A stretch of DNA of 64,000 bases from NCBI RefSeq assembly GCF_001427985.1, contig NZ_LMSA01000003.1, positions 139,153-203,152 on the forward strand. Direction: 5' to 3'. Source of the stretch: Knoellia sp. Soil729. Lineage in GTDB: Bacteria > Actinomycetota > Actinomycetes > Actinomycetales > Dermatophilaceae. Under the pieces are notes generated by a model, which was given only the letters and a program-made list of their open reading frames with translations, ran no database searches and was not told the origin of the DNA. Position 1 is the first letter of the stretch. Each line of letters opens with the position of its first letter. Positions 1-64,000 of this stretch are shown in pieces. The translations under genes and the position numbers were made by a program.

Positions 1-1
1 A

Positions 2-1426
2 GCACTCAAGGGTGCTGCTGCGGCTGCGCAGGCCCGGTTGACGGCGGCTGCGGTGGTGGACCGTAAGGCTTTGGGGGAGGACTCGCGCAGCGTGCGCGCG
101 GAAGTGGCTCTCGCGCGGCGGTGCTCCCCGACGGTGGCCGACCAGCACGTAGGGGTGGCGAAGGCGCTGGTGTCGGAGATGCCGGAGACGATGGGCGCGC
201 TCACGCGGGGGGAGATCAGTGAGCGTCGGGCGATGATCCTGGTGCGGGAGACCGCGTGCCTGAGCCGGGAGCACCGGGGTGAGGTGGACCGGCGCCTGGC
301 GTCGAAGCTGGCGATGATGGGCGACAAGGCGCTAGCCGGGGCGGCACGGCGAGCCGGTGCCGCACTGGACGCCGAAAGCCTTGCCGAGCGCAACCGACGA
401 GCAGTGGCAAGCCGGCGGATGAGTGTGCGTCCGGCGGCGGATGGGATGGCGTGGTTGTCGATCCTGGGCCCGGTCAAGAACATCATCGGAGCCCACGTCG
501 CCCTCACAGCGGAGGAGAAGCGCCGCCACGTCCTCGACCCCGACCTCCCCGCCAAGGAGTGGGAGGCGGCCGCCGCGGCGGCGCGGGCCGACACCCGGAG
601 CAAGGGTGCGTGGCTCGCGGACCGGGCCTTGGAGCTGCTCAGCGGCAGGGCGAAGGACCAACCGCAACCGGTGGAAGTGAACCTGGGGATGACCGACCGG
701 GTGCTCCTTCCGGCCGCGTTCGGTGGCAAGGCGCCGGCCGATGACGTCGCGGTCATCCCCGGCTGGGGTGTCATCCCCGGTGCCGAGGCCCGTGCCCACA
801 TCGCCGCGCTTTTGGATCGCGCCGGGGACCGCGCCAGTGATGCCGCCGCTGACAATGGCAGCGGCCGCGACGCTGACGGCGCCAGCGACGCAGCGGCGTT
901 CGTGTGGTTGCGGCGCCTGTTCACCGACCCGTCCGGGCGCAACCTCGTGGCCCTGGACTCGGTGCGTCGCCGGTTCGAGGGTGGGTTACGGCGCTTCCTC
1001 GAGCTGCGTGACCCGACCTGCCGCGTGCCGTGGTGTGACGCCCCCGCGACACAGTCCGACCACACCCGCTCCCACGCCGAGGGCGGCGCCACGGACGCCA
1101 GCAACGGGCAAGGGCTGTGCCAACGACACAACCTCATCAAGGAGCTCGACGGGTGGCACGTGCGGGTGCAGTCCACCGGCCTCGACGGCACCGGTGCACA
1201 CGGCATACGACTCCAGAGCCCGACCGGGCGCAGCCACGACTCGACCGCACCACCGATCCTGGGTGAGGGCTGGTCCGAGCCGGCTCGGTGCGACGAACCC
1301 GCGCCCGGAAGCGACGCCGACATCGGCTATGGCCTCGGGCTCACGCAGGAGCAGGAGCGGTTCGCCGAACAGTTCGGCGACTGGCTCGACCACGCCCACG
1401 AGGGCCACTACTGGGCCGCTGCGTGA
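2..1426 (+). CDS. DUF222 / HNH endonuclease domain protein (13E12-repeat family), 5' end outside window
   Basis: The reading frame is open to the left edge and the residues before the first possible start (TTG at 38) continue the Ala-rich helix expected here, so the gene begins upstream. The N-terminal two thirds is the helical DUF222 region. The C-terminus has an HNH-type nuclease core around CRVPWCDAP, the SDHTRSHAEGGATDASNG segment and LCQRHN, which supplies the Cys, His and Asn residues of a zinc-stabilised beta-beta-alpha-metal fold. Such proteins occur in many copies in actinomycete genomes and are often treated as selfish or recombination-linked; the cellular role is unknown. Base composition matches its neighbours, and no mobile-element ends are visible inside the window. 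Confidence 0.85.
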   Translation, partial: ALKGAAAAAQARLTAAAVVDRKALGEDSRSVRAEVALARRCSPTVADQHVGVAKALVSEMPETMGALTRGEISERRAMILVRETACLSREHRGEVDRRLASKLAMMGDKALAGAARRAGAALDAESLAERNRRAVASRRMSVRPAADGMAWLSILGPVKNIIGAHVALTAEEKRRHVLDPDLPAKEWEAAAAAARADTRSKGAWLADRALELLSGRAKDQPQPVEVNLGMTDRVLLPAAFGGKAPADDVAVIPGWGVIPGAEARAHIAALLDRAGDRASDAAADNGSGRDADGASDAAAFVWLRRLFTDPSGRNLVALDSVRRRFEGGLRRFLELRDPTCRVPWCDAPATQSDHTRSHAEGGATDASNGQGLCQRHNLIKELDGWHVRVQSTGLDGTGAHGIRLQSPTGRSHDSTAPPILGEGWSEPARCDEPAPGSDADIGYGLGLTQEQERFAEQFGDWLDHAHEGHYWAAA

Positions 1427-1448
1427 GGCTGGACGCCCGCCGAGAACG

Positions 1449-1485
1449 CTGATGGTCCGCTGCCCGAGGGGCAACGGACCATCAG
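1449..1485. terminator. Bidirectional terminator-like hairpin
   Basis: A perfect 11-bp inverted repeat CTGATGGTCCG / CGGACCATCAG encloses a second 4-bp stem (GCCC/GGGC). It lies between the convergent HNH gene and livF. There is no clear T-run, which is usual for high-GC actinomycete terminators. Confidence 0.75.
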
Positions 1486-1519
1486 CCAGGTCCCGCGGAC
1501 AGCGCGGGACGCGGGTGCC

Positions 1520-2233
1520 TCAGTCCTCGCCGAGGTAGGCCTTGCGCACGTCGTCGCTGGTGAGGAGCTCGGACCCCGTGCCCGAGAGCACGATCCTACC
1601 GACCTCGAGCACGTAGCCCTTCGTGGCCCGCTTCAGAGCCGCCTGGGCGTTCTGCTCGACCAGCAGGATCGTCGTGCCCTGTTCCTGCAGCGTGGTCACG
1701 GTCGACATGACCGTCTTCATCATGAGCGGTGACAGACCCATCGAGGGCTCGTCGAGCATGAGCAGCTTGGGCCGGCTCATCATCGCGCGGCCCATGGCCA
1801 GCATCTGCTGCTCCCCGCCGGAGAAGGTCCCAGCTGCCTGCGCCCTGCGTTCGCCGAGGATCGGGAAGAGGTCGTAGGCCGCCTGCAGGTCCTTCTTGAC
1901 CTCGTGGTCGCGTCGAGAGAAGGCGCCGAGCAGGAGGTTCTGCTCCACCGACAGCCGCGGGAAGATCCGCCGGCCTTCGGGCGAGTGCGCCAGCCCCAGC
2001 GTCACGATCTCGTGAGCCGGGGTCTCGTCGATGCGCTTGCCCTGGAAGCGGATGGACCCGCTCGCGGCTCGCAGCAGGCCCGAGATGGTCCGCAGCGTGG
2101 TCGTCTTGCCGGCACCGTTGGTGCCGATGAGGGTCACGACCTCACCCTCGTCGACGCTGAAGCTGATGCCCTTGACGGCCTTGATCTTGCCGTAGGCGAC
2201 GACGAGATCCTTGACCTCGAGCATGGGGCTCAC
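1520..2233 (-). CDS. livF: Branched-chain amino acid ABC transporter ATP-binding protein LivF
   Basis: One of the two ATPase subunits powering uptake of Leu/Ile/Val or related amino acids. At 237 aa it is of normal family length. Visible motifs are Walker A GTNGAGKTT near residue 37, the ABC signature FSGGEQQ near 137 and Walker B LLMLDEPSMGL just after it. The GTG start at 2233 overlaps the livG stop by four bases (GTGA) and has GGAG a few bases upstream; an ATG at 2224 is the alternative. It is the last gene of the five-gene liv operon and ends facing the hairpin at 1449-1485. Confidence 0.93.
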   Translation of the reverse strand: MSPMLEVKDLVVAYGKIKAVKGISFSVDEGEVVTLIGTNGAGKTTTLRTISGLLRAASGSIRFQGKRIDETPAHEIVTLGLAHSPEGRRIFPRLSVEQNLLLGAFSRRDHEVKKDLQAAYDLFPILGERRAQAAGTFSGGEQQMLAMGRAMMSRPKLLMLDEPSMGLSPLMMKTVMSTVTTLQEQGTTILLVEQNAQAALKRATKGYVLEVGRIVLSGTGSELLTSDDVRKAYLGED

Positions 2234-3129
2234 TGCTTCTCCTCCGTCGGGTCCGTCACCGTGTCGGCGGGCGGCGTCCGGACCTCGGTGGCACCACCAG
2301 CGACAACGTCGTCGTCGTCATCGTCGTCGTCGCCACCGATGTAGGCCTCGATGACGCGAGGGTCGGACTGGACCTCACCGGGAGTGCCCTGCACGAGCAC
2401 CTCGCCCCGCACGAGGCAGAGCACGCGGTCGCACAGGTTGAAGATGAACCGCATGTCGTGCTCGATGACCACGACCGCGAGCCCGCTGTCGCGGATGCGG
2501 AAGATCAGGTCACTTGCCTGCTTGGTCTCCTGCGGGTTCATGCCGGCCGTCGGCTCGTCCAGGAGGATGAGCTTGGGGTCGGTCGCGAGAGCGCGGGCGA
2601 TCTCGAGCCGGCGCTGGTCGCCGTAGGGCATGTTGCGCGCAAGGCTCTCGGCGGAGTCACCGAGCCCGACGAAGTCGAGCAGCTCCTGGGCACGTGCACG
2701 AGTGGCTTCCTCCTCGCGACGGAACTTCGGGCCGCGCAGGATCGACGTCAATGCCAGCGAGCTGGTGCGGCAGTAACGCCCCACCATGACGTTCTCCAGC
2801 GCCGTCATGTTGGCGAAGAGCCGGATGTTCTGGAACGTGCGCGCCATGCCCGCGATGACCACAGCCCGAGGCTTCGGGGGGATCACCTGACCGCTCAGGG
2901 TCACTTGGCCCTCGGTCGGCTTGTAGAGACCGGTGAGGCAGTTGAAGAACGTCGTCTTGCCGGCCCCGTTTGGGCCGATGAGGCCGACGATCTCGCCCTC
3001 GTTGACCGTCATGTCGACGTCCTTGACGGCCGTGAGACCGCCGAAGCGCATCGTCACACCACGCGCCTCGAGGATCGGTGCGCCGACGGTGTGGGGCTGG
3101 CGTGCTGGGGGAGTCTCCGTGACCGTCAT
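2230..3129 (-). CDS. livG: Branched-chain amino acid ABC transporter ATP-binding protein LivG
   Basis: Second ATPase subunit of the Liv importer. Walker A GPNGAGKTT lies near residue 50, and the LivG-typical region NIRLFANMTALENVMVGR follows it. Walker B is LILLDEPTAGMNP. The protein (299 aa) is about 40 residues longer than usual because of a C-terminal tail that begins with eight consecutive Asp residues and continues as an acidic, Thr/Pro-rich stretch. The tail comes after the end of the ABC fold, so it should not affect ATPase function directly. The ATG overlaps the livM stop by four bases. Confidence 0.93.
   Translation of the reverse strand: MTVTETPPARQPHTVGAPILEARGVTMRFGGLTAVKDVDMTVNEGEIVGLIGPNGAGKTTFFNCLTGLYKPTEGQVTLSGQVIPPKPRAVVIAGMARTFQNIRLFANMTALENVMVGRYCRTSSLALTSILRGPKFRREEEATRARAQELLDFVGLGDSAESLARNMPYGDQRRLEIARALATDPKLILLDEPTAGMNPQETKQASDLIFRIRDSGLAVVVIEHDMRFIFNLCDRVLCLVRGEVLVQGTPGEVQSDPRVIEAYIGGDDDDDDDDVVAGGATEVRTPPADTVTDPTEEKQ
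2308..2331 (-). repeat. GAC/GAT trinucleotide run coding Asp8 in LivG
   Basis: Eight consecutive Asp codons (seven GAC and one GAT on the coding strand) form a microsatellite in the LivG tail. The run is in frame, so slippage by whole units would change only the length of the acidic tail. Confidence 0.9.
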
Positions 3130-4877
3130 GCCTTGGCCTCCGCTTCCTCGAGGTGGACTTCTTCCAGTCGTTCTGCGAGACCCTCGTCTTCCTCGTGGAA
3201 CTCGAGCTTGCGACGCTGGCTCGCGATGATGCCCTCCGGGCGGTAGCGCATCATCAGGACGAGCACGAGCCCGAAGATCATGAGGCGGTAGTCCGCGATG
3301 AAGCGCAGCTTCTCCGGAAGCAGCTTGAGGATCGTCGCCCCGACGAGGACACCGGCAACGGTGCCCATGCCGCCGAGGACGATGGCTGCGAGGAGGAAGG
3401 CCGACTCGAGGAAGATGTACTGGTCGGGCGTGACCGAGACGTCGTGGTGAGCCTTGACCGTGCCCGCCATGCCGGCCAGGAAGGCACCACCGGCGAAGGC
3501 GAACAGCTTGAGGCCGAAGACGTTGACGCCCATGGCCTCCGCAGCCTTCTCGTCCTCACGGATGGCGACCCAACCACGGCCGATGCGGCTGTCGTTGAGG
3601 CGGCTGAACACGAGGATGATGAACGCCGCGAGGACCAGCAGGAGGAAGTAGTAGTTCGCGAACCTGCCGAGGGTGATTCCGAGGATGGTGTGCGGTTGAC
3701 CGAAGTCGAACGAGCCGATCGCGAGGTCGGGGATGGCCGGTATGCCGTTGGGGCCGTTGGTGAGGTCGGGCCCGTTGTTGCCGTCGAGGTTGCCCATGGT
3801 GAACCGGAAGATCTCACCGAAGGCCAACGTCACGATGGCGAGGTAGTCACCCGAGACCCGCAGCGTCGGCGAACCGATGATGAGACCGAGACAGGCCGAG
3901 AACAGGGCTCCGACGACGACGACGATGATGAACGGCGGCTTCCAGCCGATCGTGGCGAACGCCGACGTCGACAGCGTCGCGCCGACATAGGCGCCGGCGC
4001 CGAGGAAGGCGATGTAGCCCAGGTCGAGCAGGCCCGCCAGGCCGACGACGATGTTGAGGCCGAGGGCGGTCGCCGCGAAGATCAGCACCTGGGTCGCGAT
4101 CGACATGTTCTCGTCCGACCCGCCCTGGGTGAATGGGAAGAGGAACGCAACGGTGAAGGCGCCGAGCATGAGCACCGGCCGGTTCTTCTGGGCGATGAGC
4201 CCGACCCACGTGAACACTCCGGCCCTCGTCAGGCCCAGCGCCACCGTGGCCACGAAGATCAGGAACAGCGAGAAGCTGGGACCGTCTCCGATGCCGAGGG
4301 CGTAGGCCGCGCCGAAGAGGAGCAGGGCCATGAGCACGATGATCGTGAGGATCTCGAGCCACGACGAGGTCTTGGCGAAGAGCGGGTCGCGGTGCTGGCG
4401 GGAGACGAGCATGAGCCCCGACGCGGCCAGGACGAGCGCTCCGAGCAGCGAGATCCAGCCGCCGGGGTTGACGTTGATCAGCCCGCCGGACTGGACCGAG
4501 ATGACGGCGACGACGATCACCATGTAGATGACGGCGCCGAGCCCGAGAGCCCGCACGGCGCCCGCAGTGTCGAGCCACTCACCGAGGCGGTGCAGCGGGC
4601 CACGGTGGGCGAGCAGGAACAACAGCGCCACCAGGCCCAGGGCGATCATGCAGATCTGGACGCCGCCCGGGTAGAAGTTGATCGAGAGGTCGCCGAGGAC
4701 GTCGCCGGTGTAGCTCCACGAGAGGAACGTGCCGGCCACGAGGAGCGCGACGCCGGCGAGCCCGAGCGGCCAGGCCGCGGAGCTGCCGCGACCGGGCATG
4801 CGATCGAGCAGGGAGACCTTGACGAGCTCGTCGTCGTGGGAGTGGTCGTGCGCGAGGTCAGCAGTCGAGGTGCTCAT
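3126..4877 (-). CDS. livM: Branched-chain amino acid ABC transporter permease LivM (long form)
   Basis: Inner-membrane permease subunit of the Liv importer. The canonical LivM domain begins near residue 250 and includes the segment GLNIVVGLAGLLDLGYIAFL, the AIREDEKAAEAMGV loop that contacts the ATPases, and a closing MMRYRPEGII. About 250 residues precede it, with a His/Asp-rich cytoplasmic start (HDHSHDDE) and roughly seven predicted membrane segments, giving 583 aa against about 300-420 in classical LivM. I chose the ATG at 4877 because its ATGA overlaps the livH stop; a longer reading in this frame would cover livH and is rejected. Confidence 0.92.
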   Translation of the reverse strand: MSTSTADLAHDHSHDDELVKVSLLDRMPGRGSSAAWPLGLAGVALLVAGTFLSWSYTGDVLGDLSINFYPGGVQICMIALGLVALLFLLAHRGPLHRLGEWLDTAGAVRALGLGAVIYMVIVVAVISVQSGGLINVNPGGWISLLGALVLAASGLMLVSRQHRDPLFAKTSSWLEILTIIVLMALLLFGAAYALGIGDGPSFSLFLIFVATVALGLTRAGVFTWVGLIAQKNRPVLMLGAFTVAFLFPFTQGGSDENMSIATQVLIFAATALGLNIVVGLAGLLDLGYIAFLGAGAYVGATLSTSAFATIGWKPPFIIVVVVGALFSACLGLIIGSPTLRVSGDYLAIVTLAFGEIFRFTMGNLDGNNGPDLTNGPNGIPAIPDLAIGSFDFGQPHTILGITLGRFANYYFLLLVLAAFIILVFSRLNDSRIGRGWVAIREDEKAAEAMGVNVFGLKLFAFAGGAFLAGMAGTVKAHHDVSVTPDQYIFLESAFLLAAIVLGGMGTVAGVLVGATILKLLPEKLRFIADYRLMIFGLVLVLMMRYRPEGIIASQRRKLEFHEEDEGLAERLEEVHLEEAEAKA

Positions 4878-5797
4878 GCGCGGTCCACCACCCGGGCGCC
4901 GAGGAGGCCTTGTGGTCTGAAGACGAGCACGAGAATGAGGAGCACGAACGCCCACACGTCCTTCCATGCCGACCCGCCGAACTGGCCGGGGATGAACTGG
5001 GTGGCCATCGACTCGGCGATGCCGAGGGTCAGGCCGCCGACGATGGCACCCTGGATGTTGCCGATGCCGCCGAGGACGGCAGCAGTGAAGGCCTTGAGCC
5101 CCGCGAGGAAGCCCATGCGGAAGTCGATGTTGGAGTTGAGCAGGCCCTGCGCGACACCGCCGACGGCGGCGAGTGCCGCGCCGAGGGCGAACGCGATGAC
5201 GATGATCCGGTTGACGTTGATGCCCATGAGCTGCGCGGTGTCGGGATCCTCGGACACCGCCTGCATGCCCTGGCCCATCCGGGTCCGGTTGACGAAGAAC
5301 CAGAGCAGGACGGCCGACAGCAGCAGCGAGCCGACGGTGAAGACGGCCGCCCGCTGGATGTTGAGGCCGCCGATCTTGAGGGCCGCGCCGGTGACGACGT
5401 CGATCTCGGGGAAGCTGAGCTTGCTCTTGGCGCCGGGGTAGAAGAGGCGCACGGCCTCCTGGAGGAAGACCGAGATGCCGATGGCGGTGATGAGGGGCGC
5501 GAGCCGGGGAGCGTTGCGCAGCGGCCGGTAGGCGATGCGCTCCATGACGACGGCGGTGACGACCGAGACGATCACGGCGCCGATCACCATGATCGGCAGC
5601 ACCCACAGGCCGGTCTGGCCCTTGAAGAGGACGCTCCACGTGGCCAGGGCTCCGAAGGCCCCGATCATGAAGACTTCGCCGTGGGCGAAGTTGATGAGCT
5701 GGACGATGCCGTAGACGACGGTGTAGCCGACGGCGATCAGCGCGTACAGCGACCCGAGGGTCAAGCCGTTCACGATCTGTTGCAGGAACTCGGTCAT
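4874..5797 (-). CDS. livH: Branched-chain amino acid ABC transporter permease LivH
   Basis: Second membrane permease of the Liv importer, 307 aa, a normal length. Characteristic LivH segments are NGLTLGSLYALIAVGYTVVY and INFAHGEVFMIGAF near the N-terminus, the MERIAYRPLR loop, and AVLGGIGNIQGAIVGGL near the end. The ATG at 5797 is preferred over an upstream in-frame ATG (5836) because homologues start close to the first membrane helix and AGGAAGG lies upstream. It is separated from livK by a strong hairpin and overlaps livM by four bases. Confidence 0.93.
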   Translation of the reverse strand: MTEFLQQIVNGLTLGSLYALIAVGYTVVYGIVQLINFAHGEVFMIGAFGALATWSVLFKGQTGLWVLPIMVIGAVIVSVVTAVVMERIAYRPLRNAPRLAPLITAIGISVFLQEAVRLFYPGAKSKLSFPEIDVVTGAALKIGGLNIQRAAVFTVGSLLLSAVLLWFFVNRTRMGQGMQAVSEDPDTAQLMGINVNRIIVIAFALGAALAAVGGVAQGLLNSNIDFRMGFLAGLKAFTAAVLGGIGNIQGAIVGGLTLGIAESMATQFIPGQFGGSAWKDVWAFVLLILVLVFRPQGLLGARVVDRA

Positions 5798-5833
5798 CGC
5801 AGAACCGGCACCTTCCTGTATTGGGGGCTGGCA

Positions 5834-5875
5834 CATTCAAGCAGGGACGGGCACAAGCCCGCCCCTGCTCGAATG
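5834..5875 (-). promoter_or_regulatory. Intercistronic 19-bp hairpin between livK and livH
   Basis: Two 19-base arms (5834-5852 and 5857-5875) flank a 4-base loop. On the minus-strand RNA all 19 positions pair, two as G-U wobbles; on the plus strand the same two positions would be A-C mismatches. No U-tract follows. It probably acts as a partial terminator or a 3' stabiliser that keeps the binding-protein mRNA in excess of the permease and ATPase mRNA (inference). Confidence 0.8.
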
Positions 5876-5905
5876 AACGACATCAGCGTGTCGAGGTCAG
5901 TCCGT

Positions 5906-7132
5906 TCAGCTCACGTTCGCGGACTTGACGCTGACCCACTTGCCACCCTCGACCTTGTAGCCGGTGATGACCTTGACCAGCGTGTCGCCGTACTCGTCGA
6001 AGGAGACCTTGCCGGTGACACCGTCGAAGGAGACCTTGCCGACAGCGTCGACGGTGGGCTGACGGGCGCTCTTGGCGTCCTTGGCGTCCTTGAGTGAGAC
6101 CTTGAGGGCCTCGATGATGGCGTTCGCCGCGTCGTAGGAGTAGCCGCCGTAGGCCGCGGACGGCTCGGAGTACTTGGCGGTCTCGTAGTCGGCGAGGAAC
6201 TTCTTGCCGGCCTCGCTGTTCTCGGTCGGCTCACCGACGGAGGTGGCGAGGTCGCCGTTCGAGGTGGAACCGGCGAGCTCGATGAACTTGGGGTCGAAGA
6301 TGCCGTCACCGCCCATGAGCGGGACGTTGAGGCCACCGGCCTTCATCTGCTTGGAGAGAGGTCCACCCTGAGGGTACTCGCCACCGTAGTAGACCGCGCC
6401 CGGCTTGGACGGGGCGACCTTGGAGACGACCGGGGCGTAGTTGGACTCGTCCGGGTTGATCGTCTCGGCAGCCACCACCTTCCCGCCGGCGGCCTTGTAG
6501 GCGTCGGTGAAGTACTTGACCAGGCCCTGGCCGTAGGTCTTCTTGTCGTGGATGGTCGCAACCGTCTTGATGCCCTGGTCGATGAGGAACTGGGCCGCGA
6601 ACCCGCCCTGTGCGATGTCGGTGGTGCAGGTGCGGAAGTACGTCTTGTAGGGACGCGCGGGCGCGCTCGGGTCGGCGCCGCGGGTCAGCGACGGACCGGT
6701 GTTGGCCGGCGAGATCTGCACGATGTTGGCAGCGGAGAAGACCGGCTGCGTCTGCTGGCTGACGCTCGAGTTGAGGTTGCCGACGACGCCGACGACCTTG
6801 TCGTCGCCCGCGAGCTTGGTGGCACCGTTCTTGCCGACGTCGGCCTTGCCCTCGTCGTCCACGGCCTCGACCTCAAGGGTCCAGCCCGGGATGGTCTTGT
6901 TGTCGTTGGCCTGCTTGACGGCCAGCTCGACGGAGTGCTGGATGCCCTTGCCGAGGGCGGACAGGTCACCCGAGAGAGGGGCGATGACGCCGATCTTGGC
7001 GACCTTGGCGTTGCCGCCGGTGTCTCCACTGTTGGTGTCACCCGAGTTGTCGCCGCGGGATCCACACCCGGCGAGGGCGATTGAGGCCACCAGCAGCGAT
7101 GCACCCATGGTCATGACGGAACGCTGAGCCAC
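5906..7132 (-). CDS. livK: Branched-chain amino acid ABC transporter substrate-binding lipoprotein
   Basis: Extracytoplasmic receptor that captures the amino acid for LivHMGF. The GTG at 7132 follows an excellent ribosome binding site (AGGAGGAAAC), so I use it rather than the longer open frame starting at 7243. The first 26 or so residues are a lipoprotein signal ending in the lipobox LAGC, followed by a Gly/Asp/Asn/Ser-rich linker. The mature part is a type I periplasmic-binding fold starting at KIGVIAPLSGDLSALG, with the segments GVVGNLNSSVSQQTQP and INPDESNYAPVV. It is first in the operon, with a hairpin directly after it. The exact ligand cannot be read from the sequence. Confidence 0.93.
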   Translation of the reverse strand: MAQRSVMTMGASLLVASIALAGCGSRGDNSGDTNSGDTGGNAKVAKIGVIAPLSGDLSALGKGIQHSVELAVKQANDNKTIPGWTLEVEAVDDEGKADVGKNGATKLAGDDKVVGVVGNLNSSVSQQTQPVFSAANIVQISPANTGPSLTRGADPSAPARPYKTYFRTCTTDIAQGGFAAQFLIDQGIKTVATIHDKKTYGQGLVKYFTDAYKAAGGKVVAAETINPDESNYAPVVSKVAPSKPGAVYYGGEYPQGGPLSKQMKAGGLNVPLMGGDGIFDPKFIELAGSTSNGDLATSVGEPTENSEAGKKFLADYETAKYSEPSAAYGGYSYDAANAIIEALKVSLKDAKDAKSARQPTVDAVGKVSFDGVTGKVSFDEYGDTLVKVITGYKVEGGKWVSVKSANVS

Positions 7133-7175
7133 GTTTCCTCCTGAAACTATTTCTCCTGCGGCGATCGGCCGAGGA

Positions 7176-7196
7176 GCTCGCAACGGGTGTGCGAGC
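7176..7196 (-). promoter_or_regulatory. 7-bp inverted repeat in the livK upstream region
   Basis: GCTCGCA and TGCGAGC flank a 7-base spacer, 44-64 bases upstream of the livK start. It could be a 5' leader hairpin or an operator. The divergent region 7133-7337 also holds the -10 of the Rieske gene. Confidence 0.4.
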
Positions 7197-7324
7197 ACCC
7201 GAACAATGCCACGGGTTGGTGGAATCCTGCGGCTCTTCCGCAATTCTGTGCCGAGTCGTTATCAAGGGCTGTTTCGCACAGAAATCTCTGGGATTGCGCT
7301 CAGGTCAGCCTCATTCCAGATGTG

Positions 7325-7330
7325 CATAAT
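7325..7330 (+). promoter_or_regulatory. -10 element of the Rieske gene, likely leaderless
   Basis: CATAAT ends seven bases before the ATG at 7338, and there is no Shine-Dalgarno between them. Confidence 0.5.
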
Positions 7331-7337
7331 CAGCCGC

Positions 7338-7811
7338 ATGGACACGCACCCAGACCTGCAGCCCGACCCCGAGGACACCGCGACGTCGCCGCGCACCTGC
7401 TGTGGACGCCGTGACGCGATGCGGGCCGTCGGACTGGTCGCGGTGGCGGGAGCTGCACTGACCGCCTGTGGCAGCGACACCGGCCAGTCGGCCAAGGAGG
7501 CGGCGTCGGGCGCGGTCAGTGCCGTCAAGGACCTCGCGAAGGCGGCCGACATCCCGGTCGGTGGCGGCAAGATCTTCGACTCCGCCAAGGTCGTCGTCAC
7601 GCAGCCCACCGCCGGCGACTTCAAGGCGTTCTCCGCCGTGTGCACCCACCAGGGCTGCCTCGTGTCGAGCGTCAAGGACGGCACGATCAACTGCGACTGC
7701 CACGGCAGCCGGTTCGACATCGCGACTGGTGACGTGAAGAGCGGCCCGGCCACCTCCGGACTGCCGTCGAAGTCCGTGACCGTGGGAGCCGACGGCATCA
7801 GCATCACCTGA
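7338..7811 (+). CDS. Rieske 2Fe-2S lipoprotein, probably Tat-exported
   Basis: Small (157 aa) exported iron-sulfur protein. The N-terminus carries GRRDAMRAVGL followed by a hydrophobic stretch ending LTAC, which reads as a twin-arginine signal with a lipobox, so a folded [2Fe-2S] protein would be anchored on the outer face of the membrane. The Rieske ligands are in CTHQGC and CDCHGSRF, separated by a short loop. Proteins of this type are common in actinomycetes and are probably electron carriers; the partner is not evident. It stands alone, divergent from livK, and ends at a terminator-like repeat built from two copies of the window's recurring octamer. The ATG at 7338 is chosen because the -10 lies seven bases upstream. 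Confidence 0.85.
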   Translation: MDTHPDLQPDPEDTATSPRTCCGRRDAMRAVGLVAVAGAALTACGSDTGQSAKEAASGAVSAVKDLAKAADIPVGGGKIFDSAKVVVTQPTAGDFKAFSAVCTHQGCLVSSVKDGTINCDCHGSRFDIATGDVKSGPATSGLPSKSVTVGADGISIT

Positions 7812-7816
7812 GCGGA

Positions 7817-7838
7817 CGGCATACGCCCGTATGCCGTG
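7817..7838 (+). terminator. Hairpin formed by two opposed CGGCATAC octamers
   Basis: ACGGCATAC and GTATGCCGT form a perfect 9-bp stem with a GCCC loop, six bases after the stop codon of the Rieske gene. It is terminator-like but lacks a T-run. Confidence 0.6.
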
Positions 7839-7860
7839 CAGTCCCGTCGGTGCCGCAGCC

Positions 7861-7866
7861 TAGGGT
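7861..7866 (+). promoter_or_regulatory. -10 element of uvrC, leaderless configuration
   Basis: TAGGGT is followed by six bases and then the GTG start at 7873, with no ribosome binding site. Confidence 0.5.
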
Positions 7867-7872
7867 TGAGCC

Positions 7873-9849
7873 GTGGCTCATCCGTCGACCTACCGTCCCC
7901 GGCCGGGAGAGATCCCGACCGACCCGGGTGTCTACCGGTTCCGCGACAAGGACGGCCGCGTCATCTATGTGGGCAAGGCGAAGTCGCTGCGTCCACGCCT
8001 GTCCTCCTACTTCCAGGACGTGGGGCTGCTCCACCCGCGCACGGCCTCGATGGTCATGTCCGGCGCGAGCGTCGAGTGGACCGTGGTCTCCACCGAGGTC
8101 GAGGCGCTCCAGCTCGAGTACTCGTGGATCAAGGAGTTCGACCCGCGCTTCAACGTCAAGTACCGCGACGACAAGTCCTATCCCTACCTCGCGGTGACGA
8201 TGGGGGAGGAGTTCCCCCGCGCGCAGGTGATGCGTGGTGCCAAGCGCAAGGGGACGCGCTACTTCGGGCCCTACGCCCACGCGTGGGCCATCCGCGAGAC
8301 GCTCGACCAGGCCCTGCGGGTCTTCCCCATGCGCACCTGCTCCGCAGGCGTGTTCAAGAGGGCGAGCCAGGTGGGGCGCCCGTGCCTGCTCGGCTACATC
8401 GACAAGTGCTCGGCCCCGTGCGTGGAGCGGGTCGACGCCGACGAGCACCGCCAGATCGCCGAGGACTTCTGCGACTTCATGGCGGGGGAGAGCTCGAAGT
8501 TCGTCAAGCGGCTCGAGCGACAGATGCGCGACGCCTCGGACGCGCTCGAGTTCGAGCAGGCGGCCCGGCTGCGCGACGACATCGGAGCGCTCCAGCGGGT
8601 CCTGGAGAAGTCGGCCGTCGTCTTCGGTGACGGGACCGACGCCGACGTCTTCGCCCTGTCCGACGACGAGCTCGAGGTGGCCGTGCAGGTCTTCCACGTC
8701 CGCGGCGGACGGATCCGGGGGCAACGGGGGTGGGTCGCCGAGAAGGAGTTCGAGACCGTTCCCGAGGTCGTGGGGCACCTCCTCCAGCAGCTCTACGGCG
8801 GGGAGGAGGGCGAGTCCGTCCCCCGCGAGGTGCTCGTCCCCGTGCTGCCCGAGGACGCCGGGACCCTGGGCGAGTGGCTGTCGGAGCGCCGGGGCAGCAG
8901 GGTGGATCTCCGGGTTCCGCAGCGCGGTGACAAGAGAACCCTCATGGAGACCGTCGAGCGCAACGCCACGCAGAGCCTGGCGCGCCACAAGGTGGCCCGC
9001 GCGGGCGACCTCACGGCCCGGTCGCAGGCGCTCCAGCAGCTCCAGGAGTTCCTCGAGCTCGACGAGTCGCCGCTGCGCATCGAGTGCTACGACATCAGCC
9101 ACGTCCAGGGCACGCAGGTCGTCGGCTCGATGGTCGTCTTCGAGGACGGGCTGGCGCGCAAGGGGGAGTACCGCCGGTTCATCGTGCGCGGACAGCAGGA
9201 CGAGGAAGAGGGAGGGACCGCGGCTCCCATCGACGACACGGCTGCGATGCACGAGGTGCTCACCCGCCGCTTCCGCCGCTACCTCAAGGACCGCGACGAG
9301 CCACAGGGGCTCGACCAGGAGACCGGCCGGCCGACGCGCTTCGCGTACCCGCCGCAGCTCGTCGTCGTCGACGGTGGGCTGCCCCAGGTCAACGCGGCGG
9401 CGCGCGCCATCGAGGACCTCGGCATCGTCGACGTGGCCATCGTGGGACTGGCCAAGCGCCTCGAGGAGGTGTGGGTTCCGGGGCAGGACTTCCCGGTCAT
9501 CCTTCCTCGCACCAGCGAGGGCCTCTACCTCCTGCAGCGACTGCGCGACGAGGCCCACCGCTTCGCCATCACCTTCCACCGGCAACGCCGGAGCAAGGCG
9601 ATGACGAACTCCGCACTGGACGGCATACCGGGTCTGGGGGACGTCAAGCGCAAGGCGCTGCTGCGGCACTTCGGGTCGGTCAAGCGCATCCGGGCCGCGA
9701 GCCTCGACGAACTGGGTGAGGTCAGCGGAATCGGCCCTAGGCTGGCAGGCACCATCCAGCGCGAGCTGACTGGCGCCGCCGAAGCAGCACCCACGGTCAA
9801 CCTGATGACCGGCGAGATCATCGACGACGAGAGGGGCAGCGATGCCTGA
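7873..9849 (+). CDS. uvrC: Excinuclease ABC subunit C
   Basis: Endonuclease that makes both incisions during nucleotide excision repair after UvrAB locates damage. The 658 aa contain the GIY-YIG nuclease domain near residues 15-95 ([20 protein letters not shown]), a UVR helical hairpin around 205-240, the RNase H-like C-terminal nuclease with [12 protein letters not shown] and [10 protein letters not shown], and tandem helix-hairpin-helix motifs at the end ([15 protein letters not shown] and [10 protein letters not shown]). Length and domain order are normal. It overlaps rapZ by eight bases and heads the uvrC-rapZ-yvcK-whiA cluster conserved across actinomycetes. The Ile of DGIPG uses ATA inside a CGGCATAC octamer. 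Confidence 0.97.
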
Positions 9850-10753
9850 AGGTCCCGTCCCTGAGGCTCCCCGGAGCTCGACGCCCAGCGGCGCGGACTT
9901 CGTCATCGTCACCGGCATGAGCGGTGCCGGCCGCACGACCACGGCCAACGTCATGGAGGACCAGGGCTGGTACGTCGTCGACAACCTGCCGCCGCAGCTC
10001 CTCGTGTCCATGGCCGAGCTCGGCAACCAGGCGCGCAGCGAGGGCCGCGACATCAGGATCGCCGCGGTGGTCGACGTGCGCAGCCAGCACTTCTTCACGG
10101 AGTTCGAGGGCGCCGTCCAGCACCTGCATGCCACCGGCTGGACTCCCCAGCTGCTCTTCCTCGACGCCACCGACGAGGCGCTGGTGCGGCGGTTCGAGTC
10201 GGTGCGACGGCCCCACCCGCTGCAGGGCGACGGTCGCTTGCTCGACGGGATCCAGCACGAGCGCGAGATCCTGCGCGACCTGAGGTCGCGGGCCGAGATC
10301 GTCGTCGACACCTCCGGGCTCAACGTCCACCAGCTGTCGCGCAAGATCGCCCCACTCTTCGGCACCGACGCCGGCCCGTCGCTCCGACTGGCGCTCCTCT
10401 CCTTCGGCTTCAAGTACGGCGTGCCCCTGGACGCGGACTTCGTCTTCGACATGCGGTTCCTGCCCAACCCCTTCTGGGTACCCGAGCTCCGCCCGCTCGA
10501 CGGGCGCGACCCCGAGGTCTCGGGCTTCGTGCTCACGCAGGACGGGGCGGGGGAGTTCCTCGACCGGGTCGTCGACCTCATGCAGCCCGTCATCAGGGGC
10601 TACCACTCGGAGGGGCGGCGCTACGTGACCCTCGCGATCGGGTGCACCGGCGGCAAGCACCGGTCCGTCGCCATGGCCGAGGCGCTCGCCGAGCGGCTGC
10701 GCACCGACCGCACCGAGACCTTCCTCGTCCACCGCGACCTGGGACGCGAGTGA
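9842..10753 (+). CDS. rapZ: RNase adapter / nucleotide-binding protein RapZ (YvcJ family)
   Basis: 303 aa with an N-terminal P-loop ([13 protein letters not shown], near residue 25) and the C-terminal RapZ domain, recognised by VDNLPPQLL early on and by [15 protein letters not shown] near the end. Proteobacterial RapZ controls GlmS by presenting small RNAs to RNase E; in Gram-positive bacteria the homologue binds and hydrolyses nucleotides and its role is less clear. It is always found beside yvcK and whiA, as here, and is translationally coupled to yvcK by a GTGA overlap. Confidence 0.94.
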
Positions 10754-11703
10754 GCGGCCCCGTCGTCGCCGCTCTCGGCGGTGGGCACGGGCTCGCTGCC
10801 TCGCTCGCGGCGCTGCGCTTCGTCACCGACGAGATCACGGCGATCGTCACCGTGGCCGACAACGGCGGGTCGTCGGGCCGGTTGCGCGGTGAGTTCGGGG
10901 TCCTGCCACCGGGTGACCTGCGCATGGCGCTCTCGGCGCTCTGTGAGGAGACGGAGTGGGGGCACACCTGGCGTGACGTCCTGCAGCACCGCTTCCAGGG
11001 CACCGGTCCGCTCGGCGGTCACGCCCTGGGCAACCTGCTCATCGTCGCCCTCTGGGAGCTGCACGAGGACCCGGTGGCCGGACTCGAGCTCGTCGGCCGC
11101 CTCCTCAACGCCCGGGGCCGCGTCCTGCCCATGGCCGCGGTGCCGCTCGACATCGAGGCCGACGTGGTGGGCGCCAACCCGGCCGAGCCCGACGAGGTCT
11201 CGCTCGTGCGCGGCCAGGCCCAGGTCGCGACGACCCGCGGCAAGGTCCGCGACCTGCGGCTCGTCCCGGCCGACCCACCGGCCTATCCGGAGTCCATCGC
11301 GGCCATCCGGGCCGCGGACTGGGTGATCCTCGGGCCGGGCTCCTGGTTCACCTCCGTCATGCCCCACCTGCTGGTGCCCGACCTCGCCGATGCCCTCGCG
11401 GTCACCCGCGCCCGCAGGCTGCTGGTGCTCAACCTCGAGATGGTGACCAACGAGACGGCCGGGTTCCGGGCCATCCACCACCTCGAGTCGTTCGCGGCGC
11501 ACGCGCCGCGGGTGCGGCTCGACGCCGTCCTCGCGGACCCGTCGGTCGTCGACGACGAGGCCGAGCTGGCGGCCGCCTGCCGGGCCCTCGGGGCGCAGCT
11601 GCACCTGCACCGCGTGGCCGTCTCGACCTCTCCGACGCACCACGACCGGCTGCGCCTGGCCGCTGCCCTGCAGGACGTCCTTGCCTCGGGACGCCGCCCC
11701 TGA
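10750..11703 (+). CDS. yvcK: Gluconeogenesis factor YvcK (CofD-like fold)
   Basis: 317 aa. The Gly-rich N-terminus ([14 protein letters not shown]) and [10 protein letters not shown] mark the CofD/YvcK fold. Characterised homologues bind UDP-sugars and affect cell-wall precursor supply and growth on gluconeogenic carbon. I start the gene at the GTG overlapping the rapZ stop (GTGA) because the conserved Gly-rich strand begins five residues later; the open frame extends further upstream but lies inside rapZ. The stop overlaps the first possible whiA start codon (TGATG). Confidence 0.93.
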
Positions 11704-11726
11704 TGGCGCGTGGCAGGATGACCGGC

Positions 11727-12707
11727 ATGGCTATGACGGCGAAGGTGAAGGACGAACTCAGCCGCCACGAGGTGACCAAGCCCTGCTGCCGCAAGTCGGA
11801 GGTGGCGGCGACGCTGCGGTTCGCGGGGGGACTGCACATCATCGGGGGACGCATCGTCGTCGAGGCTGAGCTCGACACGGCAAACGCCGCGCGACGGCTG
11901 CGCCGCGAGATCCACGAGCTCTACGGGCAGACGCCCGAGGTGCTCGTGCTGGCGGCCGGCGGACTGCGCAAGGGCAGCCGCTATGTCGTGAGGGTCGTAC
12001 AGGACGGCGAGGCGCTGGCCCGGCAGACCGGGCTCATCGACGGTCGGGGCCGCCCGGTGCGTGGTCTGCCTCCGAAGGTGGTCTCGGGCTCGGTGTGCGA
12101 TGCCGAGGCCGCGTGGCGCGGTGCCTTCATCGCGCACGGGTCGCTCACCGAGCCGGGCCGGTCCTCCGCGCTCGAGCTGACCTGCCCCGGTCCCGAGGCG
12201 GCACTGGCCCTCGTCGGCGCCGCACGGCGGCTCGGCATCTCGGCCAAGGCGCGCGAGGTCCGTGGCATCGACCGCGTCGTCATCCGCGACGGTGACGCCA
12301 TCGGCGCCATGCTCACCCGTCTGGGCGCGCACGACGCCGTCCTGGCGTGGGAGGAGCGTCGCATGCGCCGCGAGGTGCGTGCCACCGCCAACCGGCTCGC
12401 AAACTTCGACGACGCCAACCTGCGGCGGTCGGCCCGGGCGGCAGTCGCAGCGGGCTCGCGCGTCGGCCGTGCCCTTGAGATCCTCGGCGAGGACATCCCG
12501 GACCACCTGCGCGAGGCCGGCCAGCTCCGGCTCCAGCACAAGCAGGCCTCGCTCGAGGAGCTCGGTCAGCTGGCCCAGCCGGCCATGACCAAGGACGCCG
12601 TCGCCGGACGCATCCGCAGACTGCTCGCCATGGCCGACAAGCGCGCCGAGGACATGGGCATCCCCGGCACTGAAGCAGACCTCACGCCCGACATGCTCGA
12701 TTCCTAG
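11727..12707 (+). CDS. whiA: DNA-binding protein WhiA
   Basis: Sporulation/cell-division regulator conserved in Gram-positive bacteria. In Streptomyces it works with WhiB to switch on division genes. The N-terminal two thirds is the LAGLIDADG-like homing-endonuclease fold ([16 protein letters not shown]) and the C-terminus is a helix-turn-helix ([16 protein letters not shown]). It is nearly colinear with the Streptomyces protein as I recall it. Four in-frame ATGs are possible (11703, 11718, 11727, 11733); 11727 gives the family start [13 protein letters not shown] and has GGCAGG upstream. A non-sporulating host would use it for division control. Confidence 0.95.
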
Positions 12708-12718
12708 GAGTGGTGACC

Positions 12719-13054
12719 ATGCAGTCCACGTCCCTGTCCTCGCTCGTCGAGGCCGGCCTCGAGGCTGCCCGTGGCGCCTCGAGCGGCCGCTCCTCCGTGA
12801 CCATCCAGGGAGGGCACGACCGCGCCCTGCGCGAGACGGTGATCGCCCTGGTCAGCGGGCGCGAGCTGTCCGAGCACGAGAGCCCCGGCGAGGCCACCCT
12901 CCAGGTGCTCACCGGACGGGTGCGCCTGACCAGTGGCCCCGAGCTCTGGGACGGCGGCACCGGCGACCACGTGATCATCCCTCCCGCACGACACACCCTG
13001 TCCGCACTGGAGGACGCCGTGGTCCTGCTGACGGTGGTCAAGCCACTCGGCTGA
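12719..13054 (+). CDS. Small cupin-domain protein
   Basis: 111 aa, a single cupin beta-barrel with the paired motifs ESPGEATLQVLTGRVRL and GDHVIIPPARHTL. His, Glu and His residues sit at positions where cupins bind metal. No enzymatic function can be assigned; one-domain cupins of this size often act as sensors or small isomerases. It follows whiA by 11 bases, with AGGAG eight bases before the ATG at 12719, and precedes the gap promoter. A similar cupin sits between whiA and gap in related actinomycetes as I recall. Confidence 0.7.
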   Translation: MQSTSLSSLVEAGLEAARGASSGRSSVTIQGGHDRALRETVIALVSGRELSEHESPGEATLQVLTGRVRLTSGPELWDGGTGDHVIIPPARHTLSALEDAVVLLTVVKPLG

Positions 13055-13108
13055 CGGGTTACCCGCCCGTACCCCGGACCGGGCCGAGGCGGGGCCAGGG
13101 CGCGGCAC

Positions 13109-14185
<1,077 letters not shown>

Positions 14186-14196
14186 CGAGCGCCGGC

Positions 14197-15399
14197 ATGA
14201 AGTCGATCGCCGATCTCGGCGACCTGCAGGGCAAGCGCGTCCTCGTCCGGTCCGACCTCAACGTGCCGCTCGAGGGTTCGTCGATCACCGATGACGGACG
14301 CATCCGCGCGTCGGTGCCGACGATCCAGGCCCTGTCCGAGGCGGGCGCACGCGTCATCGTGTGCGCCCACCTCGGTCGGCCCAAGGGCACCCCGGAGGAC
14401 AAGTACTCGCTGGCACCGGTCGCGGCACGCCTCGGCGAGCTGCTCGGCAGGGACGTGACGTTCGCCACCGACACCGTCGGTGAGAGCGCACAGTCCGCAG
14501 TCGAGGCTGCACAGGACGGCGACGTCGTGCTGCTCGAGAACCTGCGCTTCAACGCGGGGGAGACCGCGAAGTCGGCGGATGCGCGGGCCGGGTTCGCAGG
14601 CCAGCTCGCCTCTCTCGCAGATGTTTTCGTCTCGGACGGCTTTGGTGTCGTGCACCGCGAGCAGGCGTCGGTCTTCGACGTCGCCCGCCTCCTCCCATCC
14701 GCCGTCGGTGGTCTCGTCGAGACCGAGGTCGGCGTGCTCCGTCGCCTGACGACCGACCCCGAACGCCCGTATGCCGTGGTGCTGGGCGGCGCGAAGGTGT
14801 CGGACAAGCTCGCGGTCATCGACAACCTCATCCAGACCGCCGACCGCCTCCTCGTCGGGGGCGGGATGGTCTTCACCTTCCTCAAGGCGCAGGGCCACGA
14901 GGTCGGCAAGAGCCTGCTCGAGGCCGACCAGGTCGACGTGGTCAAGGGGTACCTCGACCAGGCCAAGGAGCGTGGCGTCGAGATCGTCCTGCCCGTGGAC
15001 GTCGTCGCGGCGACCGAGTTCTCGGCCGAGGCCGACCACGAGGTGGTCGGGATCGACGCCATCCCCGCCGACCGCATGGGGCTCGACATCGGGCCGAAGT
15101 CGGCCGAGCTGTTCGCCGACAGGCTCGCCGACTGCCGCACGGTCTTCTGGAACGGACCCATGGGCGCGTTCGAGATGGCGCCCTACGCCGCGGGCACCAA
15201 GGTACTCGCCACGGCGCTGGCCGACATCACCACCGACGGTGCCCTCACCGTCGTCGGTGGTGGCGACTCAGCGGCCGCGGTGCGCCAGCTCGGGTTCTCC
15301 GACGACCAGTTCGGACACATCTCCACCGGCGGCGGTGCCAGCCTCGAGTACCTCGAGGGCAAGGACCTCCCCGGCCTCACCGTCCTCGAAGAAAGCTGA
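14197..15399 (+). CDS. pgk: Phosphoglycerate kinase
   Basis: Transfers phosphate from 1,3-bisphosphoglycerate to ADP. 400 aa, standard length. The substrate-binding Arg segment [20 protein letters not shown], the lid strand [17 protein letters not shown] and the nucleotide-binding [15 protein letters not shown] are present. The ATG at 14197 begins 11 bases after the gap stop. A longer open frame upstream lies inside gap and is rejected. The TAT Tyr codon in [10 protein letters not shown] comes from a GTATGCCG octamer. Confidence 0.97.
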
Positions 15400-15407
15400 C
15401 CCCTTCC

Positions 15408-16220
15408 ATGTCCTCTGCCGCCACGTCCTCCCAGCGCGTCCCGCTCATGGCGGGCAATTGGAAGATGAACCTCGACCACCTCCAGGCCACCCACCTCGTC
15501 CAGAAGCTGGACTGGACGTTGCAGGACGCCAAGCACGACCACGGAGCCGTCGAGGTCGCGGTGCTTCCGCCCTTCACGGACCTGCGCAGCGTGCAGACCC
15601 TCGTCGACGGGGACCGGCTCCACCTCAAGTACGGCGCGCAGGACCTGTCGCAGCACAAGAGCGGTGCCTACACCGGCGAGATCAGTGGCGCCTTCCTCGC
15701 CAAGCTCGGCTGCACCTATGTCGCGGTCGGGCACAGCGAGCGGCGCGAGTACCACGGTGAGACCGACGAGATCGTCAACGCCAAGGTCCTCGCGGCCTAC
15801 GAGCACGGCCTCACGCCGATCTTCTGTGTCGGTGAGGGACTGGAGGTGCGTCAGGCGGGCACCCACGTCGAGCACGTCCTCGCCCAGGTGCGCGCCGGCC
15901 TCGAGGGCCTGCCGGCCGACAAGGCCTCGAGCATCGTCATCGCCTACGAGCCCGTGTGGGCCATCGGCACCGGCGAGGTCGCGACGCCCGAGGACGCGCA
16001 GGAGGTGTGCGCCGCCATCCGCACGGCCCTCGCCGAGCTCTACTCCGGCGACCTGGCCGACCGCGTGCGGATCCTCTACGGAGGGTCGGTGAAGTCCGGC
16101 AACGTCGCCGCGATCATGGCGCAGGACGACGTCGACGGTGCGCTCGTCGGTGGGGCCTCGATCGACCCCGCGGAGTTCGCCGCGATCTGCCGCTACCGCG
16201 ACCACCTCAGGACGAGCTGA
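15408..16220 (+). CDS. tpiA: Triose-phosphate isomerase
   Basis: Interconverts dihydroxyacetone phosphate and glyceraldehyde 3-phosphate. 270 aa TIM barrel with substrate Lys in MAGNWKMNL, catalytic His in VAVGHSERR, catalytic Glu in [12 protein letters not shown], and the phosphate-binding YGGSVKSGN and VGGASI loops. It follows pgk by eight bases and completes the triose segment of glycolysis. The first eight residues before VPLMAGNWK are a short extension typical of actinomycetes. Confidence 0.97.
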
Positions 16221-16285
16221 TCCGGCAGGTATCCTGTAGCGGCGCCCCATCGGGTGCCACTGAACGTCACTACTGAAGGAGCACC

Positions 16286-16531
16286 GTGGAAGCGGTCAAA
16301 ATCGGCCTCCAGGTCCTCTTGGTCCTGGGAGGGCTCTTCCTCACCCTCCTCATCCTGCTGCACAAGGGCAAGGGTGGTGGCCTGTCCGACATGTTCGGCG
16401 GCGGGATGTCCACCTCCCTCGGAGGCTCCTCGGTCGCCGAGCGCAACCTCGACCGCATCACCTACGCGGTCGCCATCGTGTGGTTCGTGTGCGTGGTCGG
16501 GCTCGGCGTCCTCGACCGCTTCGCCAGCTGA
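16286..16531 (+). CDS. secG: Preprotein translocase subunit SecG
   Basis: Small membrane component of the SecYEG channel. 81 aa, with two membrane helices (residues about 5-25 and 56-76) around a Gly-rich loop KGKGGGLSDMFGGGMS, which is the SecG hallmark. The GTG start has GAAGGAG upstream. It lies between tpiA and rbpA, its usual place in actinomycetes. Confidence 0.93.
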   Translation: MEAVKIGLQVLLVLGGLFLTLLILLHKGKGGGLSDMFGGGMSTSLGGSSVAERNLDRITYAVAIVWFVCVVGLGVLDRFAS

Positions 16532-16566
16532 AGGTTCCTGTCGTTTCCTGATCCGAGAGAAGGCTG

Positions 16567-16923
16567 ATGTCGATGGCTGGTGGCAACGCGATTCGCGGGA
16601 GCCGTGTCGGTGCGGGACCGATGGGAGAGGCCGAGCGCGGCGACGCGGCCCCCCGGGTTCACGTCTCCTTCTGGTGCTCCAACGGTCACGAGACCCGACC
16701 GAGCTTCTCCCAGGAGGCCGACCTCGAGGTCCCCGAGACCTGGGACTGCCCCCGGTGCGGCTTCACTGCCGGACAGGACAAGGACAACCCCCCGGCCCAG
16801 ACCAAGGTCGAGCCCTACAAGACCCACCTCGCCTACGTCAAGGAGCGCCGTTCCGACAAGGACGGCGAGGCGATCCTCGACGAGGCGCTGGGCTCGCTGC
16901 GCGAACGCGGGCTCATCCAGTAA
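16567..16923 (+). CDS. rbpA: RNA polymerase-binding protein RbpA
   Basis: Actinomycete-specific partner of RNA polymerase and the principal sigma factor that stabilises open complexes. 118 aa: a flexible N-terminal tail (GNAIRGSRVGAGP), the core domain with Cys residues in FWCSNGHE and WDCPRCGF, a basic linker, and the C-terminal sigma-interacting helices (ILDEALGSLRERGLIQ). A preference for weak -35 promoters fits the many promoters in this window that show only a -10. Its last 11 bases overlap the convergent pgl gene. Confidence 0.95.
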   Translation: MSMAGGNAIRGSRVGAGPMGEAERGDAAPRVHVSFWCSNGHETRPSFSQEADLEVPETWDCPRCGFTAGQDKDNPPAQTKVEPYKTHLAYVKERRSDKDGEAILDEALGSLRERGLIQ

Positions 16924-17683
16924 AGCTGGACTCGAGGTGCTCCGCGGCCTCCGCGTCGACCAGCCAGAGCGTGCGCTCCTCGCCCTTGACCTGTGCCGCC
17001 GAGCTGACCTGCGGCCCCGCACCGGCGACGCCGTTGGCCACGGCCTTGGCCTTGTCGGAGCCGGCCACGATGAACCACACCTCGCGCGAACGGCGCAGCG
17101 CCTCGAAGGTCAGGCTGACCCGGTCCGGGGGCGGCTTGGGGGAGTCGTGCACGGCCACCGCGATGGCGCCAGTGCTCAGCTGGGCCGGGTGCCCGGGGAA
17201 CAGCGAGGCGATGTGCCCGTCCGGGCCCACACCGAGGATCATCACGTCGAAGGCACCCGCGTCCGCCGCGCGCACCGCTTCTCCGTATGCCGTTGCACTG
17301 GACTCCGCACTCTGCGACTCGTCCGGGCCGGGAACCCGGTGGACCCGCGTCTGGTCGAGGGGCAGCGAGGCGAGGCCGGCCCCATCGTTCTGGACGTCGT
17401 TGCGGTCCTGGTCCCCGGCGGGCAGGTAGCGCTCGTCACCCCACCACAGCTCCACCCGTGACCAGTCCACGGCCGACCTGGCCGGGAGCGCGGCCATGGA
17501 CGCCCACAGGTCCGAGCCCAGCGACCCACCGGTCAGCGAGATGTGGACGACGTCCTGCTGCGACTGGGCGTCGGCGATGGCCGTGAGGAGCCGGGCGGCG
17601 ATGGCGTCGCTCAGCTGCTGCTTCCCGGGGTGCACGATCACGTCGACATCGCGCACCTGGCTGAGGTCGTTGGCTCCGGTCAT
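16913..17683 (-). CDS. pgl: 6-phosphogluconolactonase
   Basis: Hydrolyses 6-phosphogluconolactone in the oxidative pentose phosphate pathway. 256 aa of the SugarP_isomerase/DevB type, with LTGGSLG, WWGDERYLP, GVGPDGHIASLFPG (catalytic His) and VSLTFEALRRSREVWF. It is the last gene of the tkt-tal-pgi-zwf-opcA-pgl operon, 13 bases after opcA. The stop lies inside the 3' end of rbpA on the other strand, so the two transcripts end overlapping and no terminator separates them. Confidence 0.95.
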   Translation of the reverse strand: MTGANDLSQVRDVDVIVHPGKQQLSDAIAARLLTAIADAQSQQDVVHISLTGGSLGSDLWASMAALPARSAVDWSRVELWWGDERYLPAGDQDRNDVQNDGAGLASLPLDQTRVHRVPGPDESQSAESSATAYGEAVRAADAGAFDVMILGVGPDGHIASLFPGHPAQLSTGAIAVAVHDSPKPPPDRVSLTFEALRRSREVWFIVAGSDKAKAVANGVAGAGPQVSSAAQVKGEERTLWLVDAEAAEHLESSFTG

Positions 17684-17696
17684 GGCTGTGCTCCTG

Positions 17697-18842
17697 TCAG
17701 GATGACTTCTTCGTGCGCTCGGCGCGCACCTCGTCGAGCCTGCGCGCCGAAGCCTTCTTGACCTGGTCCGCGTCGTCGACGTTCTCGGGCATCGGTGCCT
17801 CGACCATGGCGTCGCTGGCGTTGACCTTGGCCTCGCGCCGCAGCCTGGCAGCGTCCTCGCGGGACTCGGCCACGGACGGTGTGATGCCGGCGCGCTGCGC
17901 CTCCGTGGAGGTGCGTCGACTGAACCTCACGTCCGGGAGACCCAGGCGCAGGGCATCCTCGTAGACCTCGTCGGGGTCGAGCCGGCGCAGCTCGTCCGCC
18001 AGGCACTCCGCGTCGCTGCGTGGTGGCAGGGCGATGGTGCGCTCGGGCTGGTCCGGCTGCGACAACGTGGCCGTCGTGCCGTCCTGGGGTCGGACGAGGT
18101 CGAGCGGTCCGCTGGGCCGCTCGAGCCGGACACTGATGACGCCCGTGCCGGCCCGTGACGGCACGAGGGTGGTCGGGCACGCCAGCCGCTTCGCGAGCCA
18201 GCCGGCGAGCAGCTTGCCCGACGGCGAGTCGGACGCGGCCGTCACGGTCGCGGAGTGCACCGGCTCGAAGGGAGCCTGGTCCAATGCTGCGGTGAGCAGC
18301 GCGCGCCACAGGGTGATGCGCGACCACGCGAGGTCGGTGTCACCCGGGCTGTAGTGGGCCGCGAGCCGCGTCAGGGGCGCCTTCGACGCACCGGCCGAAC
18401 GGGAGACGTCGGTGATCCGGCGCTGGGCCATCTCCCCGATGGGGTCCTCCGCAGGGGACTTGGGTGCCTCGTCCGGCCACCAGGCCACGATGGGCGCGTC
18501 CGCGAGCAGGAGCGGCGTGACGACGGCGCGGCCGTGCGATGCCAGGGGGCCGAACAACCGCAGCACGACGACCTCGCTCGCGCCGGCGTCACCGCCGATG
18601 CGGATCTGGCCGTCGAGCCGGGCGGTGCCGCGGCGGTTGGCGATGACCACCACGATGATCCGGCAGGGGTGCTGGCGGCTGGCGTCGTTGGCGGTCTCGA
18701 TGGCTGCGTCGGCGTCGTTCTCGTCCACGACGACGACGAGGGTGAGCACCCGCGTCAGGGCCATCGACCCGGTCTCGGAGCGCAGCCGCACCAGCCTCTT
18801 GGAGATGTTGGCGGTGGTCGTGCTGGGCAGGTCGACGATCAC
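17697..18842 (-). CDS. opcA: Glucose-6-phosphate dehydrogenase assembly protein OpcA
   Basis: Redox-responsive partner needed for full activity of Zwf in actinomycetes and cyanobacteria. 381 aa, recognised by the start IVDLPSTTTANISKRL, by ANDASRQHPCRIIVVV and by APIVAWWPDEAP. The GTG at 18842 is chosen over an ATG at 18854 because it gives the family N-terminus, has GGAGG five bases upstream, and makes a GTGA overlap with zwf. The C-terminal 80 residues are charged and divergent. The context with zwf and pgl supports the assignment. Confidence 0.93.
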   Translation of the reverse strand: MIVDLPSTTTANISKRLVRLRSETGSMALTRVLTLVVVVDENDADAAIETANDASRQHPCRIIVVVIANRRGTARLDGQIRIGGDAGASEVVVLRLFGPLASHGRAVVTPLLLADAPIVAWWPDEAPKSPAEDPIGEMAQRRITDVSRSAGASKAPLTRLAAHYSPGDTDLAWSRITLWRALLTAALDQAPFEPVHSATVTAASDSPSGKLLAGWLAKRLACPTTLVPSRAGTGVISVRLERPSGPLDLVRPQDGTTATLSQPDQPERTIALPPRSDAECLADELRRLDPDEVYEDALRLGLPDVRFSRRTSTEAQRAGITPSVAESREDAARLRREAKVNASDAMVEAPMPENVDDADQVKKASARRLDEVRAERTKKSS

Positions 18843-20383
18843 GGGAGCCTCCATTCACGGCCGTCACGGCGCATGAGCTCGTCGGCACTGTCGGGACCCC
18901 AGGTGCCGGAGGTGTACTGGTCGATTCCGTCGTTGGTCCTGGACCAGAACTCCTCGATGGGGTCGAGGATCTCCCAGGAGAGCTCGACCTCCTCGTGCCG
19001 CGGGAAGAGCGGCGGCTCACCGAGGAGCACGTCGAGGATGAGCCGTTCGTAGGCCTCCGGGGAGCTCTCGGTGAAGGCACGTCCGTAGCCGAAGTCCATC
19101 GTCACGTCGCGCACCTCCATCTGCGCACCGGGGACCTTGGCGCCGAAGCGCATCGTCACACCCTCGTCCGGCTGCACGCGGATCACCACGGCGTTCTGGC
19201 CCAGCTCCTCGGTCGCGGTGTCGTTGAAGGGCAGGTGCGGAGCCTTCTTGAACACGACGGCGATCTCGGTGACGCGCTTGCCGAGACGCTTGCCCGTCCG
19301 CAGGTAGAACGGGACACCCGCCCAGCGGCGGGTGTCGATCTCGAGCTTCACCGCGGCATACGTCTCGGTCGTGGAACCGTTGGCGACGCCGTCCTCCTCG
19401 AGGTAGCCGGCGACCTCCTCACCGCCCTGCCAGCCGCGGGCGTACTGGCCGCGCGCGGTGCCCTTGGCCAGGTCCTTGGGCAGGCGGACGGCGGAGAGGA
19501 CCTTCTCCTTCTCGCTGCGCAGGTAGTCCGCGGCGAAGGAGACCGGCTCCTCCATCGCGGTGAGCGCGAGCAGCTGCAGCAGGTGGTTCTGGATGACGTC
19601 GCGAGCGGCACCGATGCCGTCGTAGTAGCCGGCCCGCCCGCCGATCCCGATGTCCTCGGCCATGGTGATCTGGACGTGGTCGACGTAGTGGCTGTTCCAG
19701 ACCGGCTCGAACATCTGGTTGGCGAACCGCAGCGCCAGGAGGTTCTGGACGGTCTCCTTGCCCAGGTAGTGGTCGATGCGGAACACCGAGTCAGGGGGGA
19801 AGACCTCCTCGACGATCGCGTTGAGCTCACGCGCGCTCTGCAGGTCGTGCCCGAACGGCTTCTCGATGACGACCCGTCGCCAGGCGTCGCCCGGCGGCGT
19901 GGACAGGCCCGAGCGCTTCAGCTGCTCGCAGACGGTGGCGAAGAACGAGGGTGGGATGGACAGGTAGAACGCGTGGTTGCCACCCGTCCCGCGCTGCTCG
20001 TCGAGGTCTCGCACCGTCTCCGCGAGGAGGTCGAAGGCCTTGGGGTCGTCGAACGTGCCCGGGACGAACCGGAACCCCTCGCTCAGCGCGCGCCAGACGT
20101 CCTCGCGGAACGGCGTGCGCGAGCGCTGCTTGACCGACTCGTACACGATCTTGCCGAAGTCCTGGTCGGCCCAGTCGCGTCGCGCGAACCCGATGAGCGA
20201 GAAGCCCGGGGGGAGCAGGCCGCGGTTGGCGAGGTCGTAGATCGCCGGCATGAGCTTCTTGGTGGCCAGGTCACCCGTCACACCGAACAGCACGAGGCTG
20301 CACGGTCCGGCGATGCGGGGGAGCCTCTTGTCGCGTGGGTCCCGCAGGGGGTTGTGGGTGGCAGAGATGCGCGCCGGACTCAT
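18839..20383 (-). CDS. zwf: Glucose-6-phosphate 1-dehydrogenase
   Basis: First, NADPH-generating step of the oxidative pentose phosphate pathway. 514 aa with nucleotide-binding LVLFGVTGDLATKKLMPA, the active-site segment RIDHYLGKETVQNLL (catalytic His, substrate Lys), EKPFGHDLQSAREL and YLRTGKRLGKRVTEI. It overlaps pgi by one base and opcA by four, consistent with co-translation and assembly with OpcA. Confidence 0.97.
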   Translation of the reverse strand: MSPARISATHNPLRDPRDKRLPRIAGPCSLVLFGVTGDLATKKLMPAIYDLANRGLLPPGFSLIGFARRDWADQDFGKIVYESVKQRSRTPFREDVWRALSEGFRFVPGTFDDPKAFDLLAETVRDLDEQRGTGGNHAFYLSIPPSFFATVCEQLKRSGLSTPPGDAWRRVVIEKPFGHDLQSARELNAIVEEVFPPDSVFRIDHYLGKETVQNLLALRFANQMFEPVWNSHYVDHVQITMAEDIGIGGRAGYYDGIGAARDVIQNHLLQLLALTAMEEPVSFAADYLRSEKEKVLSAVRLPKDLAKGTARGQYARGWQGGEEVAGYLEEDGVANGSTTETYAAVKLEIDTRRWAGVPFYLRTGKRLGKRVTEIAVVFKKAPHLPFNDTATEELGQNAVVIRVQPDEGVTMRFGAKVPGAQMEVRDVTMDFGYGRAFTESSPEAYERLILDVLLGEPPLFPRHEEVELSWEILDPIEEFWSRTNDGIDQYTSGTWGPDSADELMRRDGREWRLP

Positions 20384-22104
20384 CAGGCTCCTGGTGTGGT
20401 GAGGGCCGACCGCACCTGGCTCAGCCCGCGCCCGTGCTGGGTGAGGTGGAGGCGGAGGACGGGGCGACCGTGCTCGGCGAGCACCTGGGCGTCACCGCCG
20501 GACTGCGCCGCGATGAACTGCCCGAAGGTGAACTCGCGACCGGGGACGGCGAGGTCCTCCTCGGGGTCGGCGGTGATCTGGATGAAGACCCCGTTGGCCG
20601 GTCCACCCTTGTGGTACTGACCAGTGGAGTGCAGGAACCGCGGGCCCCAGCCGAAGGTCACGGGCCGACCGGTGACGTCGAACAGGGTGCGTGCGACGTG
20701 CTCGAGGTCGGCGTCCTCCTCACGGTCGAGGTAGGCCATGACGGCGACGTAGCCGCTCTTGTCGTCGAGCTGACCGAGCAGGGCCGCCACCGCGGCGGGC
20801 AGGGTCGCTGCGTCGCCGAGCCAGTCGCCCCCGAGCGCACGCACCTCGACGGCGCCGTCGACGAATGCCGGCTCCTCCGCGGTTGCGCCGGCCTGGTCGA
20901 GCAGGCCACGAGCGGCCTTCTTGGCGCTCTCGACGTCGGGCTGGTCGAAGGGGTTGATGCCCAGGAGTCGACCCGCGACCGCGGTGGCGACCTCCCACAG
21001 GAGCATCTGTGCACCGAGCGTCCCCGCAACGGTGATGATCGAGCCGGATTCCCCGAGGTTGGCCTCCGGGACGTCATCTCCCGGTCCTGGCTGCTCGGCG
21101 GCGATCGAGTCCGGGTGCCGGGGCAGGCCGTGCGAGTCCACGGTGAGGTCGGCCTCGTTGTCGTGCTCGTCGGTGGAGGACACGAGCCGCACGATGTTGG
21201 CGTCGGCGTAGGTGTGCTCGGGGGCCTCGCCATCGGCGACGACGGGCAGGATGCCCGTGCCTCCCTTGCCGGTGGACTCGGCGAGGAGCTGCTCGGCCCA
21301 CGCACCGAAGCCGACGTTCTCGGTGCCGGCGTCGACGAGGACGAGCTTGTCGCGCAGCGGGTCGGTGCCACCGATCGCGGCGCCCAGCTGGAGAGCCGGG
21401 TTGGCCTCACCGTCGTCGGCGAGCAGGTCGGCCACGGCCTCGGCGTCGTCGAGCAGGGCCCCGATGTCGGCGCCGGCCAGTCCGGAGGGCACGAGCCCGA
21501 AGGCGGTGAGCGCGGAGTAGCGGCCACCCACGTCGGGGTCGGCGTTGATCACGCGGAAGCCGGCCGTGCGGGCCTCGCTGTCGAGGGGGCTACCGGGGTC
21601 GGTGACCACGATGATGCGACGCGTGGCGTCGATGCCGGCGTCGGTGAAGGCCTGCTCGAACGCCCGACGCTGCGAGTCGGTCTCGACCGTGGAGCCCGAC
21701 TTGGACGACACGACGACCGCCGTCCTGTCGAGGTGGGTGGTGACGGCACGCCGCACCACGTCAGGGGAGGACGAGTCGAGCACGACGATGTCGACCCCGG
21801 CGGTGGCGCAGATGACCTCCGGCGCGAGGGAGGAGCCGCCCATGCCGCACAGGACGATGCGTGACACACCGTCGCCGTGCAGCTCCTCGCGCAGCGCGGC
21901 GATCTCGCCGAGCAGCGGACGGGAGGTGCGGGGGAGGTTCACCCAGGAGAGGCGCTTGCTGGCCTCCTCCTGCGCCGCCTCGCCCCAGAGGGTCGCGTCC
22001 TGCGCGAAGATCTTGCTCGCGACGCGGTCCTTGACCAGCTCTGGTACGTGGGCGGAGATGGCGTCCGCGGCGGCTCCGCGAGCCGTGACCTCGAGGCTGC
22101 TCAC
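20383..22104 (-). CDS. pgi: Glucose-6-phosphate isomerase
   Basis: Interconverts glucose 6-phosphate and fructose 6-phosphate, feeding zwf directly. 573 aa. Two SIS-type sugar isomerase domains: the first has [13 protein letters not shown] and [12 protein letters not shown], the second is around [16 protein letters not shown] and [12 protein letters not shown]. It belongs to the actinomycete form encoded between tal and zwf rather than the longer classical PGI. The GTG at 22104 makes a GTGA overlap with the tal stop; the long open frame beyond it runs into tal. Confidence 0.9.
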
Positions 22105-23225
22105 TGAGCGGCCTTGTCGAGCTCGGCCCGCACCCCGTCGAGCAGCTCGTTCCAGGACTTGTCGAACTTGTCGACTCCCTCCTTCTCGAGCAGGGCCGTG
22201 ACCTCGGAGTAGGAGATCCCGAGGCGCTCGAGCGCGTCGAGCACCTCGCTCGACTCCTCGTAGGTGCCCTCGATCGTGTTGCCGGTGACCTCGCCGTGGT
22301 CCATCACCGCGTCGAGCGTCTTCTCGGGCATCGTGTTGACGGTCCCCGGGGCGACCAGCTCGGTGACGTACATGGTGTCGGGGTATGCCGGGTCCTTGAC
22401 GCCCGTGGACGCCCACAGCGGACGCTGTGGCTTGGCTCCGTCGGCCTCGAGGTTCTTCCAGCGCGGAGTGGAGAAGACCTCTTCGTAGGCCTGGTACGCC
22501 AGTCGGGCGTTGGCGATTCCCGCCTTGCCCTTGAGGCTCTGCGCGGTCGCGGCGTGCTCGCCCTCGATGGCGTCGAGTCGCTTGTCGATCTCGGAGTCGA
22601 CGCGCGAGACGAAGAACGAGGCCACCGACTGCAACGTGCTGATGTCCTTGCCCGCCTCGCGTGCCTGCTCGAGTCCGGTGAGGAAGGAGTTCATCACGGC
22701 GCGGTAGCGGTCGAGGCTGAAGATCAGGGTGACGTTGACCGAGATGCCCTCTGCGAGAACCTTGGTGATCGCCGGCAGGCCGTCGACGGTCGCCGGGATC
22801 TTCACGAGGACGTTGGGGCGGTCGACGAGCTCCCGCAGCTCCTTGGCCTGGGCAACCGTCTTCTCGGTGTCGTGGGCGTGGCCGGGATCCACCTCGATCG
22901 AGACCCGGCCGTCGAGACCGTTGGTGGCCTTGAAGACCGGCATCATGACGTCGCAGGCGTCGCGCACGTCCTGGGTCGTCATCGCGGTGACGGAGTCCTC
23001 GAGGCTCGTCTTGTCCGCGGCGAGCTTGGCCACCTGGGCGCTGTAGCTCTCACCGTCGGACAGGGCCACCTGGAAGATCGACGGGTTCGTCGTCACGCCG
23101 ACGACGCCCTTGGTGTCCATGACCTCCTGGAGGTTGCCCGAGGTGAGCCGCTCACGGCTCAGGTCGTCGAGCCAGATGGAGACGCCGTTGTCGGCGAGGG
23201 CCTGTAGTGCGGAGTTGTCAGTCAT
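22101..23225 (-). CDS. tal: Transaldolase
   Basis: Transfers a dihydroxyacetone unit between sugar phosphates in the non-oxidative pentose phosphate pathway. 374 aa of the actinomycete/plant class: [22 protein letters not shown], the Schiff-base Lys in [26 protein letters not shown], and [18 protein letters not shown]. It lies six bases after tkt and overlaps pgi by four. Confidence 0.96.
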
Positions 23226-23231
23226 GCGAAC

Positions 23232-25544
23232 TCACTTCCCAGCCTTGGCCGCGCTCTTGCGGGCAGGCTTCTTGGTGGTGGGGACGTCGGTCCCGGTGTC
23301 GTTGCGGCTGCGGGGTGCGGTGACGGTGGCGGGGGCCACGCCGGTGCCCACGCGGGCCGCCTTGAGCGAGTCCTTGGCGGCCTTGACCACCGCTTCGGGG
23401 GTGAAGCCGAACTCGGTGAAGAGGGTCTTCGCGTCGGCCGAGGCACCGAAGTGCTCGATGCTGATGCAGCGGCCGGCGTCGCCGACGATCTCGCGCCAGC
23501 CCTGGGCCACTCCGGCCTCGACGCTGACGCGGGCCCGCACGTCGGGCGGCAGCACCTTGTCCTGGTAGGCCTTGGTCTGGGCGTTGAACCACTCCCGGCA
23601 GGGCATGGACACGACCCGGGTGCTCACGCCGGACTTCTCGAGGGCCAGTCGCGCGTCGAGCGCCACCGAGACCTCGGAACCGGTCGCCACGAGGATGACG
23701 TCGGGCCGGCCCTTGCCGTCGGCGCCGCCGTCGATGAGGACGTAGCCGCCCTTGGCCACGTTGCTCGCCTTGGCGTGCGTCGACCGGTCGACCGTCGGGA
23801 GCGCCTGCCGGCTGAGGGCCAGCGCCGCCGTGGAGCGGTTGTGGAGGATCGCGGACCAGGCGGCGGCCGTCTCGTTGGCGTCGGCCGGACGCACGACGTC
23901 GAGCCCTGGCATGGCACGCAGCGACGCGAGGTGCTCGATCGGCTGGTGCGTCGGACCGTCCTCGCCCAGACCGATGGAGTCGTGGGTCCAGACATAGGTC
24001 ACGGGGAGCTGCTGGATGGCCGCCAGGCGCACCGCTGGACGCATGTAGTCGGAGAACACGAGGAAGGTGCCGCCGTAGGGAAGGGTCAGCCCCTCCAGGG
24101 CGATGCCGTTGAGGATCATGCCCATCGCGTTCTCGCGAATGCCGAAGTGCAGGGTGCGGCCGTATGGGCCACCCTTCCACGCGTCGGTCTGCTTCGACTT
24201 CGGGATGAACGAGGGCTCACCCTCCATCGTCGTGTTGTTGGACTCGGCGAGGTCTGCGGAGCCACCCCACAGCTCGGGCATGATCGGCGCGAGGGCGGTG
24301 AGGACCTTGCCGGAAGCGGCCCGGGTCGCGATGCCCTTCTCGTCCGCCGGGAACGTCGGCAGCGCTGCGTCGAGCCCCTCGGGGAGCTGGGTGGCCACGA
24401 GCCGGTCGAGGAGGGTGGCGGCGTCCTTGTTCTGGCGGCGCCAGACCGCGTAGGCCTTGTTCCACTCCTTGTGGGCGGCCTTGCCCCGGGCCTTGACCTT
24501 GCGCGCGTGGGCGAGGACGGCCCTGTCGACCTCGAAGGTCTTCTTGGGGTCGAAGCCCAGGAGCGTCTTGAGGTCGGCGACCTCTTCCTCACCGAGGGCG
24601 GAGCCGTGGGACTTGCCCGTGCCCTTCTTGGTCGGGCTGGGCCAGGCGATGACGGTGTGCAGCCGCACGAGCGTCGGCCTGGAGGACTTCTTGCTCTTCT
24701 CCAGAGCAACCAGGAGGGCGTCCACGTCCTCGACGTAGTTGCTGGTCCCGGCCGGGTCGTCGGTCTTGCGCCAGTCGACGTCCGCGACCTCCCAGCCGTA
24801 GGCCTCGTAGCGCTTGGCCACGTCCTCCGAGAAGGAGATGTCGGTGTCGTCCTCGATGGAGATCGAGTTGGCGTCGTAGATGACGGTGAGGTTGCCGAGC
24901 TCCTGGTGGCCGGCGAGGGAGCTGGCCTCGGAGGACACGCCCTCCATGAGGTCGCCGTCGGAGGCGATGACCCAGATGTGGTGGTCGAACGGGCTCTGGC
25001 CGGGCTTGGCGTCGGGGTCGAGCAGGCCACGCTGGCGCCGCTGGGCCATGGCCATGCCGACGGCGGAGGCCATGCCGGAGCCCAGCGGCCCGGTGGTGAT
25101 CTCGACGCCCTTGGTGTGGTGCACCTCCGGGTGGCCCGGGGTGAGGGACCCCCAGGTGCGCAGCGCCTTGAGGTCCGAGAGCTCGAGGCCGTAGCCCGAG
25201 AGGTAGAGCTGGATGTACTGGGTCAGGCTGGTGTGGCCGCACGAGAGGACGAACCGGTCACGACCCAGCCACGTGGGGTCGGACGGGTCGTGCCTCATGA
25301 CGTTCTGGAAGAGCAGGTAGGCCGCGGGGGCCAGGCTCATGGCCGTACCGGGGTGGCCGTTGCCGACCTTCTGCACCGCGTCGGCGGCGAGGACGCGCAC
25401 CGTGTCGACGGCTCTCACGTCGAGGTCGTTCCACTTCGCGCGTCGCGCCGTGGGACGGGCCAGGGCGGTGGAACGAGCGGGGGTCGCGGTCGAGGTGCGG
25501 CGGCGGGTGGTGGCCCTGCCTGCCTTCGTCGGGGTGGTGGTCAC
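23232..25544 (-). CDS. tkt: Transketolase with basic N- and C-terminal tails
   Basis: Thiamine-diphosphate enzyme moving two-carbon units between sugar phosphates. Domains: pyrophosphate domain with GNGHPGTAMSLAP and GDLMEGVSSEA, pyrimidine domain with FGIRENAMGMI and DSIGLGEDGPTHQPIEHLA, and a C-terminal domain with VATGSEVSVAL. At 770 aa it is about 70 residues longer than usual. The first 40 or so residues are Thr/Arg/Ala-rich and basic, and the last 30 are Lys/Ala/Pro-rich (TTKKPARKSAAKAGK), resembling histone-like tails. The GTG at 25544 follows a GAGAGG site; a longer frame exists to 25586. It is first in the pentose phosphate operon. Confidence 0.96.
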   Translation of the reverse strand: MTTTPTKAGRATTRRRTSTATPARSTALARPTARRAKWNDLDVRAVDTVRVLAADAVQKVGNGHPGTAMSLAPAAYLLFQNVMRHDPSDPTWLGRDRFVLSCGHTSLTQYIQLYLSGYGLELSDLKALRTWGSLTPGHPEVHHTKGVEITTGPLGSGMASAVGMAMAQRRQRGLLDPDAKPGQSPFDHHIWVIASDGDLMEGVSSEASSLAGHQELGNLTVIYDANSISIEDDTDISFSEDVAKRYEAYGWEVADVDWRKTDDPAGTSNYVEDVDALLVALEKSKKSSRPTLVRLHTVIAWPSPTKKGTGKSHGSALGEEEVADLKTLLGFDPKKTFEVDRAVLAHARKVKARGKAAHKEWNKAYAVWRRQNKDAATLLDRLVATQLPEGLDAALPTFPADEKGIATRAASGKVLTALAPIMPELWGGSADLAESNNTTMEGEPSFIPKSKQTDAWKGGPYGRTLHFGIRENAMGMILNGIALEGLTLPYGGTFLVFSDYMRPAVRLAAIQQLPVTYVWTHDSIGLGEDGPTHQPIEHLASLRAMPGLDVVRPADANETAAAWSAILHNRSTAALALSRQALPTVDRSTHAKASNVAKGGYVLIDGGADGKGRPDVILVATGSEVSVALDARLALEKSGVSTRVVSMPCREWFNAQTKAYQDKVLPPDVRARVSVEAGVAQGWREIVGDAGRCISIEHFGASADAKTLFTEFGFTPEAVVKAAKDSLKAARVGTGVAPATVTAPRSRNDTGTDVPTTKKPARKSAAKAGK

Positions 25545-25598
25545 GTGGAGCCTCTCTGACGTCGAGCGGAAGGTGATGCAGGTCAAGCCGTTGAACCC

Positions 25599-25651
25599 AC
25601 CCTAGACCGCAGCCAACCGGTGGGAGGGACTCCGTCCCGCCCGGTTAGACT
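25599..25651. promoter_or_regulatory. Divergent tkt/ctaB promoter region
   Basis: On the minus strand TAGGGT (25604-25599) is a -10 for tkt; on the plus strand TAGACT (25646-25651) is a -10 for ctaB. Both give leaders of about 50 bases with ribosome binding sites. Between them lies a perfect GGGAC-TCC-GTCCC palindrome (25626-25638) that could be an operator. Confidence 0.45.
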
Positions 25652-25701
25652 CGTGGTGACTTCACCGTCCCACCGCATCGTGATCTACCCCGAAGGACGC
25701 C

Positions 25702-26646
25702 GTGGCCACCGCCCCGATCAGCACCACCTCGACGGCTCTGCCGACGACCGGTTGGAAGCGATCGGTGGGCAACTATGTCGCTCTGACCAAGCCGCGCATC
25801 ATCGAGCTGCTGCTCGTGACAACGGTTCCGGTGATGTTCCTCGCCGAGCGCGGCGTCCCGAACCTGTGGCTCGTCGTGGCCACCCTCATCGGGGGCACCC
25901 TCAGTGCGGGGGCGGCCAACACCTTCAACTGTGTCTACGACCGCGACATCGACGCGCTCATGGATCGCACACGCAGCCGCCCGATGGTGACCGGCGAGAT
26001 CAGCCCACGGGCCGGTCTGCTCTTCGGTGCGGCCCTGACCATCGTGTCGACCGCGTGGTTCGTCGCGTTCGTCAACGTCGCGTCCGCCCTGCTGTCGCTC
26101 GGCGCCATTGCCCTGTATGCCGTGCTCTACACGATGGTTCTCAAGCGCCGCACTCCGCAGAACATCGTCTGGGGGGGTGTCGCGGGGTGCATGCCCACGC
26201 TCATCGGCTGGTCGGCGGTGACCGGCACGGTGCAGTGGCCGGCCGCCATCCTCTTCCTCGTCATCTTCTTCTGGACCCCGCCGCACTACTGGCCGTTGTC
26301 GATGGCGTTCAAGGACGACTACGCCAACGCCCACGTCCCGATGCTTCCGGTGGAGCGCGGTGCCAAGGCCGTCGCCCGCCAGATCGTCGCCTACAGCTGG
26401 GTCATGGTCGCCGTCTCGCTGGCCCTGGTGCCGGTCGCCGACATGGGGTGGATCTACCTCGTGGCCGCTGTCGTCAGCGGTGCCGTCTTCATCGGCGAGG
26501 CCCACCGGCTCCTGCACCTCGCCAGGACGGGTGCCGCCACCAAGGTGCTCAAGCCGATGCGCCTCTTCCACTTCTCGATCACCTACGTGACGCTGCTCTT
26601 CCTGGCGGTCGCGATCGACCCGCTGGTCCACTTCACCATCGGCTGA
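25702..26646 (+). CDS. ctaB: Protoheme IX farnesyltransferase (heme O synthase)
   Basis: Attaches a farnesyl group to heme B to make heme O, the precursor of heme A for cytochrome aa3. 314 aa, a UbiA-type membrane prenyltransferase with about nine helices. The Asp-rich motif is [18 protein letters not shown] (near residue 74) and the second polar loop is [23 protein letters not shown] start with GAAGGA upstream. It is divergent from tkt and near ctaA, its pathway successor. The 3' end overlaps the convergent MFS gene by 64 bases. Confidence 0.95.
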
Positions 26647-27908
26647 GCCGGCAGGTCGCGCCCGCGCGCATAGGGACCCACGAACACGGCCAACGAGCCG
26701 AGCGCGTGGACCACGGTCATGAGGATGATGGTCTCGCGCACCCCGATCCACGTCCCGAGCCCACCGGCGAGCAGGGCGGCCAGCGGCATCGTCCCGAAGT
26801 TGAGCACGGACGACGTCGCCATCGTGCGCCCCAGGAGCTCGGCCGGCGTGTAGCGGACCCGGAACGACGCCCGCACCACGTTCGCGCCCACGACGCCCAG
26901 GCCCACGAAGAACGAGCCGAGGACGACCAGGGCGGCCCCGGCGCCCGGCTGGGCGAGACCGATGAGCACCGCGGGTGGTCCGCCGAGGACCTGGAGCCAT
27001 CGCAGCGCGCCGGCGGTGCCGAGCCATCGCGTGGTGCGCGTGGCCAGGGTGGCGCCGAGGAGGCCGCCGACCGAGCCGCCCGCCATGACGAAGCCGACGG
27101 TGCCCGGCGCCAGGCCGATGTACCGGACCATGAAGAGCACGAGCAGCGCGCCATAGCCGGTGAGCGCGAAGTTCCCGACGCTGCCGAGCAGGGTCATGAA
27201 GCGCAGGTAGGGGTCGCTCGCCACGATGGCCACGCCCTCGCGCACCTGGACCAGCAACGGCTGGCTCTCGGTTCGAGCCGGCGGCGGCCCGAGCTCCGCG
27301 GGCCGCATCCGAGCCAGGCAGACCCACGAGGCGAGATAGCTCACGACATCGATCGCGACGGCATACGCGCCAGAGAAGACGTGCACGAGAAGGCCACCCA
27401 CGCCCGGTCCGCCGACCTGCATCGCCGACTCGGTGCCGTAGATGCGCGAGTTGGCGCGTTCCAGGTCGTCACCGGGGATGACGCGCGGGACGAATGCGGC
27501 GTATGCCGTGCGGAAGAAGACCGACGAGCAGCCCAGTGCCAGCGCGGTGGCGACGAGGTGGGGGAGGGTGAGCACATCCAGGACCCAGGCGACCGGAACG
27601 CTGGCGACCGCGGCCGCGGCGACGAGGTCGGCACGCATCATGACCCGGCGGGGGTCCGAGCGGTCGACCCACGCTCCGGCGACGAGGCCGAGGAGCAGCC
27701 AGGGAAGCCAGATGGCGCCCGTGAGCAGCCCCATCCAGAACGGTCCGGCGTGGAACTGGGTCACCGCCAGAAGCGGGAAGATCACGGTCGTCGTCATCGA
27801 GCCCAGGACGCTGATGCCCTCGCCGGCCCAGAGGAGCCGGAAATTGCGGTTGCGTCCCAGCGGAGGAGGTGCGGCCATGGCCTGCGCCGTCGACGCGGGC
27901 GCGGTCAT
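26583..27908 (-). CDS. MFS transporter, enterobactin/macrolide-exporter-like
   Basis: 441 aa with about twelve membrane helices. The N-terminal [20 protein letters not shown] and the loop [19 protein letters not shown] (the MFS motif between helices 2 and 3) place it with the MFS_3 drug and siderophore exporters. The substrate is unknown. It lies directly downstream of, and overlaps by four bases (ATGA), an ArsR-type regulator, so the two form a regulator-exporter pair. The C-terminal residues are encoded antisense to the end of ctaB. Confidence 0.85.
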
Positions 27909-28492
27909 GGCTGGGCGGGAAAGCCACGTGAGAAGACGAAGACCGACTCACGCTCCACCCCGTCATCCGGGACCTCACGCCGGCTCCACCGCATGAGGAT
28001 CTCGATCAGCTCGTCCGCGACCTCGCGCAGCTCGGTGGGGGACAGGTGCATCCAGTTCTGCGTGGCGAAGGCTGCATCGTCCCACTCCGGGACCGTCGCA
28101 GCGTTGGCGTTCCACTCCTGGACCCGCTCGAACTGGCGCTGCACGGTGAGCGCCTCCGCGGCATACGCCGCTGTGACGGCGGCCGTGTCCGACGCGAAGT
28201 CGGCGCGAGACCACCGCGTGCCGGGGTCGACGAGGCGCCACCACCTCTCGCGACGGTCCCTGGCGAGCTCGGGCGCCTCCTGCACCAGGCCGGCCTCGCT
28301 CAGCACCTTGAGGTGGTGGCTCGCCGAGCCGACGGCCTGCCCGGTTCGGGCCGCCAGCCCGGAGGCGGTGGAGGGCCCGTCGACCGTGAGGGCATCCATC
28401 ATGCGCGAGCGGAACGGGTTCGCCATGGCCGACAGGGCCTTGGCGTCGGTGATCGTGCGGACACCGTCCGAGGGCCGTTCTCTGGACGTCAT
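27905..28492 (-). CDS. ArsR-family winged-helix transcriptional regulator
   Basis: 195 aa. The first 90 residues form a winged HTH (ALSAMANPFRSRMMDAL, then SGLAARTGQAVGSASHHLKVL), matching the ArsR/HTH_20 group. The C-terminal half is a helical domain seen in regulators of neighbouring MFS exporters. Start chosen at the ATG 28492 because a TATCGT -10 ends seven bases before it; an open frame reaches 28528 but would have to start inside the promoter. It probably represses itself and the MFS gene through the palindrome just upstream. Confidence 0.85.
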   Translation of the reverse strand: MTSRERPSDGVRTITDAKALSAMANPFRSRMMDALTVDGPSTASGLAARTGQAVGSASHHLKVLSEAGLVQEAPELARDRRERWWRLVDPGTRWSRADFASDTAAVTAAYAAEALTVQRQFERVQEWNANAATVPEWDDAAFATQNWMHLSPTELREVADELIEILMRWSRREVPDDGVERESVFVFSRGFPAQP

Positions 28493-28499
28493 GTCCGGA

Positions 28500-28542
28500 A
28501 CGATAAACCCACAAGAACGCTTGTGCAACTACTCTTGTGCAA
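28500..28542 (-). promoter_or_regulatory. ArsR-type promoter with operator palindrome and repeats
   Basis: On the minus strand TTGCAC (28528-28523) and TATCGT (28505-28500) are 17 bases apart and the ATG follows seven bases later. Between them is the palindrome CACAAG-N4-CTTGTG (28510-28525). A second copy of the half-site in TTGCACAAG starts 14 bases upstream, inside the 3' end of ctaA. The layout suits autorepression (inference). Confidence 0.6.
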
Positions 28543-29410
28543 TCCTCCTCAGTGCGACGACGCCGTTGGTGAGCACCACGACGAGCGCAGCAGCGCCGAG
28601 CATGTGCGTCAGCACGAGCACCTCGGGCAGGTCGGTGAGGTACTGCGTGTAGCCGATCACTCCCTGGGCGAGGGTCACGTAGAGGACGACCCGCCACGCC
28701 GAGCTCACCGACGCCGGCGCGGACGAGAGGCGGGTCGCGAGCCACACCGCGACCACGAGCCCGACGAAGAGCATCACCGCGTCGGCGTGAAGCCACGAGA
28801 TCGTGCGGGGGTCGAAGCCGAACCGGGCCGGGGTGTCGGCATCCCCGGAGTGTGGGCCGGACCCGGTGACGACCGTGCCGAGGGTGAGCACGACCGCGCC
28901 CAGTCCGCAGGTCACGAAGGCCACCCGGCGGACCAGGTCGTGGACCAGCGGCGTGGGGCGCCCTTCTCGCTCGTTGCGTGCGAACCAGAGGTAGGACGCG
29001 GCCGCGACGAGGCAGGCGGAGACGAGGAAGTGGGCGGCCACCGTGGCGGGGTGCAGACCCAGGCGAACGGTCAGTCCGCCGAGGAGCGCTTGGACGAGGA
29101 CGCCGACCAGAACCACGACGGCCGCGATCTTGAGGCGCCGCACGGGGGCCCACTTCCAGACCGCGGCGACGGCGAGAACGGCAAGGACTCCGAGGACACC
29201 GGTCAGGGTGCGGTTGCCGAACTCGATGATCTTGTGGAACCCCTCGGCCTGCTCCCGGACCGGGACGTAGGAGCCCGGCACGCACTGCGGCCAGGTGGGG
29301 CAACCGAGGCCGCTGCCGGTGAGGCGGACGAGGCCGCCCGAGACGATGATCCCGACCTGGGCCACGAGGTTCGCCAACAGGATGCGCGAGTAGTTCGCGG
29401 AGGACGGCAT
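28529..29410 (-). CDS. ctaA: Heme A synthase (COX15/CtaA)
   Basis: Oxidises heme O to heme A for cytochrome aa3. 293 aa with eight predicted membrane helices. Heme-ligand His residues and their surroundings are visible in EQAEGFHKIIEFGNRTLTG, HPATVAAHFLVSA, ISWLHADAVML and VLVLTHMLGA, and the Cys pair loop is GLGCPTWPQCVPG. I use the ATG at 29410, which has GGGGGTG upstream; an ATG at 29440 is an alternative. It precedes the ArsR gene on the same strand and follows the ABC-2 exporter genes. Confidence 0.92.
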   Translation of the reverse strand: MPSSANYSRILLANLVAQVGIIVSGGLVRLTGSGLGCPTWPQCVPGSYVPVREQAEGFHKIIEFGNRTLTGVLGVLAVLAVAAVWKWAPVRRLKIAAVVVLVGVLVQALLGGLTVRLGLHPATVAAHFLVSACLVAAASYLWFARNEREGRPTPLVHDLVRRVAFVTCGLGAVVLTLGTVVTGSGPHSGDADTPARFGFDPRTISWLHADAVMLFVGLVVAVWLATRLSSAPASVSSAWRVVLYVTLAQGVIGYTQYLTDLPEVLVLTHMLGAAALVVVLTNGVVALRRIAQE

Positions 29411-29480
29411 TCTCACCCCCGCAGGGTAGGTGACCAGCATGCGAGCCCACCCACTGGCTCCTGCCGCCTGGTGACTCTGC

Positions 29481-30245
29481 TCAGTCCGACCAGTGGAACC
29501 ACCGGGCGGCGGCGCTGCCGGCCACTCCGGTCCACACGAGGAGCACGAGCCACTGGGCGAGGGGCCACTGTCCGTGGACCAGGGCAGCGCGCAGGCCATC
29601 GCCCAGGGCGCCCGAGGGGAGCAGGCCGGCAATGCTCGCCAGGGCTCCGGGAAGCCGGTCGGTCGGCAGGAGAATCCCCAGACCCAGCAGCAGCACCCAG
29701 GCCAGGTTGGCCAGCGCGAGGACGGCTTCGGCCCGCACCGTGCCCGCCAGCAGCATGGCGAGGGACAGGAAGGCGGCGGCCCCGAGCGCGACCGTCACCA
29801 GCGCGGGCACCAGACCCGAGGGCTCCGGGTGCCACCCGAAGCAGGCCGCGAGCAGGCCCAGCAGGAGGAGCTGCACGCCGACCACCAGCGCGACGGCGCC
29901 CAGCTTGCCGGCGATGAGGCCTTCGCGGCCCAGCGGGGTGGCGCCGAGGAAGCGCAGCACGCCGTGGCGGCGGTCGAAGCCCGTGGCGATCGCCTGACCG
30001 GTGAAGGCTGTCGACACCACGGCGAGGGCCAGGACGCCGGCGGTCGCGAGGTCGATGCGGCGTCCTGCGCCGAGCTCGGGGGAGTCGGAGAGCGTGAGCC
30101 CCACCAGTGCGAGCGCAGGGAGGACGATGGCCACGAGGAGCTGCTCGCCGTGCCGCAGGGTCGTCGCCGTCTCGAACCGGGCCTGGGCGAGCCACCGGCT
30201 CGTGCGCGACGCGGGAGCCGCCACTTCGCTCGGCGAGGTGCTCAT
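29481..30245 (-). CDS. ABC-2 type transporter permease
   Basis: 254 aa with six predicted membrane helices, including LLVAIVLPALALVGLTL and the VVSTAFTGQAIATGFDRRHGVLRFLGATPL segment typical of ABC-2 exporters. It overlaps the upstream ATPase gene by four bases (ATGA), so the two form one exporter. The substrate is unknown. Exporters of this kind lie beside ctaA in other actinomycetes, which hints at a link with cytochrome oxidase biogenesis, but nothing in the sequence proves it. Confidence 0.85.
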   Translation of the reverse strand: MSTSPSEVAAPASRTSRWLAQARFETATTLRHGEQLLVAIVLPALALVGLTLSDSPELGAGRRIDLATAGVLALAVVSTAFTGQAIATGFDRRHGVLRFLGATPLGREGLIAGKLGAVALVVGVQLLLLGLLAACFGWHPEPSGLVPALVTVALGAAAFLSLAMLLAGTVRAEAVLALANLAWVLLLGLGILLPTDRLPGALASIAGLLPSGALGDGLRAALVHGQWPLAQWLVLLVWTGVAGSAAARWFHWSD

Positions 30246-30946
30246 CGCCGGACCCCCCGCGTGAGCGAGAAGTAGCGCTCCTCGAGGGAGCGGCCGTCGC
30301 ACACCTCGGCGAGGGAGCCCTCGGCCACGACACGCCCCAGGTTCATGATGACGACGTGGTCGGCGAGGCGCTCGGCCTCCTCGAAGGAGTGTGTCGTCAC
30401 GACGACCGCTGCGGACTGCGCCGTCTCACGCACGAGGTCCCACACCTCGAGTCGTGCGTGCGGGTCGAGTCCCGCGGTCGGCTCGTCGAGGAACGCGACC
30501 TCGGGGCGACCGACCAGCGCCGCTGCGAGTGCGACACGCTGCCGTTCTCCGCCGGACAGCCGACGGACCGAGCGGTCACCGACCCGCTCGAGGTCGAGTC
30601 GGGTCATCAGCGTGGTGACATCGGCGGGGAACCGGTGGAGGCGGGCGACGTGGCGCAGCAGGCGCCGCGCCGTCGTGGAGACGGGCAGTCCGCCGTCCTG
30701 GAGCATCACGCCGATGCGCGCCCGGTGCTCGGCCGGGGCGCGCCACGGGTCGACGCCGAGAACCCTGGCGGTGCCGGCCGTGGGCCGTTGCAGCCCCTCG
30801 AGGCACTCCATCGTCGTCGTCTTCCCGGCACCGTTGGGACCGAGGACTGCCGTCACTGCGCCAGACTGTGCGGACCACGAGGCGTCGTCGACGGCCCGCA
30901 CGGCGCCGACATCACGGCGCAGACCGACGACCTCGACTGCAGACAC
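30242..30946 (-). CDS. ABC transporter ATP-binding protein (exporter)
   Basis: 234 aa ATPase with Walker A LGPNGAGKTTTME (near residue 35), signature RLSGGERQRVALA, Walker B VAFLDEPTAGLDP and switch His in TTHSFEEAE. It pairs with the ABC-2 permease downstream. The GTG at 30946 is preferred because TAGGAT ends seven bases before it; an ATG at 30955 overlaps that hexamer, and longer frames run into the divergent psd gene. Confidence 0.9.
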   Translation of the reverse strand: MSAVEVVGLRRDVGAVRAVDDASWSAQSGAVTAVLGPNGAGKTTTMECLEGLQRPTAGTARVLGVDPWRAPAEHRARIGVMLQDGGLPVSTTARRLLRHVARLHRFPADVTTLMTRLDLERVGDRSVRRLSGGERQRVALAAALVGRPEVAFLDEPTAGLDPHARLEVWDLVRETAQSAAVVVTTHSFEEAERLADHVVIMNLGRVVAEGSLAEVCDGRSLEERYFSLTRGVRR

Positions 30947-30953
30947 GGCGCAC

Positions 30954-30963
30954 ATCCTAGGCT
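30954..30963. promoter_or_regulatory. Overlapping divergent -10 elements
   Basis: The palindrome CCTAGG gives TAGGAT on the minus strand (30959-30954, for the ABC ATPase, leaderless) and TAGGCT on the plus strand (30958-30963, for psd). The two hexamers share two bases, so only one polymerase can occupy the site at a time (inference). Confidence 0.5.
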
Positions 30964-30989
30964 GGCCCCCACTCGACCCAAGGAGTCCC

Positions 30990-31658
30990 ATGGTCACCAT
31001 CGACCGCGAGGCTGCCCCGGCCACCGCCGTAGCAGCCGTCCCCGCCCTCGTGGCGGCCCTCGCCGGCAGGCGGGGAGCGGCCCTGACCCTCGCTGTGCTG
31101 CCGGCAGCCGTGGCGCTGTTCTTCCGCGACCCCGACCGCACCTCGGACCGCGACCCGCTCGACGCCGACACCGTCGTGTCACCTGCCGACGGCAAGGTCA
31201 TGTATGCCGGCCCGGGCCAGGAGGGCGTCGCACCCGAGGGGGAGTGGCAGCAGGTGAGCATCTTCCTGTCGGCCTTTGACGTCCACATCAACCGCGCGCC
31301 CTACGGCGGCCGGCTGCGCGAGGTGACCTACCGGCCCGGCAGGTGGCTCGCGGCATACAAGCACGAGAGCGCGCACCTCAACGAGCGCACCGACCTCGTG
31401 ATCGAGCGTGAGGTGCCCGGCGGCACCCGTGTCGTCCACTTCCGCCAGATCGTCGGGCTCATGGCGCGCCGCGTGGTCACGCGCGTCGCCGTGGGTGAGG
31501 AGCTCACCACCGGTCAGCGCATCGGCCTCATGAAGTTCGGCTCGCGCATGGACGTCTTCGTCCCGCCGGAGGCCGACCTCCTCGTCCGGTCGGGCCAGCG
31601 CGTGGTCGCCGGCGAGACCGTCATCGCACGATGGCCGTCCCAGAGCGACGCGACGTGA
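30990..31658 (+). CDS. psd: Phosphatidylserine decarboxylase (short form)
   Basis: Converts phosphatidylserine to phosphatidylethanolamine. 222 aa, the archaeal/actinomycete short class. After a hydrophobic N-terminus come VSPADGKVMYAGP and IFLSAFDVHINRAPYGG. The self-cleavage site that yields the pyruvoyl group is the Gly-Ser of LMKFGSRMDVFVP, near residue 180. AGGAG lies four bases before the ATG. It overlaps pssA by 28 bases, or four if the later pssA start is used. Confidence 0.93.
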   Translation: MVTIDREAAPATAVAAVPALVAALAGRRGAALTLAVLPAAVALFFRDPDRTSDRDPLDADTVVSPADGKVMYAGPGQEGVAPEGEWQQVSIFLSAFDVHINRAPYGGRLREVTYRPGRWLAAYKHESAHLNERTDLVIEREVPGGTRVVHFRQIVGLMARRVVTRVAVGEELTTGQRIGLMKFGSRMDVFVPPEADLLVRSGQRVVAGETVIARWPSQSDAT

Positions 31659-32557
31659 GCGAGGACGTGGGCCGTCGGCGACGCTTCGACCGCTGGCGGC
31701 TCATCTCGCCGACCGGCGCCGAGGTCGTGTCGCTGCGCCAGCTGAGCAAGCGCGAACGGCTGCGGGTCACCGCGCCGACGTTCTTCACCATCGTCAACAT
31801 GATGAGCGGCCTGTCGTCCGTGCTGCTCGCGTTCCGCGGGGAGTTCACCTTCGCCGCGGTCCTCATCGCCGTCTCGATTCTCATGGACATCGCCGACGGC
31901 GGGGTGGCGCGACTCGTCGGGGCCACCTCGCCCTTCGGCCTGCAGATGGACTCGCTCGCCGACCTCATCGCCTTCGGCTTCGCGCCGGCGATCCTCGTGC
32001 ACACGTGGGCCCTGCCGGACTACCCCATCCTGTCCTGGCTGGCAGCCTTCTTCTGGCTGGGCTGCGCGGCCTTCCGGCTGGCGCGCTTCAACGTCACCAT
32101 CGACCCCACGGCCGACAAGCGGTACTTCGTCGGCCTGCCGAGCCCGGCGGCGGCCGCCGTCGTCATGGCGACGATCTTCGCCCTCAACCAGCCCGAGGCG
32201 GGCGGCTACGACACCTCGCTGGTCGTGCCGGTCATCGTGAGCTTCGTGCCCGCGGTGCTCATGGTCACCTCCATCCGGTTCCGGTCCTTCCGCAACCTGC
32301 TCTCGCCGCAAGGTCGCACGGGCTGGATCACCACCACACTGGCAGCGCTGGCGATCATCGCCGGCCTGGTGATCGAGCCCGGCCTCACCGGGTTGGTCAT
32401 CGCCTACGGCTACATCCTCCAGGCCCCCCTCGGTGTCCTCACCGCGCCGGTGCGAGAGCGTCTCTTCGGCACCGACGCGGTGGCGCCCCGGCGCGAGCGG
32501 ATGCCGTCGGTCTTCCTTCCCGACACGGACGAGGGCGACGACGGCGCCCAGAGCTGA
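31631..32557 (+). CDS. pssA: CDP-diacylglycerol-serine O-phosphatidyltransferase
   Basis: Makes phosphatidylserine, the substrate of Psd, from CDP-diacylglycerol and serine at the membrane. 308 aa with a basic N-terminus, about eight membrane helices, and the CDP-alcohol phosphotransferase motif D-x2-DG-x2-AR-x8-G-x3-D-x3-D in DIADGGVARL and the following LQMDSLAD. The start is uncertain: ATG at 31631, or GTG at 31655, which would make a GTGA overlap with psd. With psd it forms the complete two-step phosphatidylethanolamine pathway. Confidence 0.93.
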   Translation: MAVPERRDVSEDVGRRRRFDRWRLISPTGAEVVSLRQLSKRERLRVTAPTFFTIVNMMSGLSSVLLAFRGEFTFAAVLIAVSILMDIADGGVARLVGATSPFGLQMDSLADLIAFGFAPAILVHTWALPDYPILSWLAAFFWLGCAAFRLARFNVTIDPTADKRYFVGLPSPAAAAVVMATIFALNQPEAGGYDTSLVVPVIVSFVPAVLMVTSIRFRSFRNLLSPQGRTGWITTTLAALAIIAGLVIEPGLTGLVIAYGYILQAPLGVLTAPVRERLFGTDAVAPRRERMPSVFLPDTDEGDDGAQS

Positions 32558-32562
32558 GCGTT

Positions 32563-32598
32563 AAGGGTCACCTTTGTTTCCCAAGGGTTGCCTAATTA
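32563..32598 (+). promoter_or_regulatory. Tandem operator-like boxes at the sufR promoter
   Basis: AAGGGTCACCTTT (32563-32575) and AAGGGTTGCCTAA (32583-32595) share AAGGGT-N2-CCT and start 20 bases apart, two helical turns. The second overlaps a weak -10 (TAATTA) that ends six bases before the ATG. They could bind SufR itself, or an iron regulator of the DtxR/IdeR type, since AGG-N4-CCTAA resembles half of an iron box. Confidence 0.5.
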
Positions 32599-32604
32599 CG
32601 TAAC

Positions 32605-33329
32605 ATGGGTGTTGTGAATATCCCGGCCAGCACCGTGGTGCCTCTGGTTCTCGAGTCGCGCACGCGCGACCGGATCCTGCAGGCCATCGGTGAGCTCGGC
32701 CCGGTGACCGCGACCGCGCTGGCTGACGAGCTGGGCCTGACCGTGCCCGCCGTGCGCCGCCACCTCGAGAACCTCACCGAGTCCGGGCTCATCGACGAGC
32801 GCGTCGTGGCCCTGGCCAGCCGTGGCCGTGGACGCCCGGCCCGGTCGTTCGTCCTCAGTGACGACGGCCACCAGGCGCTCGAGTCCGACTACGACCACCT
32901 CGCGACCGAGGCCCTGCGGTTCCTGGCCAGCGAGGCCGGTCCCGAAGCCGTCCGCCGCTTCGCCGAGTCCCGCATCGGGGTGCTCGAACAGCGGTATGCC
33001 GCGGAGCTCGCTGGGGCTGGCCCCGAGCCTGCCGCTCGGGTCGAGACCCTCGTGGCCGCGCTGACCCGCGACGGTTTCGCGGCGTCGGCACGCCCCATGG
33101 GTGAGCCCAGCGCAACGGGAGGCAGTGCACCGACCGGGCTCTCCGGCATACAGCTGTGTCAGGGTCACTGCCCCGTCCAGCACGCCGCACGGGAATTTCC
33201 TCAGTTCTGTGACGCTGAAACGGACGCGTTCTCGCGCCTCCTCGGCGTGCACGTCCAACGACTCGCAACACTCGCGCACGGAGATCACGTGTGCACCACG
33301 TTCGTCCCCACAACAGAAGGGTCCACGCG

Positions 33330-33333
<4 letters not shown>
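32605..33333 (+). CDS. sufR: SufR-type Fe-S sensing transcriptional repressor
   Basis: Repressor that senses cluster status and controls the suf operon. 242 aa: winged HTH over residues 18-75 ([20 protein letters not shown]), a central dimerisation region, and a C-terminal Cys set C185, C189, C202 and C230 in [16 protein letters not shown] and HVCTTFVP, suitable for an Fe-S cluster. It overlaps sufB by four bases (ATGA) and has tandem operator-like boxes upstream. The ATG at 32605 fits a leaderless transcript; GTG at 32614 is an alternative. Ile182 is an ATA codon inside a CGGCATAC octamer. Confidence 0.92.
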
Positions 33334-34748
<1,415 letters not shown>

Positions 34749-35933
34749 ATGAGCCTTCTGGCCCAGAAGAACACGACCGACGGACCCGTTCTCGTCGGTG
34801 CCCACACGGACTCCGCCGAGGCGTTCGTGCCCGACCAGTCGCGTGCCGAGCGCACGACCTCGTATGCCGTCGCGGACTTCCCCGTCCCGTCCGGTCGCGA
34901 GGAGGACTGGCGCTTCACCCCCGTCGACCGCCTTCGGGCGCTCTTCGCCGAGGCGGACGGGACCCCGCTGCGCCGCGACGAGTCGCTGCCCGACGGAGTG
35001 ACCGTCTCATCGATCTCTCGCGAGGAGTGGCAGGGCAGCGGTGCGCCGAAGCCGGCCGACCGTGCTGCGGTCATCGCTGCCGCCCGAGCTGCGTCGATCT
35101 CCGTCCTGGACATCCCGGCCGAGACCGAGCTCACCGAGCCCGTGCGCCTCGTCCTCACGGGCGACGGCGTGCTGTCCCACGGCCACACCGTCATCCGGGT
35201 CGGCAACTTCGCCAAGGCGACGATCGTGCTGCGCCACGAGGGCGACGCCCAGTACTCCGAGCTGCTCTCGGTCGTCGTCGGTGACGGCGCGGACGTCACC
35301 GTCGTCACGGTCCAGGAGTGGGCCGACACCGCCCTGCACCTGGGCCAGCACGACGTCGTCGTCGGCCGCGACGCCACGGTGCGCCACATCGCGGTCACGC
35401 TCGGCGGCGGCATCGTGCGGCTCAACACCAACGCCTCGTATGCCGGACCCGGCGGTTCGTTCGAAGCGCTCGGCGTCTACTTCGCCGACGCCGGCCAGCA
35501 CCAGGAGCACCGTCTCTTCGTCGACCACGAGGCGCCGCACTGCCGCTCCAACGTCGAGTACAAGGGCGCCCTCCAGGGCGACAGCGCCCACACGGTCTGG
35601 GTCGGAGACGTCCTCATCCGTGCGTCCGCGGAGGGCACCGACACCTACGAGCTCAACCGCAACCTCATCCTGACCGATGGCGCCCGCGCCGACTCGGTGC
35701 CCAACCTCGAGATCGAGACCGGCGAGATCGCCGGTGCCGGGCACGCCTCTGCGACAGGCCGTTTCGACGACCAGCAGCTCTTCTACCTGCAGGCTCGTGG
35801 CATCGACGAGGACACCGCGCGACGCCTGGTCGTCCGTGGGTTCTTTGCCGCCATCGTCGGACGCATCGGCGTGCCGGAGATCGAGGAGCACCTGATGGAG
35901 GCCATCGACCGAGAGCTGGAGGCGACGGCGTGA
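34749..35933 (+). CDS. sufD: Fe-S cluster assembly protein SufD
   Basis: Paralogue and partner of SufB in SufBC2D, needed for iron acquisition by the complex. 394 aa. The N-terminal part has FPVPSGREEDWRFTPVDRL, the typical SufD entry, and the beta-helix core ends with EIAGAGHASATGRFDDQQLF and DEDTARRLVVRGFF. It starts immediately after the sufB stop and overlaps the ferredoxin gene by four bases. Two Tyr codons are TAT within GTATGCCG octamers. Confidence 0.95.
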   Translation: MSLLAQKNTTDGPVLVGAHTDSAEAFVPDQSRAERTTSYAVADFPVPSGREEDWRFTPVDRLRALFAEADGTPLRRDESLPDGVTVSSISREEWQGSGAPKPADRAAVIAAARAASISVLDIPAETELTEPVRLVLTGDGVLSHGHTVIRVGNFAKATIVLRHEGDAQYSELLSVVVGDGADVTVVTVQEWADTALHLGQHDVVVGRDATVRHIAVTLGGGIVRLNTNASYAGPGGSFEALGVYFADAGQHQEHRLFVDHEAPHCRSNVEYKGALQGDSAHTVWVGDVLIRASAEGTDTYELNRNLILTDGARADSVPNLEIETGEIAGAGHASATGRFDDQQLFYLQARGIDEDTARRLVVRGFFAAIVGRIGVPEIEEHLMEAIDRELEATA

Positions 35934-36292
35934 GTGAGACCGTCCCGTCCGCGACCACAGGGTCCTTCGTCCGGGTCTGCTCGCTCGACGAGCTCCCGAC
36001 CGTGGGCGCCGCTGCGGCCGAGGTCGACGGCCGGATCATCTCGATCATCCGCACCGCGGACGGCGAGGTCCACGCCATCGACGACACCTGCACCCACGCC
36101 AACGTCTCGCTCTCCGAGGGCGAGATCGACGGCTGCACCCTCGAGTGCTGGCTCCACGGCTCACGCTTCGACATCCGCACCGGCGAGCCGTCCGGGCCCC
36201 CGGCGACCGTGCCGGTCGCCGTCCACCACGTCAAGATCGAGGGCGACGAGGTCTTCGTCGCCCTGAAGACCCAGGGAGATTCCACCTCATGA
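35930..36292 (+). CDS. Rieske-type non-heme ferredoxin in the suf operon
   Basis: 120 aa electron-transfer protein. Ligands are in CTHANVSLSEG and CWLHGSRFD, the C-x-H / C-x2-H pattern of dioxygenase-type Rieske ferredoxins, and the C-terminus FDIRTGEPSGPPATVPV is typical of that group. Its place between sufD and sufC, with GTGA and ATGA overlaps on both sides, implies a role in Suf assembly, perhaps as electron donor or cluster acceptor (inference). Other actinomycete suf operons have the same arrangement. Confidence 0.88.
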   Translation: MSETVPSATTGSFVRVCSLDELPTVGAAAAEVDGRIISIIRTADGEVHAIDDTCTHANVSLSEGEIDGCTLECWLHGSRFDIRTGEPSGPPATVPVAVHHVKIEGDEVFVALKTQGDSTS

Positions 36293-37077
36293 GCACCGCG
36301 AACCACACACTGGTCATCAAGGACCTCCACGTCACCGTGGACACCGACCAGGGCACCAAGGAGATCCTGCGTGGCGTCACGCTGACCATCAACTCCGGTG
36401 AGACGCACGCGATCATGGGCCCCAACGGCTCGGGCAAGTCGACGCTGGCGTACTCCATCGCCGGCCACCCCAAGTACACCGTCACCGGTGGCACCGTCAC
36501 CCTCGACGGCGAGGACGTCCTCGCGATGAGTGTCGACGAGCGCGCCCGCGCCGGGCTCTTCCTTGCGATGCAGTACCCCGTCGAGGTCCCCGGCGTCACG
36601 GTGAGCAACTTCCTGCGCACCGCCAAGACCGCCATCGACGGCGAGGCGCCCAAGCTGCGCATGTGGGTCAAGGAGCTCAAGCAGTCGATGAGCGACCTCA
36701 AGATGGACCCGGCCGTGTCCGAGCGCGGGGTCAACGAGGGTTTCTCCGGTGGCGAGAAGAAGCGCCACGAGATCCTCCAGATGGAGCTGCTCAAGCCCAA
36801 GATGGCCATCCTCGACGAGACCGACTCCGGCCTCGACGTCGACGCCCTGCGCATCGTGTCCGAGGGCGTCAACCGCGCCAAGGAGACCACGGGCGCCGGT
36901 GTGCTGCTGATCACGCACTACACGCGGATCCTGCGCTACATCCAGCCCGACTTCGTCCACGTCTTCGTCGACGGCAGGATCGCCGAGCAGGGTGGCTCCG
37001 AGCTCGCCGACCGCCTCGAGGCCGAGGGCTACGACCGCTTCCAGACCGCCGCTCCTGCGTCCGTCACCTCCGCCTGA
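36289..37077 (+). CDS. sufC: Fe-S cluster assembly ATPase SufC
   Basis: ABC-type ATPase that drives conformational changes in SufBC2D. 262 aa with Walker A GPNGSGKSTL (near residue 43), FSGGEKKRHEILQM as signature, Walker B MAILDETDSGLDVDAL, and H-switch TRILRYIQPDFVH. The start at 36289 overlaps the ferredoxin stop (ATGA). Confidence 0.96.
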   Translation: MSTANHTLVIKDLHVTVDTDQGTKEILRGVTLTINSGETHAIMGPNGSGKSTLAYSIAGHPKYTVTGGTVTLDGEDVLAMSVDERARAGLFLAMQYPVEVPGVTVSNFLRTAKTAIDGEAPKLRMWVKELKQSMSDLKMDPAVSERGVNEGFSGGEKKRHEILQMELLKPKMAILDETDSGLDVDALRIVSEGVNRAKETTGAGVLLITHYTRILRYIQPDFVHVFVDGRIAEQGGSELADRLEAEGYDRFQTAAPASVTSA

Positions 37078-38384
<1,307 letters not shown>

Positions 38385-38385
<1 letters not shown>

Positions 38386-38864
38386 TGGACCTGTACCAGG
38401 AGCTCATCCTCGAGCACTCGAAGCGCCCGCAGCACGCGGGCTTGCGCGAGCCGTTCGAGGCCGAGGTGCACCACGTCAACCCGACCTGCGGTGACGAGGT
38501 GACCCTGCGCATCCACATCGAGGACACAGCGGAAGGTCCTGTGGTTGAGGACATCTCCTACGACGCGCTCGGCTGCTCGATCAGCATGGCCTCGACCTCG
38601 ATCCTCGCCGAGGAGAGCATCGGCCGCCCGCTGAGCGAGGTCCTCACGACCTTCGAGGCGATGAAGTCGATGCTCACCTCCAAGGGCGAGGACCCCGGCG
38701 ACGAGGAGGTCATCGGCGACGGTGTCGCTCTCGCCGGCGTCGGCAAGTACCCCGCACGCGTGAAGTGCGCCCTCCTGGGATGGATGGCCTTCACCGACGC
38801 GTTGCACCAGAGTGGTCGCGAGACGACCCTGTCCCAGAAGCAGTCCGAGGAAGGAACGTCATGA
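38385..38864 (+). CDS. sufU: Sulfur-relay protein SufU
   Basis: Zinc-dependent sulfur acceptor that activates SufS. 159 aa with the IscU-like fold and the SufU ligands in NPTCGDEV, DALGCSISMASTS and ARVKCALLGW. The insertion of about 20 residues between the second and third Cys (FEAMKSMLTSKGEDPGDEE) separates SufU from scaffold IscU. Overlaps sufT by four bases. Confidence 0.94.
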
Positions 38865-39190
38865 GTGAGACCACCAACGCACCGGTCAACGTGGCCGACG
38901 TCGAGGAGGCCATGCGCGACGTCGTCGACCCCGAGCTCGGGATCAACGTCGTCGACCTCGGCCTCGTCTACGGCATCACCGTCGACGGGCAGAACCACGC
39001 CGTCATCGACATGACCCTGACGTCCGCGGCCTGCCCGCTCACCGACGTCATCGAGGACCAGACACAGCAGTCGCTCGAGGGCCTCGTCTCGTCCTACCGC
39101 GTCAACTGGGTCTGGATGCCGCCGTGGGGTCCCGACAAGATCACCGACGACGGTCGCGACCAGCTGCGCGCCCTGGGCTTCAACATCTAG
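38861..39190 (+). CDS. sufT: MIP18-family (DUF59) Fe-S protein SufT-like
   Basis: 109 aa with the DUF59 core MRDVVDPELGINVVDLGLVYG and the reactive Cys in TSAACPLTDVIEDQ. Homologues help mature Fe-S proteins, mainly under high demand for the cofactor. It is the last suf gene. The ATG at 38861 overlaps the sufU stop, and AAGGAACG lies upstream. Confidence 0.9.
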   Translation: MSETTNAPVNVADVEEAMRDVVDPELGINVVDLGLVYGITVDGQNHAVIDMTLTSAACPLTDVIEDQTQQSLEGLVSSYRVNWVWMPPWGPDKITDDGRDQLRALGFNI

Positions 39191-39720
39191 TGAGCCGACT
39201 CGTCGAGGTTGCGCCGGAGCGTTATCCCGCCTGGCGCGAGCGCTTCGACGCCGCCAATCCCGACGGACCCCAGCGGGTCGTCGGGATCTCGCGTTTCGAG
39301 CACCCGCACCTTGCCGTCGTGCTCGTCAGACGCGGCGGGTATGCCGTGGCGCACGTTGACGGGTCCACTCTCGTCGCGCACAAGGTGGGGACCCGTCACG
39401 TCCAGTCGCGCACCGCGGCGGGCGGGTGGTCGCAGCAGCGTTTTGCGCGGCGCCGGGGCAACCAGGCGGACGAGCTGGTGCGGGCTGTGACGGAACACTT
39501 CCTGCGGATCGTGCCGGCCGGCATACCCACGGGCCTTGTCGTCGGTGGGGACAGGACCTTGGTGCGCGACGTGCTCGACCCTGCCCGGATGGCCTGGCTG
39601 CGCGAGCTGCCCAGACGGGAGTTCCACGACATCGGCGACCCACGACGCGCAGTCCTCGACGAGGTCGTGCGCCGAGCGCGGGCCGTCGAGGTCCGCATCG
39701 ACGACGGCCCGGGGACATGA
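39190..39720 (+). CDS. acVLRF1-type peptidyl-tRNA hydrolase / release factor
   Basis: 176 aa. The segment TAAGGWSQQRFARRRGNQ matches the VLRF1 signature (Gly-rich loop, then Gln and Arg residues, ending in NQ) of eRF1-like proteins that free peptides from stalled ribosomes. The actinomycete form is a stand-alone domain, as here. The GTG shares a base with the sufT stop (TAGTG), so it is coupled to the suf operon. Two recurring octamers lie inside the gene, one giving a TAT Tyr and one an ATA Ile. Confidence 0.78.
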   Translation: MSRLVEVAPERYPAWRERFDAANPDGPQRVVGISRFEHPHLAVVLVRRGGYAVAHVDGSTLVAHKVGTRHVQSRTAAGGWSQQRFARRRGNQADELVRAVTEHFLRIVPAGIPTGLVVGGDRTLVRDVLDPARMAWLRELPRREFHDIGDPRRAVLDEVVRRARAVEVRIDDGPGT

Positions 39721-39727
39721 TGGGGCC

Positions 39728-40087
39728 ATGGCGTCCTACTCGGTGAACCGCAAGGCTGTCCGTCACTGTCGTGACCTCATCACGTCCGGCGAGGTCGTGC
39801 TCGACAGCAACTGGGGTGACGTCCAGCCGGACGCCGACACCCAGAACGCCTTCCTCGACGAGCACGACTGGGACGACTACGCCTCGTGGCACCTCGGTCT
39901 CACCGACGGCGCCAACGACGAGACCAAGGCGCGCCATGCGTTCGCGTTCGGCGACTTCAGCAAGGTGCACCGCAGCGCGCTCATCGCCTCCGTCTACCGC
40001 GCGTCCGAGTGGCGCCACAAGGACGTGGAGCTCGCCGCCCACCGGCTGCTCCAGGAGCTCGACAAGAAGTATCCCGAGGGGGAGTGA
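39728..40087 (+). CDS. Conserved protein of unknown function
   Basis: 119 aa, acidic and Trp/His-rich, without signal peptide or membrane segment. Recognisable stretches are SYSVNRKAVRHCRDLI, DEHDWDDYASWHLGL and FGDFSKVHRSALIA, with a helical C-terminus ending LLQELDKKYP. I recall similar proteins in actinomycetes but no function. It begins seven bases after the VLRF1-like gene and probably shares its transcript. The ATG at 39728 is the first in-frame start outside the upstream gene. Confidence 0.6.
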   Translation: MASYSVNRKAVRHCRDLITSGEVVLDSNWGDVQPDADTQNAFLDEHDWDDYASWHLGLTDGANDETKARHAFAFGDFSKVHRSALIASVYRASEWRHKDVELAAHRLLQELDKKYPEGE

Positions 40088-40091
40088 GGCT

Positions 40092-40514
40092 TTAGGAGCG
40101 GGGCCGGCCGAGCCTGAGCTCGCGGCGGAAGCGCCAGACGAGTGCCGCCTTGCGCAGCGGTCCCCGACCGCTCGCGAGGGCGCGGAACATCTCCTCCGTC
40201 CGCTGCGCCGGGGTGACCCGCCAGGTCGCGCGGCACGGTCCGGGACCCGCGTTCCACATGGAGTGAGCCGTGCGCGGCGAGACGTCGAGCGACTCACCCA
40301 CCTGAAGGACCCGGCGCTCTCCGTCGACGACGGTGGTGAGCTCTCCCTCGAGCACCTCGAAGTGCTCGTGCTGGGTTGGGTGCCAGTGGGTCGGTGGAGG
40401 GTCTCCCGGCATCCACCGGCACTCGACCTTCAGGGCCGTCGCGTCCGAGGACAGCACGGTGAGCGTCTGTTGCGGACCGAGGCGGATCGTCTCGGGTCCG
40501 GCGGGCGTACCCAT
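40092..40514 (-). CDS. Cupin-domain protein
   Basis: 140 aa with a clear cupin: first motif THWHPTQHEHFEVLEGEL supplies His/His/Glu, and the second motif is GESLDVSPRTAHSMWN. The C-terminus is basic. Cupins with this HWHP-x-QHEHFEVLEG motif bind a divalent metal; the substrate is unknown. It lies four bases after the metallopeptidase gene on the same strand and is convergent with the small conserved gene to its left. Confidence 0.72.
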   Translation of the reverse strand: MGTPAGPETIRLGPQQTLTVLSSDATALKVECRWMPGDPPPTHWHPTQHEHFEVLEGELTTVVDGERRVLQVGESLDVSPRTAHSMWNAGPGPCRATWRVTPAQRTEEMFRALASGRGPLRKAALVWRFRRELRLGRPRS

Positions 40515-40518
40515 GGCG

Positions 40519-41439
40519 TCAGCTGACCCTGTCGACGTTGAAGGTGTTGCACTTGTTGAGGTCGCCGGTCTTGTAGCCCTGGAGGAACCAGCGCTGGCGT
40601 GCCTCGGCGGAGCCGTGCGTCCAGGACTCGGGGTTGACCTGTCCCTGGGTCTTCTGTTGGATGCGGTCGTCACCGACGGCGGACGCGGCCGACAGGGCGC
40701 TCTTGATGTCGGCTTCGGTGAGCGGCTTGAGGAACGGCTTGCCGTCGGGGCCGTCGGTCGAGGACGCGTGCTTGGCCCAGACGCCGCCGAGGCAGTCGGC
40801 CATGAGCTCGATGCGCACCGCGCCGCTGTTGGCACCCTGCGGGTCCTGCTGGGCGCGCCCGAGGAGGCCGAGCTGGTCCTGCAGCGCGTGGCCGTACTCG
40901 TGGGCGACGACATACTCCTGAGCGAGGGCTCCGTTGTCGGCTCCGAACTGCTGCGTGAGGATGTCGAAGAACGAGGCGTCGATGTAGACCTTCTGGTCGA
41001 GCGGGCAGTAGAAGGGGCCCACCTGGTTGCTCGCGGTGCCGCACTTCGAGGGCGTCGACCCGGTGTAGAGGACGGTCCTGGTCTGCTGCCACTGCTTCTG
41101 GTAGCGGGGGAGCTCGGCGGCCCAGAAGGCGTTGACCGAGTTCACCGTGCCGATGACGCGGCACTGGACGTCGGCGTTGGCGTCGGCGCCCGACTTGCAG
41201 TTGCTGAAGTCCGAGCCGCTCCCGTTGGTGCCGTCGACCTGCTCCTGGCTGGAACCCGTCGTCGTTCCGCCGGTCGGGTCGCTGCCGTTGCCCATCGGGA
41301 TGCCGAAGATGAGCCCGAGGATGAGCAGGATGATTCCGCCGAGGCCTCCACCGACGGCGATCCCGCCCGGGGCGCCACCCCCACCGCCCCCGGACTCCAC
41401 CTGCGAGGTGTCCAGGCCGACGTCGTCGTTGAAGCTCAT
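40519..41439 (-). CDS. Neutral zinc metallopeptidase (YpfJ family), membrane-anchored
   Basis: 306 aa. A Gly-rich cytoplasmic segment is followed by one membrane helix (residues about 33-50), then an extracytoplasmic catalytic domain with the zinc site VVAHEYGHALQDQLG and the downstream ligand segment ELMADCLGG. This matches the predicted metalloprotease family around YpfJ; substrates are unknown. The ATG has GGGAGG six bases upstream. Four Cys residues outside the active site could form disulfides. Confidence 0.87.
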   Translation of the reverse strand: MSFNDDVGLDTSQVESGGGGGGAPGGIAVGGGLGGIILLILGLIFGIPMGNGSDPTGGTTTGSSQEQVDGTNGSGSDFSNCKSGADANADVQCRVIGTVNSVNAFWAAELPRYQKQWQQTRTVLYTGSTPSKCGTASNQVGPFYCPLDQKVYIDASFFDILTQQFGADNGALAQEYVVAHEYGHALQDQLGLLGRAQQDPQGANSGAVRIELMADCLGGVWAKHASSTDGPDGKPFLKPLTEADIKSALSAASAVGDDRIQQKTQGQVNPESWTHGSAEARQRWFLQGYKTGDLNKCNTFNVDRVS

Positions 41440-41570
41440 TCAGGGCCTCCCATGTAGCGCGTTTTCCGTGCGGAGCACGGCGCAACCTAGACTAAAGGCC
41501 ACACGGCCCGCGGTGCGTCAGCGGTGCGCCTCTCCATCTCCCTCAGCCCCACCGACGAAAGACTTCCCCT

Positions 41571-43169
41571 GTGCTCACTGCCGCTGCCATCGAGCTGCGT
41601 GCGGGATCCCGGCTCCTCCTCGACAACGTGTCCTTCCGGGTGGCCGCCGGCGACCGGATCGGCCTCGTCGGCCGCAACGGAGCGGGCAAGACGACTCTGA
41701 CCAAGGTTCTCGCCGGCGCCGGGACACCCGCCGCCGGATCGGTCCAGAGCACGGGCGAGGTCGGCTACCTGCCGCAGGACCCACGCACCGGGGACCTCCA
41801 CGTCACCGGTCGCGACCGGATCCTGTCCGCTCGCGGCCTCGACCGCATCGTGCGCGACCTGCGCGCCGCCGAGCTGGCCATGGCGGAGCAGACGGGCGAG
41901 AAGCTCGAGCAGGCCATGCGCCGCTACGGACGTCTCGAGGGCGAGTTCCATGCTGCCGGTGGCTACGCGGCGGAGTCGGAGGCCGCGTCCATCGCCTCGG
42001 CCCTCGCTCTCGAGGAGCGCCACCTCGACCAGACGCTCGCGACGCTCTCCGGTGGTCAGCGGCGTCGTATCGAGCTGTCGCGCATCCTGTTCTCCGGTGC
42101 CGAGACGTTGCTCCTCGACGAGCCGACCAACCACCTCGACGCCGACTCGATCGTCTGGCTGCGCGAGCACCTCAAGGGCTACAAGGGTGGGCTCATCGTC
42201 ATCTCGCACGACGTCGACCTCCTCGGCGCCGTCGTCAACAAGGTCTTCCACCTCGACGCCAACCGCGCCGAGCTCGACATCTACAACCTCGGCTGGAAGG
42301 CCTACCTCCAGCAGCGCGAGACCGACGAGCGTCGGCGCAAGCGCGAGCGGGCCAACGCGGAGAAGAAGGCCGGGGTGCTCATGGCCCAGGCCGACAAGAT
42401 GCGCGCCAAGGCCACCAAGACCGTGGCCGCCCAGAACATGGCGCGTCGCGCGGAGCGGCTGCTGTCCGGGCTCGAGACCGAGCGGGTGAGCGACCGGGTG
42501 GCCAAGCTGCGCTTCCCCGACCCCTCGCCCTGCGGCAAGACACCCTTGCGCGCCAGTGGGCTGTCCCGGTCCTACGGCTCGCTCGAGATCTTCACCGACG
42601 TCGACCTCGCGATCGACCGTGGCTCGCGCGTGGTCGTGCTGGGGCTCAACGGCGCCGGCAAGACCACCTTGCTCCGGATGCTCGCCGGCGTGGACGCCCC
42701 GGACACGGGCCAGGTCGAGCCCGGCCACGGCCTCAAGATCGGCTACTACGCGCAGGAGCACGAGAACCTCGAGGTCGACCGGTCCGTCCTCGACAACATG
42801 AAGTCGGCGGCACCGGCGCTGGGCGAGACCGATGTGCGCAAGGTCCTCGGCTCGTTCCTCTTCACCGGGGACGACGTCGACAAGCCGGCGGGGGTGCTGT
42901 CCGGTGGCGAGAAGACGCGGCTGTCGCTGGCCCTGCTCGTGGTGTCGTCGGCCAACGTCCTGCTGCTCGACGAGCCCACCAACAACCTCGACCCGGCCTC
43001 GCGCGAGGAGATCCTCGGCGCGCTCAAGACCTACAAGGGTGCCGTCGTCCTCGTCACGCACGACGAGGGTGCGGTGGATGCGCTCGAGCCCGAGCGCATC
43101 CTGCTGCTGCCCGACGGTGTCGAGGACCTGTGGGGACCTGACTACAAGGACCTGGTCAACCTCGCCTGA
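41571..43169 (+). CDS. ABC-F family ATPase (EttA/Uup-like)
   Basis: 532 aa with two ABC domains and no membrane segments: Walker A GRNGAGKTTLTK near residue 35 and GLNGAGKTTLLR near 360, signatures LSGGQRRRIEL and LSGGEKTRLSL, and Walker B LLLDEPTNHLD and LLLDEPTNNLD. The linker is basic and helical, as in ribosome-binding ABC-F factors. It probably acts on translation; resistance to a ribosome drug is possible but unproven. GTG start. The gene is followed by 130 bases with no certain feature before a small ORF. Confidence 0.9.
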   Translation: MLTAAAIELRAGSRLLLDNVSFRVAAGDRIGLVGRNGAGKTTLTKVLAGAGTPAAGSVQSTGEVGYLPQDPRTGDLHVTGRDRILSARGLDRIVRDLRAAELAMAEQTGEKLEQAMRRYGRLEGEFHAAGGYAAESEAASIASALALEERHLDQTLATLSGGQRRRIELSRILFSGAETLLLDEPTNHLDADSIVWLREHLKGYKGGLIVISHDVDLLGAVVNKVFHLDANRAELDIYNLGWKAYLQQRETDERRRKRERANAEKKAGVLMAQADKMRAKATKTVAAQNMARRAERLLSGLETERVSDRVAKLRFPDPSPCGKTPLRASGLSRSYGSLEIFTDVDLAIDRGSRVVVLGLNGAGKTTLLRMLAGVDAPDTGQVEPGHGLKIGYYAQEHENLEVDRSVLDNMKSAAPALGETDVRKVLGSFLFTGDDVDKPAGVLSGGEKTRLSLALLVVSSANVLLLDEPTNNLDPASREEILGALKTYKGAVVLVTHDEGAVDALEPERILLLPDGVEDLWGPDYKDLVNLA

Positions 43170-43298
43170 TCGCGCTCCCTGCCGCGGCTGTCGGTCGGCG
43201 GTCGTACCGTGGGGAGCGGGTCGTGAGGTCCGTCGCGGAATCAGGGAGAGCCGGCCGCGGTTGACCTCAAGCGCACCTGAGGAAAGAGGATCTGCTCC

Positions 43299-43337
43299 AT
43301 GGCCAAGCACATCGACACCGCGAGCACCGCACCATGA
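43299..43337 (+). CDS. Possible 12-codon leader peptide (MAKHIDTASTAP)
   Basis: A short ORF begins with ATG at 43299, has an AGAGGA site seven bases upstream, and its stop overlaps the ABC exporter ATG (ATGA, 43334-43337). That geometry allows translational coupling. It may be a real leader peptide or chance; the size gives no homology signal. Confidence 0.35.
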   Translation: MAKHIDTASTAP

Positions 43338-45217
43338 GCGTGGCCGGATGGCAGGCGATCCACAGCCTGAGCAAGGACTCCAGCGTGCGCTCCCGGGAGC
43401 TCGCCCCCGGCACGGCCCGACGGGTCCTGTCCTACGCCCGTCCGTACCGGTCGATCATCGTGTGGTTCCTCGTGCTCGTCGTCGTCGACGCGTTGCTCAT
43501 CGTGGCCACGCCGCTGCTCTTCAAGAGCCTCATCGATGACGGCATCTATCCCAAGGACTCCGGCGTGGTCGTGCGGCTGTCCTTGCTTGTTGCGGCGATC
43601 GCCATCCTCAGCGCGCTCGTCACCCTGGTCTCGCGCTGGCTCTCCTCGCGCATCGGCGAGGGCCTCATCGTCGACCTGCGCACGCAGGTGTTCGGGCACG
43701 TGATGCGCCAGCCCGTCGCCTTCTTCACCCGGGCCCAGACCGGTGCTCTCGTGTCACGCCTCAACAACGACGTCATCGGCGCCCAGCAGGCCTTCACGTC
43801 AGTGCTCTCGAGCGTCGTGAGCAACGCGGTCTCGCTCGCCCTCATCATCGGGGTCATGCTGCTGCTGTCGTGGCAGCTCACCCTGGCATCCCTCGTGCTC
43901 GTACCGTTGTTCCTCATCCCGGCCCGCGCCATGGGTGGTCGCCTGGCGGCACTGGCGCACGACCAGATGGGACTCAACGCCGAGCTGGGCACGCGCATGA
44001 CCGAGCGCTTCAACGTCGCAGGTGCCCTCCTCGTCAAGATCTACGGCAACCCCGAGGTGGAGGACCGGCAGTACGCACAGCGGGCAGAGAGCGTGCGTGA
44101 CATCGGCGTGCGGATCGCGGTCAACCGGTCGGTCTTCTTCGTCGGCCTCACCCTGGTGGCCTCGCTGGCCACGGCCCTGGTCTACGGCTTCGGTGGTGTC
44201 ATGGCCGTGGACGGCTCCCTGAGCGTCGGCACGTTGCTGGCCCTCACGGCGTTGCTGGCGAGGCTCTACGGGCCGCTGACGACCATGTCCAACGCCCGTG
44301 TGGACGTCATGACGGCTCTGGTCTCCTTCGAGCGGGTCTTCGAGATCCTCGATCTCAGGCCGCTCGTGGCGGAGGCCCCTGACGCCACACCGGTCCCGGC
44401 GGGGCCGGTCCGCCTCGACCTCGACCACGTCCGGTTCGCCTACCCGGCCGCCGGCGAGGTCTCCCTGCGCTCCCTCGAGTCGGAGGCCAGCGGTGACCGC
44501 GAGCCCGGCTCGGAGGTGCTCGACGACCTCGACGCCACCATCGAGCCGGGGCAGCTCGTGGCGCTCGTGGGCCCGAGCGGTGCCGGCAAGTCGACCCTCA
44601 GCGCTCTCGTCGCCCGGCTGTACGACCCGACGAGCGGCGCCGTCCGCATCAACGGTGCCGACCTGCGCAGCGTGACCCTGGAGTCGCTGCGCGACACCGT
44701 CAGCGTGGTCACCCAGGAGGCGCACCTCTTCCACGACACGATCCGGGCCAACCTCCTGTATGCCGCGCCGGCGGCCACCGAGGCGCAGATCGAGGCCGCT
44801 CTGCGAGCGGCCCGGGTGTGGGACCTCGTCACCCGCCTGCCCGCCGGCCTCGACACCGTGGTGGGGGACCGAGGGCACCGGCTCAGCGGTGGCGAGAAGC
44901 AGCGCCTGGCCATCGCGCGACTGCTGCTCAAGGGTCCGCGGCTCGTCGTGCTCGACGAGGCGACGGCGCACCTCGACAGCGAGAGCGAGGTCGCGGTTCA
45001 ACGCGCGCTCGACGCCGCGCTCGAGGGGCGCACGGCGCTCGTGATCGCGCACCGGCTGTCCACCGTCCGGCACGCCGACCTCATCCTCGTGCTCGAGGAC
45101 GGTCGGATCGTCGAGCGGGGCACCCACGTCGAGCTGCTCGCCCGCGGCGGCCTCTACGGCCAGCTCTACACAACCCAGTTCGCTGACGACACGACGGCCT
45201 CCACGCCCGGCGTGTAG
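43334..45217 (+). CDS. ABC exporter, fused membrane and ATPase domains (MsbA/MDR-like)
   Basis: 627 aa half-transporter. Six membrane helices (residues about 38-330) precede an ATPase domain with Walker A GPSGAGKSTLSALV, Q-loop TQEAHLFHDTI, signature RLSGGEKQRLAIA, Walker B LVVLDEATAHLD and switch HRLSTV. It would work as a homodimer exporting a lipid, peptide or drug. A 12-codon ORF precedes it and the BldD-like box of the first sortase module begins on the last base of its stop codon. An insertion (EVSLRSLESEASGDREPGS) sits just before the Walker A strand. Confidence 0.9.
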   Translation: MSVAGWQAIHSLSKDSSVRSRELAPGTARRVLSYARPYRSIIVWFLVLVVVDALLIVATPLLFKSLIDDGIYPKDSGVVVRLSLLVAAIAILSALVTLVSRWLSSRIGEGLIVDLRTQVFGHVMRQPVAFFTRAQTGALVSRLNNDVIGAQQAFTSVLSSVVSNAVSLALIIGVMLLLSWQLTLASLVLVPLFLIPARAMGGRLAALAHDQMGLNAELGTRMTERFNVAGALLVKIYGNPEVEDRQYAQRAESVRDIGVRIAVNRSVFFVGLTLVASLATALVYGFGGVMAVDGSLSVGTLLALTALLARLYGPLTTMSNARVDVMTALVSFERVFEILDLRPLVAEAPDATPVPAGPVRLDLDHVRFAYPAAGEVSLRSLESEASGDREPGSEVLDDLDATIEPGQLVALVGPSGAGKSTLSALVARLYDPTSGAVRINGADLRSVTLESLRDTVSVVTQEAHLFHDTIRANLLYAAPAATEAQIEAALRAARVWDLVTRLPAGLDTVVGDRGHRLSGGEKQRLAIARLLLKGPRLVVLDEATAHLDSESEVAVQRALDAALEGRTALVIAHRLSTVRHADLILVLEDGRIVERGTHVELLARGGLYGQLYTTQFADDTTASTPGV

Positions 45218-45231
45218 TTACTCCGGGTGAT
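45217..45231 (+). promoter_or_regulatory. BldD-like operator, module 1
   Basis: GTTACTCCGGGTGAT fits the published BldD pseudopalindrome NTNACNC(A/T)GNGTNAN at all defined positions but one (C instead of A/T in the centre). It starts on the last base of the ABC exporter stop codon, 163 bases before the surface-protein ATG. A perfect match stands at the same place before module 2. Confidence 0.55.
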
Positions 45232-45260
45232 CTTCGTCTCATCCAGCCGAACGGTTCGGC

Positions 45261-45379
45261 GAAACCTTTGAGGCAACTCTCGGGCATCTCGCCACTTCTC
45301 TGCGTGCCGGCACGAAGCATTCCTGGTGGGAGACGCGCGACCTGCGCTTTCACGGGGACATTTCGGAGGGACACGATTC
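45261..45379 (+). promoter_or_regulatory. Conserved untranslated leader, module 1
   Basis: About 119 bases from GAAACCTTTGAG to the ATG align with the leader of module 2 (46855-46977). Identical blocks include GAAACCTTTGAG, AAGCATTCC, GACGCGCGACCTGCGCTTTCA and TTCGGAGGG. GCGC-GACCT-GCGC can form a small stem, and GGAGGG is the ribosome binding site. No known riboswitch could be assigned. Confidence 0.5.
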
Positions 45380-45964
45380 ATGGCACGCATCACGACACGT
45401 CGACTGACCAGCACGGCCGTCGGACTCACCCTGATCGGCGGTCTGGGGGTGGCAATGGCAGGAGCGGCGCAGGCAGACGAGGCAGAGCACGTCACGATCT
45501 GCCACATGACCGGCTCGGACAAGCCCTACGTCGTCATCTCGCCTTCCTCCTCCGGCGTCTGGAATGGGCACATCGACCACCAGGACAAGGGTGACGTCAT
45601 CCCACCGTTCACGTACACCGCTGAGGGCTCTGACGAGGCCAGAAGCTTCGACGGACAGAACTGGGACGACAACTGGAAGGTCGACGACATGGGCGTTGCC
45701 CTTGAGGACGTCGACCCGTCCATGTGTGGCGCTGCCGAGACCACCCCTCCCGGTGAGACCACCCCTCCGGCCGTGACCACGCCTCCCGTCGTGACGACGC
45801 CTCCCGTCGTGATGACGCCCCCGGTGACCGGTCCTGTCGTCGAGACCGACCTCGTCGCCCCTGCCGGGCCCAACCTCCCGCTCGTCGGTGGCGGAGCCGC
45901 ACTCCTCCTCGCTGGTGCCGGCGCAACCCTGGTCGTTGCTCGTCGCCGGGGCAGCCACTTCTGA
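45380..45964 (+). CDS. Cell-wall surface protein with LPLVG sorting signal, module 1
   Basis: 194 aa. A Sec signal peptide (residues 1-32, cleavage after AQA) is followed by a small domain of about 70 residues with TICHMTG, NGHIDHQDKGDVIPP and a later Cys; its Cys and His residues could bind metal or form a disulfide. A Pro/Thr-rich stalk (TTPPGETTPPAVTT) leads to a sorting signal: LPLVG, a hydrophobic stretch and ARRR. The motif has Val where LPxTG has Thr. The stop shares a base with the downstream sortase ATG (TGATG), so this is probably its dedicated substrate. Function otherwise unknown. Confidence 0.75.
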   Translation: MARITTRRLTSTAVGLTLIGGLGVAMAGAAQADEAEHVTICHMTGSDKPYVVISPSSSGVWNGHIDHQDKGDVIPPFTYTAEGSDEARSFDGQNWDDNWKVDDMGVALEDVDPSMCGAAETTPPGETTPPAVTTPPVVTTPPVVMTPPVTGPVVETDLVAPAGPNLPLVGGGAALLLAGAGATLVVARRRGSHF

Positions 45965-46755
45965 TGCTTCGCCGCCCTCTGCTCGTCGGGGGCGTCGTCG
46001 CAATGGTCGTCGGTTCGCTCCTTCTCGCCCTCGGTCTCGACTGGGGGCGGGGAGGAGCGCCCGCGTCGGCATCGTCTGTGGCGGCCTCACCTTCCGTGAC
46101 GTCCGCCTCGCCGGCGCCGACGGTGCCCTCACCGGCGCCGTCGGCGCCCTCGCCGACCAGATCTGCCACGGTCACGCCTTCGCCACCCACCAGCGCGACG
46201 CCGAAGCGCACTCTGGCTCCTGGGCGCCCGACCGCGACCGCGCCGAAGGCGAAGGCGAAGCAGCCCACCGCCCACGTTCGTCCCAGGACCACCAGGGCGA
46301 GCCCGCCGGCTCCCTCCGGACTGAGTCTGCAGGTGTCGTCGATCGGTCTCGATGTGTCGCTGTCGTCCGGCGGGGTGGACTCTTCGGGCAAGGTGAACCC
46401 ACCGGCCGGTCGAGCGATGTGGCTGCGCGGCTACGGACGCGTCAAGCCGGGAAACGTCGGTACGGCCGTCGTGGCTGGTCATGTCGCGTCATCGGGCCAC
46501 GGCGACGTCTTCGCCGCCCTGTCGTCGGTTCATGTCGGCAACACACTGCGGATCCGGTCGGGTGCGACCACCAGGACCTACGTCGTGAAGCGAGCCGCCG
46601 TGGTCAAGAAGGCCACCCTCACCCACGACGCCGACGTCTGGGGCCAGAACACGTCCAAGCGAAGGGTCGTGCTGATCACCTGCGACGCCGACCTGGGCTA
46701 TCGCAGTGACGGTCATCGGGTCGCCAACTACGTCGTCGTCGCCGACGCCGTGTGA
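45964..46755 (+). CDS. Class F-like sortase, module 1
   Basis: Membrane transpeptidase likely to anchor the preceding surface protein. 263 aa: a membrane helix near residues 6-25, a long Pro/Ala/Ser/Thr linker to about residue 118, then a compact catalytic domain. Catalytic residues by pattern are His173 in VVAGHVASS, Cys240 in VLITCDAD and Arg252 in SDGHRVANYVVV. The catalytic domain differs from that of the second sortase at only about 15 of 140 positions by eye, while the linkers are unrelated. The linker residues 98-110 are basic. Confidence 0.85.
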   Translation: MLRRPLLVGGVVAMVVGSLLLALGLDWGRGGAPASASSVAASPSVTSASPAPTVPSPAPSAPSPTRSATVTPSPPTSATPKRTLAPGRPTATAPKAKAKQPTAHVRPRTTRASPPAPSGLSLQVSSIGLDVSLSSGGVDSSGKVNPPAGRAMWLRGYGRVKPGNVGTAVVAGHVASSGHGDVFAALSSVHVGNTLRIRSGATTRTYVVKRAAVVKKATLTHDADVWGQNTSKRRVVLITCDADLGYRSDGHRVANYVVVADAV

Positions 46756-46810
46756 GGCGTCCCCGAGAGGGGTCAGCTGGCGCGGACTGAGGCTTCCCTC
46801 ATCAGGTCTA

Positions 46811-46825
46811 GTTACTCTGAGTCAT
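46811..46825 (+). promoter_or_regulatory. BldD-like operator, module 2
   Basis: GTTACTCTGAGTCAT matches the published BldD consensus NTNACNC(A/T)GNGTNAN at every defined position. It lies 167 bases before the second surface-protein ATG, the same layout as module 1. The intergenic stretch 46756-46810 also has two weak hairpins that might end the sortase 1 transcript. Confidence 0.65.
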
Positions 46826-46854
46826 GTCCACCTGACCCTGACGACCAGGCACAT

Positions 46855-46977
46855 GAAACCTTTGAGCCAACTGTCGGGTATTCCGCAGAATCTTCTCCTT
46901 CCGGCACCAAGCATTCCCTCTGGGGGACGCGCGACCTGCGCTTTCAACGGGGATTCTTCGGAGGGAAACAACACTTC
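46855..46977 (+). promoter_or_regulatory. Conserved untranslated leader, module 2
   Basis: The counterpart of 45261-45379, with the same blocks in the same order and a GGAGGG ribosome binding site. A longer stem than in module 1 is possible at TCCC-TCTG-GGGGA. Conservation looks as high as in the neighbouring coding sequence, which suggests selection on the RNA or DNA. Confidence 0.5.
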
Positions 46978-47712
46978 ATGCCACGCGTCACGACACGTCA
47001 GCTGACCAGCACTGCTCTCGGACTCACGCTCATCTCAGGGCTGGGGGTGGCGATGGCAGGGGCGGCGCAGGCCAAGCCCACCACGAACATCACCATCTGC
47101 CATGCGACTGGGGACGCTGACGCGTGGGTGGTGCTCACGCTGGACGAGGCCGCGATCAGCAAGCAGGGGCACGCCGTGCACCAGCAGGGCCGCGACGTCA
47201 TCCCGCCGCACGAGTCCCTCGCGCAGGGGACAGGCGACGCGGTCAGCCTCGATGGACGGAACTGGGCCGGCAACTGGAAGACCGACGGGCAGGGCGCGGC
47301 CCTGGAGGAGGTCGACCCGTCGATGTGTGCTCCGGGCGAGGACACCACGCCTCCCGGTGACACCACTACCCCTGTCGACACCACGCCCCCGGGCGACACG
47401 ACCACTCCTGTGGACACCACGCCTCCCGGTGACACGACCACTCCTGTGGACACCACGCCCCCGGGTGACACGACCACTTCTGTCGACACCACGCCCCCGG
47501 GTGACACGACCACTCCTGTCGACACCACGCCTCCGGCCGTGACGACGCCTCCGGCCGTGACGACGCCTGCGGTCACCGGTCCTGTCGTGGAGACCGACCT
47601 GGTCGACCCGGCGAAGCCCAATCTCCCGCTCGCCGGTGGAGGGGTCGCACTCCTGGTCATCGGTGCCGGGGCGACGCTGGCCGCTGCTCGCGGTCGCCAC
47701 CGCCTCTCCTGA
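46978..47712 (+). CDS. Cell-wall surface protein with LPLAG sorting signal and repeat stalk, module 2
   Basis: 244 aa paralogue of the module 1 surface protein. Signal peptide residues 1-32 (cleavage after AQA), the TICHATG / GHAVHQQGRDVIPP domain, then a stalk of five exact-length 12-residue repeats (DTTPPGDTTTPV), a shorter PPAVTT tail and the sorting signal LPLAG with hydrophobic stretch and Arg-rich end. The motif has Ala in place of the Thr of LPxTG. It is coupled to the next sortase by a TGATG overlap. The main change relative to module 1 is the lengthened, probably glycosylated stalk. Confidence 0.75.
   Translation: MPRVTTRQLTSTALGLTLISGLGVAMAGAAQAKPTTNITICHATGDADAWVVLTLDEAAISKQGHAVHQQGRDVIPPHESLAQGTGDAVSLDGRNWAGNWKTDGQGAALEEVDPSMCAPGEDTTPPGDTTTPVDTTPPGDTTTPVDTTPPGDTTTPVDTTPPGDTTTSVDTTPPGDTTTPVDTTPPAVTTPPAVTTPAVTGPVVETDLVDPAKPNLPLAGGGVALLVIGAGATLAAARGRHRLS
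47341..47520 (+). repeat. Five tandem 36-bp repeats coding the surface-protein stalk
   Basis: Units start at 47341, 47377, 47413, 47449 and 47485, each coding 12 residues, with only synonymous or single-residue differences. A partial sixth unit follows. In-frame units let the stalk lengthen or shorten without breaking the gene. Confidence 0.95.
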
Positions 47713-48437
47713 TGCCACGCCGCCCTCTGCTCGCCGGGGGCGTCGTCGCACTCGTGGTCGGTTCACTCCTCCTCGCCCTCGGTCTCGACTGGGAGCGGGG
47801 AGGAGCGCCTGCGTCTGCCTCGTCCGTGTCGGCCACGTCCTCTGCGAGGTCCACGCCGGCCGAGGCCTTGGTGCCCGCACCCACCCGGTCGGCGTCGGGT
47901 GCGGCTCGCCCGTCCGTCAGGGCGACTGCCTCGCAGAGGTCGAGGACCCACCAGCACGCCGAGTCGGCGTCCACCGGAACCACCCCACCTCCGCCCTCCG
48001 AACCGAACCTCGCCGTGTCATCGATCGGCCTGGATGTGTCGCTGTCGTCGGGAGGGGTGGACTCGTCGGGCAAGGTGAACCCACCGGCCGGCCGGGCCAT
48101 GTGGGTGCGCGGCTACGGCCGCGTCAAGCCGGGCAACGTCGGGACGGCCGTGGTGGCTGGTCACGTCGTCGCATCGGGCCGTGACGACGTCTTTGCGGAC
48201 CTGCCCTCGGTGCATGTCGGCAACACAGTGCTGATCCGGGCGGGTGCGACGACCAGGACCTACGTCGTGAGGCGGGCGGCCGTGGTGACCAAGGTGGCCC
48301 TCACGCACGATGCGGACGTCTGGGGCCAGAACACGTCCAAGCGCCGGATCGTGCTGATCACCTGCGATGCCGACCTGGGCTATCGCAGCGACGGTCACCG
48401 GGTCGCGAACTACGTCGTCGTGGCTGACGCGGTCTGA
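47712..48437 (+). CDS. Class F-like sortase, module 2
   Basis: 241 aa paralogue of the module 1 sortase: membrane helix at residues 6-25, a Ser/Thr/Ala/Pro linker of about 75 residues that is shorter and different in sequence, then the near-identical catalytic domain with His151 (VVAGHVVAS), Cys218 (VLITCDAD) and Arg230. Spacing between the three residues is the same in both sortases. It probably anchors the module 2 surface protein, though the similarity means cross-activity is likely. The next gene is convergent. Confidence 0.85.
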   Translation: MPRRPLLAGGVVALVVGSLLLALGLDWERGGAPASASSVSATSSARSTPAEALVPAPTRSASGAARPSVRATASQRSRTHQHAESASTGTTPPPPSEPNLAVSSIGLDVSLSSGGVDSSGKVNPPAGRAMWVRGYGRVKPGNVGTAVVAGHVVASGRDDVFADLPSVHVGNTVLIRAGATTRTYVVRRAAVVTKVALTHDADVWGQNTSKRRIVLITCDADLGYRSDGHRVANYVVVADAV

Positions 48438-48463
48438 CGCGTCGCACCGGTGACAACTCCGAG

Positions 48464-49270
48464 TCAGTAGTCCTCCTCGTCCCAGATCCGGACCTTCTTG
48501 GGCTTGACCACGCGATCGGGCTGCGCCTCTCGCTGCTCGCGGCGCAGCCCGAGCCAGATGAGCAGCAGTCCCACCGGCATCGAGAACCACCACTGGAAGG
48601 CGTACGCCTGGTGAGGTCCCAGGCTGCGGTCAGGGTCGGCGAGGGCAGCCGGGCGCGCAGGCTCCGTCCCGTCGGGCAGCTTCTCGGAGGCGAGGACGAC
48701 GTAGCCGTCGAGGACCTCCGTTCCCCAGGCGGCCTCGACGTCGGGCAGGCTGATGCTCGCGACCTGGCCATCCGGAAGCTTCTTGTGATCCGTGCTCTCG
48801 GCTGGGCGGACCCAACCCACCACGGTGACCTCTCCTGCGGGAGCGGGAGGGACCTCGGGCAGGACGTTGGCACCGCGGGCAGAGTTCTCGACCCACCCGC
48901 GGTCGATGATCGCCGTCGACCCGTCCTGCAGTCGCAGCGGCGCGAGGACCTCGTACCCATAGACGCTGTTGTTGGGGCGGTTGCGCACCAGGAGCTGCTG
49001 CCCGTCGTAGGAGCCGGTCGCCGAGACCTTGGTCCAGTCGTCCCGGGCACGGTCGACCGGCTGGTGGTCGAGGACACTCGCCAGTGGCACCGGCTCGGCA
49101 CGGTAATGGGCGTCCAGCAGGGCATTGCGCTCGGCCTTGAACTCGTAGCGTCCCCACTGCCACTGACCGAGGTGGTACCCCACGAAGGCATACACCACGG
49201 CAAGGGCGAGGGCACCCAGCCAGCGCGGGGTGAACAGACGCCGAAGCACGCGCTTCACGCTACCCGGCAT
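48464..49270 (-). CDS. SURF1-family cytochrome oxidase assembly protein
   Basis: 268 aa with membrane helices near both ends (residues about 17-33 and 228-245) and an extracytoplasmic domain between. SURF1 hallmarks are LGQWQWGRYEFKAERN, VRNRPNNSVYGYEVLAPL and IDRGWVEN. It helps insert heme A or otherwise assemble aa3 oxidase, which fits the ctaA and ctaB genes elsewhere in the window. It is divergent from moaA with only 11 bases between start codons, so promoter signals overlap; the start at 49270 is therefore less certain than the product. Confidence 0.88.
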   Translation of the reverse strand: MPGSVKRVLRRLFTPRWLGALALAVVYAFVGYHLGQWQWGRYEFKAERNALLDAHYRAEPVPLASVLDHQPVDRARDDWTKVSATGSYDGQQLLVRNRPNNSVYGYEVLAPLRLQDGSTAIIDRGWVENSARGANVLPEVPPAPAGEVTVVGWVRPAESTDHKKLPDGQVASISLPDVEAAWGTEVLDGYVVLASEKLPDGTEPARPAALADPDRSLGPHQAYAFQWWFSMPVGLLLIWLGLRREQREAQPDRVVKPKKVRIWDEEDY

Positions 49271-49275
49271 AGGCT
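49270..49275 (+). promoter_or_regulatory. -10 element of moaA, leaderless configuration
   Basis: TAGGCT is followed by six bases and the ATG at 49282, with no ribosome binding site. Confidence 0.5.
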
Positions 49276-49281
49276 GGGTGC

Positions 49282-50292
49282 ATGGCCACCGCCCCGACGA
49301 CTGCTCGCCTTGTGGACCGCTACGGTCGCGTCGCCCGCGACCTGCGGGTGTCCGTGACCGACCGGTGCAACCTGAGGTGTCGCTACTGCATGCCCGCCGA
49401 GGGCCTGCCGTGGCTGGCGAAGCCCGAGATGCTCACCGACGACGAGCTCGTACGTCTGGTCGGCATCTTCGTGTCACTGGGGGTGCAGCAGGTGAGGCTC
49501 ACCGGAGGGGAGCCGTTGCTGCGGCGCTCACTCACGGACGTCGTGGGCAGGATCGCGGCCCTCTCGCCGCGTCCCCGGATCGCCATGACGACCAACGGCA
49601 TCGGTCTCGACCGGCTCGCTGCCCCGTTGGCAGCCGCAGGTCTCGACCGGGTCAACGTCAGCCTGGACACCATCGACCCGCAGGAGTTCGCCGACCTCAC
49701 TCGCCGCGACCGGCTCAAGGACGTCGAGGCCGGGCTGAAGGCCGCCCACGACGCCGGGCTGGTGCCGGTCAAGGTCAACGCCGTCGCCATGCGGGGGATC
49801 AACGACCACTCCGTGGCGGACCTGCTCGCCTGGTGCCTGGATCGAGGTTACGAGCTGCGCTTCATCGAGCAGATGCCCCTCGATGCACAGCATGGCTGGG
49901 ACGCCAACACGATGATCGGTGCGGATGAGATCCGGGCCTCGCTGTCCGAGCGGTTCACCATCACCCCGCTGCCCGAGTCGGACCGGGGCAGTGCGCCGGC
50001 CGAGCGCTTCCTCGTCGACGGCGGACCGGCGACCGTCGGCATCATTGCCAGCGTCACCGCGCCGTTCTGTGGGGCGTGCGACCGCACCCGTCTCACCGCT
50101 GACGGTCAGGTGCGCAACTGTCTGTTCTCGCAGCGGGAGACCGACCTTCGCGCACCGATGCGCGAGGGCGCCAGCGACGAGGAGCTCGCCGACCTCATCA
50201 CCGGCGAGATGTGGCGCAAGGCCAAGGGCCACGGCATCGGAAGCGCCGACTTCGTGCAGCCCCTGCGCCCGATGAGCGCCATCGGAGGCTAG
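49282..50292 (+). CDS. moaA: GTP 3',8-cyclase MoaA
   Basis: Radical-SAM enzyme for the first step of molybdenum cofactor synthesis. 336 aa. SAM cluster motif DRCNLRCRYCMP near residue 27, RLTGGEPLL, and the C-terminal second cluster Cys in FCGACDRTRLTADGQVRNCLF read as FCGACDRTRL and GQVRNCLF. It ends in the conserved Gly-Gly that reaches into the active site. No other moa genes are in the window. Confidence 0.96.
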   Translation: MATAPTTARLVDRYGRVARDLRVSVTDRCNLRCRYCMPAEGLPWLAKPEMLTDDELVRLVGIFVSLGVQQVRLTGGEPLLRRSLTDVVGRIAALSPRPRIAMTTNGIGLDRLAAPLAAAGLDRVNVSLDTIDPQEFADLTRRDRLKDVEAGLKAAHDAGLVPVKVNAVAMRGINDHSVADLLAWCLDRGYELRFIEQMPLDAQHGWDANTMIGADEIRASLSERFTITPLPESDRGSAPAERFLVDGGPATVGIIASVTAPFCGACDRTRLTADGQVRNCLFSQRETDLRAPMREGASDEELADLITGEMWRKAKGHGIGSADFVQPLRPMSAIGG

Positions 50293-50297
50293 GCGAC

Positions 50298-50507
50298 TCA
50301 GCCCGCGTCGGCCGGAATCTCGTCCACGGGGACGGTGTCGCGCAGGAACCCCCGCAACGACAGGAAGTCGCCCAGCGTGACCCGGTGCTCGTCACAACCC
50401 AGCCACACCTTGCGGCGCTCTGGCGTGTGGAGCTTAGGGTTGTTCCACAGCAGCCCCCACTGCGCCGGCTGACGACAGGCCTTGGCGCTGCAGACCATCG
50501 AGGTCAC
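50298..50507 (-). CDS. Small conserved protein with Cys/His zinc-ribbon-like pattern
   Basis: 69 aa. MVCSAKACRQ and LGCDEHRVTL give C-x4-C and C-x2-H, a plausible zinc site around the WGLLWNNPKLHTPERRK segment. I recall such proteins in actinomycetes but no function. The GTG at 50507 overlaps the DUF3099 stop (GTGA); an ATG at 50498 would also work. Confidence 0.65.
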   Translation of the reverse strand: MTSMVCSAKACRQPAQWGLLWNNPKLHTPERRKVWLGCDEHRVTLGDFLSLRGFLRDTVPVDEIPADAG

Positions 50508-50821
50508 TGCTCGGAGTTCCTGCGTCCCGGGCCGAGGCGTCGGCGATGGGGGTCGCGTGGGGTGACGGGGGAGACCCGGCCGGCCACGCGAGGGGCATGG
50601 GCATTGGCGAAGACGACGGCGATGTAGGGGAGGACCACCGCCAGCGCGACGCAGGTCCACCTGACCCAACCCTGGGTGAAGAAGGCAAGCACGAAGCACC
50701 CGGTGCGGATCCCCATCGTCACGAGGTAGTGCTTCATCCTCGCGTTGATGTCGTCGTCGGCGGTCGACCGTGCGCTGGTGACGGACTGCACCGTTGGCTC
50801 GGCCCGCCGCTTCGTGCTCAC
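50504..50821 (-). CDS. DUF3099 membrane protein
   Basis: 105 aa with two membrane helices: INARMKHYLVTMGIRTGCFV runs into the first, and TCVALAVVLPYIAVVFANAH holds the second. Both are typical of DUF3099. The last 30 residues are basic. The GTG at 50821 is chosen because TAGAGT ends six bases before it. Function unknown. Divergent from fabG. Confidence 0.75.
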   Translation of the reverse strand: MSTKRRAEPTVQSVTSARSTADDDINARMKHYLVTMGIRTGCFVLAFFTQGWVRWTCVALAVVLPYIAVVFANAHAPRVAGRVSPVTPRDPHRRRLGPGRRNSEQ

Positions 50822-50827
50822 CACACC

Positions 50828-50833
50828 ACTCTA
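50828..50833 (-). promoter_or_regulatory. -10 element of the DUF3099 gene, leaderless
   Basis: TAGAGT on the minus strand, then six bases and the GTG at 50821. Confidence 0.45.
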
Positions 50834-50894
50834 CGTCCGCCCTCCGGGTGCCCGGAACGCTCGCGGCGATGCGGGCTACCCGGCGGTAGTCCAC

Positions 50895-50900
50895 TAGCGT
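50895..50900 (+). promoter_or_regulatory. -10 element of fabG, nearly leaderless
   Basis: TAGCGT ends eight bases before the ATG at 50909; no ribosome binding site is visible. Confidence 0.4.
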
Positions 50901-50908
50901 CGTGCGCC

Positions 50909-51622
50909 ATGAGCGCAGCACGCAACGTCCTTGTCACCGGGGGCAACCGGGGGATCGGCCTGGCCATCGCCCAGGCCTTCGTCGAGGGCGGCGACACGGT
51001 GGTCGTGACCAGCCGCAGCGGAGAGGCCCCGCAGGGCCTGACGGCCGTCACGTGCGACGTCACCGACACCGAGTCGGTCAACGCGGCCTTCGCCGCCGCC
51101 GAGGAGATCTTCGGTGGTCCGGTGCAGGTTCTCGTAGCGAACGCAGGCATCACCAAGGACGGGCTCCTCATGCGCATGAGCGACGAGGACTTCGACGCCG
51201 TCATCGACACCAACCTGGCTGGTGTCTTCCGCTGCGTCCGGCGTGCCAGCACCGGCATGATCAAGGCCCGCGGCGGACGGATCGTCCTCATCTCCAGCGT
51301 CGTCGGCCTCTACGGCGGACCGGGCCAGGCCAACTACGCGGCCAGCAAGGCCGGGCTCGTGGGCCTGGCCCGTTCGGTGACGCGAGAGCTCGGTGGGCGT
51401 GGCATCACCGCCAACGTCGTGGCACCGGGCTTCATCGAGACCGACATGACCGCAGCGCTCCCGGAGGACACCCAGAAGACCTACAAGGCCGGCATACCTG
51501 CTGGGCGGTTCGCTCAGCCCGGTGAGGTGGCCGCCGTCGTGCGCTTCCTCGCCTCCGAGGACGCCGGCTACGTCACGGGGGCCGTCATCCCCGTCGACGG
51601 TGGACTCGGCATGGGCCACTGA
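50909..51622 (+). CDS. fabG: 3-oxoacyl-ACP reductase FabG (MabA-like)
   Basis: NADPH-dependent reductase of fatty acid elongation. 237 aa short-chain dehydrogenase: TGGNRGIGLAIA at the cofactor site, NAG in VANAGITKDG, catalytic Ser in LISSVVGLYG, Tyr and Lys in NYAASKAGL, and the end PVDGGLGMGH. It is followed after 47 bases by the enoyl reductase, the mabA-inhA order of mycobacteria. An Ile in AGIPAGRF is ATA within an octamer. Confidence 0.95.
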   Translation: MSAARNVLVTGGNRGIGLAIAQAFVEGGDTVVVTSRSGEAPQGLTAVTCDVTDTESVNAAFAAAEEIFGGPVQVLVANAGITKDGLLMRMSDEDFDAVIDTNLAGVFRCVRRASTGMIKARGGRIVLISSVVGLYGGPGQANYAASKAGLVGLARSVTRELGGRGITANVVAPGFIETDMTAALPEDTQKTYKAGIPAGRFAQPGEVAAVVRFLASEDAGYVTGAVIPVDGGLGMGH

Positions 51623-51669
51623 GACACGCCAACCCGGCACACCCCGCACCGAGAAGGAGAACGACACCG

Positions 51670-52428
51670 ATGCTGCTCGAGGGCAAGAAGCTGCTCATCA
51701 CGGGAGTCCTCATGGACTCCTCGATCGCCTTCCACGTCGCCAAGCTGGCGCAGGAGGAGGGCGCGGAGGTCGTGCTCACGTCCTTCGGGAGGACGATGAA
51801 GATCACGTCGACGATCGCCAAGCGACTGCCGACCACTCCGCCGGTCGTGGAGCTCGACGTGACCGACGCCGAGCACCTCGACAGTCTCGCGGAGCGTCTC
51901 GGCGAGCACGTCGACCACGTGGACGGGGTGCTCCACTCGATCGGGTTCGCGCCGCAGGGCGCCTTCAACTTCATGGAGGGGACGTTCGAGGACGTCTCGA
52001 CGGCGATGCACGCGTCGGCCTACTCCCTGAAGTCGCTGGCCGTGGCGGCGTTGCCACTGATGTCATCCGGGTCCTCCGTCGTCGGGCTGACCTTCGACGC
52101 CAAGTTCGCCTGGCCGGTCTACGACTGGATGGGCGTGGCCAAGGCTGCGTTCGAGTCCACGAGCCGCTACCTGGCCCGCGACCTCGGTCCGCAGGGGATC
52201 CGCTGCAACCTCGTCGCGGCGGGACCGATCCGCACGACGGCGGCGAAGTCGATCCCTGGCTTCCAGACCTTCGAGGAGTCCTGGGACGACCGGGCACCGT
52301 TGGGGTGGGACGTCAACGACGCGGTGCCCGCTGCGAAGGCGTGCGCCGCACTGCTGTCCGACTGGTTCCCGGCGACGACCGGTGAGATCGTCCACGTCGA
52401 CGGCGGCGTCCACGCGATGGGCATCTGA
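51670..52428 (+). CDS. inhA: Enoyl-ACP reductase FabI/InhA
   Basis: NADH-dependent reductase completing each fatty acid elongation cycle, the family targeted by isoniazid and triclosan. 252 aa. LITGVLMDSSIAFHVAKLA at the cofactor site, HSIGFAPQGA, and the catalytic Tyr/Lys pair in YDWMGVAKAAFEST are typical of InhA rather than E. coli FabI. An AGAAGGAGAA site precedes the ATG. It is in an operon with fabG. Confidence 0.95.
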   Translation: MLLEGKKLLITGVLMDSSIAFHVAKLAQEEGAEVVLTSFGRTMKITSTIAKRLPTTPPVVELDVTDAEHLDSLAERLGEHVDHVDGVLHSIGFAPQGAFNFMEGTFEDVSTAMHASAYSLKSLAVAALPLMSSGSSVVGLTFDAKFAWPVYDWMGVAKAAFESTSRYLARDLGPQGIRCNLVAAGPIRTTAAKSIPGFQTFEESWDDRAPLGWDVNDAVPAAKACAALLSDWFPATTGEIVHVDGGVHAMGI

Positions 52429-52443
52429 CTCGGCGCAGCACAT

Positions 52444-52449
52444 TAGGCT
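52444..52449 (+). promoter_or_regulatory. -10 element of the Mur-ligase/TPR gene, leaderless
   Basis: TAGGCT, six bases, then the GTG at 52456; no ribosome binding site. Confidence 0.5.
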
Positions 52450-52455
52450 CGGCGG

Positions 52456-54675
52456 GTGACCAGCGACCCCCGCCTCGCCCCTGCCGTGACCGCCACCGAG
52501 GTCCGGGTCCTCGAGGGACCGAACCTCTACTTCCCCAAGCCCGCCGTCAAGGTCACGCTGGACCTGCGGGCCTACCTCGAGGCCGACCGGGAGACGGTGG
52601 CACGCATCGCACGCAGTGCGGGCCTGGGCTCGGTCCAGGCCGGGGCACCGTGCACCGAGCAGCGCCAGCGGGTTCTTGCCCGGCTGGCCGAGCGCGCCGT
52701 GCGGCAGGTGTCCCGAGCCTCGGGCACGAGTCGGCTGGGGATCCGTTCACGCCCCGGCGGTGACCTGTCCGTCGTCGTCGTGTCCTTCGTCTGGCGCCGG
52801 CGCGGACCCGCGCAGGCACTGGGGGAGTCGGTGGCTCCGGTCCTCGCGGCGTGGCTCGAGGATCGCGACGTGATCGAGGAGCAGGCCGCCGTGGTGCGCG
52901 CGGCTCCGGAGGGCCCACCACCCAGGATCGTCTCCCCGCGCATCCCCGTGGCCTCGGTCACGGGGACCAACGGCAAGACATCGACCACGCGACTGCTCGC
53001 GCACATCGCCATGACCTCCGGCAAGCACACGGCCTGGAGCTCGACCGACGGCGTGGTGGACCACGGGACGATGATCGAGCCCGGTGACTACTCGGGTCCT
53101 GCCGGCGCACGAGGAGTGCTCGGCGCACCGGGCGTCGAGATCGGCATCCTCGAGACCGCCCGCGGGGGCATGCTCCTCAAGGGCCTGGGGGTCTCGCACA
53201 ACGACGTGTCGGTGGTGACCAACGTGACGGCCGACCACCTCGGCCTGCAGGGGGTCGACACCGTCGACCAGCTCGCCGAGGTCAAGGCGATCATCACCCG
53301 GGCCACCCGGCCCGGTGGCTGGACCGTCCTCAACGGTGACGACCCGCGTGTGTGGGCCATGCGCACCGGCTCGCCGGCCAAGCCCTGGGTGTTCTCACTC
53401 GACGCCAACTCACCCGCCATCCGCGAGGCCCTGGGACTGGGCGGTCGCGCGATCACCGTCCTGGACGACCACGTCACCGTCCTCACCGGCTCGGGCGTCC
53501 CCGACCGCCTGGTCTCCGTGGTCGACGTCCCGATGACGATCAGCGGACTCTCCCGTCACAACGTTGCCAACGTCCTGGCCGCCACCGCAGCCGCCCTCGC
53601 ACTGGGGATCCACCGCGAGTCCGTCATCGAGGGCCTGCGCACCTTCCGCCCGGACGCCGCGCTCAACCCCGGCCGGATGAACACCTACACGGTCCCCGCG
53701 GGGCTGGGGGGTACCTGCACCGTCATCGTCGACCTCGCGCACAACGAGGCGGGGCTGGAGGCGCTCATGGACGTCGCCGAGGGGCTGCGCGAGCCCGGTT
53801 CACGTATCCACCTGGGCCTGGGCGCGGGAGGCGACCGCACCGACGAGATCCTGGAGAACCTCGGCGAGATCGCCGGGCACCGCGCCGACCACGTCGTCGC
53901 GGCTCACAAGGAGCATTACCTGCGCGGCCGGACGATGGAGGACCTCGAGGCGCACCTGCGCGTCGGCCTGCAGCGCGCGGGGGTCGCGGACGTTGCGTCG
54001 TTCCCGACGGAGATGGACGGTCTCAGGGCGCTCGTGGCGGAGGCTCATGGCGGCGACGTCGTCGCGATCATGTGCCACTCCGAGCGCGAAGCCATCTATG
54101 CCTGGCTCGCGGAGGTCGGGGGCGTGGCCGACTCGCCGCCGGACATCCGTCGCAAGGTCATCGCTGCCCGCGGGGAGCACGAGGCCGAGGACGCCATCGC
54201 CGAGCTCTGGGTCGACGAGGATGCGCAGCGGCGCATCCAGACGGCGGCCACACTGTCCGCCGCCTACCCCGGCGATGCGCGCATCGCCTACGAGTACGGC
54301 GGCACGTTCGACTCGGCGGGCCAGCCCGAGCGGGCGGTCGAGCTGTATCGCCAGGCGCTGGGCGGGGGCCTGCGCGAGCCGTTCCGTCACCGTGCGGTGA
54401 TCCAGCTCGCCTCATCGCTGCGCAACCTGGGCCAGCACGAAGAAGCCGTCGAGCTGCTCGACGAGCTGGCTGTGGAGCGCCCGGAGTCGATCGGGGTCGC
54501 GGGGTTCCGTGCGCTTGCCCTGCAGTCGGCCGGACGCGCCGACGAAGCCGTCGCGACACTGCTGGCAGCCGTGGCACAGGGCAGCCTGGACGAGGACGTG
54601 ATGCGCTACCGCCGTTCGCTCACGGCCTACGCCGCCGACCTGGCCCCGACGCACCTGGCCCCGAAGGGCTCCTGA
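52456..54675 (+). CDS. Cyanophycin-synthetase-like Mur ligase fused to TPR domain
   Basis: 739 aa. Residues 1-150 resemble the N-terminal domain of CphA (EVRVLEGPNLYFPKPAVKVT). The ATP-grasp domain is absent. Residues 160-560 are a Mur ligase: VTGTNGKTSTTRLLAHI near 167, ETARGGMLLKGLG, VTADHLGLQGVDTVDQLAEV, VLNGDDPRV, LSRHNVANVLAATAA, VDLAHNEAGLEAL, each paralleled in the neighbouring CphA. Residues 575-735 are a TPR domain that resembles a free-standing actinomycete family. It stands tail to tail with cphA, three bases apart. A ligase acting on cyanophycin or a related peptide, or a regulator of CphA, is plausible; neither is proven. Confidence 0.8.
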   Translation: MTSDPRLAPAVTATEVRVLEGPNLYFPKPAVKVTLDLRAYLEADRETVARIARSAGLGSVQAGAPCTEQRQRVLARLAERAVRQVSRASGTSRLGIRSRPGGDLSVVVVSFVWRRRGPAQALGESVAPVLAAWLEDRDVIEEQAAVVRAAPEGPPPRIVSPRIPVASVTGTNGKTSTTRLLAHIAMTSGKHTAWSSTDGVVDHGTMIEPGDYSGPAGARGVLGAPGVEIGILETARGGMLLKGLGVSHNDVSVVTNVTADHLGLQGVDTVDQLAEVKAIITRATRPGGWTVLNGDDPRVWAMRTGSPAKPWVFSLDANSPAIREALGLGGRAITVLDDHVTVLTGSGVPDRLVSVVDVPMTISGLSRHNVANVLAATAAALALGIHRESVIEGLRTFRPDAALNPGRMNTYTVPAGLGGTCTVIVDLAHNEAGLEALMDVAEGLREPGSRIHLGLGAGGDRTDEILENLGEIAGHRADHVVAAHKEHYLRGRTMEDLEAHLRVGLQRAGVADVASFPTEMDGLRALVAEAHGGDVVAIMCHSEREAIYAWLAEVGGVADSPPDIRRKVIAARGEHEAEDAIAELWVDEDAQRRIQTAATLSAAYPGDARIAYEYGGTFDSAGQPERAVELYRQALGGGLREPFRHRAVIQLASSLRNLGQHEEAVELLDELAVERPESIGVAGFRALALQSAGRADEAVATLLAAVAQGSLDEDVMRYRRSLTAYAADLAPTHLAPKGS

Positions 54676-54678
54676 GCC

Positions 54679-57567
54679 TCAGCCCGTGGGCTGGGGCTGC
54701 CCCGCCGCCTCCGCCTCCACCTCGGCGTCGTGCTCGGCAAGGTCCTGGTCGGTGGCCTCCTCGCCGCTCACGTGGGCCTCGGCCGACAACGTGGTCGGGT
54801 CGAGGTCGGGGTCGGCGAGGGAGTCGGCCGTGTGGGTGCCCGGCTGGGCTTGCTTGGTCATGGTCTCGAGCTCGTTCATGACCACGCCGTGCTGGTCGAC
54901 GCAGACCACGACGATGTCGCCTGGGTTCGCGCGAGCCATGACGTGCCGCACCGCAGAGAGCTCATCGGTGACGATCTCGACCTGGCGGCAACGGGCGCCC
55001 TGGGCCATGGCGGCCTTGGCACCCTCGGCGACGAGACCCGCCGTCTCGGCCGGCTTGCGACCGCGCAGACGCTCGTCCTCACGCACGACGATGACGTCGA
55101 AGTGCTGGGCCGCGATCGCGCCGAGCTCGCGCATGTCCTCGTCGCGACGGTCGCCGGCCGTCGCGATGACGCCGAGGCGTGAGAGCTTGCCGAACTCCGT
55201 GGCGCCGGACTTGGCGTCGGCATAGCGCTCGACGAACTCTCCGAGGACCTTCATGCCGGGAGCGTTGTGGCAGTAGTCGACGATGACGTCGATGTTGTTG
55301 ACGTTGACCTGGTTCATGCGGCCGGGGGAGAGGTAGTAGCTCGTCGAGAAGGTCCGCAGGCCCTGCCGGATCTCGTGCAGGCCCGTACCGATGGCGAACG
55401 CTGCACCAGCCGCGGCCATGGCGTTGGCGACGTTGAACATCGCCGTGCCGCCGAAGGTGGACGGGAGGAGGTGCGTCCACGCGAGCTGCATGGCCCGTCG
55501 ACCGTGCCGGATGACGATCATGTCGCCCTTCTCGGACGGCTCGAGCACCACGGCGCGCCCGCCTCGGCGGCAGTGGTCGTCGACGAAGTCACGAACCGAG
55601 GAACCGGGAGGCGACATCGTGAACCACACGATGGACCCCGAGCAGCGGCGCCGCATCTTGCGCACCAACGGGTCGTCGGCGTTGAGCACGGCAAAACCGT
55701 TGCGCGGCACCGCTTCCACGATGACGGCCTTGACGTCGGCCAGCTGTTCGACGGTGTTGATGCCGCGGATGCCCAGGTGGTCGGGCGCGACGTTGGTGAC
55801 GACGGCGACGTCGTTGCGGTCGTAGCCCAGGCCCTCGCGCAGGATGCCGCCCCGGGCCACCTCCATGACCGCGAAGTCGACGCGCGGGTTCTGCAGCACC
55901 ATGCGCGCGGACTTGGGACCGGACGCGTCCGCCTTGAAGACGAGGCGCTCGTCCACGACGATGCCGTCGGTCGAGGTCATGCCGACCTTGCGCCCCACTC
56001 CCTTCATGATGTGGGCGATCATGCGCGACGTCGTCGTCTTGCCGTTGGTGCCGGTGACGGCGACGATCGGCACGCGCGAGGGCGAGCCCGGCGGGAAGAG
56101 CAGGTCCACGACGGGCTTGGCGATGTACTGCGGTTCCCCGATGGTGGGGTGCGTGTGCATTCGGAAGCCGGGTGCGGCGTTGACCTCGCAGATCGCACCC
56201 CCGGTCTCCCGCACGGGTGAGGCGATGTCGGGGCAGATGAAGTCGATGCCCGCGACGTCGAGCCCGACCATGCGGGCGGCCTCCTCGGCGATCTCGACGT
56301 TGTCGGGGTGGGCGTCGAAGGTGCGGTCGACCGAGATCCCTCCGGTCGACATGTTGCCGGTGAGCGCGAGCTTGACCATCGTCCCCTGCGGTGGGACGTC
56401 GTCCATCGAGAAGCCCTGGTCCCGCACGAGCGCCTCGGCGGTCCGGTCGACCTTGATCCTCGTGAGGACCTTCTCGTGGCCGACACCGCGACGTGGGTCC
56501 GCGTTCGTGATCTCGACGAGCTCCCTCACGGTGCGCTCACCGTCGCCGACGACGTGGGCGGGGACACGCTCGGCGATGGCCTGCATGCGGCCGCCGACGA
56601 TGAGGCAGCGGTAGTCCTTGCCGGTGATGAACGACTCGACGATGACGTTGCCGCGGCGGGACTCCTCGCGCGCGGTCGCAAAGGCCTCGCGCACCTCGTC
56701 GTCGTTGGTGATGTCGAGGCAGACACCCCGCCCGTGGTTGCCGTCGAGCGGCTTGAGGACCACGGGGAACCCGATGCGGCGCGCGGCCGCGACAGCGTCC
56801 TCGGGCCCGCGGACGGTCTCCTGCTTGGGCACCGGCAGACCGGCCGAGCCGAGCAGCTTGGTCGTGAGGTCCTTGTCGCCCGCGATGTCCACCGCCAGGG
56901 CGCCGGTCTTGGAGGTCATCGTGGCCCGGATGCGCTGCGCGTGGACCCCCTGACCCAGCTGGACCAGGCTCGCGCTGTTGAGCCGGATGTAGGGGATGTC
57001 GCGGCTCACCGCCTCCTCGAGGATGGCAGCGGTGGAGGGCCCGAACGCGGTGCGTTCGGCCCGGCGCAGGAAGGCTTCGAGGGCAGCGTCGAAGTCGAAG
57101 CCGTCCTCGGCCTGCACGAGATGGTTGACGAGCCGGACGGCGAGCTGACCAGCGGCCAGGCCCACGCCCTCGTCGGTGTAGCCGTAGATGACGTTGTAGC
57201 GGCCCGGGTGCGTCTTGACCTGGCGGGTCTTGCCGCGGCGCTGGTCGTGGCCGGCCTCCTGCTGCAGCTGCAGGGCGACGTGCTCACTGACGTGTCCGAG
57301 CCAGGTGCCCTCGCGCATCCGCTCGATGAAGCCGCCCTTCACTCCCCGCGAGCAGGTGTGGTTCTCGAGGCCGGGCAGGAGCTCGACGAGCCGGTCGGTG
57401 AAGCCCTCGAGGAGGTCCGTGGGGTACTCCTCGAGGATGCCGAGGTCCACGGTGAGGTGGATGGCCGGGTCGTAGGACCAGATGTTGCCGCCGCGATAGA
57501 TGCGCGACTCGACGATGGTGAGGTCGGGGGCGGCGGGGCCAGAGGGGGTGGGACGTTCCTCGGTCAT
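54679..57567 (-). CDS. cphA: Cyanophycin synthetase
   Basis: Polymerises the storage peptide multi-L-arginyl-poly-L-aspartate. 962 aa: N-terminal domain to about residue 160 (ESRIYRGGNIWSYDP, HVSEHVALQLQQ), ATP-grasp 210-480 that adds Asp (VVLKPLDGNHGRGVCLDI, ICEVNAAPGFRMHTHP), and Mur ligase from about 495 that adds Arg (VTGTNGKTTTSRMIAHI, MNQVNVNNIDVIVDYCHN). Length is slightly above usual because of an acidic C-terminal tail. The ATG at 57567 has GAGGAG upstream; the frame is open further. Expressed with cphB, which lies 61 bases upstream. Confidence 0.95.
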   Translation of the reverse strand: MTEERPTPSGPAAPDLTIVESRIYRGGNIWSYDPAIHLTVDLGILEEYPTDLLEGFTDRLVELLPGLENHTCSRGVKGGFIERMREGTWLGHVSEHVALQLQQEAGHDQRRGKTRQVKTHPGRYNVIYGYTDEGVGLAAGQLAVRLVNHLVQAEDGFDFDAALEAFLRRAERTAFGPSTAAILEEAVSRDIPYIRLNSASLVQLGQGVHAQRIRATMTSKTGALAVDIAGDKDLTTKLLGSAGLPVPKQETVRGPEDAVAAARRIGFPVVLKPLDGNHGRGVCLDITNDDEVREAFATAREESRRGNVIVESFITGKDYRCLIVGGRMQAIAERVPAHVVGDGERTVRELVEITNADPRRGVGHEKVLTRIKVDRTAEALVRDQGFSMDDVPPQGTMVKLALTGNMSTGGISVDRTFDAHPDNVEIAEEAARMVGLDVAGIDFICPDIASPVRETGGAICEVNAAPGFRMHTHPTIGEPQYIAKPVVDLLFPPGSPSRVPIVAVTGTNGKTTTSRMIAHIMKGVGRKVGMTSTDGIVVDERLVFKADASGPKSARMVLQNPRVDFAVMEVARGGILREGLGYDRNDVAVVTNVAPDHLGIRGINTVEQLADVKAVIVEAVPRNGFAVLNADDPLVRKMRRRCSGSIVWFTMSPPGSSVRDFVDDHCRRGGRAVVLEPSEKGDMIVIRHGRRAMQLAWTHLLPSTFGGTAMFNVANAMAAAGAAFAIGTGLHEIRQGLRTFSTSYYLSPGRMNQVNVNNIDVIVDYCHNAPGMKVLGEFVERYADAKSGATEFGKLSRLGVIATAGDRRDEDMRELGAIAAQHFDVIVVREDERLRGRKPAETAGLVAEGAKAAMAQGARCRQVEIVTDELSAVRHVMARANPGDIVVVCVDQHGVVMNELETMTKQAQPGTHTADSLADPDLDPTTLSAEAHVSGEEATDQDLAEHDAEVEAEAAGQPQPTG

Positions 57568-57628
57568 CGGACTCCTCGGTGCTGGCAGTGGTGGTGCGGG
57601 GTGTGCCTCGGTGTCGAGCTCGAGCGGG

Positions 57629-58486
57629 TCACGACTTGGCCGTGGCCAGACTGACGTCGACATCCGCGTGCTGCTCGACGAACTCCACCAGCGTGGCGGC
57701 GCCGAGGTCGAAGGTCGCGCCCGCGGGGAGCGTGTGGACGACGGCGCCGGAGACGAGGAGCGGGGCTCCACGGCGTGCGTCGGGGGCGTCGGTGGTGACA
57801 TCGCGGCAGTCCATGACGGTGACGCCTCCGCGACCGTGGACCGTGAAGCGGTTCCCGCCGCTCACCTCGATGGCGGTGTCCTCGTCGATGCCGATGCCGA
57901 GCAGGCTGGGCGAGGAGGCGACCACCGACATGAGCCGGCCGTAGCGGGAGCGCTGCGCGAAGTGCTGGTCGACGACGACGCCCTTGAGCAGGCCGAGCCC
58001 GGCGCTGAGCTGGCTGGCGCGCTGGACAGGCGTGATGCCTTCGTCGCCCATGGAGATCATGAACTCGCTCATGATCGAGGCACCCGCCGACGTGCCCGCG
58101 ACCACGGCCCCGCGGGCGTGCGCCCGGTGAAGGGCGTCACCGAGCGGGGTGCCCGGGAAGTACTGCGACAGGCGCAGCTGCGAGCCACCACTCATGAAGA
58201 TGCCGGTGGCCTCGTCGATGAGCGCGACCGCCCGCGGGTCGTGTGCCTCACGCCGGGACTGAGGGTTGACCGTGTCGAGCGCCTCCACGCCGAAGCGGCC
58301 GAACACCTCGCTGTAGGAGGCCACGACCTCGTCCTGGAACGAGGAGGCCGTCGGGATGACGACGAGCCGCGAACGCCGTCCGCCGCTGATGCGCACGAAG
58401 CGCCGCAGCAGCGCTGCACGTCCGACACGGTCCTCGGCGCCGCCGATGATGAACAGCGTCGGTGTCGTGGAGGGGTAGCGAGGCAT
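57629..58486 (-). CDS. cphB: Cyanophycinase
   Basis: Serine exopeptidase that releases beta-Asp-Arg dipeptides from cyanophycin. 285 aa, normal length. IIGGAEDR at the N-terminus, FMSGGSQLRLSQYF, nucleophile Ser in VAGTSAGASIMSE, and KGVVVDQHFAQRSRYGRL are all family features. It precedes cphA on the same strand, so synthesis and breakdown are co-encoded. The ATG has its own -10 six bases upstream, inside the end of serB. Confidence 0.94.
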   Translation of the reverse strand: MPRYPSTTPTLFIIGGAEDRVGRAALLRRFVRISGGRRSRLVVIPTASSFQDEVVASYSEVFGRFGVEALDTVNPQSRREAHDPRAVALIDEATGIFMSGGSQLRLSQYFPGTPLGDALHRAHARGAVVAGTSAGASIMSEFMISMGDEGITPVQRASQLSAGLGLLKGVVVDQHFAQRSRYGRLMSVVASSPSLLGIGIDEDTAIEVSGGNRFTVHGRGGVTVMDCRDVTTDAPDARRGAPLLVSGAVVHTLPAGATFDLGAATLVEFVEQHADVDVSLATAKS

Positions 58487-58492
58487 TGGGCC

Positions 58493-58498
58493 AGCCTA
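58493..58498 (-). promoter_or_regulatory. -10 element of cphB overlapping the serB stop codon
   Basis: On the minus strand TAGGCT begins with the TAG stop codon of serB and ends six bases before the cphB ATG. There is no ribosome binding site. Confidence 0.5.
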
Positions 58499-59755
58499 GA
58501 GGTCTTGGGCGCGCGCGACGGCAGGCGCGGGCGTCGGTGTGCCATCGGCGTCGTCGGCCTCTTCGATCTCCTCGCGGGTGATCCCGAGGAGGTGGAGCAC
58601 GGCGTCGAGGTAGGGCACGTTGACGGCGGTGTCGGCCTGCTCGCGCACCACCGGCTTGGCGTTGAAGGCGATCCCCAGTCCGGCCGTGCCGAGCATGTCG
58701 AGGTCGTTTGCCCCGTCACCGATGGCCACGGTGCGCGCCAACGGCAGGCCCGCCTCCTCGGCGAACTCGCGCAGCGCGCTGGCCTTGCCCCGCCGGTCCA
58801 CGATGTCTCCGAGGACGCGCCCGGTGAGACGACCGTCCGCGACCTCGAGCCTGTTGGCCCTCGCGTGGTCGATGCCGAGCTCGTCCGCGATGGGCTGCAC
58901 GACCTCGATGAACCCGCCGGACACCAGCGCCACGGTGAACCCCAGGCGCTTGAGCGTGCGCACCAGGGTGCGCGCACCCGGCGTGAGCCGGACGGCTGCA
59001 CGGACCTCCTCGAGGACGGCCACGTCCAGTCCTGCGAGCGTCGCCACCCGGGCATGCAGGCTCTCGGCGAAGTCGAGCTCACCCGCCATGGCGCGTTCGG
59101 TCACCGCGGCGACCTCGGCCTCACGACCGGCGCGCCGCGCGAGGAGCTCGATGACCTCGTCCTGGATGAGGGTCGAGTCCACGTCCATGACGACGAGCCG
59201 CCGCCCGCGCCGCGCCAGCCCGGCCGGGGACACCGCGATGTCGACGTGCTCCTGTGCGGCGACGAGCGACAGCTCACGGCGCAGCGAGTCCAGGTCGGCG
59301 CCACTGACGTCGAGCTCGAGGGTGGTGACGGGGTAGCGCGAGAGCCTGCGGATGCGGTCGATGTTGGCACCGTGCTCGGCGATCGAGCTCGCCACCGCGG
59401 CGACCGCGCCGGCCCGCAGCGGGGAGCCGAGCACGACCACGGCAGCACGTCCCGTGGGCCGTTCCCGGTTGTCGCCGCGGCCCTTGGACACGCTCACCGT
59501 GAGCCCGAGCTCGGCACCCACAGCGGTGACGACCTCACGCAGGGCCTTGGCGGTGCCGCCGGGCGCGAGCAGCGCAGCGAGGGTCAGCTGGCCGCGGACG
59601 ACGACCTGCTCCAGGTCGAGGACGACGGCGCCCGTGGGCGCGACGGCATCGAAGAGTGCGCTCGTCACGCCGGGACGGTCATCCCCGATGAGGGTCACGA
59701 GCAGGGTGGACGGAAGCTTGGGCACTGGCGTCGCTGAGCCCGGTTGCATGGTCAC
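58496..59755 (-). CDS. serB: Phosphoserine phosphatase SerB with N-terminal ACT domains
   Basis: Last step of serine synthesis. About 419 aa. The N-terminal half has two ACT-like regulatory domains (VTLIGDDRPGVTSALFDAV and VVLGSPLRAGAVAAVASSI) that usually bind serine. The C-terminal half is a HAD phosphatase: VMDVDSTLIQDEVIELLA with nucleophile Asp, LVSGGFIEVV, and VAIGDGANDLDMLG. The start is uncertain between GTG 59761, GTG 59755 and ATG 59749; 59755 is preferred because TAACCT ends six bases before it. Confidence 0.94.
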   Translation of the reverse strand: MTMQPGSATPVPKLPSTLLVTLIGDDRPGVTSALFDAVAPTGAVVLDLEQVVVRGQLTLAALLAPGGTAKALREVVTAVGAELGLTVSVSKGRGDNRERPTGRAAVVVLGSPLRAGAVAAVASSIAEHGANIDRIRRLSRYPVTTLELDVSGADLDSLRRELSLVAAQEHVDIAVSPAGLARRGRRLVVMDVDSTLIQDEVIELLARRAGREAEVAAVTERAMAGELDFAESLHARVATLAGLDVAVLEEVRAAVRLTPGARTLVRTLKRLGFTVALVSGGFIEVVQPIADELGIDHARANRLEVADGRLTGRVLGDIVDRRGKASALREFAEEAGLPLARTVAIGDGANDLDMLGTAGLGIAFNAKPVVREQADTAVNVPYLDAVLHLLGITREEIEEADDADGTPTPAPAVARAQDL

Positions 59756-59761
59756 CGGCAC

Positions 59762-59767
59762 AGGTTA
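59762..59767 (-). promoter_or_regulatory. -10 element of serB, leaderless
   Basis: TAACCT on the minus strand overlaps the TAA stop of the oxidoreductase gene and ends six bases before GTG 59755. Confidence 0.4.
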
Positions 59768-60580
59768 GGAGTTCACCGCGTCGCGCCAGGCGAGGAGGTC
59801 ACGGACCGGACCGAGGTCGAAGTCCGGGCCGCTCAGTCCAGTGGTGAACAGACGGGTGCCCACGGCATACAGGGCATCGGCCGCAGCGGCGTGGTCCGGC
59901 ACGTCCTCGGGGAAGCGGCCCGGTTGGGGGCTCACCCCCGCCGAGCGTTCGATGGTCGCGGGGTCGCGGCCCAGGCGGGCACACCAGTCGTCCAGGACGG
60001 CGTGCTTGTGGGCGATCTTCTCGGCGTCACCGAAGCCGTGCCAGATGTCGGCCTGCTCCGCCACGATCCGCAAGGTCTTGCGCTCACCACCTCCACCCAC
60101 GAGCACGGGGATGGGGCGCGTCGGGGCGGGGTTGAGCCGGCTGCACCGCTCCTTGACCAGTGGGAGGTCACGGTCCAGGGCGTCGAGCCGTGCCCCGGGC
60201 GTGCCGAACTCGTAGCCGTACTCGTCGTAGTCGCGCTCGAACCATCCCGAGCCGATCCCGAGGATGAGCCGGCCCTCGCCGCCGCGCGCGGAGATGTGGT
60301 CGACGGTCCTCGCCATGTCGGCCAGCAGCTGCGGGTTGCGGTAGGAGTTGCAGGTCACGAGTGCGCCGATCTCGACCCGTTCGGTGGCCTCGGCCCACGC
60401 GGCGAGCATCGTCCAGCACTCGAAGTGGGCTCCGTCGGGGTCGCCGCTCAGGGGGAAGAAGTGGTCCCAGTTGAACAGGACGTCGACGCCCATCTCCTCG
60501 AGGGCTGCGCACGTGCGCCGAATGTCCGCGTATGCCGCGTGCTCCGGCTTGACCTGAACGCCGACACGCGCTCGGCTCAC
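59765..60580 (-). CDS. LLM-class F420-dependent oxidoreductase
   Basis: 271 aa luciferase-like TIM barrel. [55 protein letters not shown] and [16 protein letters not shown] identify a group of predicted F420-dependent enzymes common in actinomycetes (TIGR03560-like, from memory). The substrate is unknown. It is coupled to glgC by a GTGA overlap, though no functional link to glycogen is evident. Confidence 0.85.
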
Positions 60581-61830
60581 GGCTCGAGCACCGTGCCCTT
60601 GCCGACGATGGTGATGCCGGACTCGGTGACGGTGAAGCCGCGGGCGCGGTCGTGCTCGGCGTCGAAGCCGACGGAGGTGTTCTCGGGCAGATGGACGTTC
60701 TTGTCGATGATGGCGCGGCGCACGCGGCAGTTGCGGCCGATGTCGACGGCGTCGAGGATCACCGAGTCGTCGACCTCGGAGTAGCTGTGCACCCGCACGT
60801 CGGGGGAGATGATCGAGGAGTTCACGCGGGCGCCACTGACGATCACGCCGGGGGAGACCATCGAGTTCAGGGCCTCGCCGAAACGACCGGACGCGCCGTG
60901 GACGAACTTCGCCGGCGGGTAGGGGCCGTAGCTCGTGAACAGCGGCCAGTCGTAGTTGTAGAGGCTGAAGATCGGGTGGATCGAGATGAGGTCCATGTGG
61001 GCGTCGAAGTAGGAGTCCAGCGTCCCGACGTCACGCCAGTAGCCCTTGTCGCGCTCGGTGCCACCGGGGATGACGTTCTTCTTGAAGTCGTAGGTGTAGG
61101 CGGCACCCTGCTTGACCAACGCCGGGACGATGTCGCCGCCCATGTCGTGGGTGCTGTCCGGGTCCTCGGAGTCGCGGGTGACGGCCTCCTGGAGGACGTC
61201 GGCGTCGAAGACGTAGTTGCCCATGGAGGCGAGGATCTCGTCGGGGGAGTCGGGCAGCCCGTCGGGGTCGGAGGGCTTCTCGAGGAACGCCTTGATCTTG
61301 GTGTGGTCGTCGGCCTGAACCTCGATGACGCCGAACTGGTCGGCCATGCCGATCGGCTGGCGGATCGCCGCGACGGTGACGCCCGCGCCGGACTCGACGT
61401 GCTGGTCCACCATCTGCGAGAAGTCCATGCGGTAGACGTGGTCGGCCCCCACCACGACGACGATGTCCGGACGCTCGTCGGTGATCGTGTTGAGGCTCTG
61501 GAAGATGGCGTCCGCGCTGCCCTGGTACCAGGACTTGTCGACACGCTGCTGCGCGGGGATCGGTGCGACGTAGTTGCCGAGCATCGTCGACATGCGCCAC
61601 GTCTTCGTGACGTGCCGGTCGAGGCTGTGCGACTTGTACTGCGTCAGCACGACGATCTTGAGGTAGCCGGAGTTCACGACGTTGCTCAGGGCGAAGTCGA
61701 TGAGCCGGTAGATGCCTCCGAACGGCACGGCCGGCTTGGCCCGGTCGGCGGTGAGGGGCATGAGTCGCTTGCCCTCCCCACCTGCGAGAACAATGACGAG
61801 CACCTTGGGTCCACCGCTGCGGTATGCCAT
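60577..61830 (-). CDS. glgC: Glucose-1-phosphate adenylyltransferase
   Basis: Makes ADP-glucose, the donor for glycogen and maltose-1-phosphate synthesis. 417 aa. Nucleotide motif [20 protein letters not shown], catalytic [19 protein letters not shown] and a left-handed beta-helix C-terminus with hexapeptide-like repeats ([20 protein letters not shown]). The ATG at 61830 lies within a GTATGCC heptamer, and a TAGGTT -10 ends seven bases upstream. Divergent from glgA, its pathway partner. Confidence 0.96.
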
Positions 61831-61837
61831 GCACGCC

Positions 61838-61843
61838 AACCTA
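61838..61843 (-). promoter_or_regulatory. -10 element of glgC, leaderless
   Basis: TAGGTT on the minus strand, seven bases, then the ATG at 61830. Confidence 0.5.
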
Positions 61844-61894
61844 GTGGACGGCGCCCGCGGATGTGACTTGCGTCTCCGCCCGGCTCGACGGCGA

Positions 61895-61900
61895 TAGGGT
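61895..61900 (+). promoter_or_regulatory. -10 element of glgA, leaderless
   Basis: TAGGGT, six bases, then the GTG at 61907. Confidence 0.5.
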
Positions 61901-61906
61901 CGCCCT

Positions 61907-63097
61907 GTGCGAGTCGACATCCTCAGCAAGGAGTACCCACCCACGATCTACGGCGGGGCGGGGGTGCACGTCGCCGAGCTGACGCGGGCCCTGCGCGAGC
62001 GAGGCGACATCGACGTCCGGGTGCGGGCCTTCGGACCTCCCCGTGACGAGGAGGGGACGACCGGGTATGCCGACCTGCCGGCTCTCGAGGGCGCGAACCC
62101 TGCGCTCGTGACCATGGGAGTCGACCTGGCGATCGCGGCCGACTGCGGCGGCACGGACCTGGTGCACTCGCACACCTGGTACGCCAACTTCGCCGGCCAC
62201 ACGGCCTCGCTCCTCGAGGGCGTCCCGCACGTCGTCAGTGCCCACAGCCTCGAGCCGATGCGGCCGTGGAAGGCCGAGCAGCTCGGGGGCGGCTACCGAC
62301 TCTCGTCCTGGATCGAGCGGACGGCCTACGAGGGTGCAGCTGCCGTCATCGCGGTGAGCGACGGCATGCGCAAGGACGTCCTGCGCAGCTATCCGACCAT
62401 CGACCCGGACAAGGTCAAGGTGGTCCACAACGGCATCGACAGCGAGCTGTGGAAGCGGGTCGAGGACCCCGACACCGTGCGCCGTCACGGCGTGGACCCC
62501 GACCGGCCCGGCGTCATCTTCGTCGGCCGGATCACCCGCCAGAAGGGCCTGCCCTACCTGTTGCGGGCGGTGGCCGAGCTGCCGCCGGAGGTGCAGGTGG
62601 TCCTGCTCGCGGGCGCACCCGACACCCCCGAGATCAAGTCCGAGGTCGAGGAGCTCATCGCCGGTCTGCGCGAGACGCGGGACGGGGTGGTGTGGGTTCC
62701 CGAGATGCTGCCGCGCAACGAGGTCATCGCGCTGCTCTCGGCCGCGACGGTGTTCGTCTGTCCCTCGGTCTACGAGCCGTTGGGCATCGTCAACCTGGAG
62801 GCCATGGCGTGCGACCTGCCGGTCGTCGCGACGGCCACGGGTGGCATCCCCGAGGTCGTCGTGGACGGGGAGACCGGCTGGCTCGTGCCGATCGAGCAGG
62901 TGCAGGACGGGTCGGGCGTCCCGGTCGACCCCGACCGCTTCGTCGCCGACCTCGCGGGTGCGCTCAACGCGGCGGTGTCGGATCCCGAGCGGGCGGCGCG
63001 CTTCGGCAGGGCGGGCCGGGTTCGTGCCGTCGAGTCGTTCTCGTGGTCACGCATCGGTGACGAGACGCTGACCGTCTATCGCGAAGTCCTGCGCTGA
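61907..63097 (+). CDS. glgA: Actinomycete GlgA/GlgM-type glycosyltransferase (GT4)
   Basis: 396 aa. N-terminal [19 protein letters not shown], donor-site [12 protein letters not shown], and C-terminal [15 protein letters not shown] and [17 protein letters not shown] belong to family GT4. Annotated as glycogen synthase in many genomes; the mycobacterial homologue makes maltose 1-phosphate from ADP-glucose and glucose 1-phosphate, so the true product may be that. Its 3' end overlaps the convergent unknown gene by 22 bases. Confidence 0.92.
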
Positions 63098-63840
63098 GCC
63101 ACTGCTGAGACGCCGGCGTTCGTCGCGTCGGCCAGCGTGCGCTCAGCGGCCCGGTGCAGGCCGCGCAGCAGCTCGAGACGGCGTTGTTGCGTCCAGGCGT
63201 CCGGTCCGTCCTGCGGTCCGTCCAGGCCCGCCGCCGCGGCAGCACTGATGGCGGCCGCGAAGGTGATCGCGCGCAGCACCGGTCCGGGCAGCTCGTCGGG
63301 CAGGGCCCACGTCTCCGGGCGGGGAAGGGCCTCACGTGCGGCCGTGGCGTCGAATGGGCGTCCCCCGAGGGCGTCGAGCTGCTCGGTCGTCTCCAGCACC
63401 GTCGTGGTGAGCAGGCGGGTGGACTCCCGCGGGTCGAGCGCGGCCACCCGGTGCGTGGGCACGGCCTCGCAGTCGTGCGCCGTCCAGTCCAGCCGGCTGC
63501 CGGAGTCCGCGCCGCTGGCCCCCGGCGGTCCGAAGGTCGACCACGAGGGGATGAGAAGGGCGCCGAGTCCCGGTGCCACCAGGCACTCCTCGGCCTCGAC
63601 CGCTGACGCGCGGGTCTGCGGGTCGCAGGCCGGCAGGCTCGTGAGGTCGCCGCTCACCGGGAGCGCGACGAGGACGGTGCGCTCACCCAGGTCACGCCAC
63701 AGCTCGAGGCCTCGTATGCCGGGTCCGACCGCATCGACGTCGGGCAGGGCGGACTCGATGGCGCTCTCGAGGCTGGCGCCCCGAGCCCACGCGGACGTCG
63801 CCCACAGGGCGATCCGAACAGAAGCGGGAAGCTCGGGCAT
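63076..63840 (-). CDS. Conserved protein of unknown function
   Basis: 254 aa, Ala/Leu/Asp-rich, with no signal peptide, membrane helix or motif I recognise. Distinct segments are GLELWRDLGERTVLVALPVSGDL near residue 42 (a strand-rich part), ALLIPSWSTFGPPG, and a helical C-terminal third (VLRAITFAAAISAAAAAGLD). The start at 63840 is supported by TACGAT six bases upstream. Ile in GPGIRGLE is ATA inside an octamer. It overlaps glgA tail to tail. Confidence 0.65.
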   Translation of the reverse strand: MPELPASVRIALWATSAWARGASLESAIESALPDVDAVGPGIRGLELWRDLGERTVLVALPVSGDLTSLPACDPQTRASAVEAEECLVAPGLGALLIPSWSTFGPPGASGADSGSRLDWTAHDCEAVPTHRVAALDPRESTRLLTTTVLETTEQLDALGGRPFDATAAREALPRPETWALPDELPGPVLRAITFAAAISAAAAAGLDGPQDGPDAWTQQRRLELLRGLHRAAERTLADATNAGVSAVAQRRTSR

Positions 63841-63846
63841 GCCGTC

Positions 63847-63852
63847 ATCGTA
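63847..63852 (-). promoter_or_regulatory. -10 element of the unknown gene, leaderless
   Basis: TACGAT on the minus strand, six bases, then the ATG at 63840. Confidence 0.4.
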
Positions 63853-63869
63853 GGCACGCTCGCGTCAAC

Positions 63870-63875
63870 TAGGGT
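63870..63875 (+). promoter_or_regulatory. -10 element of the last ABC gene, leaderless
   Basis: TAGGGT, seven bases, then the ATG at 63883. Confidence 0.45.
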
Positions 63876-63882
63876 TCCCGTC

Positions 63883-64000
63883 ATGAGTGATGTGCTGGCG
63901 CTGGCGGGCGTGAGCGTCGTCCGTGGCGGCGCGACACTGCTCGACGAGGTCGACTGGGAGGTCGAGGAGGGGCAACGCTGGGTCATCCTCGGCCCCAACG
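63883..64000 (+). CDS. ABC transporter ATP-binding protein, 3' end outside window
   Basis: Only 39 residues are present. They read MSDVLALAGVSVVRGG and run to ILGPN, the first residues of a Walker A motif, which places it as an ABC ATPase. The WEVEEGQRWVILGPN form is common in ATPases of the ModF/YheS-like or iron-uptake type, but the class cannot be fixed from this fragment. Confidence 0.8.
   Translation, partial: MSDVLALAGVSVVRGGATLLDEVDWEVEEGQRWVILGPN

Follow-up and report, generated by a model that had tools for sequence, protein, structure and literature searches.

A highly abundant asymmetric octamer in Knoellia and related genera as a probable DNA uptake sequence

Results

The 64-kb window, i.e. 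the whole stretch of Knoellia DNA from which the analysis started, contains 29 copies of the octamer CGGCATAC, located in predicted genes, outside the ORFs accepted by the gene caller, and in one inverted pair (Table 1). An earlier note, made by eye, had listed 31 copies of GGCATAC/GTATGCC, 29 of them with a leading C that completes CGGCATAC; recounting gave the same numbers (14 on the + strand and 17 on the − strand for the heptamer, 13 and 16 for the octamer), and the listed coordinates were right except that two starts, given as 7819 and 7830, should each be one lower (7818 and 7829). The GC content, put at about 69%, was computed as 69.7%. The hairpin formed by the inverted pair lies directly 3′ of the end of predicted ORF 7338–7811 (+), and both of its sites were identical in three of six relatives (G003, G008 and G007), gapped in G001 and unaligned in two.

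Table 1. Positions of CGGCATAC and of two one-off words in the 64-kb window
Feature	Position	Strand	Context
CGGCATAC site	1201..1208	+	coding
CGGCATAC site	3740..3747	−	coding
inverted pair CGGCATAC GCCC GTATGCCG	7817..7836	7817–7824 +, 7829–7836 −	hairpin
CGGCATAC site	9621..9628	+	coding
CGGCATAC site	14769..14776	−	coding
CGGCATAC site	17285..17292	−	coding
CGGCATAC site	19354..19361	+	coding; identical in 6/6 relatives
CGGCATAC site	22383..22390	−	coding
CGGCATAC site	26115..26122	−	outside ORFs accepted by gene caller
CGGCATAC site	27359..27366	+	coding
CGGCATAC site	27501..27508	−	coding; identical in 6/6 relatives
CGGCATAC site	28159..28166	+	coding
CGGCATAC site	31202..31209	−	coding
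CGGCATAC site	31351..31358	+	coding
CGGCATAC site	32994..33001	−	coding
CGGCATAC site	33144..33151	+	coding
CGGCATAC site	34862..34869	−	coding, SufBD-core gene; identical in 6/6 relatives
CGGCATAC site	35438..35445	−	coding, SufBD-core gene
CGGCATAC site	37319..37326	+	coding
CGGCATAC site	38303..38310	+	coding; identical in 6/6 relatives
CGGCATAC site	39339..39346	−	coding; identical in 6/6 relatives
CGGCATAC site	39519..39526	+	coding
CGGCATAC site	44758..44765	−	coding; identical in 6/6 relatives
CGGCATAC site	51490..51497	+	coding; identical in 6/6 relatives
CGGCATAC site	59863..59870	+	coding; identical in 6/6 relatives
CGGCATAC site	60530..60537	−	coding
CGGCATAC site	62065..62072	−	coding
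CGGCATAC site	63714..63721	−	coding
one-off word AGGCATAC	49186..49193	+	GGCATAC copy without leading C
one-off word TGGCATAC	61822..61829	−	second GGCATAC copy without leading C

The 29 copies in the window compare with 0.7–1.05 expected at Markov orders 1–3, and CGGCATAC ranked first among octamers at each of these orders; at order 0, ordinary GC-rich words such as CGACGACG were on top. In 464 kb (the window plus 400 kb of the same genome), 255 copies were found against 5.8–10.6 expected (orders 1–3), with CGGCATAC first at orders 2 and 3. The order-0 expectation was 16.5 per 464 kb, or ~2.3 per 64 kb, matching the ‘roughly two’ that had been estimated for the window. The whole 3.6-Mb genome carries 2,138 copies (1083 on the + and 1055 on the − strand), compared to 89 of the reversed word as a control (51 and 38). 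The over-representation was thereby confirmed as real, and neither a near-Markov count nor an equal enrichment of unrelated octamers was seen. The word is asymmetric, i.e. non-palindromic, and such a short word in hundreds to thousands of copies and both orientations is what characterizes the DNA uptake sequences known as DUS and USS. Its copies were balanced between strands locally (four consecutive 100-kb bins had +/− counts of 27/27, 30/30, 28/26 and 28/30), and the whole-genome strand skew, which by itself is blind to replichore polarity, was ≤0.06 in the 110 genomes of the family enriched in the word. This local balance ruled out a Chi- or KOPS-like signal with strand polarity, in whose favour the high copy number could be cited; the note had argued likewise from the similar numbers of both orientations, and this reading has practically no probability left.

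Comparison with six relatives showed that the sites are about twice as conserved as composition-matched octamers (118 of the 150 site comparisons that could be aligned were identical, versus 8,233 of 23,217; 24 of all 174 comparisons were unaligned and left out). The word also overrides codon choice by using the rare codons TAT, GCA and ATA: 20 of the 27 ATA and 98 of the 361 TAT codons in the 464 kb lie inside CGGCATAC, and where the amino acid was kept, TAT was retained in 59 of 67 cases within the word versus 37 of 97 elsewhere, and GCA in 35 of 40 versus 151 of 637.

The octamer is surrounded only by spaced single-base preferences (464 kb). Among 591 coding sites from nine sets, A at position −11 occurred 156 times against 42 expected from frame-matched flanks, and T at +15 occurred 186 times against 116; at 191 intergenic sites the respective numbers were 69 and 74. 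The A at −11 was also seen with the word CGGCATCC of G033 (28 versus 13 at coding sites; 18 of 45 intergenic sites), and in G478 it was absent from the seven strongest coding flank positions. Chance or codon usage as the cause of the enrichment was ruled out by the Markov counts, the rare codons and the frame-matched flanks. Some intergenic copies sit inside longer hairpins, which could suggest a REP/BIME-like mobile interspersed repeat, and 158 of 190 coding copies in the 464 kb encode Ala-Tyr or Tyr-Ala, which could suggest a by-product of codon usage. However, 190 of the 255 sites are within predicted genes, with flanks of the sparse kind described above, the codons used are rare ones, and the word is rarest in the most typical genes; both ideas conflict with the results of the frame-matched and codon tests and are exceedingly improbable.

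These flanks bear likewise on the reading of CGGCATAC as a methyltransferase target, orphan or restriction-linked (BREX-like), that is enriched since its methylation matters. An asymmetric word with an A on both strands could serve in this way, but the usual methyltransferase site is shorter than the span from −11 to +15, and restriction normally depletes its target words. Even with the precedent of the cyanobacterial octamer HIP1, which has been tied to orphan methyltransferases, we regard a methylation target as improbable.

The remaining 65 of the 255 sites in the 464 kb are intergenic, where intergenic DNA makes up 10.6% of bases; the values in G002 were 78 of 196 sites and 11.3%, and the excess was small or absent in the window and in five of the six 60-kb stretches from relatives. 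All 15 site pairs ≤60 bp apart in the 464 kb were inverted, and G478 had 16 inverted and 12 direct close pairs. In four genomes, 27 of 32 intergenic inverted pairs had their midpoint ≤60 bp from a 3′ end, and none of the 32 was in a divergent gap, such gaps representing 17–31% of intergenic bases. Inverted pairs at terminators, a trait of DUS and USS, thus have a counterpart here in gene-end position and hairpins, more weakly in G478. Sites were more evenly spaced than at random in G002, G033 and the own 400 kb (three of five stretches); they were clumped in G478, and neither G015 nor the 64-kb window showed even spacing. Many copies on both strands would also arise from a mutation or repair bias, similar to very-short-patch repair, that converts near-matches into CGGCATAC, and a few near-matches were indeed low in the 464 kb (CGGCAGAC, 17 versus 33.4 expected; CGCCATAC, 0 versus 2.7). 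Nevertheless, the 24 single-mismatch words summed to 291 against ~212 expected in the same 464 kb, with no class-wide depletion, and such a bias, which we consider very unlikely, predicts neither the frame-independent A−11/T+15 nor the gene-end inverted pairs.

Repeating the count in related genera, as the note had suggested, revealed enrichment of CGGCATAC in 110 of 186 genomes and 31 of 53 genera of the family (cut-off: 300 copies and twice the control count). Outside the family, only two of 386 genomes, both large, barely passed, at one tenth of the density. Sister genera have dialects, confirmed genome-wide (CGGCATCC, CG[C/T]CATAC and GCGCATAC), as relatives do in DUS/USS systems, and individual species (G514, G536 and G461) have lost the word within genera that are otherwise enriched in it. 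Further dialect candidates may be GGACGTCC and CGGCGTCC in G018 and CGCCGTAC in G514 (38 copies versus 7.4–7.9 expected). The top word of G030, CAGTTCGA, was rejected as a dialect since it lies mostly in a 24-bp tandem array.

With codon typicality as a measure of foreign origin, genes with atypical codons were not depleted of sites; the most typical fifth of genes was site-poor in the own genome, G002 and G033, and only slightly so in G478. A single phage, TJE1 of Tetrasphaera jenkinsii (GC 57.7%), carries two sites and two reversed controls and is uninformative in this respect. G478 has three long gaps free of the motif, and the largest of them contained no clear mobile element by Pfam (HAAS, PadR, sulfatase-modifying-factor-like, ion channel, FtsX, ABC transporter, histidine kinase and radical SAM).

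Regarding uptake machinery, the own genome has a Tad/Flp locus with two Flp pilins, TadE, a TadG-like protein, RcpC, ParA-like and T2SSE ATPases and two T2SSF genes. It also encodes comEA and comEC, both of which are reportedly required, too, for transformation of Micrococcus luteus. Irrespective of whether the word was enriched, comEC was found in 180 and T2SSF in 183 of the 186 genomes of the family, neither tracking the motif; being near-universal, they do not discriminate motif carriers from others. The type IVa pilus marker PilM_2 was present in only seven of the 186, six of these over the cut-off. A type IVa pilus was rejected on this basis as the apparatus for uptake, and in most genomes the receptor cannot be a ComP-like type IVa pilin. 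Among the matches listed in the open-licence literature, no report of competence in these genera was found.

That comEC does not track the motif would equally be expected if CGGCATAC were a HIP1-like, chromosome-organising motif, bound by an intracellular nucleoid, repair or recombination protein and maintained at high frequency and in a wide spread by selection rather than by uptake. Conservation, even spacing and frequency would follow from it just as well, and Karlin and colleagues took evenly spaced uptake sequences as a sign of replication, repair or compaction. On the other hand, dialects in sister genera and losses in single species are odd for an essential chromosome-wide role, and recruitment into inverted pairs at gene ends is a described habit of uptake sequences; we hold an organising role to be possible but unlikely.

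Discussion

By analogy, the traits of CGGCATAC together are the profile of the DUS/USS uptake sequences, for which dialects, inverted pairs as terminators, AT-rich flanks, gene-end pairs, ~1-kb spacing and even spacing have been described. Of the roles put forward in the earlier note (methylation target, uptake sequence, nucleoid-protein site), the evidence fits an uptake sequence better. The resemblance to HIP1 that it had pointed out stands for frequency; the uptake option fits better than this resemblance because the word is asymmetric, has asymmetric flank preferences and differs in dialect between genera. We propose that in Knoellia, and in many genera of the family, CGGCATAC with its flanks is probably a DNA uptake sequence analogous to DUS and USS. 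The full site would consist of CGGCATAC with a preferred A at −11, about one helical turn upstream, and a T at +15 downstream. In natural transformation, word-carrying fragments would be favoured by a DNA receptor on the cell surface that is probably linked to the Flp (Tad) pilus/ComEA/ComEC machinery, and recombination of these fragments would copy sites back into the population, so that sites accumulate and are maintained by molecular drive. Receptor specificity may have changed in some genera, resulting in drift to the dialects or in loss of the word, and some sites may have been recruited as inverted pairs into terminator-like hairpins.

Sequence-specific uptake is placed in two families, Pasteurellaceae and Neisseriaceae, by a 2016 review and by the abstract of a 2020 paper. 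Judged by title and start of abstract, no actinobacterial uptake sequence appeared among the matches listed in the open-licence literature, and by title no bacterial report of a motif such as CGGCATAC was found there. Whether this would be the first uptake sequence beyond the two Gram-negative families, with an independent actinobacterial origin, a Flp/Tad-pilus rather than type IVa receptor and dialect switches that act as transformation barriers between sister genera, is in our estimation evenly balanced. If true, it would be an independent third origin, in Gram-positives and with another pilus, making self-marking of DNA a repeated outcome of competence, and a natural experiment in dialect change within one family. 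It would also point to transformable strains, provide a DNA tag for the genetics of Knoellia, Phycicoccus/Tetrasphaera, Terrabacter and Ornithinimicrobium, and make the receptor search concrete.

Among known systems, HIP1 is similarly a very frequent octamer that is not at high frequency in all genomes of its group. However, HIP1 (GCGATCGC) is a palindrome, has one sequence in the described cases and is associated with two orphan methyltransferases, whereas CGGCATAC is asymmetric, and so not a member of that class, and has dialects. Flp-pilus-dependent transformation of M. luteus, which needs two tad clusters and for which comEA/comEC mutants were tested, resembles the present case in comEA/comEC, Tad/Flp loci and an actinobacterial host, although the transformation paper tells of no uptake sequence or sequence-specific uptake. 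The DUS of Neisseriaceae belongs to another phylum, its core GCCGTCTGAA is unrelated and does not occur in the 464 kb, most genomes of the present family lack the type IVa pilus marker, and uptake is proposed for CGGCATAC. The 12-mer DUS begins with the octamer ATGCCGTC, which occurs 98 times in 464 kb because it overlaps CGGCATAC; we take the match as coincidence since the CTG core required in DUS is missing. Both systems have a short asymmetric word in high copy number, dialects between relatives, inverted pairs at terminators (putative ones here) and sites in permissive places. Compared to the USS of Pasteurellaceae (AAGTGCGGT, 0 copies in 464 kb), CGGCATAC has a GC-rich core and single-base flanks instead of AT tracts, with uptake again proposed; the likeness lies in a core with flank preferences, in opposed gene-end pairs, which in USS act as terminators, in ~1-kb spacing and, for three of five stretches here, in the fairly even distribution described for USS.

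RESULTS

By eye, the earlier note had counted 31 copies of GGCATAC/GTATGCC in the window, and the same 31 were recovered by recounting; a leading C preceded 29 of them, as claimed, giving CGGCATAC or its other orientation GTATGCCG (13 on the + and 16 on the − strand). All but two of the coordinates were right, the two being off by one. The claimed over-representation also held up (29 copies versus 0.7–1.05 expected under Markov models of order 1–3), CGGCATAC being the top octamer of the window at orders 1, 2 and 3. In 464 kb of the same genome (the window plus positions 1–400000 of contig C1), 255 copies were found versus 5.8–10.6 expected at orders 1–3 (ranking first among octamers under the order-2 and order-3 models), and the genome-wide count was 1083 + 1055 versus 51 + 38 for the reversed word.

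The count was then repeated in related genera, as had been proposed; a genome was scored as enriched if it had 300 or more copies and no fewer than twice as many as of the reversed word. In the window's family, 110 of 186 genomes and 31 of 53 genera were enriched, including all nine genomes of the window's genus (its own and eight more; 1,971–3,277 copies). A window protein with a SufBD core had its nearest matches in Knoellia locipacati and K. aerolata, judged on the best 80 of 570 loci in a single scan of named genomes. Some enriched genera had single species without the word (G514, 19 copies; G536, 50; G461, 37). A class-wide sample of 394 genomes, whose table was read by eye, had 8 from the family (5 enriched) and 386 from outside, of which four exceeded 300 copies (G086, 386; G429, 342; G156, 316; G407, 313). 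These are genomes of 6.5–8.5 Mb at 1.9–2.2 times the control; G086 and G156 just reach the cut-off, with approximately 50 copies per Mb versus 593 in the Soil729 genome. G351, from another family of the class, had 170 copies versus 27 for the control. Among 16 named genomes counted, Knoellia (three, including K. koreensis), Phycicoccus elongatus, two Terrabacter, Pedococcus, Flexivirga, Ornithinimicrobium cavernae and one Tetrasphaera MAG were enriched, O. laminariae more weakly (404 versus 69), and Janibacter limosus, two Mobilicoccus, Luteipulveratus and Austwickia showed no enrichment. Matching copy counts suggest that genus g27 is Flexivirga and g189 Janibacter.

Sister genera carry variants of the word. 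Counting k-mers on stretches of genera poor in CGGCATAC yielded close variants, and three of them were then tallied in all 186 family genomes. CGGCATCC occurred 3,816 and 3,838 times in genus g17, 4,480, 3,619, 2,195 and 2,099 times in g180 and 3,949 times in g26 (elsewhere 241–1,336). CG[C/T]CATAC was found in 5/5 genomes of g27 (2,770–4,266), G011 (2,815), G012 (1,675), 4/5 of g51 (857–1,254) and 3/4 of g12 (830–1,058; the fourth, G525, had 753 versus 674 for the control), with smaller counts in other genera; the genomes with this variant hold CGGCATAC too. GCGCATAC marked 4/4 genomes of g20 (427–685 versus 52–81 for controls). In 40–60 kb samples of G461, G536, G456 and G493, k-mer counts gave no outstanding CGGCATAC-like word. 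Over-representation of CGCCGTAC in G514 (38 versus 7.4–7.9; stretches L136–L138) and of GGACGTCC/CGGCGTCC in G018 (L124–L125) may represent further dialects. G030 carries a tandem array containing CAGTTCGA, with some scattered copies elsewhere in 40 kb.

With genes predicted by a simple purpose-written caller, not a standard one, 190 of the 255 sites were coding, read mostly as Tyr-Ala (xxG TAT GCC G, 98), Ala-Tyr (xCG GCA TAC, 60) and Gly-Ile with ATA (20); the other 65 were intergenic, in 10.6% of bases. Intergenic sites numbered 78/196 in G002 (11.3% of bases), 45/204 in G033 (10.3%), 26/132 in G015 (11.1%) and 46/269 in G478 (12.8%); in the orthologous 60-kb regions of six relatives the excess was small or nil in five, and the sixth, G007, had 6/26 in 9.6% of bases. 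When predicted genes were split into fifths by how typical their codon use is, the most typical fifth had the lowest site density in Soil729, G002, G033 and G478 (Soil729: 0.166 per kb versus 0.56–0.62 in the three lowest fifths).

The flanks of 591 coding sites from nine sets, with partial orthology between the window's sites and those of the six relatives, were compared with frame- and strand-matched coding positions. A was favored at −11 (156 versus 42 expected) and −1 (235 versus 134), T was almost missing at −1 (15 versus 111) and +8 (9 versus 110), and T was favored at +15 (186 versus 116). A−11 and T+15 occurred in 69 and 74 of 191 intergenic sites, and in 15 and 13 of the window's 29. 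A−11 was seen separately in the 400 kb of C1 (45 versus 12 expected), in G002 (28 versus 8) and in the CGGCATCC genome G033 (28 versus 13; 18/45 intergenic), and was hinted at in G478 by intergenic sites only (15/46). Positions −11 and +15 would sit roughly one turn of the helix away from the core, as they might in a protein-binding site.

When sites were aligned with the six relatives, 118 of 150 comparisons were identical (17/25 to 21/24 per genome; gapped sites scored as not identical, 24 unaligned of 174 dropped) versus 8,233 of 23,217 composition-matched octamers. Where the amino acid was the same, the rare codons TAT and GCA were retained in 59/67 and 35/40 cases inside the word versus 37/97 and 151/637 outside (Fisher p = 5e-11 and 3e-16, related genomes not being independent). 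Of ATA codons in the 464 kb, 20/27 lay inside the word.

In the 464 kb, 15 pairs of sites were no more than 60 bp apart, every one of them inverted; elsewhere, inverted to direct ratios were 13 to 4 (G002), 10 to 3 (G033), 5 to 3 (G015) and 16 to 12 (G478). The 32 intergenic inverted pairs of Soil729, G002, G033 and G478 fell in tandem (24) and convergent (8) gaps. Divergent gaps, accounting for 22, 17, 31 and 24% of the respective intergenic bases, contained none of them; in 27/32 the midpoint was at most 60 bp from a 3′ end. One hairpin folded at −45 kcal/mol (z = −6.7). After merging close sites, spacing was more even than random in C1 (CV 0.755 versus 0.94; 0/5,000 as low), G002 (15/2,000) and G033 (0/2,000), no more even in G015 (1,351/2,000) or in the window alone, and clumped with large gaps in G478 (2,000/2,000).

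Positions of individual features
Feature	Location	Strand	Remark
Inverted pair	window 7817–7836		folds more weakly, −19.3 kcal/mol, z = −1.3
Mur-ligase/TPR and cyanophycin-synthase-like neighbors	window 52456–54675, 54679–57801	+, −
Tandem array, G030	L130 ~5007–5660		24 bp, ~27 copies
Integrase-core (transposase-like) gene	L197:8508–9194	−	near Tad/Flp locus

Elsewhere in the window, a cyanophycin-synthase-like gene has as its neighbor a gene whose product combines the middle and C-terminal domains of Mur ligases with TPR repeats after them; the two may form a cyanophycin-type peptide cluster.

The Soil729 genome encodes comEC and comEA. Its Tad/Flp locus holds two Flp pilins, TadE, a TadG-like protein, RcpC, two T2SSF genes, of which one carries a VWA domain, and two ATPases, one ParA-like and one of the T2SSE type, here named TadZ-like and TadA-like, respectively. 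Transformation of Micrococcus luteus is described as requiring both tad clusters. In the family, comEC (180/186) and T2SSF (183/186) are near universal and did not separate motif-rich from motif-poor genera among the 186 genomes; the type IVa marker PilM_2 was found in 7/186.

DISCUSSION

The 12-mer neisserial DUS begins with ATGCCGTC, which occurred 98 times in the 464 kb because it overlaps the CGGCATAC-type word; the neisserial DUS proper was absent there. No report of CGGCATAC or of uptake sequences in actinobacteria was among the matches listed from the open-licence literature. The main rival reading is an intracellular role like that of HIP1, the frequent palindromic octamer of cyanobacteria, which we regard as unlikely. 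CGGCATAC is asymmetric, and we consider it a good candidate for a DNA uptake sequence, rather probably one, because its features jointly match the DUS and USS profile; the label DUS should await sequence-specific uptake, and until then it is putative. Shared with that profile, as described for Neisseriaceae and Pasteurellaceae in PMC3630211, PMC7811141, PMC1939737 and PMC5031613, are the abundance and asymmetry of the word, its dialects, the motif extending beyond the core, the conservation of sites, and inverted pairs that follow the ends of genes.
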